NCBI GenBank assembly: GCA_029238175.1
Contig: JAQWGO010000173.1
Coordinates: forward strand, 1-32,447
Source: Henriciella sp.
GTDB taxonomy: Bacteria; Pseudomonadota; Alphaproteobacteria; Caulobacterales; Hyphomonadaceae
Length of the DNA stretch: 32,447 nt
Direction of reading: 5' to 3'
The notes under the pieces were generated by a model. The model was not told the DNA's origin. It saw only the letters and a program-made list of their open reading frames with translations, and did no database searches. This document shows, one piece after another, positions 1-32,447 of the stretch. A program made the position numbers and the translations under genes. Each line of letters starts with the position of its first letter. Within the stretch, counting starts at the first letter, position 1.

Positions 1-36
1 GAAGCATAGCGACCACACATACACGAGGAGGACCAT

Positions 37-933
37 ATGAAAGTCGGATCAGGAGCGATCGTTGCGTTATTTTGGTGTCTCGCTGCAAATGCAGACGAGG
101 GCTCGGTCAAAGTAACGCAACTTCTATCTGCGCATACTGATGTTCTAGGCCATCCTGTAAAACTATCAGCCGACGATCCGCTTTTCTCCGGGAAAATACT
201 GGAGCTCCCGCCGTCTTTTGTGACGGCCTTGCATTTCCACCCCGAACCGATGATGGCCTACGTGCTAGAGGGGGAGCTGGAAGTCAAGTATAATGGCGAG
301 CGCAAAATTCGATACCGCAAGGGGGATATGTTCATCGAGGCGATCAATACGCTTCACCGGGGCAAAGCCCTGATGCCGAGCGGTGCGCGACTGCTTATCC
401 TCAATATTACCGAAGAGCAGGATGCGAATTCGGTTTCTGTGAATACCGCGGTAGATATACCGGAGGAGTCAATAGCCGACGTTCTATCCGCTGCTCTGGC
501 GTTTCGCTTGAAACTATCTGAAGCGATTGCACGGTCGAATTTTCATTTGGGTGCTGCGGTCCAAGAGCCCGATCTTGAGGTCTTTGTCCTTGAGGGTTTT
601 CTGGGTCGCGCGGCGCAGGCCGGTTTGAGCCGCGATATGTCCGAGGCGTTCATGCTTGGTCAAATAGAGGCGTCAAAAACGCTGCAGGAGACCTATTTAG
701 CGAGAGCCAAGGCGGAAGGTTTACCCAAGCGGAGCGTGTCGGTTGCATCAGATCTTATGGCGCGCCGAAAACAGCTTGATCAATTGGATTCGGCCTTGAT
801 CAATCTCCTGCTCGCGGTTGGCACTCAACCGCTTTCTGATAAGCAGGTGCGAGTTTTGTCGCACGTGCCATTGGAGCTGGAAGGCCATGAAAATGCGTGG
901 AAAATCGCGGTAGCTCCTTTTATTGAGCGATAG
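37..933 (+). CDS. Secreted cupin / chorismate-mutase-like fusion protein
   Basis: A 298-residue protein with a short signal peptide (residues 1-19, ending near ANA-D). Residues about 45-125 form a small cupin barrel: H66 and H68 of HFHPE, the YVLEGE turn and H107 are candidate metal ligands. Residues about 145-225 resemble the helical AroQ periplasmic chorismate mutase fold (FRLKLSEAIA, an EP pair, GQIEASKTLQ near 208-217). Two positions usually occupied by catalytic Lys and Arg appear as R166 and L180, so mutase activity is doubtful. The start at 37 follows a strong GAGGAGG ribosome site at 25-31. The cupin call is firm, the mutase-like call is by pattern, and the substrate is unknown. It lies about 300 bp before the curli genes and may be unrelated to them. 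I saw no good promoter or terminator in the 298-bp gap that follows. Confidence 0.75.
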   Translation: MKVGSGAIVALFWCLAANADEGSVKVTQLLSAHTDVLGHPVKLSADDPLFSGKILELPPSFVTALHFHPEPMMAYVLEGELEVKYNGERKIRYRKGDMFIEAINTLHRGKALMPSGARLLILNITEEQDANSVSVNTAVDIPEESIADVLSAALAFRLKLSEAIARSNFHLGAAVQEPDLEVFVLEGFLGRAAQAGLSRDMSEAFMLGQIEASKTLQETYLARAKAEGLPKRSVSVASDLMARRKQLDQLDSALINLLLAVGTQPLSDKQVRVLSHVPLELEGHENAWKIAVAPFIER

Positions 934-1231
934 TGACAGGCAAGTATTTTCAAACCCTGTTGCGCCTTCCTACAAATTCAGGATTGGAATCCGGCCTAGC
1001 CGAGTTTACGCGCCCCTCTATCGGGGTAGCTTCGCAATAAGGTATTGATCTGCATCGAATTGACCGAGCCCTGCGATCTGGCCACGGTCAAAGTCAAAAT
1101 GCGTTTTCGCCGATTTCGAGAATTTTTGGAACAAGGCGGGCGACCCGATCGCGGAATCAGCGATAAGAGTTGAAGAACCGGCACGCATCCTCTCTCGGTA
1201 GGCTCATCGAAGCAAACCGAAAGGGTTCCCG

Positions 1232-1768
1232 ATGCGAAAGCATATTCTTCTCACCGTTTTGTGCGCGATGGCGTCGTCCGCGCACGCGGACAATCTGGTT
1301 TACAAGCCGATCAATCCGTCATTCGGAGGCGACAGCTTTAATTCAAATCACCTGCTGTCCATTGCCAACTCACAAAACGATTATACCGACCCAGACCGAG
1401 TTGAGCGCTCAGATTCTCAGACTGACATGTTTGTCCGCCAACTCCAGAGCCGCCTGCTTTCATCTCTCGCCGGTGAGGTCACTGAGGCCATTTTTGGTGA
1501 AAACCCGCAAGATAGTGGTCGTATCGTATTTGGGGATCAGGTCATCGAATTTGCCCGAGGTTTGGACAGTGTCCGGCTGACAATCATCGACAATTCTACG
1601 GGGTCAGTCACCGAGATCGAAATTCCGCTTTTCGTGTCCGGTACGGACGGTGAAGCAAGCACAGCCGCGGCCGCTCTGATCGGCTCAGCCTTCTCTGGCG
1701 CGACCAACGCAGAACCATATGAGGATCCATTCGCTGGCGTCCTCGATCAAGATCCAGGGATTCAATAA
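1232..1768 (+). CDS. csgF: Curli assembly factor CsgF
   Basis: This 178-residue exported protein (signal peptide 1-19, cut after AHA) carries the CsgF signature directly after cleavage: LVYKPINPSFGG, then a helix-rich middle. In curli systems CsgF sits at the outer membrane with the CsgG pore and couples secretion to nucleation of the fibre. The C-terminal tail is about 40 residues longer than in E. coli CsgF. The next gene, CsgG, begins one base after the stop, so the two are almost certainly co-transcribed. The family call rests on the N-terminal motif and the adjacent CsgG. Confidence 0.88.
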   Translation: MRKHILLTVLCAMASSAHADNLVYKPINPSFGGDSFNSNHLLSIANSQNDYTDPDRVERSDSQTDMFVRQLQSRLLSSLAGEVTEAIFGENPQDSGRIVFGDQVIEFARGLDSVRLTIIDNSTGSVTEIEIPLFVSGTDGEASTAAAALIGSAFSGATNAEPYEDPFAGVLDQDPGIQ

Positions 1769-1769
1769 A

Positions 1770-2693
1770 ATGATGTTGCTAAAAAAAATCGCCCTAGGAA
1801 GCTTCTGTCTGTTGACAGCAGCAGCTTGCCAATCTGTTCCAAAAATGAATGTCACCGATTTGACATCCGCGGCAAAGTCCGAGGTGCACATCGAAACAAG
1901 CGAGAGCTTGTTGGGGCTTGCACCGGCAGCTGAAAAACTAACCGTCGCCGTTTATAATTTTCAGGATCAAACGGGACAATTTAAATCCAATCAAGGTGGT
2001 CAAACCCTATCTAAAGCCGTGTCGCAAGGTGGAACATCAATCTTGCTGAAAGCTCTTCAGGATGCCGGTAATCGGAGTTGGTTCCAAGTTATTGAGCGAG
2101 AGAATTTGGATAATCTTCTCAAAGAGCGACAGATCATTAATGAAATGCGGCGTCAGTACCTCGGTGAAGAACCCTCCGACAGCCAATTACCGCCGCTTCT
2201 ATTCGCCGGTATCCTGCTTGAGGGCGGCGTTATTGGCTATGATACCAATACTGTTACCGGTGGTGCGGGCGCTCGCTTTCTTGGCATTGGCGGACACACG
2301 CAATACCGCGAAGACAAAGTAACCGTCTATCTGCGCGCGGTAAGTGTTCAGACTGGAGAGGTTATTACATCTGTTGTGGCTTCTAAGAAAGTGGCTTCAA
2401 TCGGACTGTCAGCCAATGCGTTTCGTTATGTGAGTTTCAAAGAACTTCTCGAAGTCGATACTGGTATTACGCAAAACGAGCCTGATGTGCTGGCACTTCG
2501 GCAGGCTGTCGAAAAGGCAGTGGAACTGCTTATTCGCGACGGCGCAAAACTTGGCGCTTGGTCATTTGCAGATGCCGCCATCGAAACCGCCGACTTCAAC
2601 CCAAGCGTTGGCTCCATGCCTCTGTCATCTGAGCAGGTGATATCGAAAGGAAATGTTCGTTCTAAACAAAAGTACGTACGATTTTTGCGTTGA
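1770..2693 (+). CDS. csgG: Curli secretion channel lipoprotein CsgG
   Basis: CsgG is the outer-membrane lipoprotein pore through which curlin subunits leave the periplasm. The start at 1770 gives a short lipoprotein signal (MMLLKKIALGSFCLLTAAAC) with a lipobox ending in Cys. Two ATG codons are adjacent (1770 and 1773); a longer reading from 1719 would overlap csgF and spoil the signal. Family hallmarks are visible throughout: VAVYNFQDQTGQFKSN, WFQVIERENLDNLLKER, GGVIGYDTNTVTGGAGAR, FLGIGGHTQYREDKVTV, SFKELLEVDTGITQNEP and a terminal LLIRDGAKLGAW. The roughly 50 residues after that are extra relative to E. coli CsgG. It sits between csgF and three curlin-like genes. Confidence 0.93.
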   Translation: MMLLKKIALGSFCLLTAAACQSVPKMNVTDLTSAAKSEVHIETSESLLGLAPAAEKLTVAVYNFQDQTGQFKSNQGGQTLSKAVSQGGTSILLKALQDAGNRSWFQVIERENLDNLLKERQIINEMRRQYLGEEPSDSQLPPLLFAGILLEGGVIGYDTNTVTGGAGARFLGIGGHTQYREDKVTVYLRAVSVQTGEVITSVVASKKVASIGLSANAFRYVSFKELLEVDTGITQNEPDVLALRQAVEKAVELLIRDGAKLGAWSFADAAIETADFNPSVGSMPLSSEQVISKGNVRSKQKYVRFLR

Positions 2694-2728
2694 TCTAATG
2701 AGTTTTTATCTCGGTTGTCGAGGTGAAA

Positions 2729-2749
2729 TCACCCTGTAGTTCTGGGTGA
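2729..2749. promoter_or_regulatory. Inverted repeat in the csgG-curlin gap
   Basis: The arms TCACCC (2729-2734) and GGGTGA (2744-2749) are separated by nine bases in the 110-bp gap before the first curlin gene. TGGGTGAATTA (2743-2753) resembles the E. coli CsgD site CGGGKGAGNKA, differing at two positions. It could be a regulator site or a weak attenuating hairpin, as no T-run follows. It does not have the CCCC-N4-GGGG form found elsewhere in the window. Confidence 0.3.
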
Positions 2750-2803
2750 ATTATGGCGGGCCTTGCCATCAATTAAGGTCGATGTGCAGCAAAGGAGAAT
2801 ATC

Positions 2804-4009
2804 ATGCGCATAAAACTACTAGGCGGGGTTGGTCTCGCCATCATCTTTAGCGCTGTCGCCAGCGCTGAAGTACCAGACTTGGAGACGGTTCGATCTGAAA
2901 TTAACCAGTTCGATCTAGACCAGACCGCAGAGGTCGATCAAACGGAGGCGTATGGAGCGCTTTCAGTCATCGAGCAAAACGGTTCTACCAATGAGGCGAT
3001 CATTGTTCAAAAAGACAGCGCGAATGACGGCGGAGACGCGGTTCTCACCAGCTTGATCTATCAGACTGGTTCGGACAATTACGCGTCAGTCGACCAGAAT
3101 ACAGATGCTTCGGATGACTTCAGCAATGGTTCCTTGATCATCCAGGACGGGGCTGACTCGTCTGTGATTGTATCACAAGACGGTGGTGCGTCTGACCCTA
3201 ACTTGGTTGGCGTCTATCAGGGCGCTGGCAGCGATAATGCGACCACTGTTGATCAATCTGGTGACGCTAACATTACCGGTATCGCTCAAGTCGGTGACCG
3301 CGGGTTTGCGAGTGTCGTTCAAACTGGTGAGAGCAATAATGTTGTGGCTGTTCAAACGGGTCAGTCCGATAATTTTACTGCCGACCAAACCGGCGATTTC
3401 AACTTGATTGGAATTTTGCAATCCGGGACAGGCGCCAACAACTACGCAACTGTCACTCAGACTGGAGACTTCAACTCTGTAATTGCTGACCAGGCGACGG
3501 ATGAGGGTGTTCTCAGCATTGAGCAAATCGGCACTAACAATGAAGTTGGTGGAGCTGAGTCTGCGTTCAAACAAACCGTTAACCCGGGCAACGCTCACAT
3601 TATGCAAGTCGGTGATTATAACTCGCTGACTGGTATCCAGAGCGGATTTAGAACTGAGTTTACGCTTGTGCAAACCGGCGACCAAAACTCGGCAACTCTG
3701 GATCAGTCGGGACGCAAAGGTGAAATCTCACTCACGCAAACGGGCTCGTTGAACATGGCTGAGCTCAACCAGCGCGGCCGCCGCAACACAAGCCTTCTGG
3801 AGCAGAACGGATCGGCAAACAGTCTGTTTCTTGATCAAGCGGGCACCGACAATCTGGTCGATATTCACCAAAGCGCTGACGAGGCATATGCGTCGGTCAA
3901 ACAAGAAAGTGGCTACGACAATGCCGTCTTCATCTCTCAAGAGTCTTTCGGGGCGTATGCCACGGTCATCCAAAATGGCCATGCCAATATCGCCACGATC
4001 AGACAATAA
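2804..4009 (+). CDS. Curlin-repeat amyloid protein (first of three)
   Basis: This 401-residue exported protein (signal peptide about 1-21, FSAVASA-E) consists almost wholly of curlin-type repeats. Each unit of about 18-24 residues follows a pattern like V-x-Q-T/S-G-x-x-N. Clear units include VVQTGESNNVVAVQTGQSDN and ILQSGTGANNYATVTQTGDFN. At least fifteen can be counted, against five in E. coli CsgA. Stacked repeats of this sort build the cross-beta amyloid fibre of curli. The start is set by AAGGAG seven bases upstream. Position after csgG suggests a fibre subunit, but which of the three genes is major or minor (CsgA or CsgB) cannot be decided from sequence. Confidence 0.85.
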   Translation: MRIKLLGGVGLAIIFSAVASAEVPDLETVRSEINQFDLDQTAEVDQTEAYGALSVIEQNGSTNEAIIVQKDSANDGGDAVLTSLIYQTGSDNYASVDQNTDASDDFSNGSLIIQDGADSSVIVSQDGGASDPNLVGVYQGAGSDNATTVDQSGDANITGIAQVGDRGFASVVQTGESNNVVAVQTGQSDNFTADQTGDFNLIGILQSGTGANNYATVTQTGDFNSVIADQATDEGVLSIEQIGTNNEVGGAESAFKQTVNPGNAHIMQVGDYNSLTGIQSGFRTEFTLVQTGDQNSATLDQSGRKGEISLTQTGSLNMAELNQRGRRNTSLLEQNGSANSLFLDQAGTDNLVDIHQSADEAYASVKQESGYDNAVFISQESFGAYATVIQNGHANIATIRQ

Positions 4010-4031
4010 TCTCTAAAAAGGAACTTTCATC

Positions 4032-5111
4032 ATGAGAAAACTATTATTCGCAACCGTAGCGTCAGTGGGTATCGCAATGCCTGCTATGGCGTCACCTCAA
4101 GTCTCGGAGAGTTTTGATAACTCTGCGATCATTGATCAACTCGGTGCTTCAAACGAAGCGATTATCAACCAGCGCGTTGATGGCCAATTGAACGGTGAAA
4201 ACCTTGCTGAAATCAAGCAAAACGGGACCGACAACTTCGCTCGTATTCGTCAAATTAGTGCGACCAGCAAGGTTTCTGGCGCGTTTGATAATGATGCCTA
4301 TGTCGAGCAGGAAGCCGATGGCAGCTCAGCGACTGTAATGCAGATCCACGATTATGGGTCTATGGTTGGTCAGAGAGCGACCATTACGCAGAAAGGCGAC
4401 GATGCAGACGTTACTCTACGTCAGCGCGGCGATGATAATGAGACGACTATCACTCAGACCCGAACCGCAAACGGCGCTCGAGCAGTCGTTCGTCAGAACG
4501 GCATCGAAAACGAAGCTGATGTTCGCCAGTCTGGTGCTGATAGTGAGATCATTGTTCGTCAAGGCGTTTATACAAATGACGATGCGGGGTCTAATGACTC
4601 AACATCTAACGCCGCTCAATCGAGCCGGGTCCGCGTGCGTTCTGCGGGCGACTATAGCCTAATTCAGGTCAACCAGATCGGTTACGATCAAGTTGCTAAT
4701 ATTCATGAATCAGGTATGTCGAACAATTCAGACGTAAATATGTTGGGCGACTTCAATCGCGTCGAGATTGACCAGCACGGTACCAATGGTATTTTGGTCA
4801 CAGATCAATATGGATCTAGCAACCGGATCACCATTGAGCAAGATGTGAGCTCAATTGGTGATAAGGTGACTGTGCTGCAATCAGGCTATCGCGGTTTCTC
4901 TAAAACCAAGCAGTCTGATACCAACGGTCTCGGCGGGGGTAACCTCATCGACGTTGTTCAAACAGGCGATGCTGCGCGGCGTGATGATATTTTCTCATCA
5001 GTCGAGCAGAATGGTGCTTATAACGAGGCATATGTGGCTCAGTACAGCGATTATGCCATGTCCATGATCAGCCAAACTGGCACTGGTCATTTCGCGAAAG
5101 TAAGTCAGTAA
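4032..5111 (+). CDS. Curlin-repeat amyloid protein (second of three)
   Basis: A 359-residue exported protein (signal peptide 1-20, MPAMA-S) built from curlin repeats such as AIIDQLGASNEAIINQ, EIKQNGTDNFARIRQ and TITQKGDDADVTLRQRGDDN. About a dozen units are visible, but spacing is less regular than in the preceding gene and there is an Asn/Ser-rich interruption at about residues 178-192. More Arg and Asp occupy outward positions, which may tune aggregation. An AAGGA site lies shortly upstream, and the gene begins 22 bp after its neighbour, so it belongs to the same operon. It is predicted to be an extracellular fibre subunit secreted through CsgG. Confidence 0.84.
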   Translation: MRKLLFATVASVGIAMPAMASPQVSESFDNSAIIDQLGASNEAIINQRVDGQLNGENLAEIKQNGTDNFARIRQISATSKVSGAFDNDAYVEQEADGSSATVMQIHDYGSMVGQRATITQKGDDADVTLRQRGDDNETTITQTRTANGARAVVRQNGIENEADVRQSGADSEIIVRQGVYTNDDAGSNDSTSNAAQSSRVRVRSAGDYSLIQVNQIGYDQVANIHESGMSNNSDVNMLGDFNRVEIDQHGTNGILVTDQYGSSNRITIEQDVSSIGDKVTVLQSGYRGFSKTKQSDTNGLGGGNLIDVVQTGDAARRDDIFSSVEQNGAYNEAYVAQYSDYAMSMISQTGTGHFAKVSQ

Positions 5112-5112
5112 A

Positions 5113-5613
5113 ATGTTGGCGGCAAATGTAGTGAAATCCATATCGGGCTTCGCGGCGTTTGCCGCCATGCATGCTCTTTGTATGGAAGCAAATGGTGAGG
5201 CTGTTTCAAATCTGGCATCGTCGCAGGACTCTGCGGGATTGTCTCAACCGCTAGATGGCGATCCATTAGTCTTTGAGCCACTCAGCTTAACAACAAATAC
5301 AGCTCACGCGGCTCCAATTGTCTGGGTGTCCCAGACCGGGCGGTCAAACAAGGTTGATGTGAGCCAGAGCGGCGAAACTTTTGCAGCGACCGCGAGTATT
5401 CTACAATCCGGCAACCATTTGACGGCACACATTCTCCAAGAGGGGTCAGAAAGTCATATCGATATTGAACAATACGGAGAGAATAATTTGCTCGCATTGA
5501 CGCAGTCGGGGGTCGGCAACCTCCTCCAAGCAGAACAAATCGGTCAAGGGTTGTCGCTTGAAATCAATCAGTCGGGTGGCTCTGCCGTCATCGTCAAGCA
5601 ATGGAATTATTAG
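5113..5613 (+). CDS. Short curlin-repeat protein, possible nucleator
   Basis: This 166-residue protein has a signal-like N-terminus (to about residue 30), then a non-repetitive stretch to about residue 70. Four to five curlin repeats follow: VWVSQTGRSNKVDVSQSG, ASILQSGNHLTAHILQEG, HIDIEQYGENNLLALTQSG, VGNLLQAEQIGQG and LEINQSGG. The protein ends VIVKQWNY. The small repeat number and distinct N-terminal region make it the best CsgB-like (nucleator) candidate of the three, but this is inference from size and layout. The gene starts one base after the previous stop, so translational coupling is likely. Confidence 0.78.
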   Translation: MLAANVVKSISGFAAFAAMHALCMEANGEAVSNLASSQDSAGLSQPLDGDPLVFEPLSLTTNTAHAAPIVWVSQTGRSNKVDVSQSGETFAATASILQSGNHLTAHILQEGSESHIDIEQYGENNLLALTQSGVGNLLQAEQIGQGLSLEINQSGGSAVIVKQWNY

Positions 5614-5616
5614 GTT

Positions 5617-6078
5617 ATGAAATCGATTTTCACACTCGTAATGCTCGGATCTGTCAGTTTGAGTCTCTATGCCAATCCTTTTATGGCGCAATTGCAGGCC
5701 GCGGAGCAATCGGTCTCACAATCGCCGGTGGCCATTGATCAAATCACTGTAAATGACACTTTCGCAAACTCACCCGGTCCGATTGAAACGACCGAATATC
5801 GGGACGATAACGGTGTCGCGCCGGAATGTGTAGACGAGTTGGCGCGCATTGAGATTGTCGAGTTAATGGATAGCGCTGCGCCCAAAGGAATAAAAGCGTG
5901 CGGCCAACTTCTTTTGACCCTCGACGTAATATCACCTCGAGATCCTGAAGAGCTTGTGACACGGCGCAGGGAAGTGTTTGAGGACCAACAAATGCCGCAC
6001 GTCGCCTCCGATCCGCTTGAGCCAGCCCAGCCAATCGACACGTCCTCCCTTGGCACAGATTGCGCCGATTGCCGGTAA
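5617..6078 (+). CDS. Exported protein of unknown function at the end of the curli operon
   Basis: A 153-residue protein with a signal peptide (cleavage likely after YA or further on) that begins three bases after the last curlin gene. It has no curlin repeats. The middle (ECVDELARIEIVEL...IKACGQLLLTLDVISPRD) may be a small beta domain closed by a Cys pair. A Pro/Asp-rich tail ends in DCADCR, giving four Cys in all. It does not look like CsgE or the alphaproteobacterial inhibitor CsgH, though its location would suit a curli accessory role. I do not recognise the family. Confidence 0.6.
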   Translation: MKSIFTLVMLGSVSLSLYANPFMAQLQAAEQSVSQSPVAIDQITVNDTFANSPGPIETTEYRDDNGVAPECVDELARIEIVELMDSAAPKGIKACGQLLLTLDVISPRDPEELVTRRREVFEDQQMPHVASDPLEPAQPIDTSSLGTDCADCR

Positions 6079-6119
6079 TTTTTCCCGCGCTCGGTTCAAG
6101 TTTTTGAACCTGCAACCCT

Positions 6120-6131
6120 CCCCATCTGGGT
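6120..6131. promoter_or_regulatory. Palindromic operator, site A (CCCC-ATCT-GGGT)
   Basis: The core CCCCATCTGGGT lies 11 bp before the ATG at 6142, and the left flank AACCCT matches the stronger sites. The best -10-like hexamer at the usual distance is TCTATT (6156-6161, 33 bp from the dyad centre). That would put the transcript start near 6168, inside the annotated reading frame. A transcript from this site would favour the later TTG start at 6193. Confidence 0.5.
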
Positions 6132-6141
6132 AATAGCCTTT

Positions 6142-6330
6142 ATGAATAAGACGGGTCTATTGGCGCTCTTTCAAAATGACGGGGCCGAGAAATTGATTTG
6201 GTTTTTGTTAGGGGTTTTTGTCGGGGCAAATCTTGGTATGTTGTGCATGGCAATGCTCTACTTTGCGGGAGGAGATGAACCAGAAGTACCGAACCAAGAC
6301 CATTCTCCTTGGGGCAAAAGCCTGCATTAG
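6142..6330 (+). CDS. Small single-pass membrane protein
   Basis: A 62-residue ORF with one strong hydrophobic segment (LIWFLLGVFVGANLGMLCMAMLYFA, about residues 19-43; shown as consecutive pieces LIWFLLGVFVGAN and LGMLCMAMLYFA) and a short acidic tail ending GKSLH. The ATG at 6142 has no clear ribosome site. An in-frame TTG at 6193, preceded by GGGGCCGAG, would give a 45-residue protein beginning at the membrane segment and agrees better with operator site A. No function is recognised. The 277 bp that follow, to 6607, hold no gene I can support. Confidence 0.45.
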   Translation: MNKTGLLALFQNDGAEKLIWFLLGVFVGANLGMLCMAMLYFAGGDEPEVPNQDHSPWGKSLH

Positions 6331-6607
6331 ATTGAGCATATCGCTACCAGCGATCTCCAAAATCCATGCAGTTTGTTCTCGCTCCCCAGCGACAATCAAG
6401 ACTGTTGAAGTAAGCAGAGAAAATTAATATTAAACATGGCAGTCTATGCAACGCCGAATACGTGCAGCAGAGCCACAGAGCGCCGGACGGGCGGACGAGA
6501 CTCTTGAACAAGCGCCGGAGATAATAGCGCCCATGGTCAGACGTTTACCTCGTTTTTGGTCGATGTGAAGACCGACTTTCATTGCGAAGCAACAGGTCAG
6601 CTCTGTT

Positions 6608-7057
6608 TTGTTCCCGCAACGCGGCGATGCGAGCGGTTTAAACAGTAAACGAAGGATCAGAAAAATAGCCCACAAAATCCTATTTCGTTGCGTTTTAGCG
6701 CTTACGATAGTGCTGCAAGTGACGGCGCCTGCGGGGTTTGCTGAATGGCAATCAGGCCAAATAAATATCCATGACATTTATTGCACGCCATCAGGTGATC
6801 TGTCTGATGCTGCAAAAACCGCGACTGAACGTCTGTTAAAGATACTCGAAAAAGTGCCGGAAGATGAAGATGGCGCCCATTCGGGGCACTGTTCGCTCTG
6901 CGCTCTGTCTGCAATGGCGGTACTGCCCGACTTTGTCTTGTATCATTCCAGCCTAACTTATTTGTTCAAGCGCGACGTTCCTCGCTATGAACCTGGACTG
7001 ATACATCGTCCAAACGGCCCGCCTCTAGGCTCTCGAAGCCCGCCGTCGCGCATCTGA
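6608..7057 (+). CDS. DUF2946-like exported protein beside a copper receptor
   Basis: This reading frame of up to 149 residues begins with TTG at 6608; no ATG or GTG occurs early in the frame, so the start is uncertain. A basic N-terminus (SKRRIRKIAHK) precedes a hydrophobic segment (FRCVLALTIVLQVTAPAGFA). The C-terminal half has HCSLCAL near residue 111 and ends in a Pro/Arg-rich segment with RPNGPPLGSRSPP. A Cys-x-x-Cys or His-Cys pair plus a terminal GPP motif is the DUF2946 pattern. These proteins often sit next to TonB-dependent copper receptors, as here. A role in copper handling is inferred from context only. Confidence 0.55.
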   Translation: MFPQRGDASGLNSKRRIRKIAHKILFRCVLALTIVLQVTAPAGFAEWQSGQINIHDIYCTPSGDLSDAAKTATERLLKILEKVPEDEDGAHSGHCSLCALSAMAVLPDFVLYHSSLTYLFKRDVPRYEPGLIHRPNGPPLGSRSPPSRI

Positions 7058-7143
7058 ATACCTGTTCCAAGCCCGTCTGACCCACGTGTCAGAGCCCTTG
7101 TGCGCGCTCGTGCGCCTTGTTTTTCAGTTGTGAGCCCAATTCT

Positions 7144-9240
7144 ATGCTTTCTAAATCCATCGCCCTGCTGCTCAGCGGGGCCAGCCTTTCGGCGCTAAAC
7201 GCGCCTATTCTCGCTCAAGACGCCGATCCTGCCCTGCAAGATGTTATCATTGTTACTGGATCTCGCATCGATGCCGCCACCAAACTTCGGGTCAGTCCTG
7301 ATGCGGCGCCCGTCCTCGGCAATGATATCACGCTTCTTACTGCCCGCACGCCCGGCGGCGCACGGGTTGGCAATGGCGAACTATCTGGTCAAATGCAGTT
7401 TCGCGGCCTATTCGGGGAACGCCTCAACCTGCGCGTTGATGGACAGCGTTTTGCTTCTGGTGGCCCAAATCTGATGGACCCGATCTTCCATTATGCGCCT
7501 TCACCGCTGGTCAAAGCTGTCGTGATTGATCGCGGTGTGAGCCCTGTATCAGCAGGCCCCGGTCTCGCCGGCGGCGCGAATGCTATCTTCAAACGTCTTG
7601 CCTATAGTGACGATGATGCGGCCACATTCGGCTACGACTTTTCGCTCAGCGGGCGCAGCGTAAATGAAAGCCTCGCGACGGGCGGCGTTATCGGCGCATC
7701 GACGCGCGATTGGCGCTTTAACTTGCTTGGCTCGTGGGAAGAGGGCGACGATACAGAGTTCGGCGATGGCACCATCGCGGGCACAGCTTTTGAGCGCGGC
7801 GTTTACGGCTTCTCGAGCGGACTGCGCACAGATTTTGGCGAGATCACGCTTGACCTTCGCCGACAGAATACCGGGCCGTCCGGCAACCCACCGTTCCCGA
7901 TGGACATCATCTATTTCGACACGGATTTTGCCCGTCTCGGCTACTCTAATTCTTTCGGCGCAGCGACGTTCAAGGCGAGCCTACACTATACCGATGTGGC
8001 GCATCTGATGAACAATTTCTCCCAGCGCCCAGCTCCGCCCGCCATGCGCCAGCGCGCAACCTTAGCCGATGCCACCACACGCGGGCTTGACGCTTCGCTC
8101 GCCTTTCCGGCCTTTGGCGGGGCCCTGACCCTTGGCCTCGACGGCGATGTGGCCGAGCATGATGTCACCATTACCAATCCAAACAATCTGGACTTTTTTG
8201 TTTCCCCTTTCCCAGAGGTCGAGATTGATCGGTATGGCGGCTTTTTGGAATGGCGAGGCGCGCTGGCCGAAATCAATGCCGAGCTTGGCTTGCGGATTGA
8301 CCAAAATAGTTTTGAGGCTGGGGACGCCACCGCTGGCCCGGCTTTGCCGATGGGGCCGCGTAATCTTGCTGCAGGGTTTAACAACGCTGAAACATCTGGC
8401 GACGAGGCAACGGTAGATGTTGTAGCACGCGTCTGGAGCAACCCGGTAGGCGGTCTTTCTTGGCGAGCAATGCTGGCCCATAAGCAGCAGATGCCCGGCT
8501 ACATCCAGCGCTTTGGCTGGTTGCCGATCAATGCAAGCGGCGGCCTTGCCGACGGCAATATCTATATCGGCGATCTAACCCTGGAACCGGAAACCGCCCT
8601 CATCGTTGAGGCGGGGTTCGACTATGCCAGCGCAAAAGCCTACCTTCGCCCGACCGGCTTCGTACGCCAGATCGACAACTACATTCAAGGCACCCCGTTC
8701 GATAACACAGTCGGAGTGATCGACTCGCCTGTCGAGATGATTGCCGGTATGAATGGCGATCCCACGCCTTTGCGGTGGGCGAATGTCGATGCAAGACTTT
8801 ACGGTTTTGACTTTGATGCAGGATACAATTTCGATGGTCCACTCCGCATAGACGGTGTGCTCAACATGGTGCGCGGAGAGCGGCGCGATATTGACGACAA
8901 TCTCTACCGTGTCGCTCCGCCAAATCTTACCCTCGGCCTGACTTGGGAAAGCGCTGAATGGTCTGCCACACTCGAAGGCCGCGCCGTTGGAGATCAAGAC
9001 AAGGTCTCGCGCACCAATAACGAACTTAAAACCGGTGCCTATGCGGTCTTCAGCCTGTATGGCGATTGGCAGGTCCGCGACGGTGTGCGTCTCTCAGCCG
9101 GTGTTGAAAACTTGTTTGACGAGGTTTATCGCGATCACCTATCGGGCTATAACCGCAACGGCTTTGGCGATGTCCCGGTTGGTGAGCGCGTCCCGGGCGC
9201 GGGGCGCGGAGGGTTTGTTAGAGTTAGCTTTTCGCGTTGA
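7144..9240 (+). CDS. TonB-dependent receptor, copper (OprC/NosA) type
   Basis: A 698-residue outer-membrane receptor expected to move a metal or metal complex into the periplasm with TonB energy. ATG 7144 gives a clear signal peptide ending near LAQ; the frame extends to a TTG at 7117 without a better signal. DVIIVTGSR at about 30-38 is the TonB-box region. The plug has hallmarks of the copper-receptor subfamily: MQFRGLFGERLNLRVDGQRF, GGPNLMDPIFHYAP and DRGVSPVSAGPGLAGG. The rest is a beta-barrel ending FVRVSFSR, with terminal Arg rather than the common Phe. Copper uptake would fit the copper enzymes at 20-31 kb. Manganese or another metal cannot be excluded from sequence. Confidence 0.85.
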   Translation: MLSKSIALLLSGASLSALNAPILAQDADPALQDVIIVTGSRIDAATKLRVSPDAAPVLGNDITLLTARTPGGARVGNGELSGQMQFRGLFGERLNLRVDGQRFASGGPNLMDPIFHYAPSPLVKAVVIDRGVSPVSAGPGLAGGANAIFKRLAYSDDDAATFGYDFSLSGRSVNESLATGGVIGASTRDWRFNLLGSWEEGDDTEFGDGTIAGTAFERGVYGFSSGLRTDFGEITLDLRRQNTGPSGNPPFPMDIIYFDTDFARLGYSNSFGAATFKASLHYTDVAHLMNNFSQRPAPPAMRQRATLADATTRGLDASLAFPAFGGALTLGLDGDVAEHDVTITNPNNLDFFVSPFPEVEIDRYGGFLEWRGALAEINAELGLRIDQNSFEAGDATAGPALPMGPRNLAAGFNNAETSGDEATVDVVARVWSNPVGGLSWRAMLAHKQQMPGYIQRFGWLPINASGGLADGNIYIGDLTLEPETALIVEAGFDYASAKAYLRPTGFVRQIDNYIQGTPFDNTVGVIDSPVEMIAGMNGDPTPLRWANVDARLYGFDFDAGYNFDGPLRIDGVLNMVRGERRDIDDNLYRVAPPNLTLGLTWESAEWSATLEGRAVGDQDKVSRTNNELKTGAYAVFSLYGDWQVRDGVRLSAGVENLFDEVYRDHLSGYNRNGFGDVPVGERVPGAGRGGFVRVSFSR

Positions 9241-9863
9241 CGGTATCGAAACACTCCGCTTTTTTCCGTTTGCATTCAACGGCTCCAATCCAAGATGAAG
9301 GGCCTTGGCAATCTGGCCGAAGCATTGAGTTAGGAGCGGCGCTGATATGGGTTAACCTTGCCATTCAACCCTGGGTCCTAGCGGTATGCTTCAGCCAGCC
9401 GGAAAAGGCAGGCTCAACCCTGTGATGCGTGAGACCTCTTGGTGTTGTCGTCGATCCGCCAAGCTTAGATCATGCGTCTGGCACTATCCAGCCCATCGAA
9501 AAGGCGCTCATTGAGGCGCTCGTCGCAACGCGTGTCATTAAAGCTTTCGACAGATTTATTTTGGACCGCTTCGGCTCGAGGAAGCTGCGGCTCATTCGGG
9601 TGTCCACGTTAACAAAATGGAGTTTCGTTAACTCAAACCAGCTTGTTTCACCTATCCCAAAAATCAAAGTTCATCCAAAAAAAATAACATAAGGTACAAG
9701 GCGCTAAACAACAGTTGATCGGTCCACAGATCACCGGCATACGCGTTACGAGAAAACTGAATTGGTTAAAGCGTAAAGCAGAACCCAATAATTTAGTCAT
9801 TTGCATTATGGAATGAGTCTACAAACGGCCGATAGAAGCTTCATGTCGAAGGAGAGCGTTGAC
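9241..9863. other. Gene-poor stretch, possible decayed insertion sequence
   Basis: No convincing gene lies between the receptor and the cyclase. The frame at 9429-9692 (VVVDPPSLDHASGTIQPIEK...) and its antisense resemble the low-complexity reverse frames seen over decayed IS transposases, which suggests a remnant, but no DDE motif or terminal repeat can be recognised. No CCCC-N4-GGGG site occurs here. Confidence 0.25.
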
Positions 9864-10601
9864 ATGAAGTCTGTTAATCAAGTTCCAGTGTTTTTGTTTT
9901 CTCCAGTAATATTATCAGCGTTTATTGCCTGTCTGATTTGGATATCCGCAGCGCCAGCGCTCGCATTAGATAACCAACTGGATTTTGAACAGGTCTCGGG
10001 GCTGATCACGACGATATCAGTGATTACGGCCATCCCTACATTTCTTCTGCTTCATGCATTTGCGTTGAAGCGACACAAATGGGAGCTGGAGTTGACCGGG
10101 TATGCGACAACTGATCCGCTTACAGGCGTACTTAATCGCCGGGCATTCCTCATGTCTATCGAAGAAGAGCAGACGCGAATGAGAAGAACCCGCGCCGGCG
10201 CCTCAATTTTGCTTTTTGACCTGGATTTCTTCAAGCGAATTAATGATCAGTTCGGTCATTCCAATGGCGACGAAGTGCTAAAAACGGTCTGCGAGATCGC
10301 CCATAGTGAACTGAGAGGACCGTTCGATCGAATTGGCCGATGGGGCGGCGAAGAATTTGTAATACTCCTGCACAATTTGACGCAGCATCAAGCGGCACAC
10401 GTTGCTGAGCGACTGCGCCTGAGAATACAGCATCACGACTTCGCCCATACGAACGGCCAATTGGATGTTACTGCTAGTTTTGGCGTTGCGCCCATGACTG
10501 CTTCTTGTGAGATAAGTTCGGTTTTCGACCGCGCAGACGAGGCATTATATATAGCCAAAGCAAAAGGTAGAAACCGGGTCGTCTTGTTGTCGGCAGAATA
10601 A
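9864..10601 (+). CDS. Membrane diguanylate cyclase (GGEEF)
   Basis: This 245-residue enzyme would make cyclic di-GMP from two GTP. ATG 9864 is chosen because AAGGAG (9849-9854) lies nine bases before it; earlier in-frame ATGs lack such a site. Two hydrophobic segments (about 8-34 and 44-66) anchor it and enclose a very short periplasmic loop, so there is no obvious sensor domain. The catalytic domain has the TDPLTGVLNRRAF entry motif (83-95), FDLDFFKRINDQFGHSNGDEVL (shown in part) and the active-site loop RWGGEEF (159-165). The inhibitory I-site appears as RGPFD, with one extra residue between Arg and Asp, so feedback inhibition may be lost. Cyclic di-GMP commonly controls matrix production, which suits a curli-carrying region. 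Confidence 0.9.
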   Translation: MKSVNQVPVFLFSPVILSAFIACLIWISAAPALALDNQLDFEQVSGLITTISVITAIPTFLLLHAFALKRHKWELELTGYATTDPLTGVLNRRAFLMSIEEEQTRMRRTRAGASILLFDLDFFKRINDQFGHSNGDEVLKTVCEIAHSELRGPFDRIGRWGGEEFVILLHNLTQHQAAHVAERLRLRIQHHDFAHTNGQLDVTASFGVAPMTASCEISSVFDRADEALYIAKAKGRNRVVLLSAE

Positions 10602-10795
10602 AGCGGCCAAGCACCAAGCGGCCGTGTCAGTGAACATTTTATCCAGTGCGCAATGCTTTGGGACACGTGCACGTCTAAGCAACTATACATCACTGTTCAC
10701 ATTGGATTTGGAGATACAATATTTGATGCTCCGTTCGGGACACATGTTAGCTCGCGTTCTCAGCTCGCCGATCACGTGTGTGTAAAGTAATGGAA

Positions 10796-10875
10796 CGCGA
10801 CCGGGTACGTGCTTTGGCTAGGTGGGGGACGTAGATAAGCACTTCGCAGAAAGGGGCTAGCTACGCCCGGTCGCG
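10796..10875. repeat. Long inverted repeat, possible structured RNA
   Basis: Perfect 10-base arms CGCGACCGGG (10796-10805) and CCCGGTCGCG (10866-10875) enclose 60 bp. Inside, GTGCTT and AAGCAC form a second pairing, giving a branched fold. It lies between the cyclase gene and operator site B with no ORF of its own. It may be a structured RNA, a 3' element of the cyclase transcript or the remains of a mobile element. It matches no riboswitch or ribozyme I know. Confidence 0.45.
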
Positions 10876-10909
10876 AGAATCAATTACGCGCTGCTCCATA
10901 AGAATGCAC

Positions 10910-10927
10910 CCTCCCCATTTGGGGAGG
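10910..10927. promoter_or_regulatory. Palindromic operator, site B (best copy)
   Basis: CCTCCCCATTTGGGGAGG is the most complete copy of the motif: perfect 8-base arms around two central bases. The dyad centre (10918.5) is 36 bp from the TATGCT hexamer at 10952-10957. It precedes the NepR-like gene at 10987 and is well placed for an activator at about -43. Confidence 0.7.
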
Positions 10928-10951
10928 TATCAAAAAAAACGCGTTAAACAT

Positions 10952-10957
10952 TATGCT
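10952..10957 (+). promoter_or_regulatory. -10-like hexamer TATGCT for the NepR-like gene
   Basis: TATGCT matches the -10 consensus at four of six positions and lies 36 bp from the centre of operator B. It predicts transcription starting near 10964, with a leader of about 23 bases. There is no good -35 box, as expected for an activator-dependent promoter. Confidence 0.45.
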
Positions 10958-10986
10958 TGCGGCGATGTAACGCTTGGAGATAACGC

Positions 10987-11184
10987 GTGACCAACATTCC
11001 GGCGCGTAGAGTTGAAAAAATAGCGCAAGATCTGCAAGCAGATCGTTTGACCAATATGAAAAGCTTTGAGCGCGAAATCAAAGCAAAATATTCCAAGATC
11101 ATATCTGAGCCTCTTCCTGACAAGCTTCTTGAGACGATTGAAGCTATTAGGACCGAGGAAAAACGAAACGCTGAACAGAAATAG
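10987..11184 (+). CDS. NepR-like anti-sigma factor
   Basis: A 65-residue protein beginning with GTG, set by GGAGA at 10976-10980. Residues about 26-55 (EREIKAKYSKIISEPLPDKL then LETIEAI) match the NepR core, in which the family has a pattern like LR-x-x-Y-x-x-V-x-x-EPVPDRF-x-x-LL. NepR proteins hold the general-stress sigma factor EcfG inactive until the response regulator PhyR, once phosphorylated, captures them. Neither PhyR nor EcfG is encoded nearby, so this may be a paralogue acting from a distance. Operator B and a -10-like hexamer sit upstream, suggesting that expression follows the regulon described here rather than autoregulation by EcfG. Confidence 0.7.
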   Translation: MTNIPARRVEKIAQDLQADRLTNMKSFEREIKAKYSKIISEPLPDKLLETIEAIRTEEKRNAEQK

Positions 11185-11210
11185 ACAAGTTAATAGCAGC
11201 TGAATTCATC

Positions 11211-11227
11211 AGGCCCTTTTGGGGAGG
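11211..11227. promoter_or_regulatory. Palindromic operator, site C, before a candidate sRNA
   Basis: AGGCCCTTTTGGGGAGGT carries the core GCCC-TTTT-GGGG (11213-11224, centre 11218.5). A perfect TATAAT lies at 11250-11255, 34 bp from the centre. This site and -10 pair is among the strongest in the window, and only a structured non-coding stretch and a terminator follow it. Confidence 0.65.
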
Positions 11228-11249
11228 TCGAAACGATCAGCCGGGTCGC

Positions 11250-11255
11250 TATAAT
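11250..11255 (+). promoter_or_regulatory. -10 box TATAAT
   Basis: This is a consensus TATAAT 34 bp downstream of the operator C centre, with no ORF downstream before the terminator at 11328. It predicts transcription starting at about 11262. Confidence 0.6.
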
Positions 11256-11261
11256 ATCTAG

Positions 11262-11356
11262 GCGGTTCGTTGAAAACTTTTTTCAATGCTCCATGACATA
11301 CGAACCGTGTAATGTAAAAACTCAAATACCCCCGGAATTTTTCCGGGGGTTTCTTT
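11262..11356 (+). ncRNA. Candidate small RNA of about 95 nt
   Basis: The predicted transcript runs from the TATAAT promoter to an ideal terminator. Its 5' half folds into a stem GGTTCGT (11264-11270) with ACGAACC (11300-11306), enclosing a hairpin TGAAAA/TTTTCA (11271-11285) with a three-base loop. The single-stranded stretch between the stems (about 11307-11327, GTGTAATGTAAAAACTCAAAT region) could pair with target mRNAs. No reading frame of useful length is present. Operator C upstream implies control by the same regulator as the oxidase and GspG. I do not recognise the RNA family. Confidence 0.6.
11328..11356 (+). terminator. Strong intrinsic terminator
   Basis: A perfect 10-bp stem, ACCCCCGGAA (11328-11337) with TTCCGGGGGT (11341-11350), has a three-base TTT loop and is followed by TTCTTT. 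It ends the candidate sRNA. Confidence 0.9.
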
Positions 11357-11451
11357 ATGAGTTGTCCTCAGCCGAAGGAAAAACGGTTGAAGAAAAGGTG
11401 ATATTTGAGATGTCGGTCTTTGTAGTCATATCAAAACATTAGCATATAAAT

Positions 11452-11496
11452 CTGGCGGTTGACCCGTTTCAGGAGCCGCCAGTTTCTCGCTGTTTT
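11452..11496 (+). terminator. Second terminator-like hairpin
   Basis: CTGGCGG (11452-11458) pairs with CCGCCAG (11476-11482). TTTCTCGCTG and then TTTTTT follow. The T-run starts eight to ten bases after the stem, so it may be a weak or back-up terminator. No gene upstream of it apart from the sRNA is apparent. Confidence 0.4.
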
Positions 11497-11570
11497 TTGA
11501 CTCGGTCGACCCTTGCTTGAAAAGGTGGTCCATCGGGTTTGTTAGTCCGGCGGTTTCCACGTAGCGGCGT

Positions 11571-12401
11571 TCATGCTGCTACACCTCCACTGTACGGCAG
11601 TATGAACGCCGCGGGCAAGATGGCTTCGGGGGCCGGTGGTTTATAGCCAAGCGATGAATGCGGACGGATCGTGTTGTAGTGATGTCGCCAGCCTTCGATT
11701 AGGGCTTTAGCTTCGCGTAGATCATAGAAGATTTCTCGGGCCAGCAACTCGTCTCTGAGCTTTGAGTTGAAGCTTTCACATTAACCATTCTCCCATGGAC
11801 TTGCCGGTGTGATGTAAAGCGTCTTCACACCAATGTTGCCGAGCCATTCCCTAAGCGCGATGGCGATAAACTCGGGACCATTGTCTGATCGGATGTGCTC
11901 TGGCGCGCCATATCTGACGAACAGTTCGCCCAGCACGCCTAAGACATCACGAGAGTTGAGCCTTCGCTCGACACGGATCGCGAGACACTCCCGCGTATAC
12001 TCATCGATCACGCACAGCATTCGGAAGACCTTGCCGTCATGCGTGCGATCCTGGACGAAATCATACGACCAGACATGACCTTTGTGTGCAGGCCTTAGCC
12101 GCACACACGAACCGTCATTCAGCCACAACCGGCTGCGCTTTGGTTGTTTCATTGGAACTTTAAGCCCTTCACGTCGCCAGATGCGGTAGACCCGCTTCTC
12201 ATTCACATGCCAGCCGTCTCGTCTCAGAAGAGCCGTGATCCTGCGGTAACCGTATCGACCGAACCGTTCGGCCAGATGGATGATTGCCGCCGTCAGATGA
12301 TCTTCGTCTTCGCGAACGACCTTCGGCTTGCGCTGGGTGGAACGATGCTGGCCGATCACGCGGCAGGCCCGGCGTTCTGAGACGCCCAGCTCCTCTACCA
12401 C
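11571..12401 (-). pseudogene. IS3 transposase OrfB with an internal stop codon
   Basis: This is the DDE integrase-core half of the IS3 transposase. The minus-strand frame reads GYRRITALLRRDGWHVNEKR and VWSYDFVQDRTHDG (first Asp), then RSDNGPEFIAIALREW (second Asp) and TPASPWENG, where a TAA stop falls (11781-11783). The same frame continues as CESFNSKLRDELL... and RPHSSLGYKPPAPEA to a TGA at 11571. The normal protein has Tyr at the stop position, so a single base change (TAT or TAC to TAA) explains it. The catalytic Glu lies two codons beyond the stop, so the truncated product lacks a complete DDE triad. I place the 5' limit at the GTG 12401, although the natural product is made by frameshift from OrfA. 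Confidence 0.85.
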
Positions 12402-12433
12402 GTGATCGACGGCAATGCGTTTGCGTGAAGGGC

Positions 12434-12709
12434 TTAGAACTTTCCCCGCACGACTTCTTGAAGGATCTGATTGTCCAGTGTGAGATCAGAGACGGCGCGG
12501 CGTAGCCGCGCATTCTCCTTCTCAATCTCCTTCATCCGCTTGGCCTGGCCGACCTGAAGGCCGCCATACTCTTTGCGCCAACGATAGTAACTCTGCTCCG
12601 TCACGCCTATCGCGCGCGCCGCTTGCGCAGCGGTCTCGCCACGTGCGAGGCGAACCTCAACCTCACGCAGCTTCGCGATAATCTCTTCAGGCTTCAATCT
12701 CTTGCCCAT
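12434..12709 (-). CDS. IS3 transposase OrfA (helix-turn-helix protein)
   Basis: The 91-residue first frame of the IS3 element begins MGKRLKPEEIIAKLREVEVR. It has a DNA-binding helix-turn-helix (AAQAARAIGVTEQSYYRWRK, about residues 27-46) and a leucine-zipper-like C-terminus (EIEKENARLRRAVSDLTLDN). It binds the element's ends and normally fuses to OrfB by a -1 frameshift at GGGGAAAG just before its stop. It is intact, unlike OrfB, and on its own could only act as a repressor of transposition. Confidence 0.9.
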   Translation of the reverse strand: MGKRLKPEEIIAKLREVEVRLARGETAAQAARAIGVTEQSYYRWRKEYGGLQVGQAKRMKEIEKENARLRRAVSDLTLDNQILQEVVRGKF

Positions 12710-12851
12710 GTCTCAGCTCCATATTTGAAGCCGGTACTAACTCAAATTATGGGCCACTTTACTGGGGGCACACCAATAGCATTAAATCGCCTAAAATACT
12801 ATTATTTTATCACTTGAGATTTGCGCCAAAGGCGTGCCGATAGTGCAATGA

Positions 12852-12884
12852 AATGTCGGACAAGCAAACTCTTTATCCGACATT
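12852..12884. repeat. Perfect inverted repeat beside the IS element
   Basis: AATGTCGGA (12852-12860) and TCCGACATT (12876-12884) are perfect 9-base arms 15 bp apart. There is no T-run, so a terminator is unlikely. A regulator site or the remnant of an older mobile element are possible explanations. Confidence 0.4.
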
Positions 12885-13088
12885 CTCTATTCGTATGACC
12901 TTTCCGCAATCAAAATTTTGAATGGGCGCAGAGCGCATACAATCTGTAATCCGCGTCGCGCTTCAGACATGACAAAACGAAATCTGTCTTGCTGTTCTTA
13001 TCGACCATGCCCTGCTCCCAGAAAACTGGCTGCGCTACAGGGCGGGTCAATGGCATCTTCTTTACAGTTAACAAAGCGTTTGGATGCG

Positions 13089-13103
13089 CCCCCAAGAGGG
13101 GGG
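13089..13103. promoter_or_regulatory. Palindromic operator, site D
   Basis: CCCCCAAGAGGGGGG is a strong G/C dyad with the core CCCC-AAGA-GGGG (centre about 13095.5). It lacks the AT-rich centre typical of the others and the -10 match is poor on both strands (TGTAAA on the minus strand at 32 bp). It is a weaker member of the set. Confidence 0.4.
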
Positions 13104-13194
13104 ATAGCGGTTTTTGCGTGAATGAGGCAAACAGATCTCGCGGTCGTAGAAAGCGGCCGCGATTGCTCGAAGCATGTCCCCCCATTGAGCAGCA

Positions 13195-13224
13195 GGGACC
13201 TTCACATCCGCCCGTGAAGGTCCC
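13195..13224. repeat. Perfect 11-bp hairpin
   Basis: GGGACCTTCAC (13195-13205) and GTGAAGGTCCC (13214-13224) enclose an 8-base loop. Neither side is followed by a T-run, so it is not a standard terminator. It lies between operator sites D and E and its role is unknown. Confidence 0.45.
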
Positions 13225-13280
13225 CAATCGCCGCAAAATGCAATATACATTGCGGCTTTGCTGCGATCTCAAACGGCTTA

Positions 13281-13295
13281 CCCCATTTGGGCAGG
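13281..13295. promoter_or_regulatory. Palindromic operator, site E
   Basis: CCCCATTTGGGCAGG has the core CCCC-ATTT-GGGC with its centre at 13286.5. TATCGT (13320-13325) lies 36 bp downstream; the octamer TTATCGTG recurs downstream of site H. It predicts transcription starting near 13332. Confidence 0.6.
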
Positions 13296-13356
13296 CATAC
13301 AATGTAATCGGCAATGAGTTATCGTGATTAATGAAGAAACAGCCGAACCCGAGAAG

Positions 13357-13548
13357 ATGATCAGAATTCCAAGAAATGTGCAGTCTTTCGGGCGCGCTAT
13401 GATCGTGATCCCCGCGATAATAGCGTTGCCAACAAACAGTGCGAAATCAGCCGGCTTTGACGAAAACTCGGCCGTACTCATCCTGGAAATGTGTGGCTCG
13501 GAAAGCAAAACGATCCGATTAGACCTGCGGTCTCAAAGCCCTAAATAA
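13357..13548 (+). CDS. Small putative exported protein downstream of operator E
   Basis: The frame opens with GTG 13324, but the start predicted from operator E lies beyond it, so ATG 13357 is preferred (63 residues, preceded by GAGAAG). Residues about 12-32 are hydrophobic (GRAMIVIPAIIALPTNSAKSA) in part and could be a signal peptide. The rest, VLILEMCGSESKTIRLDL, resembles small DUF2946-like exported proteins with a single Cys followed by an -IRLD- strand. The resemblance is by eye. No gene neighbour explains it. The roughly 210 bp that follow hold no gene I can support. Confidence 0.4.
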   Translation: MIRIPRNVQSFGRAMIVIPAIIALPTNSAKSAGFDENSAVLILEMCGSESKTIRLDLRSQSPK

Positions 13549-13762
13549 CGGCCAGTTTATTAAGCGGGATAGCATAGGCGCGACAAACTCGATCGTGTCA
13601 TATTTGATTTTGCTTGAACAAGCACTGCCAAGATCTGTGAGGCGCCACATATTTTTTTAAGTCGCGCCGAGCCGCTAATGAACGGTGAAACCAAAACGAT
13701 GTCATTACAAGGGATACAACTCGGCGCGCGGAGATGATAAACCATCGGTCACTGACCCTCAG

Positions 13763-13782
13763 CCCTCCCCATTAGGGGGAGT
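13763..13782. promoter_or_regulatory. Palindromic operator, site F, upstream of gspG
   Basis: CCCTCCCCATTAGGGGGAGT has the core CCCC-ATTA-GGGG (centre 13772.5). GATACT at 13805-13810 lies 35 bp from the centre and predicts a start near 13817, about 128 bases before the gspG start. The site carries both outer flanks of the full motif. Confidence 0.65.
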
Positions 13783-13816
13783 TTAGATGCGCAAAAAATA
13801 GGCTGATACTGAAACA

Positions 13817-13874
13817 GAAAGGGGATGGCTGGTGTCGGGTGACTAAGGCAATGTGGGCGCGCATCTCCCCTTTC
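13817..13874 (+). ncRNA. Hairpin leader or candidate small RNA after operator F
   Basis: GAAAGGGG (13817-13824) pairs perfectly with CCCCTTTC (13867-13874), and ATG/CAT extends the stem past a two-base bulge. The left arm begins at the predicted transcript start. No strong T-run follows, so it may be a stable 5' leader of gspG mRNA rather than a separate RNA. Confidence 0.35.
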
Positions 13875-13944
13875 CTTAATTAGAACGCAACGTATTGCAT
13901 GTTATGGACACATCAGACCCTGTAAGATGATGGAAGACATTAAG

Positions 13945-14367
13945 ATGATTACCGATTTGAAAACGAGCCGCGGCCGAGCAAGCAAGCGGCGCCAGAGTGG
14001 CTTCAGTCTGATAGAAGTGCTGATAACGTTGCTGATCCTGAGTTTGGTTGTTTCTATAACTGCGCCGAGATTGATCGGACAGTTATCGCGCGCAAAAACG
14101 CAGGCAGTTACGGTGCAGATTAAAAATCTTGAGGCCGCGATAGACTTATTTTTGATAGATACTGGACGATACCCGACGAGCGAAGAAGGGTTAGGGGCTC
14201 TGATTGACAATACCCAAAATATTTCTGGCTGGTCGGGGCCCTATCTGAAAGATAAAGAGGTGCCGTTGGACCCTTGGGGACAACCTTACCAACTCAGACG
14301 CATAGACAGCGGGTTTGGAATTGAAGTATTCTCGCTCGGGGCGCCAGATGATTCTGAGCAATCCTGA
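13945..14367 (+). CDS. gspG: Type II secretion major pseudopilin GspG
   Basis: GspG forms the periplasmic pseudopilus that pushes substrates through the type II secretion channel. The prepilin site is clear: RRQSG^FSLIEVLITLLIL with Glu at +5. The C-terminal half has the GspG hallmarks LEAAIDLFLIDTGRYPTSEE, GPYLKDKEVPLDPWGQPYQ and SLGAPD. ATG 13945 is preferred because GGAAG lies eight bases before it; ATGs at 13927 and 13930 lack a ribosome site and would lengthen the leader. It is alone here: GspH, GspI and GspJ lie at 31-32 kb, where GspG would normally sit just before GspH. Operator F upstream links it to the same control as the oxidase. Confidence 0.9.
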   Translation: MITDLKTSRGRASKRRQSGFSLIEVLITLLILSLVVSITAPRLIGQLSRAKTQAVTVQIKNLEAAIDLFLIDTGRYPTSEEGLGALIDNTQNISGWSGPYLKDKEVPLDPWGQPYQLRRIDSGFGIEVFSLGAPDDSEQS

Positions 14368-14459
14368 GCATGAATGAAGGTGTTAGGACTGCTTTATCGG
14401 CGTCGCCTGGGCGTGACCAATTGTTCCCTAAAGACTATTTTGCCGGTCTGATGTCTTGG

Positions 14460-15071
14460 TTAGATGAGGCCATCTTCGATAGCGCGCACAACCACCTCAG
14501 TTCTGTTCTTTGCGCCAAATTTTAGCAGAAGCGTTTTGATGTGAGCTTTCACAGTTTCGGGCGACAAATCTGCGGCCCTTGCGATTTCTTTGTTAGACAT
14601 CCCTTCTTTGAGCAAATTGACAATATCATGTTCTCGCGGGCTTATTTTTCGATCCACCCAGTTGTATTTTTTCGAAAAATCCTCGAACCAATTCGGGTCC
14701 GCTTTGAAATTTACAACCGTGTCCATCAGCGCCCGGTAAAACTGCTCGCCGATATAGCTTTTCGGGATATAGGCGTTAAATCCGGCAAGCTTAGCATCTT
14801 GCAAGTCTACTAAGTTCGCGTGCCCGGAAATTAGAATGTTTGGACAGTGTCTTGTAAGGCGCATGAGCTTTGAGCGAGTTTCGTCGTCATTCATGCCTGG
14901 CATGCGCAGGTCCGCCACAAGCGCGTCAAATGGACCCTCGTCTTCCAAGACAATACAGGCTTGGCCGGCGGATGCGACACTGATCGGCTTGATTGCAGGG
15001 TTTGCGTGCGTCAACAGCAAGCATATCGCGTCGGCAACAAGAGAATGGTCATCAGCTATTAATAGTTTCAT
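14460..15071 (-). CDS. NarL/FixJ-type response regulator
   Basis: A 203-residue transcription regulator with an N-terminal receiver (ADD at 6-8, phospho-acceptor D54 in VADLRMPGM, K104 in YIPKSY). Its C-terminal LuxR-type helix-turn-helix spans about residues 143-203 (ISPREHDIVNLLKEGMSNKE, then ETVKAHIKTLLLKFGAKNRT). Its start overlaps the end of the upstream hybrid kinase by 20 bp, so the two are co-expressed and presumably partners. Members of this family usually bind palindromes of about 20 bp, often at -40 or so. It is therefore the best candidate to bind the CCCC-N4-GGGG sites, including site G upstream of its own operon. That link is inference. Confidence 0.9.
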   Translation of the reverse strand: MKLLIADDHSLVADAICLLLTHANPAIKPISVASAGQACIVLEDEGPFDALVADLRMPGMNDDETRSKLMRLTRHCPNILISGHANLVDLQDAKLAGFNAYIPKSYIGEQFYRALMDTVVNFKADPNWFEDFSKKYNWVDRKISPREHDIVNLLKEGMSNKEIARAADLSPETVKAHIKTLLLKFGAKNRTEVVVRAIEDGLI

Positions 15072-16626
15072 TCTTTTCCACCCGGTACCGTGTTAGGGCC
15101 CGCTCAACTTCCGCAACAAGGTTATCTAGATCTATAGGTTTGGGGACAAAAGCATCGAAAAGTCCGCCCTTTGCGACCTTTTTGACCCCGGAGTAAGCAA
15201 TTACAGGCGCACTGGGACGAACACTCTTGAAACGAGCCGCAACCACGACGCCATTCATCTCGGGCATATGAAAATCTGTTATGAGCAGATCAAAACAATT
15301 GAGATCGGCGCTAAAAAAAGCTCTTCCGCTCGAAAATACTTCTGCTGATAGCCCCCGGCGTGATAACACCCCTTGGATAAGGGCGCCAGAGAGCGGATCA
15401 TCGTCAATAATCGCGATATTCGCGGCAACGCTTGGCAGCAGCTCGCTATAATCAGCGTCATGCAACACCGAGGAGACATCCAGCCTCGAGCCTGCCTCTT
15501 TGGTGCTTTCTCTCAGCCATATTGTTAGCTGGGTGCCTTCCTCAGGAGCGGAGGCGACTTCGAGCGCGATCGCCCCTAGTTCCAAAAGCTGTGTGAGGCT
15601 GCTCAATCCCAAGCCGTGGCCTTCGGGATTTTCTTTGGTTGTGTAACCGTGGCGAAAAATATGCGCCAGCTCTTGTTGAGAAATGCCGTAGCCATTGTCG
15701 GTGACTTCCAAAACCCATGTACCATCGGTCTCTGCGCGCCCTATCATGTGTCGCGGCCAATCCGGCGCAACGCGCTTCGTCGCCAGTTTTAGCTCGACAT
15801 CAATAAGACCGCCAAGCTCCATAGCAGCGTCGCTGTTTTGAAGCATATTGATGAGCGCGCGTGTTAAACTGAGCCCGGGCAGAGGCGTTAGAACCGGGTG
15901 TTCTGGTAAACTGACTCTTATATGAGTTTCCGGTTTCACAAGTCCTTTTGAAATCGTGATGCCAGACGTGATCGCCTGCACAGCGTCTTCCACAAATGAT
16001 AGGTCTTCGTCATAGACATCGCTGCTCATCTCTTCGATGATTGAAAGCGCGCTTTTGTTGGATCTTACGATTGCGTCAATATACCCCTGATAGTCCCCAT
16101 TGCTGTCATCCTTTTTAAGAAGCAACTGAGAATATCCAACCGATGCAGATAAAACGTTGGCTAAGTCATGCGCTAAAGTCGATATTGTACTGCGGTAAAC
16201 ACTGAGGGCTTCTGATTTACGAAGCTGCTCTTCATCGCGGCGGATACGCCTCTCTAATTCAACACGCTTGGTAATGTCGCGCGTCGAACACAGCAGTCCG
16301 CCAGTAGAAATGGCATCAAGAAAAACTTCCTGGAATACAAGCTCTCCGGACTTATTTCGGCCAGCCAGCTCCCCGCGCCATACCCCCTTCTCAGCGACAA
16401 TCGGGAAAACTGTTTCTTTGATTTGTTTCACAGTCTCGTGATCGTAGAGTTTTTCCCAGCTTTCACCAATCAGCTCTTCGTCATCGTACCCGAACATTTC
16501 TTGGTGCGTTTGATTCATGAATATGAACATTCCATCGGCACACGTTACAGCAATGGCGCTAGAGGTCTGTTCCAAAATAGCCGGCAAATCGATCAAACTT
16601 GTTCGATTTTGATCTGTATCATTCAT
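15052..16626 (-). CDS. Hybrid sensor histidine kinase (PAS-HisKA-HATPase-REC)
   Basis: A 524-residue soluble kinase without signal peptide or membrane segment. Residues about 17-125 form a PAS sensor with a short PAC tail (CSTRDITKR). The phospho-acceptor is H153 in STLAHDLANVLS. ATP binding is supported by the N box (N264 in NMLQNSDAA), DNGYGIS (310-316) and GHGLGLSS. A C-terminal receiver has IIDDD near 407-410, D451 in ITDFHMPEMNG and a Lys in FVPKPID. It would start a phosphorelay ending on the NarL-type regulator whose gene overlaps its 3' end. Operator site G and a -10-like hexamer lie upstream, suggesting positive autoregulation. Confidence 0.92.
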   Translation of the reverse strand: MNDTDQNRTSLIDLPAILEQTSSAIAVTCADGMFIFMNQTHQEMFGYDDEELIGESWEKLYDHETVKQIKETVFPIVAEKGVWRGELAGRNKSGELVFQEVFLDAISTGGLLCSTRDITKRVELERRIRRDEEQLRKSEALSVYRSTISTLAHDLANVLSASVGYSQLLLKKDDSNGDYQGYIDAIVRSNKSALSIIEEMSSDVYDEDLSFVEDAVQAITSGITISKGLVKPETHIRVSLPEHPVLTPLPGLSLTRALINMLQNSDAAMELGGLIDVELKLATKRVAPDWPRHMIGRAETDGTWVLEVTDNGYGISQQELAHIFRHGYTTKENPEGHGLGLSSLTQLLELGAIALEVASAPEEGTQLTIWLRESTKEAGSRLDVSSVLHDADYSELLPSVAANIAIIDDDPLSGALIQGVLSRRGLSAEVFSSGRAFFSADLNCFDLLITDFHMPEMNGVVVAARFKSVRPSAPVIAYSGVKKVAKGGLFDAFVPKPIDLDNLVAEVERALTRYRVEKNETINS

Positions 16627-16675
16627 TAGGAACCCCTCGCGAACTGTTCATGTTGGATTTAAGCAAATTTTATGC

Positions 16676-16681
16676 CTTATC
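16676..16681 (-). promoter_or_regulatory. -10-like hexamer GATAAG for the hybrid kinase operon
   Basis: Read on the minus strand, GATAAG matches four of six -10 positions and lies 35 bp from the centre of operator G (16713.5). It predicts transcription toward the hybrid kinase, starting near 16669. Confidence 0.35.
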
Positions 16682-16694
16682 CGATAAGAGTTAG

Positions 16695-16700
16695 TATAAA
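16695..16700 (+). promoter_or_regulatory. -10-like hexamer TATAAA for the H-NOX operon
   Basis: TATAAA on the plus strand predicts a start near 16707, inside operator G. A protein bound at G would therefore be expected to block this promoter while activating the opposite one. No good -35 box is visible. Confidence 0.35.
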
Positions 16701-16705
16701 TGAAC

Positions 16706-16725
16706 TACCCCATTTGGGAAGGGTA
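16706..16725. promoter_or_regulatory. Palindromic operator, site G, between divergent signalling genes
   Basis: TACCCCATTTGGGAAGGGTA has the core CCCC-ATTT-GGGA at 16708-16719. It is the only obvious regulatory dyad in the 117-bp gap between the hybrid kinase and H-NOX genes. Confidence 0.6.
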
Positions 16726-16743
16726 GGCTTTGGAGACAGTTTA

Positions 16744-17301
16744 ATGCGGGGAATCGTGTTCACAGCATTTTTGACCTTCTTAGACGAACGCCGTGACTTT
16801 GGTGTGTCTAACCGCGTCTTAAACGAATCAGAAGCTGACCTCGAGACTTCAGCATTTACAAGCGTAAATCATTATCCGAGTAGGGATCTCAAAGCTCTAC
16901 TTGCATCAGCGACGCGGATCCTCGATGAGCCTTTTTCCGAAATGGTAAAAGAGTTTGGAGAGTTTCTATTTGATCATCTTATGTATAGGCTGAGCATGCA
17001 TGTGGAAAATTATGACACTTGGCAAAGTATGCTCATAAATGTCGAGGATACAATCCATGAAAGCATACATAAGCTTGAACCCAAAAGAAGGATCCCTGTC
17101 GCGCTTAAACAAGTAGAGGATGCCAACACGGCATTGACCTTGCACTACAAATCGCCGCGAGGAATGGCAGATCTAGCGGAAGGATTGATTATGGGTTGTT
17201 TGAAACATTACAGCGCGGAGCAGGCGGTGACGATCGTTCGGTTTGATCAATCTGCAGACGGCACCTCATCGATATTCAAAATGACTTACGAAGCCACATG
17301 A
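16744..17301 (+). CDS. H-NOX haem nitric oxide/oxygen sensor
   Basis: H-NOX domains bind haem and sense NO or O2, passing the signal to a kinase or cyclase. ATG 16744 gives the canonical N-terminus MRGIVFTAFLTFLDE and has TGGAG nine bases before it; the frame is open back to 16672. In the 185-residue product, H105 (EDTIHESI) aligns with the proximal haem ligand. Y135, S137 and R139 in HYKSPRG form the YxSxR motif that grips the haem propionates. KEFGEFLFDHL at 69-79 is also typical. A distal Tyr typical of O2 binders is not evident, which would favour NO selectivity, though this is uncertain. The stop overlaps the start of the next gene by 4 bp, so the pair should work together. Confidence 0.88.
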   Translation: MRGIVFTAFLTFLDERRDFGVSNRVLNESEADLETSAFTSVNHYPSRDLKALLASATRILDEPFSEMVKEFGEFLFDHLMYRLSMHVENYDTWQSMLINVEDTIHESIHKLEPKRRIPVALKQVEDANTALTLHYKSPRGMADLAEGLIMGCLKHYSAEQAVTIVRFDQSADGTSSIFKMTYEAT

Positions 17302-18890
17302 ACGATCACAATGTATCAGAGTTGAAAGTCCTGCAGGAACAACTCAAACGTGAGCGCGCCGCCAGGCGATCTGCGGAGCAAACGCTCGAAAGCGTTAGCT
17401 TGGAACTTACGCGTTCGAACAAAAGTCTTATTGAGACAGCCCAAAAAAACATCGCACTGCTGAAAGCTATCGATGAGTTCGACGGTTCAGTATTGGTTTT
17501 GAATCAAGATGAAATTTGCACCTATGTCAGCGAGAAAACACTCTCCGTTTTGGGGATTGCACTTAGTCAGCTTCTTAACAAACCAATATATAGTGTTGGC
17601 GTGAGTCTTTTGATTGATCAGTACACGTTGGCTAAAAGGAATGAGTTGCGGTCCACAGGATATTGGGGGTCTGATACTGTCTCGCTTCCGGGAAAACAAA
17701 ACCTGTTAGAATTCAGTTTCTTCCATAAAGAGGGCAGCGGGACAGTAATTGTCATCGCCGATGTAACAAAAAGTGTTTCACAACGCCTTGCCTTTAAAAA
17801 GCTACAGGAAGAGCTCGACACGCTGGATCATATGATTCAACAAAAACTCAAAGGCGAAGATTTTTCTCACAAAATCAACGCATCAATAGCCGCAATAACG
17901 GCCTTGGCCGAAACGGTTGATCGCAGCAACACAGAAAAAATGATCGCCGGTATCGAACAGATCAAACTGCTCGGCTATGATGCGGCGAGAGAAATGCAGC
18001 AGTACGAGTCAGAACTGACGCGTTCCGAGGCGCCAGAGATTGTGAACCTTGAAGCGTTTATTGAAGAACTTTCATCAGCCGCTGGCGTTCCAACAATGAA
18101 ATCAATGGTCTTGAAGCGATCAGGCTTCGAACGCCCACTTCTCGCTCGCTTCGATCGGAAGACTGCCAAATTCGCAGTTTACTCTGCGTTTCGTCTCCTT
18201 CGCCGAGCGAACAAATCAAATCGCAAGTTGAGCCTGGACGTGCATGGCTCGGAAGAAGAGAACTTGGTACGTCTGACGTTTAATATTGACTTTTTGGCGC
18301 GCGATGGCGCGTGTGGTCTTCCCGCGTTCGAACCGGGTGACTTAGCAGATATTTCAAGGCTTCCGAGCTTGATCGGGTTTGACGTTGATGAGGCTGTGAT
18401 GCTTGAGGACGGCATACGAATAGTCGTTTCTAAGCCAAGCCCCATAGAAAAATCGGCAGTCATGGCCCCTGATATTGTCACGGCAAATGAACACGTAGAC
18501 ATCACGCGAAGTCAAAAAAAGCCGGACGTGATCGTCGTCGAGGATGACAAGTTGATGAACGAACTTATTTGTGAATTCGTTCATATAGCTGACTTTAAGG
18601 CTGTCCCTTTTTTGAACCCAAAGGAAGCCCTGGCCTTTTTGAACAACCAGCTGGACCAGACATTCATTGTTATATCTGATTATCTCATGCCAGACATGAG
18701 AGGTGATGAACTTGCTTTGGCAATTAAGAAAGCCCGCCCAAGCACGCCAGTCATTCTCTACTCCGCGCAGGCGAGCTATAAAATTTCTGAAAAGGACCGC
18801 TATTTCGATGTCTTAAAAAAACCGGTTTCACCTGAACAATTAAGTGCGGCCTTAAATGCTGCGGCGCTGGCGTCGAAACAATCAATATGA
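17298..18890 (+). CDS. H-NOX partner: kinase-like phosphorelay protein with receiver
   Basis: A 530-residue cytoplasmic protein translationally coupled to H-NOX (ATGA overlap). Residues 5-55 are a coiled coil and 56-160 a PAS-like domain. A HisKA-like helix includes H191 in FSHKINASIAAI. The region that should bind ATP (about 250-380) has no recognisable N, G1 or G2 box. The C-terminal receiver (409-525) is complete: VVEDD, phospho-acceptor D461 in SDYLMPDMRG and K507/K508 in VLKKPV. It therefore looks like a relay or phosphotransfer hub rather than an active kinase, perhaps modulating the hybrid kinase encoded opposite. Known H-NOX partners (HnoK) are usually full kinases, so this is unusual. 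Confidence 0.8.
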   Translation: MNDHNVSELKVLQEQLKRERAARRSAEQTLESVSLELTRSNKSLIETAQKNIALLKAIDEFDGSVLVLNQDEICTYVSEKTLSVLGIALSQLLNKPIYSVGVSLLIDQYTLAKRNELRSTGYWGSDTVSLPGKQNLLEFSFFHKEGSGTVIVIADVTKSVSQRLAFKKLQEELDTLDHMIQQKLKGEDFSHKINASIAAITALAETVDRSNTEKMIAGIEQIKLLGYDAAREMQQYESELTRSEAPEIVNLEAFIEELSSAAGVPTMKSMVLKRSGFERPLLARFDRKTAKFAVYSAFRLLRRANKSNRKLSLDVHGSEEENLVRLTFNIDFLARDGACGLPAFEPGDLADISRLPSLIGFDVDEAVMLEDGIRIVVSKPSPIEKSAVMAPDIVTANEHVDITRSQKKPDVIVVEDDKLMNELICEFVHIADFKAVPFLNPKEALAFLNNQLDQTFIVISDYLMPDMRGDELALAIKKARPSTPVILYSAQASYKISEKDRYFDVLKKPVSPEQLSAALNAAALASKQSI

Positions 18891-19084
18891 TGCATCACGG
18901 CAGTATGAGACACTTGCCCACCTCACCCACGTAAAAACTTTGACTCCTAAACGATTTGGTCAAAAGGCAGCCATGTTTTGGATATGTGTTTCGACGATTT
19001 TGGATCTGGATCACTGGATTTGGGCCAAGTATTGATTTTGTCTCGTGCGTGTTCGAGACCGATTGATCAGTTTGCGTTAATCTC

Positions 19085-19099
19085 TCCCCCCAAACGGGT
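19085..19099. promoter_or_regulatory. Palindromic operator, site H, before a candidate sRNA
   Basis: CTCCCCCCAAACGGGTA contains the core CCCC-AAAC-GGGT (19088-19099, centre 19093.5). TATCGT at 19125-19130 lies 34 bp downstream within TTATCGTG, the octamer also found after site E. It is weaker than B, C and F because the right arm is short. Confidence 0.5.
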
Positions 19100-19136
19100 A
19101 GTATATCGACTCCGTTCAGTTCGTTATCGTGGTCCC

Positions 19137-19205
19137 GGGTCGAGCTATTGCTCGCCCCATCCACCATACAACTCGGCTCGGTCTTTAAGACCGAGCTCCT
19201 TTTGT
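19137..19205 (+). ncRNA. Second candidate small RNA, about 70 nt
   Basis: The predicted transcript begins at the base of a hairpin: GGG-T-CGAGC (19137-19145), loop TATT, GCTCG-CCC (19150-19157), with one bulged base. A short linker (CATCCACCATACAACTCG) follows, then a terminator. Promoter geometry from operator H places the start at about 19137, exactly where the first stem begins. No useful ORF fits. Together with the RNA at 11262 it suggests that the regulator controls several small RNAs. Confidence 0.5.
19176..19205 (+). terminator. Intrinsic terminator
   Basis: GCTCGGTCT (19176-19184) pairs with AGACCGAGC (19188-19196) around a three-base loop. TCCTTTTGTTT follows. Confidence 0.8.
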
Positions 19206-19243
19206 TTATTCTTGAGAACATATATGGTGTAGCTGGGTCGACC

Positions 19244-19366
19244 GTGCAGACACTACACTTTGTTTATCTTCTGCAAGTTTTACCGATAGTGATATGGGCC
19301 GGCGCTTTGAGTGTTATCATGAGCCTTGCTCTTATTAAAGAACTGAGCCTCGGTCTCACAATCTAA
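19244..19366 (+). CDS. Possible 40-residue membrane peptide
   Basis: From GTG 19244 a short frame encodes one hydrophobic segment (LLQVLPIVIWAGALSVIMSL) followed by ALIKELSLGLTI. No clear ribosome site is seen and the frame continues upstream through the terminator. It may be real but is weakly supported. The gap to the XRE gene holds nothing else I can name. Confidence 0.22.
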   Translation: MQTLHFVYLLQVLPIVIWAGALSVIMSLALIKELSLGLTI

Positions 19367-19472
19367 AACAGATAATTTTTGGCTTGCCTACGCCGTATCA
19401 GACAAATCAAACAGCTCCTACATTAAGCTCTGAAATCGCGGCTGAATATCTTAGAATGCGAGACTTCCAGCG

Positions 19473-19853
19473 CTAATTGATTGCAACTGACCCAGGTTGC
19501 GCGGATGCGTACTGACGGATCAGGGTTTCGAGCGGCTGGCGCACTGCCGTGTCGAGGCGGAAGAAAGAGTTCATTAAATCGCGATCGGCGCTTGATAGGG
19601 AAGCTTGTAGCGCTGAATATGTGTCGTCGGATTGATCGATGTATCCTTCATAAAAGTATGAAACGTGCACTTCCAGCGCGCGAGCAAGTTCATATAAGAA
19701 TGCGGGCGTTGGCCGCGTTGCACCAATCTCATATTTGTGTAGCCGACGAAAATCAGCGCCGGTTCGAGCGCCCAGCTCTTTGAGCGTAAGGCACAAAATT
19801 TTACGGCGTCTTGCAAGGCGTCGAGCGATGTGATCGTCTAGGGATTGGCTCAT
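19473..19853 (-). CDS. XRE-family transcriptional regulator
   Basis: A 126-residue protein with an N-terminal cro/C1-type helix-turn-helix (about residues 10-66: RRKILCLTLKELGARTGADF, then RRLHKYEIGATRPTPAFLYE). A C-terminal helical region (SALQASLSSADRDLMNSFFR) may mediate dimerisation. Many alphaproteobacterial homologues of this size have unknown targets. It stands alone, read toward the candidate sRNA, with operator site I about 145 bp upstream of its start. Confidence 0.85.
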   Translation of the reverse strand: MSQSLDDHIARRLARRRKILCLTLKELGARTGADFRRLHKYEIGATRPTPAFLYELARALEVHVSYFYEGYIDQSDDTYSALQASLSSADRDLMNSFFRLDTAVRQPLETLIRQYASAQPGSVAIN

Positions 19854-19995
19854 TGCAACTCTCCATCGTCATGATTGGGCATTGTCTTTATCGACGAGCA
19901 AAATCTTGCAATTGAAGCGCCAAGTTCATTCAGATTGGGAGCAAAACGGAAGGCTGTTTATCCATAGGCAGCAATAGCTGATGCTCTAGGCTATC

Positions 19996-20017
19996 ACCCT
20001 CCCCAATTGGGGGAGGT
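19996..20017. promoter_or_regulatory. Palindromic operator, site I
   Basis: ACCCTCCCCAATTGGGGGAG followed by GT is a near-perfect dyad; the core CCCCAATTGGGG (20001-20012) is fully palindromic. On the plus strand TCAAAT (20040-20045) lies 36 bp from the centre. The target could be a transcript into 20052-20450 or, less likely, the XRE gene on the other side. Confidence 0.6.
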
Positions 20018-20318
20018 AAATCATTTGAAAATCCATGGATCAAATGCTTGTTTCCTCGAGGCGAAAACGACATACTCATTCAATTCTGGCATGGACGACG
20101 TTGCGTTTGTCTTATTTTCGAACACCTAGAGGAGGTTGATTGCGGCTGCGTGCCAATCATAAATCTTGCGCTTCCTGGCTCAACTGGTCTACTGCGCTGT
20201 CCCGCCGACCTACAAAAACTAGGGCAGGAAAATTGTCGCAGACAAGCCGGTGTACTGGCCCCTATTCGAACCGGATACCCTGGCCTGACCGGGGAGGGCT
20301 TTTGGAGCAGGTCAACCT

Positions 20319-20441
20319 ATGCAGATCACGATCGCAACAACGACCCGGATCACGGGGCTGGGTCACGGACAATTCTGTTCTGAAGGAGCTTGCCTTAAAA
20401 AGACTTCTAAGGCCCGGCGCCAAGGTCGCATTTTAAAGTAA
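20319..20441 (+). CDS. Possible 40-residue basic peptide
   Basis: The roughly 430-bp stretch after operator I has no convincing long gene. A frame from ATG 20319 encodes MQITIATTTRITGLGHGQFC and then SEGACLKKTSKARRQGRILK, a basic peptide with two Cys. A weak GGAG lies upstream. It overlaps other short frames with equal claim, so it is listed only as the best candidate product of a transcript from site I. Confidence 0.2.
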   Translation: MQITIATTTRITGLGHGQFCSEGACLKKTSKARRQGRILK

Positions 20442-20450
20442 AATCAGCAT

Positions 20451-21794
20451 CTATTGCGTGGGAAGTGCGATCCACTCGCTCGATGAGGCAATTTCGTTTG
20501 CGGATGGACCTAAGGCTATAACGAGTGAACCCGTGTTGCCCACGCGGCGATTTGGGCCAAAACTTAGAGGCGGGGTAACGCCGCCAATATATGAACTCAC
20601 TTGTTCAAGTTGCGCAACAAATTCAGAGGTGCTCAGTTTTCTGCCGGAACGCATCAAAATATCGATAGAAAGCGTTGCAAGTGTGTAAGCATTTGCAAGA
20701 TCGAAAACGTCCTCGTCCATAGGAATTTTGTGAACTGATGCAAATCTTGAAAAAGCTGCCTTACCTTGCATGGAAAGGCGACCTGCATCTGCGCCTAGCG
20801 CCAGATATGTTTTACTTTGTATCTCGTGTCTCAAACCTGGCTCTAGTGAGTCGAATGCTGTTTGGGTAAAAAAAAGTGTCGCTTCTGAGCTAAACGCATT
20901 CGCGCAAGGCGCCTCCATCACGAACAAAACAAAGCTTTCAGGCGTGTCTTCGCAGTTGTCCCCAAGGTGGAGCTCTGCCATGAATTCACGCGCCGCGAAA
21001 AGCCGAAGCGCCGCCGCCTGTTCTTGCGCCCCCGAGACGAGGCTAAACACATTGGCTGGACCGTTCAAATGGTTTGACTTTATCTGGATTACGGGCCTTT
21101 GCGATCTTTGCGCCTCGGACACAGGAACTAAACTGAGGATCAAAAAAGCATCTTGGGCGAGTTCATCATCTTCCAAACTTTGTGTGACGACAAAATCGAG
21201 CACGCGACCATGGATGCCACCACCCGAATTTATTTGCGAAACTCTCGCAGCAAGCAGACGCTCGATTTTCTCGGTACCAATCTTCTCTCCTGTTACGAAC
21301 AAAATTTTCAAATCAGTCTCGGATATGCCCGGGTCTGCGCTCGTCCTTACAACACTGAGATAATCCCACAGTTCCGTAAGGACCTCATCACTGAGGTCGT
21401 AGCGCGGCATCGTCTCATCAAGTTTGTTTCCGCTTGAATCAATGCCAAGTCTTACCGCACGCTTAAAACTCGTCAGATCGTAGGGACCACGGATGCGCCC
21501 GCGCTCCGCCTCCATTTCATAGGGCTTCGTCAAGGCAGCGCGTGACAAGTCCGGAGGAACAGTGCCCCTTTCTGGACGGCCGCTGCCGAACTCTCCGTGG
21601 CAGCTAACACATGGAAAGGACCTGGCTGGTAGCGCATACCCGTTTTCCGCAAATGTAAGCTCAGCATCATCCAAGGCAGACGGCGCAACGCCGTGGTAGA
21701 CGCGCCGTCCATCTTCGCTTTGCGCAAAGCTTGGTGCTCCGCAGAATGCGCCTAGGACCAAGCTCTGGATGACGATCCTAATCCAAAGTTTCAT
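20451..21794 (-). CDS. Cytochrome c / periplasmic-binding-protein fusion
   Basis: A 447-residue exported protein. ATG 21794 gives a proper signal peptide (cut after SFA-Q) and overlaps the SCO gene end by 17 bp; a longer reading from 21827 would bury the signal. Residues about 25-150 are a class I cytochrome c with haem motif CVSCH (62-66) and a likely axial Met at 129 (ETMPRYDLS). The remainder resembles a type 1 periplasmic binding domain of the branched-chain amino-acid receptor kind (KILFVTGEKIGTEKIERLLA, INSGGGIHGR, and SYIGGVTPPLSFGPNRRVGN near the end). Fusing a haem domain to a ligand-binding fold suggests a redox-linked sensor or electron acceptor. Its place at the end of the oxidase operon suggests it receives electrons from the oxidase. 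Confidence 0.82.
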   Translation of the reverse strand: MKLWIRIVIQSLVLGAFCGAPSFAQSEDGRRVYHGVAPSALDDAELTFAENGYALPARSFPCVSCHGEFGSGRPERGTVPPDLSRAALTKPYEMEAERGRIRGPYDLTSFKRAVRLGIDSSGNKLDETMPRYDLSDEVLTELWDYLSVVRTSADPGISETDLKILFVTGEKIGTEKIERLLAARVSQINSGGGIHGRVLDFVVTQSLEDDELAQDAFLILSLVPVSEAQRSQRPVIQIKSNHLNGPANVFSLVSGAQEQAAALRLFAAREFMAELHLGDNCEDTPESFVLFVMEAPCANAFSSEATLFFTQTAFDSLEPGLRHEIQSKTYLALGADAGRLSMQGKAAFSRFASVHKIPMDEDVFDLANAYTLATLSIDILMRSGRKLSTSEFVAQLEQVSSYIGGVTPPLSFGPNRRVGNTGSLVIALGPSANEIASSSEWIALPTQ

Positions 21795-22422
21795 TTGCGA
21801 TATCAAGCAATTGTGCACCGATGACATTACTCGGGAGGTGCGATGGTATTTTTCGCCACCTGGCTGTTTTCAAGTTGCCGACCAGCAGTGTTGTTGAATG
21901 TTGTTCTTTTTTTTCAAAGACATTTCCGAGCTTATGGGAAACCTTGGTAACGGCCTCGGGTGTTCCGGTGAAAAACCACCATCCATCTTTAGCACCAAAC
22001 TTATCTCGGTATTCGGAGAGAACTTCGGCCGTATCCGTCAAAGGATCCACAGAAATCGAAACAAAGTGAATATCATCTCCAAGACGACCTTCGACTTCAC
22101 TCTGAAGCTTCTGGATTTGCGCATTGATTAACGGGCAAGCATCGGGACAACTGGTAAATATGAAGCTTATAACAACCGTTTTGTCGGCCAATACATCAGA
22201 GTAAAATCGCTGCTGCGCTCCGTCGTGTCTGACCAGGACGGTGTCTGTGAAATAATCTCTGGCTGTGTCTTCTGTTGAAGCCTCCTCAACTGTCCGAGTT
22301 TCTACCTCAGCCGTTTGATGATTGGAATGAACACCATTGCCCTGATGTTGATGTTCACTCTCATTAGAGGTCGCAGCGGAGCACGCAGAAAGAAACAGTA
22401 TTGTAAGTAGCAAATACCGCAT
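21778..22422 (-). CDS. SCO1/SenC-type copper chaperone lipoprotein
   Basis: A 214-residue lipoprotein; ATG 22422 follows a strong AGGAGGT six bases upstream and gives a lipobox LSAC (C14). A His-rich linker (EHQHQGNGVHSNH) follows. The thioredoxin-like SCO fold is marked by C92 and C96 in FTSCPDACP and H175 in EKKEQHSTTLL, the classic CxxxC plus His copper ligands. SCO proteins deliver copper to or maintain copper sites in oxidases. Its gene begins 11 bp after the other SCO gene, and both lie downstream of the multicopper oxidase, pointing to copper loading of that enzyme. Confidence 0.9.
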   Translation of the reverse strand: MRYLLLTILFLSACSAATSNESEHQHQGNGVHSNHQTAEVETRTVEEASTEDTARDYFTDTVLVRHDGAQQRFYSDVLADKTVVISFIFTSCPDACPLINAQIQKLQSEVEGRLGDDIHFVSISVDPLTDTAEVLSEYRDKFGAKDGWWFFTGTPEAVTKVSHKLGNVFEKKEQHSTTLLVGNLKTARWRKIPSHLPSNVIGAQLLDIANETLD

Positions 22423-22432
22423 AACCGACCTC

Positions 22433-23101
22433 CTAGTGATGACCGTGATGATTGTGATGCGTCGCACGCGCTTTCAGCAAATCACGAACGCGCTTTTCCA
22501 CGGCATCTGGGTCAGGCAACCCAAAGTGACGTTCGAATTTGCCAGTTTTTGCATCACCAATGATTAGCATCGGTATATGATCTTCTGGGTTCGTTGTGTA
22601 AGCGTCCATGGCTACCAGAAGATCATCCATGACCTTCTTTTCACCTGTAACGAATGTCCAATTCGCTGAGCGGTCCTCGGCAAACGCTTTCAAGCGGGCT
22701 GGGGTATCCTGATTGGGATCGATACTTAGGGAGATAAAAGCTAAGTCGGTTTCTCCAATGTCTGAAAGATTATCGTGTGCTTTCGAAAGTAGCACAGTCG
22801 TGACCGGGCAAACGGTCGTGCAGCTGGTGAAAATAAAATCAAAAACCACGATTTTATCCGATACCAGATCATCGACGAATAGGTTCGATTGCCCGTTTTG
22901 ATCAAGTACAGGGTGGTTCTTCAGCTCGACTGATGCTTTTTCGACCCCATCTCGTATTTGAGCATCATGCTCATGGTGGTGATGCTGCATTCCATGATCC
23001 ATGGTTTGGGCCGTGGCCATACTTGCTGACGCTACACAAGCCCCAAGCGCCGCATTGGCGAGGATGTGACGTACATTCTCAAACAGTCTAGGCAGAAACA
23101 T
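22433..23101 (-). CDS. SCO1/SenC-type copper chaperone with His-rich ends
   Basis: A 222-residue exported SCO protein. The signal region (about residues 1-32) is followed by a His/Met-rich patch, MDHGMQHHHHEHD, and the protein ends THHNHHGHH. Both patches could bind copper. The catalytic set is complete: C94 and C98 in FTSCTTVCP and H175 in NPEDHIPML. The start at 23101 has only a weak AAGAAAG site. It is clearly a paralogue of the next SCO gene but not a close copy, which may mean one loads copper and the other reduces the site. Confidence 0.9.
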   Translation of the reverse strand: MFLPRLFENVRHILANAALGACVASASMATAQTMDHGMQHHHHEHDAQIRDGVEKASVELKNHPVLDQNGQSNLFVDDLVSDKIVVFDFIFTSCTTVCPVTTVLLSKAHDNLSDIGETDLAFISLSIDPNQDTPARLKAFAEDRSANWTFVTGEKKVMDDLLVAMDAYTTNPEDHIPMLIIGDAKTGKFERHFGLPDPDAVEKRVRDLLKARATHHNHHGHH

Positions 23102-23122
23102 TGTCGTTCTTTCTTAAGTTGT

Positions 23123-25000
23123 TTACGCCCCATCGCCATTTCGAGCGATAATGGACAAATATGGTATTTGGGAAAACTCAAGCCCCTCTGATGGGAGCGC
23201 GAGATATAGATAATAGACGCCAGCTTCTTCCGGGGTCATTGTGAACGCATAAGTCCCGTCTGGAAGGAACTCGATTTCGTGCAACATTCGGTCTTTTCCA
23301 GGGGCGCGATAGGTCAGTGCCTCAACCTCAAAAGGGACCACTCTTGCGCTGCCATCGGATGGGTGGAGTCGGAAGCGGACCTCCAAAGGCTCACCCACCT
23401 CTGCCAGCATGCCGCTCTTCGACAAATATTCGACGTTTACAGGTAGCCCCTCGCTGTCCACAGCAGGATCAGGAATTGATTTAAAATCGAAGCAGTGAAT
23501 GACTTGGGGGGAGTCTAAGGTCAAAATAAATTGGAAAGTGCCGTCTGCGGGTACTTTAAACCGTGAGCGATAGATGCCTGGTTCTTCTTCCTTGATCGTT
23601 CGATCGGTAATCAGCGCAGATATCGGACGATGACCATAATTGCGAAAGCTGCCCATAGGAGCGTTCATGCCTTCCATATAATAGTAAACCGTGGCGTCGC
23701 CTGGGCTCACGATCAAGTGTGCCGCTTCTGTAACAGCCGAGGCAATTAAGCCAGCGGGCGCAATGCGCGGCGAGTCGGCAGGCGCGCGTTCTCCGATACT
23801 GATTTGCTGGATAATTGGCTCTCCAGAATTCACGAGGGAGGCCATTTGAACCATGGTGACTTTGTTCGTATCGAGGCTTCGGATGAATGCATAGTTTCGA
23901 GAGAAGGCGACATGGAACGGTCTGCCCTCAACACTCAGCGTCTTGATGGTTCTAAAGCTCGCTGTGTCGACGACGTTCACTTCGTTCGACGCGGCATTCG
24001 TCACCATCAGATATCGGCCATCGACCGAAACACCCATTGGACCAATTCCAGGGGAGAGTTTGATCGAGCGCGCTTTGCCAGTTGCTGGGTTAATCGATCT
24101 CAGGGTCCCGGTGTCCCCGTCGGTTAAATACACCGACTGGGCAAAGTTTGAAAATGCGACAGAGATTGGGCGACCATCTGTCTCCAGAGTAGACTTTACG
24201 GTTAAATCAGAGACGCTGATCGTGGACATGGTACGGCTCTCACGATTTGTTATGAAAGCCAGCTCGGCGGTCTCATCAAATGTTATTTCGTGATGGCCTG
24301 CACCTGTTGCAATTATCTTGACTGCCTCGTGGGTAAAAGCGTCGATAACTGTTACCCCTGAGCCGTCTCCCGTGTGCCCCACCCAAACGTACCTACCGTC
24401 AGGTTGGATGGCAATTCTATTCGGCCGTGCCCCGGTTTTAATTGATCCCACATATTTAAATGATTTAAGATCAACGATAGCCAGGGCGTCCAATTCTGGC
24501 ATAACGACAAATAATGTGGTTTCGTCTTTTGAGACCACCCAGTCTTCACCGCGGCTCGGTAAAACAATTTGGGTCAAAAGCTTGGTAATCCCACGCACCC
24601 CTACGATCGGATCGATCACCGCGAGCGTTGGGTCATTGTTCATGACGACCAGGTAATAACTGTTCAGGTCAATCATCGGCCGAATGCCAACATATCCGCT
24701 GAAAAACGTTGATGCTTTCTGCCGGCATTGTTTATCGGATCCAAGATCCTCTTCGAACGCAGGATCAATCCAAGCTGCAGGATACAGACCCGCAACAGGC
24801 GTACCTGTATCAGATTCGGTGATATTGAGTGTCACCTCAGCAATATCTCCGGCATAGAGCGCGCCGCGCTCATCAAGCACCGGCTTGATGCTGAAACTTA
24901 CGTTGAGCCCCTCGCGTTCAAAGCTCTGCGGTTGGGTTTCGGCCCAGCCACACAACGCAAAACTGAAGCTAAAGAGAAAACAGATGAGCTGTTTAACCAT
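23123..25000 (-). CDS. Exported YncE-like beta-propeller protein
   Basis: A 625-residue exported protein (signal peptide 1-20, GWA-E). The first 110 residues resemble an accessory beta domain. Residues about 115-395 are a YVTN-type beta-propeller whose blades repeat VAFSNFAQSVYLTDGD, GVSVDGRYLMVTNAASNEV and IQPDGRYVWVGHTGDG. The C-terminal 200 residues look like an immunoglobulin-like or FixG-like domain (EEAGVYYLYLALPSEGLEF). Propeller proteins of this kind occur beside MnxG-type multicopper oxidases. A role in scaffolding, metal delivery or electron transfer is inferred. The terminator at 25025-25053 separates it from the oxidase, so it may be partly attenuated. Confidence 0.85.
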   Translation of the reverse strand: MVKQLICFLFSFSFALCGWAETQPQSFEREGLNVSFSIKPVLDERGALYAGDIAEVTLNITESDTGTPVAGLYPAAWIDPAFEEDLGSDKQCRQKASTFFSGYVGIRPMIDLNSYYLVVMNNDPTLAVIDPIVGVRGITKLLTQIVLPSRGEDWVVSKDETTLFVVMPELDALAIVDLKSFKYVGSIKTGARPNRIAIQPDGRYVWVGHTGDGSGVTVIDAFTHEAVKIIATGAGHHEITFDETAELAFITNRESRTMSTISVSDLTVKSTLETDGRPISVAFSNFAQSVYLTDGDTGTLRSINPATGKARSIKLSPGIGPMGVSVDGRYLMVTNAASNEVNVVDTASFRTIKTLSVEGRPFHVAFSRNYAFIRSLDTNKVTMVQMASLVNSGEPIIQQISIGERAPADSPRIAPAGLIASAVTEAAHLIVSPGDATVYYYMEGMNAPMGSFRNYGHRPISALITDRTIKEEEPGIYRSRFKVPADGTFQFILTLDSPQVIHCFDFKSIPDPAVDSEGLPVNVEYLSKSGMLAEVGEPLEVRFRLHPSDGSARVVPFEVEALTYRAPGKDRMLHEIEFLPDGTYAFTMTPEEAGVYYLYLALPSEGLEFSQIPYLSIIARNGDGA

Positions 25001-25024
25001 GATGTAATCCTCGGATAAGAAAAG

Positions 25025-25053
25025 AACAGGGCAGCTTTCGCTGCCCTGTTTTA
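25025..25053 (-). terminator. Terminator after the giant oxidase gene
   Basis: AACAGGGCAGC (25026-25036) pairs perfectly with GCTGCCCTGTT (25041-25051) around a TTTC loop. On the minus strand it is followed by CTTTTCTT, and on the plus strand by TTAGTT. It ends or attenuates transcription between the oxidase and the propeller gene. Confidence 0.85.
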
Positions 25054-25080
25054 GTTCTGTTGTCTCATAGAGCAGGTTTG

Positions 25081-28000
25081 TCAGTTCCCACCGAACAGAT
25101 TGAGCAATCCACGAAGTCGGTCCTCTGAAGGCTCCTGCGCCTCAACGGTCGGCTCTTGCGGCGCACGCTCTGGGTCATAATCGACCGCTTGCTGCCCAGC
25201 GATCTCTGCTGGACCTGCGGCTGTAACGGGGTCACCCTCTACTCGGAGCAAGCCCCACAAGCCGTTTTGATTTCCGAAAGACGCCAGATCCCGGTACAGG
25301 TAGTCACCCGGCACTCTCATCGGACCGCCTGCTTTGGTAATAATATTCCAAGCCGCTGGTGGCAGAATATTGTCTTGGGTTGACATCATACGCTGCCCCT
25401 CGGTTACACCCATCGTATCTGATGGGAAGTTCTTGGAGACAAATGGCATATTGTTCCAATTGTGCCCCAGAATACCGAGCGTGGTGCCGCGGGCGTAACC
25501 TGATGGACTTGTCACACGGAAACGTGTTTCCTCACCCGGGCGTGCTGTATAGATCGGCGTCTCCGGATCACCGCCATGCAGTACGTTCGAGTAGGCCTTA
25601 TACATGTCAGGTATTGTCGCAAGGCCGGCATCACTTCCGTTAAAGCCTGCCTCTTCGCCGCCAAGCCCCCAATCGGCGCCGGCATCAAATCCGTATCTGA
25701 ACCAAAGCGGTTCGACCGTCAAATTGATACCTGCAGCGCCACCATCGTGGGCGTCTTCAGGCACTCCGAAACCTTCACCCGCGATGTTCGGGACCGGTGA
25801 ACCGTCGCCATACCGAAGGTTTACCGCTTTGTGGAACAGCATCGCAAAATCGCGGAAGGAGGAGGTCCCGTCGGCCGAAGTTACGGTACCTTGCACCCTT
25901 GTCCCCTCGTCGGCGACAAAAGATGACCCTTCCGGAAGGATGTGAACCTGCCCAAACAGACCCTTTTGTCCCTGTTTGATAACATCTGCCGGTTGGATTG
26001 GAGCCACGCCGTACTCAACTGGATTATAGACTAGATTGAACCGGTCTCCATCCAACGCGCCCGTTCCCACTGAACCGGCACGCGGTCCCAGCTCCAGATC
26101 ACCGGCATAGTAGCGATACGTCCGTGAGCCACCAGGCGCGACCGTTTGCACAGGATTGATCCCAACATTCATACCGTCATCGCGAGAGATGTCATACTCC
26201 ATGAGCTGAGTGTGAAACCCGACATGGCTCGAAGCTCTGATAAGGTTATTGTTGAATGTTGTAGGACCTTGAGGATCATTGCGATCGCGGATCACCACGT
26301 AGTGCTGGGTCACAAAAGAGGCCAAATCAGGCACTTTCTCCGGCAACCTGTTGCGCAGCGTAACCTCGAGACATTGACCCGCGTTTACCCGCAGAACCAG
26401 AGGCTCAAACTTGTAATTGTTTGGAACCTTGACCGGACAACGAGGATTGGTGACCCCGCCATCGCGGTCGCGGCACAGTTTACGATCCTCAGGGGTAGAG
26501 ATATCCTTTCGGAGATCTTCTGTTGGGACGTAGACCAAAGCCGTTGGATCGTGCAGCGGCCCTTGCTCGCCGTTGCGCAGCCGCACACGCTTGGAGTTAT
26601 AAACCAGAGTACCACCTTCAGGGTCCGGCAGCGCTCCGACGTGCATACGCGATGTATAATCAGACGGAACAATCGAAACGTTGCGCGGCGCCTTGGTGAT
26701 ATCGTTCACCGCGACCGCCGTAACGTCGTAAGATGCGACATCAGCATTGGCTGGACAAACCCCATTGAAGTCTCTGCGGTTGGCGATCGATATGGAGTTA
26801 TCCCGGGCATTATTGGGCAACGCAGCCAAGTCTCTTTGCGCGGTATCATAGGACCGAAGAACGCCCCATGTTCCCGTCCAGAATCCTTCTTGCGAGGCAT
26901 CCCAAGCGTACAGATAGTCAGATACGTTCTGGGCCTCATCCACATCACCAAAGATCGACGTTGCGAATGACGCTTTTTCAGAAAGCGCGACCTGCATGGA
27001 GGATTTCCAGCCAGAGTTTGGCGCAAATCCAAATGAGCCGCCACCTTCCAGCCACTTAACACCATTAATCGACGCGCCGTGCTCGTGCTCATGCGCCCCC
27101 GCCTGCAACCGTACCCGAACCAGATCGCCGGCATTGGCCCGCATAATTGGCGTGAATGGGTCACCGTCACGCACATCGGCGGTTAATTCCGTGTACGGCG
27201 TTGCACCGGTTTTTGTGTTAAACTCCTGCATCACACGGTCAGTTCGGGTTTGCAGAGCAAAAGACAGGTCTCCTGCGAGCCCATCGGCTTGCGCGCCTGG
27301 CTTATTGTCTGGCCCGGTCTTGTTGGGATCGTAAACCCGGTACCCCACAGGCTCGTTGCGATAGTTGATTACGAATGTACCAATATCAGCTGCGGACACC
27401 GCCTCCGGGCACGGCCGAGGGACACCGCCCGGGCACGTTGAATGGAAACGCGCAGCATCCGGAAACGAAGCGGACTGTCTATGGGACGGGTTTATCGCAT
27501 ACCGGAACGATTCAGACGTTGGTGGAACCGGCACGCCGTTCTCGTCAACCCCTGCATAGACGCCCTTATTGTAAGCGTGAGCGAAGTCTTGAGCCTCCAA
27601 GTAGAATTCGCGGTAGCTGTCATCGGAGCCATCGCCATCAATATCGCCGGCGAGGATGACAGCTTGCCAGGATGTCGGCCCGCCATCGTGGCGCGTGTAC
27701 AACTCCTCCCCTGACTCGTTATGCAACCAGCGCGATCCTGCAGGATTGATCAACAAAGTCGCGTAAAGACCGATTTGCTGGTGCGTACTTGGACCAAAAT
27801 GGTCGTGCGTAAATGTAATCCCCAAGCCGCGGTCGACACCATCAAGATCATGCAATGGATCGACAAACCAACGCTGTATATTGGTGCGCGCACCAAGGTA
27901 CTCGCCACCTGATCCAGTGCCAAAATACGGGTGCGGCTGAGCGGCCAAAGGCGCGTCGTCGAGCTGATTTTCAGCGACGTAGCGATTGATCGCATCAATC

Positions 28001-30825
28001 CGATGACGAACAGCCTCAGCACCCAGGACACCGTCCTCATAATTCCAGCCATTGCCGGCACCGTCAGCGGATACAAGGTCCCATTTCGGCAGGTGGATAT
28101 GTTGCCCGATCACGTCTGTTGGAGTCGTGACCTGATAATCGTCAACATAGTAATATTCAGGCACCAGGTTGGTGTGAATAAAGTTCGCGCATTCGTATGA
28201 GTTTAGGCGCATAACAAACGGCTCTGGTGGGCGCGTTTTATTCAGGGTTGGCTCGACATCATCCCAGAGGGCAAGAATGCGCTGCTGGGGATAGTGATCA
28301 CCAGCCTTGTTGAAGACAACATCGAGTTGGATATTGGCCGCCTTATAAACGCGTGGGTTATCAGCGCCAAACTCGGCAACCGCGGTATTGTCGGTTGCCC
28401 CTTGGTCTGCTGACAAGAAGTGTCCCACCTGCCCGGTTAAAAAAGGGCTCCCGCGATCATCCATACATGGCTCGAAGAATGGCGCACCGGGGGTCGGCAA
28501 ACCGCTATTGGTACGGAACATCGCTTCTTGAACAGTCCCATCTAGCAATAGCCGCGTGGACGGGTGCTCTCCGCGCGAGTGGAAAGACATTGCAGCCCGC
28601 TCCCACTCAGTTCCGAACTCGCTGAAGTATACCGGCTTTGCCGAGTCGATATGCTTGGCAAATGACAGGCGGGTTTCTTCCGAGTGGGTTTGCCCCCCAA
28701 CAGCGTACCCATCCAGCGCGTGACGGGGCAAGCCGCCGTCCCAGCCGCCCTCTGTTGGGTTCTCGGCATTCATAGCCATGTCCAGCGGCGGCGTTGGCGC
28801 GCGTTGACCGACAATTGTATCAATGCCAGCGACCCAGAACGGGTAGCCGGGGTTCTTTAACCCTTTTGGATTGAGTTGATTTTCCCGCTTGTTCGGCAGA
28901 GAAGCAAGGACAGTTCTTTTGTCGCGCAATTGCGGATCACGATTGCTGACCCCTGCAGGAAGTTTTGCCTGGCTCGACTCCGCAACGCCGTCACCGTCCT
29001 TATCAACAGCCTCTACAAAAACGGTCGCAGGCATCGGCGCCATGGGCTTCCCAGGCAGCGGAATGAGCGCAGGGATAGGAACACCCGCAACAATCTCGCC
29101 GTCCGGCAAAGCTCGCGAGCGCTTCGCTGGACGCCCGCTGCCGAGAGCGTTTGGTGAGGTATGGAAGCCCTCCTCATCTGTACTCACGTCCAGACGCGTG
29201 CCCGCCTCGAACACATCATGGTTTCGCCATAGCGCCCACATGCCTTGCGCAAAGTGGGGATAGAAATGGCAATGATAGATCGCATCGCCGGCCGACTTGT
29301 TACGGTTGCCCGAGCCACCGAACGCGATCTCATATGTGTAGGCGCCGCCCGGACCAATCGATTGCGCATCGAGATAGTTCGAATCGTCATCGTCTGGATT
29401 GGAGAGCCACTGATGGTTGTGGAGGTGAAAAACGTGATGCTCTTTCGGGCCTGCGTGCAGGTTTCTGAACTTAACAAAATCACCAATGTAGGAATGTGAA
29501 ACGTTTGATGGATCGGAAGGATATTTGGCATGATCAGCACGGATTGACTCATCTCGCTCGCAGTTTTTGTCTCCGGGCTGCGGGGTGCAGTATTCTAGGC
29601 CAGCGTTTGCCGGGACATCGACCAGCATTGCCGGATCGCCCACAGTGAATGATGACAGAAAGAACTCCTCATAAGCGCAGCTCAGGCAATCATGCATCGG
29701 ACCAACCCCAAGGCGATTCGCAATTACCTCGGACCCGACGCCAGCAGCACCATAATTGATCATGAAATTATCGCCAACACCGTGCAGCGTGTGCTCAAAA
29801 ACAGCGTCTTCATACCAGCCTGGAAAAGCTTGCTTGGAAACGGTTTCATCGTGAAAGATCACAACAAATTCGCGAAAGGCTTCCAACCGGTTTGGCAAGG
29901 CAGGATTGCGCTTGCCGGTTGCCTCAAGTGGGTAGGTTTCAGCCGGAAAGGACCCATCTGGGTTGGGCCCGACAATCATCCCATTGACTTCGTTGTGAAC
30001 AATCTTGAGGCGGCCATCTTGTGATTGCAGCATATTTAGGACCGGCCGGCCTGCGAGCCCCTCCTCAATCCAGGGCGAACGATTGGGGAAGGTCGCTTCG
30101 TAGTCAATCATGGGGTGCCCGGTTGAAGTTGTCCCTTTCGTTGCGAGACGCATCTCCTCTTCAGTCACCTGGCTCCGGTAAAATTTGGCACCCTTTGGCT
30201 CTACGACCACTGCGCCAAAGAGGCCATTGCCGATGTTTCCGCCAGCGCCCTCACCGCCAAAAGTTGCGCCATGCGACACGACAATATACTGACCCTCTTT
30301 TTCAGCGTAAAATGTGTATGTCTCGCTTTGCCCAGGCTGGACCAAGCTGTTTTCGTTTCGGCCAACAAAAGACGCGGTGCTTTTGACACTATCGGCGACC
30401 GGAAGACCAAAAGGAGAGAACCCAGCCGTTCGGTCGCTGACTTGATCGTTAATCTTCAGGATTGAAGGCTCGGCATTGTTAGGGTTTGCAACTGAGCTCA
30501 GAAGGTTTTCGAAATTGACCTGCAGGCAGTCGCCTTCTCGAACTCTCAACACGATCGGACGGGGCCGCTTATCGGAGCGCAGGCGAACTTCCCCGTAACG
30601 CAATGGAGCCTCGCTGTCTGAGCTCGACGACACGACATCGTCTCTCAAAGCGTACATCATGCCATTAACGTTTTGCGCGCCCAGTCTATTAAACATGAGC
30701 GGCTGATCGATCGCAACAACATCTGCCTCAACTGTCCGCTCGCAGGACTGACCATGGGCAAGCTGTGACGACAAGCCTACGAGTGCCGCAAACCCAACAA
30801 ACAAAGATGTAAAATTCTTTCGCAC
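25081..30825 (-). CDS. Giant multicopper oxidase, MnxG/manganese-oxidase type
   Basis: A 1,914-residue exported oxidase. GTG 30825 is chosen because AGGAGA (30832-30837) precedes it and it yields a signal peptide ending AHGQ; an upstream TTG at 30879 has no such support. Copper motifs are clear: HLHNH (H467-H471), YHCHFYPHF (H518, H520, H524), QHIHLPKWD (H909, H911), THDHFGPSTH (H1007, H1009) and HEHEHG (H1245-H1249). The C-terminal cupredoxin has YLYRDLASFG where HCH would stand, so it is probably structural. Size and motif spacing resemble MnxG of Pseudomonas putida (about 1,960 residues), which oxidises Mn(II). Two SCO chaperones downstream and type II secretion genes upstream fit an exported copper enzyme. 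Substrate is inferred, and other metal or organic substrates remain possible. Confidence 0.88.
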   Translation of the reverse strand: MRKNFTSLFVGFAALVGLSSQLAHGQSCERTVEADVVAIDQPLMFNRLGAQNVNGMMYALRDDVVSSSSDSEAPLRYGEVRLRSDKRPRPIVLRVREGDCLQVNFENLLSSVANPNNAEPSILKINDQVSDRTAGFSPFGLPVADSVKSTASFVGRNENSLVQPGQSETYTFYAEKEGQYIVVSHGATFGGEGAGGNIGNGLFGAVVVEPKGAKFYRSQVTEEEMRLATKGTTSTGHPMIDYEATFPNRSPWIEEGLAGRPVLNMLQSQDGRLKIVHNEVNGMIVGPNPDGSFPAETYPLEATGKRNPALPNRLEAFREFVVIFHDETVSKQAFPGWYEDAVFEHTLHGVGDNFMINYGAAGVGSEVIANRLGVGPMHDCLSCAYEEFFLSSFTVGDPAMLVDVPANAGLEYCTPQPGDKNCERDESIRADHAKYPSDPSNVSHSYIGDFVKFRNLHAGPKEHHVFHLHNHQWLSNPDDDDSNYLDAQSIGPGGAYTYEIAFGGSGNRNKSAGDAIYHCHFYPHFAQGMWALWRNHDVFEAGTRLDVSTDEEGFHTSPNALGSGRPAKRSRALPDGEIVAGVPIPALIPLPGKPMAPMPATVFVEAVDKDGDGVAESSQAKLPAGVSNRDPQLRDKRTVLASLPNKRENQLNPKGLKNPGYPFWVAGIDTIVGQRAPTPPLDMAMNAENPTEGGWDGGLPRHALDGYAVGGQTHSEETRLSFAKHIDSAKPVYFSEFGTEWERAAMSFHSRGEHPSTRLLLDGTVQEAMFRTNSGLPTPGAPFFEPCMDDRGSPFLTGQVGHFLSADQGATDNTAVAEFGADNPRVYKAANIQLDVVFNKAGDHYPQQRILALWDDVEPTLNKTRPPEPFVMRLNSYECANFIHTNLVPEYYYVDDYQVTTPTDVIGQHIHLPKWDLVSADGAGNGWNYEDGVLGAEAVRHRIDAINRYVAENQLDDAPLAAQPHPYFGTGSGGEYLGARTNIQRWFVDPLHDLDGVDRGLGITFTHDHFGPSTHQQIGLYATLLINPAGSRWLHNESGEELYTRHDGGPTSWQAVILAGDIDGDGSDDSYREFYLEAQDFAHAYNKGVYAGVDENGVPVPPTSESFRYAINPSHRQSASFPDAARFHSTCPGGVPRPCPEAVSAADIGTFVINYRNEPVGYRVYDPNKTGPDNKPGAQADGLAGDLSFALQTRTDRVMQEFNTKTGATPYTELTADVRDGDPFTPIMRANAGDLVRVRLQAGAHEHEHGASINGVKWLEGGGSFGFAPNSGWKSSMQVALSEKASFATSIFGDVDEAQNVSDYLYAWDASQEGFWTGTWGVLRSYDTAQRDLAALPNNARDNSISIANRRDFNGVCPANADVASYDVTAVAVNDITKAPRNVSIVPSDYTSRMHVGALPDPEGGTLVYNSKRVRLRNGEQGPLHDPTALVYVPTEDLRKDISTPEDRKLCRDRDGGVTNPRCPVKVPNNYKFEPLVLRVNAGQCLEVTLRNRLPEKVPDLASFVTQHYVVIRDRNDPQGPTTFNNNLIRASSHVGFHTQLMEYDISRDDGMNVGINPVQTVAPGGSRTYRYYAGDLELGPRAGSVGTGALDGDRFNLVYNPVEYGVAPIQPADVIKQGQKGLFGQVHILPEGSSFVADEGTRVQGTVTSADGTSSFRDFAMLFHKAVNLRYGDGSPVPNIAGEGFGVPEDAHDGGAAGINLTVEPLWFRYGFDAGADWGLGGEEAGFNGSDAGLATIPDMYKAYSNVLHGGDPETPIYTARPGEETRFRVTSPSGYARGTTLGILGHNWNNMPFVSKNFPSDTMGVTEGQRMMSTQDNILPPAAWNIITKAGGPMRVPGDYLYRDLASFGNQNGLWGLLRVEGDPVTAAGPAEIAGQQAVDYDPERAPQEPTVEAQEPSEDRLRGLLNLFGGN

Positions 30826-30850
30826 GAGATTTCTCCTAATGTAACCACCT

Positions 30851-30856
30851 ACTATA
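30851..30856 (-). promoter_or_regulatory. -10 box TATAGT for the multicopper oxidase
   Basis: TATAGT on the minus strand matches five of six -10 positions and lies 34 bp from the centre of operator J. It predicts transcription from about 30844, giving a 19-base leader with the AGGAGA ribosome site. Confidence 0.6.
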
Positions 30857-30878
30857 TCAGAGTGGCTATTCACAAGCA

Positions 30879-30896
30879 ACCCCCCTTTTGGGTGGG
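30879..30896. promoter_or_regulatory. Palindromic operator, site J, before the oxidase
   Basis: ACCCCCCTTTTGGGTGGG has the core CCCC-TTTT-GGGT (30882-30893, centre 30887.5). It is the only dyad in the 118-bp gap between gspJ and the oxidase. Confidence 0.6.
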
Positions 30897-30943
30897 CGCT
30901 TTAGTTAATCGTCTGTAGACTCAGGAAATTATCGGACGTTGGA

Positions 30944-31573
30944 CTAGGGCGCAGCGTATTTCAAAGCGAACGAATAATTTGCTTCCAAGCCTGCCTCAGT
31001 TTCGATTTTGAACTGAACAAATCTTGGGGGGCGCTCCTGCGTATCCCATTGGCGATACCAATCGGGAAGGCGCTCTGCGGCTCGGCGGCCAAAATAGCTG
31101 AGTTCGACGCGCTTCGCGCAGCTGACAAGCCGTCTTCGGTCGAGCCGTTGCGCAACCTCCCTTGAGCGAAGGAGCCCTGGCGCCCAATCTAATACCAGAT
31201 CGCTCCCACCTTCACACCTTGAGGACGGTTGAAGGTGAAGTCTGAATTGCGAGATGGCGCCTCTCAATGGGCCAATATCTGCTGTCGACAGGAATTTGAT
31301 TTGTTTTTCGTCGCCTTGGAACGAGGTCACTGAGCGATCAAGATCGTCGGCTTCGATTTGCAGTGTAGATTCGATTGCACTGGCAAAGCTCAACATATCC
31401 TCTCGTTGCATAAGCTCGCCGCTATCCTCTCCAAGGCGAAGGGCATATTGAGAGGCGAGCCTCAGCGCAGACACCAAAGTGATGGTGATGAGCGACATGA
31501 TCATCAGCGCCACCAAAGTTTCGACAAGGCTGAAGCCGCTTTGATTGCGCGGACGCGACCTATTTTGCATCAT
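30944..31573 (-). CDS. gspJ: Type II secretion minor pseudopilin GspJ
   Basis: A 209-residue minor pseudopilin of the pseudopilus tip. The prepilin site is RNQSG^FSLVETLVALMIMSL with Glu at +5. The rest (REDMLSFASAIESTLQIEAD, FGRRAAERLPDWYRQWDTQE) fits the large C-terminal domain of GspJ. Paired ATG codons at 31573 and 31570 overlap the end of gspI by about 14 bp, giving the usual H-I-J order. The next gene in a normal cluster, GspK, is replaced here by the oxidase. Confidence 0.82.
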   Translation of the reverse strand: MMQNRSRPRNQSGFSLVETLVALMIMSLITITLVSALRLASQYALRLGEDSGELMQREDMLSFASAIESTLQIEADDLDRSVTSFQGDEKQIKFLSTADIGPLRGAISQFRLHLQPSSRCEGGSDLVLDWAPGLLRSREVAQRLDRRRLVSCAKRVELSYFGRRAAERLPDWYRQWDTQERPPRFVQFKIETEAGLEANYSFALKYAAP

Positions 31574-31943
31574 GAAAATCCAGTTCACCGGCAAATTTTA
31601 TGAAACGAATTTCGTATTCGTTGGAGTCTGAAGTTTTGACGCTTACACGGATCTCATTGTGCCCATCCGAAATGCGTTCAACCTCGTAAGTCCAGGACCA
31701 ACTCTCAGCGGTTTCGCCTTCGACCTGGGTGTCCAGACACCCGGATGTTTGTGATTGTGTAACGATTTCTCTTAGAACTTCTTGAACGCGCATTTTTTCC
31801 TGGCCTTCTCGCCAAGCTTCAGCGCTGTGCGCAAATGCCTGCATGATTGCTACCAAGCCTGCGGAAAGGAGTAGAAGCGCAATTAAGGTTTCTAGAAGGG
31901 AGAACCCTGCTTGCTTGTTAGGGACCCTTTTCACCGACCTCAT
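31560..31943 (-). CDS. gspI: Type II secretion minor pseudopilin GspI
   Basis: A 127-residue minor pseudopilin with prepilin site NKQAG^FSLLETLIALLLL. The C-terminal domain includes SWSWTYEVERISDGHNEIRV, in line with GspI (tip complex with GspJ and GspK). ATG 31943 gives a 13-residue leader; upstream in-frame starts lengthen it without purpose. It overlaps gspH by 26 bp, so the three genes should be translationally coupled. Confidence 0.82.
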   Translation of the reverse strand: MRSVKRVPNKQAGFSLLETLIALLLLSAGLVAIMQAFAHSAEAWREGQEKMRVQEVLREIVTQSQTSGCLDTQVEGETAESWSWTYEVERISDGHNEIRVSVKTSDSNEYEIRFIKFAGELDFHDAK

Positions 31944-32373
31944 CCTCTTTTTTAACCAAACCCAAAATCCAGTCCACATCGTAGCGATCTTGGCCATATT
32001 CGTGCTCAATTTGCACCTGTCCTCCGCTGCTGCCGCCGTCTGAATAAAACATAATTCCTGGCTGCGGTAGCGCGTCCGCATAGGTCAGCTCCAGCCTGAC
32101 ATTTACCGGTAGAGTGAACTGATACGCTGAGCCAAAAGAAATCGTGTGTGTGTCGACATCATAGATCCAAAACACGTTTTCATAGGATCGTCTGGCGAGC
32201 ATCCTCGCGTTTATGAGCGAGTGCTCAATCTCGGCGCTCGCTGAATAGACTGATCTTTTTTTCAGATTACCAAGAAAGCTTGTCGTTAGCAAAACCGTAG
32301 CACCCGATATGATCAGCAAGACGATCATGACTTCGATAAGCGAAAACCCAGCATTTTTTTTGATGTTGCTCAT
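31918..32373 (-). CDS. gspH: Type II secretion pseudopilin GspH
   Basis: A 151-residue minor pseudopilin. The prepilin site KKNAG^FSLIEVMIVLLII lies only nine residues from the start, as is usual. The body (SAEIEHSLINARMLARRSYE, then FYSDGGSSGGQVQIEHEYGQ) fits GspH, the collar linking tip to shaft. The ATG overlaps the stop of the upstream partial gene by 4 bp. No GspG separates it from that gene, unlike the usual F-G-H order; a GspG lies at 13945 instead. Confidence 0.82.
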   Translation of the reverse strand: MSNIKKNAGFSLIEVMIVLLIISGATVLLTTSFLGNLKKRSVYSASAEIEHSLINARMLARRSYENVFWIYDVDTHTISFGSAYQFTLPVNVRLELTYADALPQPGIMFYSDGGSSGGQVQIEHEYGQDRYDVDWILGLVKKEDEVGEKGP

Positions 32374-32447
32374 TGAATTGCCAATTCATTAACGTTTAAT
32401 ACCGCACTTAAAATAATGATAGCGATTGCGCCTACAATCAGTCCTGT
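32370..32447 (-). CDS. gspF: C-terminal end of a probable GspF (truncated by window)
   Basis: The last 25 residues (TGLIVGAIAIIILSAVLNVN then ELAIQ) form a membrane segment with a short tail, as at the end of GspF, the inner-membrane platform of type II secretion. Its TGA overlaps the gspH start by 4 bp (ATGA). The assignment rests on position, hydrophobicity and the tail, as only a fragment is visible. Confidence 0.55.
   Translation of the reverse strand, partial: TGLIVGAIAIIILSAVLNVNELAIQ

Follow-up and report, generated by a model that had tools for sequence, protein, structure and literature searches.

The locus analyzed here can be set beside several described systems. The NarL operator has a 7-2-7 arrangement, in which two inverted TACYNMT-type heptamers flank a 2-bp spacer. 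CsgD, the master regulator of curli in Enterobacteria, is a FixJ/LuxR-type protein that is not known to keep the normal receiver residues of a response regulator. NarL of E. coli is reported to activate ogt from −44.5 (PMC7419079). In the H-NOX biofilm-signaling systems of Caulobacter, Vibrio, and Shewanella, H-NOX is found beside a hybrid kinase, and deletion of hnox in C. crescentus is reported to raise biofilm formation (PMC10746521). PraR, an XRE-type protein, is described as a repressor of attachment (PMC4149787). In Pseudomonas putida GB-1, a two-component system comprising MnxS1/S2 and MnxR has been proposed to switch the MnxG oxidase, and the promoters involved in this control are reported to have predicted IHF and sigma-54 sites (PMC11930936).

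The stretch of DNA considered here (the window, 32,447 bases) is the whole of contig C168 from a 2.85-Mb Henriciella genome in 181 contigs. A preliminary description of the window proposed that a recurrent CCCC-N4-GGGG dyad marks an undescribed regulon, and this interpretation is supported for a local set of genes rather than for a wide genome regulon. The description of the site as novel rests on searches of an open-access library, in which no listed title or abstract opening described it or its association with these genes. Our preferred reading, to which we give a probability of ∼0.6, is that the dyads are putative operators through which a NarL/FixJ-family regulator encoded at 14460–15071 controls matrix and attachment genes. 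The parts are of known kinds; the regulon is well supported, its cargo is unusual, and its binder is putative.

Like NarL, this regulator combines a receiver with a GerE domain, and the palindromic CCC/GGG sites would lie near the −44 position known from ogt. The spacing of the CCC/GGG blocks is that of NarL 7-2-7 sites, and TACCC-type half-sites are present at 13277 and 16704, but most copies have CTCCC. The system differs from NarL in its GC-rich half-site and its matrix and oxidase neighbors, and the regulator falls far below the NCBIfam cut-offs for NarL (73.1 of 250) and FixJ (70 of 255) and also below that for CsgD (43.0 of 250 bits). As with CsgD, a FixJ/LuxR-type protein is encoded beside curli genes, but here the normal receiver residues are kept. 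H-NOX again neighbors a hybrid kinase; in contrast to the described H-NOX systems, it is tied to a predicted DNA-binding regulator, to dyads, and, in six loci of relatives, to genes resembling those for holdfast anchors (hfa). An XRE-type protein in a biofilm context recalls PraR. Unlike the GB-1 promoters, the oxidase dyad of the window precedes a sigma-70-like −10 element.

Gene Content of the Window

The window is a matrix-type island in which regulatory genes lie between curli, pseudopilin, SCO1-like, and oxidase genes. Family matches place csgF, csgG, and three curlin-repeat genes at 1232–5613 (+ strand). The gene at 13927–14367 (+) encodes the major pseudopilin GspG (TIGR01710, 103.3 bits; cut-off of 88.85), three further proteins carry an N-methylation signal, and two SCO1-like proteins and one beta-propeller protein are also encoded. 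A giant multicopper oxidase gene occupies 25081–30825 (−, start predicted). Its ORF of 1932 residues has MnxG, the manganese-oxidizing multicopper oxidase, as the only strong family (NF041487, 2255 bits over model positions 1–1894 of 1894, below the cut-off of 3100). The protein is classed as MnxG-like, and its host is a possible manganese oxidizer.

The proposed binder of the dyads (14460–15071, −) has both features that define NarL/FixJ membership, a Response_reg domain above cut-off (47.2 bits) and a GerE domain (58.3 bits; cut-off of 23.5). Receiver residues Asp7, Asp54, and Lys104 are invariant, and Ser82 nearly so, in 10 aligned homologues. The adjoining gene (15052–16626, −) encodes a PAS hybrid histidine kinase with PAS, HATPase_c, and receiver domains above cut-off and a HisKA match of 26.5 against 26.9. 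A YxSxR motif together with a proximal histidine characterizes H-NOX, the haem-NO-binding protein. Accordingly, the protein encoded at 16744–17301 (+) belongs to this family (HNOB, 82.8 bits; cut-off of 25.5), with His105 and Y-x-S-x-R at 135–139 kept in 5 of 5 aligned sequences. The following gene (17298–18890, +) encodes a kinase-like protein with a receiver, related to the H-NOX-linked kinases of loci L127 and L130–L132 described below; unlike its relative in L131, and unlike the kinases of the described H-NOX systems, it has no recognizable HATPase domain. An XRE-family regulator, the rival binder, is encoded at 19473–19853 (−; HTH_3, 29.0 bits; cut-off of 23).

Among the proposed targets was a NepR-like gene, a likeness that proved weak: the 65-aa ORF at 10987–11184 (+) scores 17.0 bits against a cut-off of 25.7. 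Three RNA candidates with predicted ends lie downstream of dyads, all on the + strand. Candidates A (11261–11358, z −4.2) and C (19136–19210, z −7.3) fold better than 200 of 200 shuffles and end in terminator-like hairpins at 11328–11350 and 19175–19197, respectively; candidate B (13815–13884, z −1.1) is weak and does not. No Rfam family or tRNA was detected in the window. Two ORFs amid the dyad cluster, at 11781–12709, look by eye like an IS3-type transposase pair.

A Repeated Dyad in Noncoding DNA

The preliminary description listed about ten intergenic copies of one dyad, none seen inside a confident gene. A C-rich/G-rich dyad was present at all 10 positions, and nine of these, all noncoding, fit the one symmetric 20-bp matrix made from them, with leave-one-out scores of 11.8–25.0. 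The tenth, GCGCCCCCAAGAGGGGGGAT (13086–13105, no strand assigned), listed at 13089, was left out of the matrix and scores a marginal 10.8 on it; single weak dyads such as this may be chance products. Noncoding DNA makes up 5463 of the 32,447 bases (17%) by a gene list drawn from ORFs and family matches. Two sites meet the longest ORF calls: the dyad at 16704 lies inside one, although the probable start of H-NOX (16744) is downstream of it, and that at 30878 touches the longest oxidase call, for which the likely start is a GTG at 30825.

From left to right, CCCTCCCCATCTGGGTAATA (6116–6135, +, leave-one-out score of 15.9) precedes a 62-aa ORF at 6142 that matches no Pfam family above cut-off. 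The best copy, CCCTCCCCATTTGGGGAGGT (10909–10928, +, 25.0), has TATGCT at +34 from its center, and TCAGGCCCTTTTGGGGAGGT (11209–11228, +, 11.8) has TATAAT at +32. Further along lie CTTACCCCATTTGGGCAGGC (13277–13296, +, 15.3), with TATCGT at +34, and CCCTCCCCATTAGGGGGAGT (13763–13782, +, 21.1), which precedes an RNA candidate and gspG and has GATACT at +33. The dyad ACTACCCCATTTGGGAAGGG (16704–16723, no strand assigned, 18.2) is situated in the gap that separates two divergent gene pairs, regulator/kinase and H-NOX/kinase-like. An RNA candidate follows CTCCCCCCAAACGGGTAGTA (19084–19103, +, 12.9), which has TATCGT at +32. Upstream of the XRE gene is CCCTCCCCAATTGGGGGAGG (19997–20016, no strand assigned, 23.3), with no good −10 toward that gene, and upstream of the MnxG-like oxidase gene is the last copy (30878–30897, −, 14.5), with TATAGT at +32.

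Strict CCCC-N4-GGGG occurs at four places in the window against 0.33 expected, a number reached in 0 of 100 shuffles, and CCTCCCCATTTGGGGAGG with up to three mismatches gives six matches at four places against 0.01 expected. The full matrix gives 9 matches at scores of at least 12 (9 noncoding), 11 at 10 (10 noncoding), and 13 at 8 (10 noncoding); because the nine at 12 or above are the same sites that built the matrix, leave-one-out scores and the related genome G077 are fairer tests than these counts. In shuffled noncoding segments, matches of at least 12 averaged 0.11, with a maximum of 1 in 200 runs, so the motif is indeed commoner than in shuffled sequence. The nine-dyad repeat is thus confirmed as real. 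For the set as a whole, this excess effectively refutes an origin by chance from base composition; its recurrence at orthologous promoters (see below) and the presence of 4 of 22 strict genome places in this one contig also speak against chance. Those 22 places exceed a reversed control (13) only modestly, and CCTCCCC-N4-GGGGAGG with at most one mismatch occurs in 55 of 105 family genomes; the dyad sequence alone is therefore unspecific.

Two dyad copies, when folded, give stable 7-bp hairpins, and exact CCTCCCC-TGAA-GGGGAGG palindromes in three relatives (G065, G075, and G013) look like terminators. Even so, a role for the dyads as RNA hairpins, whether in termination or in leaders, is very improbable. 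An intrinsic terminator is a GC-rich stem followed by a T-run; most dyads have no following T-run (those at 6116 and 30878 were read by eye), and predicted starts lie downstream of them. A terminator scan of 10600–20500 gave no excess (13 versus 10.6) and one weak match at a dyad (16726–16705, minus strand).

Position of the Dyads Relative to −10-like Hexamers

The best TATAAT-like hexamer was sought around 14 oriented sites (eight in the window, three in G077, two in the relative G083, and one at C136 of the window genome), using generic −10 weights set by the analyst and rolled offsets for comparison; three ambiguous orientations of the 16704 and 19997 dyads were omitted. A peak of −10-like hexamers was observed 30–34 bp from the dyad center (p = 0.0065). 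The clear cases are the hexamers given above for the dyads at 10909, 11209, 13277, 19084, and 30878. Poor hexamers at this distance were seen for the XRE site of the window, the C136 site, and each of the three G077 sites. If transcription is assumed to start ∼12 bp downstream of where the −10 begins, dyad centers fall near −43, where NarL-type activators can work. The TATAAT at 11250–11255 (+), the likely −10 of RNA candidate A, is the best promoter-like match (10 of 12) in 10600–20500, a region in which a generic promoter scan found no excess (9 versus 10.1). The likely −10 of the oxidase gene is the TATAGT at 30851–30856 (−).

In the preferred reading, a dimer of the NarL/FixJ-family regulator would bind CCTCCCC-N4-GGGGAGG centered near −43, with CCC/GGG blocks at NarL 7-2-7 spacing, and would activate rather than repress the genes for the MnxG-like oxidase, GspG, the XRE regulator, and small ORFs, together with two or more small RNAs. 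Genes for the sensor and the regulator itself would probably belong to the activated set too. Input would come from the PAS kinase and/or from H-NOX (NO). Given that the kinase-like protein of the window lacks an ATPase domain and that the G077 island has no H-NOX, input from NO is a guess here.

Distribution of the Dyads across the Genome

By strict-pattern counts, the motif is local to the window contig. The genome has 18 strict matches beyond the window; of the 15 retrieved, 13 fall in ORFs of at least 141 aa, in contrast to the nine strong window sites, which precede genes and do not lie within them, as first proposed. A sequence-only site model gave nine rows at E ≤ 10 against its own genome: eight come from three window sites and C136:17696, each matched on both strands, and the ninth is C111:4041, within an ORF. 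The C136:17696 dyad is intergenic and lies upstream of an ORF with a PAP2 match just under cut-off (26.2 of 27.2); it has no good −10. Among the 150 of 727 matrix candidates scored, it is the sole convincing intergenic place seen outside the window, and a genome-wide regulon is not supported by these matches. At C132:13134, a strict CCCC-N4-GGGG with a matrix score of 11.8 lies outside any ORF of at least 60 aa, just upstream of a possible ATG, and is a possible further site.

BmrR, of the MerR family, has a site with CTCCCC half-sites. A regulator encoded elsewhere in the genome, for example of MerR or Crp-Fnr type, might also bind such dyads, and the Crp-Fnr protein RebR is reported to use a 4-base spacer as well, in G-T-R-M-C-N4-G-K-Y-A-C (PMC5527310). 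We consider this unlikely, as the motif is concentrated on the window contig in the manner expected for a local regulator, and none of the scanned window proteins has a MerR or Crp-Fnr domain. A MerR-type location of the dyads, between −35 and −10, was considered and rejected, the clearest hexamers being further downstream.

Conservation in Related Genomes

Most of the island is present in G077, a genome of the same genus, with identities of 78% for the oxidase, 73% for CsgG, 68% for CsgF, 64% for GspG, 60% for the XRE protein, and 47% for the regulator. The expectation that dyads would be kept at orthologous promoters holds there for the oxidase, gspG, and XRE genes, and another dyad lies between csgG and a curlin gene. 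Noncoding matches of at least 10 number four in G077 against 0.45 simulated (0 of 300 simulations), with three more inside genes. In the window, no dyad scoring at least 10 lies upstream of csgF, and the csgG loci of five relatives (six stretches) show no site of at least 10 in three stretches and scattered matches in the other three.

In G083, dyads are again found upstream of the oxidase and XRE genes. The regulator was not found there (best homologue 27%), which may reflect an assembly gap, the island contig starting just past the curlin genes. Oxidase homologues are present in 10 of 105 family genomes, and in the seven others the expectation fails: no upstream dyad reaches 10 (best scores of 3.2–9.7). 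Among the matches listed, the regulator homologues of six of these seven (G101 aside) are distant, with at most 30% full-length identity. A CCCTCCC-AAAAA half-site lies upstream of the oxidase gene in L192, L194, and L195, from genomes with no full dyad.

Regulator Loci and H-NOX

Loci chosen solely by homology to the 14460–15071 protein carry dyads of the same build, which supports the proposed co-occurrence of site and regulator. All seven regulator loci with H-NOX have dyads built as ACCTGWCC-N4-GGWCAGGT, and six of these adjoin hfa-like genes; three of the seven were retrieved once the pattern had already been recognized. In the six (L127, L130–L132, L216, and L218), the regulator gene follows the H-NOX and hybrid-kinase genes, H-NOX is preceded by a ACCTGACC-N4-GG(T/A)CAGG-type dyad, and HfaB-/HfaD-like genes lie across the dyad from it, with an HfaA-like gene too in L132. 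This divergent arrangement spans six genomes and two families. HfaA (48.9 of 50), HfaB (236–240 of 300), and HfaD (26–41 of 100) are the best NCBIfam matches in L132 and L216, all under cut-off. Assignment of the CsgG-like gene of the H-NOX loci to curli was dropped, as NCBIfam points to HfaB. The seventh locus, L217, from another family, has a perfect ACCTGTCC-N4-GGACAGGT immediately beyond the gene for the H-NOX-linked kinase, with the regulator gene ∼4.9 kb further on; no hfa gene was identified in it. In L215 and L219, two of five new regulator loci, neither H-NOX nor an ACCTGWCC dyad was found in the fetched stretch.

The dyads of L130–L132 were found by the window matrix (10.2–10.7) and those of the other H-NOX loci by palindrome scan. 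A point against the preferred reading is that the H-NOX dyads are not distinguished by the window matrix alone: other places in these loci reach equally high scores, and in L131 a site at 6500 scores 11.1, above the H-NOX dyad. The pattern CCTNNCC-N4-GGNNAGG unites all seven H-NOX loci with the best window site and gives four matches in 170 other loci (1.71 Mb), including two that repeat the dyad of G003. Across 398 genomes of the order, ACCTGWCC-N4-GGWCAGGT occurs in eight, at one place each; five of these are the source loci of the pattern, so this demonstrates rarity and not prediction. Exact CCTGACC-N4-GGTCAGG is present in 8 of 105 family genomes, in three at H-NOX loci; in G001 and G044, no related gene lies within the 1.8–3.0 kb viewed.

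For CTGACC-type dyads at six related-genome loci, amounting to about three related groups, −10-like hexamers peak at 30–34 bp in the direction of H-NOX (0 of 2000 rolls) and show no peak toward hfa. The asymmetry points more to a sensor operon that regulates itself than to a direct effect on hfa.

CCCC-type dyads were also found in L128 and L129, which contain sugar transferase, NusG-like, and phosphoesterase genes; that at L129 13016 scores 20.0 and the others 10.9–13.0. The recognition helix varies with the dyad, reading SPETVK or SPETIK with CCCC-type dyads, QETTVK with the CTGACC type, and AETTVK with CTGTCC. A tree built from 20 regulators joins the six CTGACC-type proteins with support of 100/99; the four CCCC-type proteins are joined at 88/90 only, and this join is flagged as a possible long-branch effect. 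The two types cut across species: the CTGACC type occurs in G003, which belongs to the genus of the window, and G058 carries both, at one locus each.

The main rival binder is the XRE protein of the window, which would regulate the island as well as the XRE gene; in other Alphaproteobacteria, PraR-type XRE proteins have such a role in attachment. Its gene co-occurs with CCCC-type dyads, a point against the preferred reading: a dyad lies upstream in all three genomes with a close (∼60%) homologue (G000, the window genome; G077; and G083), and a homologue is found near L128 and, via L128, L129. G083, which has dyads and the XRE gene, is also the genome in which the regulator was not found, perhaps owing to assembly. 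PraR itself, as noted above, acts on attachment; its reported sites differ, being CAAC-N5-GTTG (PMC5527310) and TTGCAA (PMC4149787), and the former is present in none of the 10 window dyads. Further evidence makes the XRE protein quite unlikely as the binder. No XRE homologue is found in the seven H-NOX loci with dyads of the same build. At the clearest promoters (11209 and 30878), the dyads are upstream of the likely −35, a position that would suit an activator more than a repressor. More distant XRE homologues occur in 101 of 101 genomes, and in the 17 such loci (L153–L169) the best score within ∼450 bp of either flank is below 10 in all but L156 (10.2).

A wider and more tentative scheme is possible, though doubtful. 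An H-NOX-linked, NarL-type family might serve attachment (holdfast anchor, exopolysaccharide, and curli) across the order, and in this lineage a change of half-site from CTGACC to CTCCCC, with a changed recognition helix, might have produced a private island operator coupling curli, the MnxG-type oxidase, pseudopilins, and small RNAs. NO could then gate a mineral-forming matrix.

For the Henriciella/Hyphomonadaceae group, the dyad supplies a concrete and testable candidate operator of one regulator family, and it is proposed as a transcriptional switch of an MnxG-type oxidase in bacteria other than Pseudomonas. In the H-NOX loci, this sensor is linked to a predicted DNA-binding output next to genes resembling those for holdfast anchors. 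The two regulator groups, which differ in half-site and recognition helix together and are both represented in G058, offer a natural test of site choice by GerE-type proteins.

Additional candidate sites were seen at regulator loci of other genomes. High matrix scores occur at the distant loci L061 (8250, 16.3) and L049 (9649, 15.2). In L216 (G194), two CCTGACC/CCTGTCC-type dyads, at 12613 and 12684, are separated by ∼70 bp close to the region upstream of H-NOX. Regulator homologues of Martelella (L046, ∼9810; L047, 9811) have a CTATCC-N4-GGATAG dyad ∼180 bp upstream.
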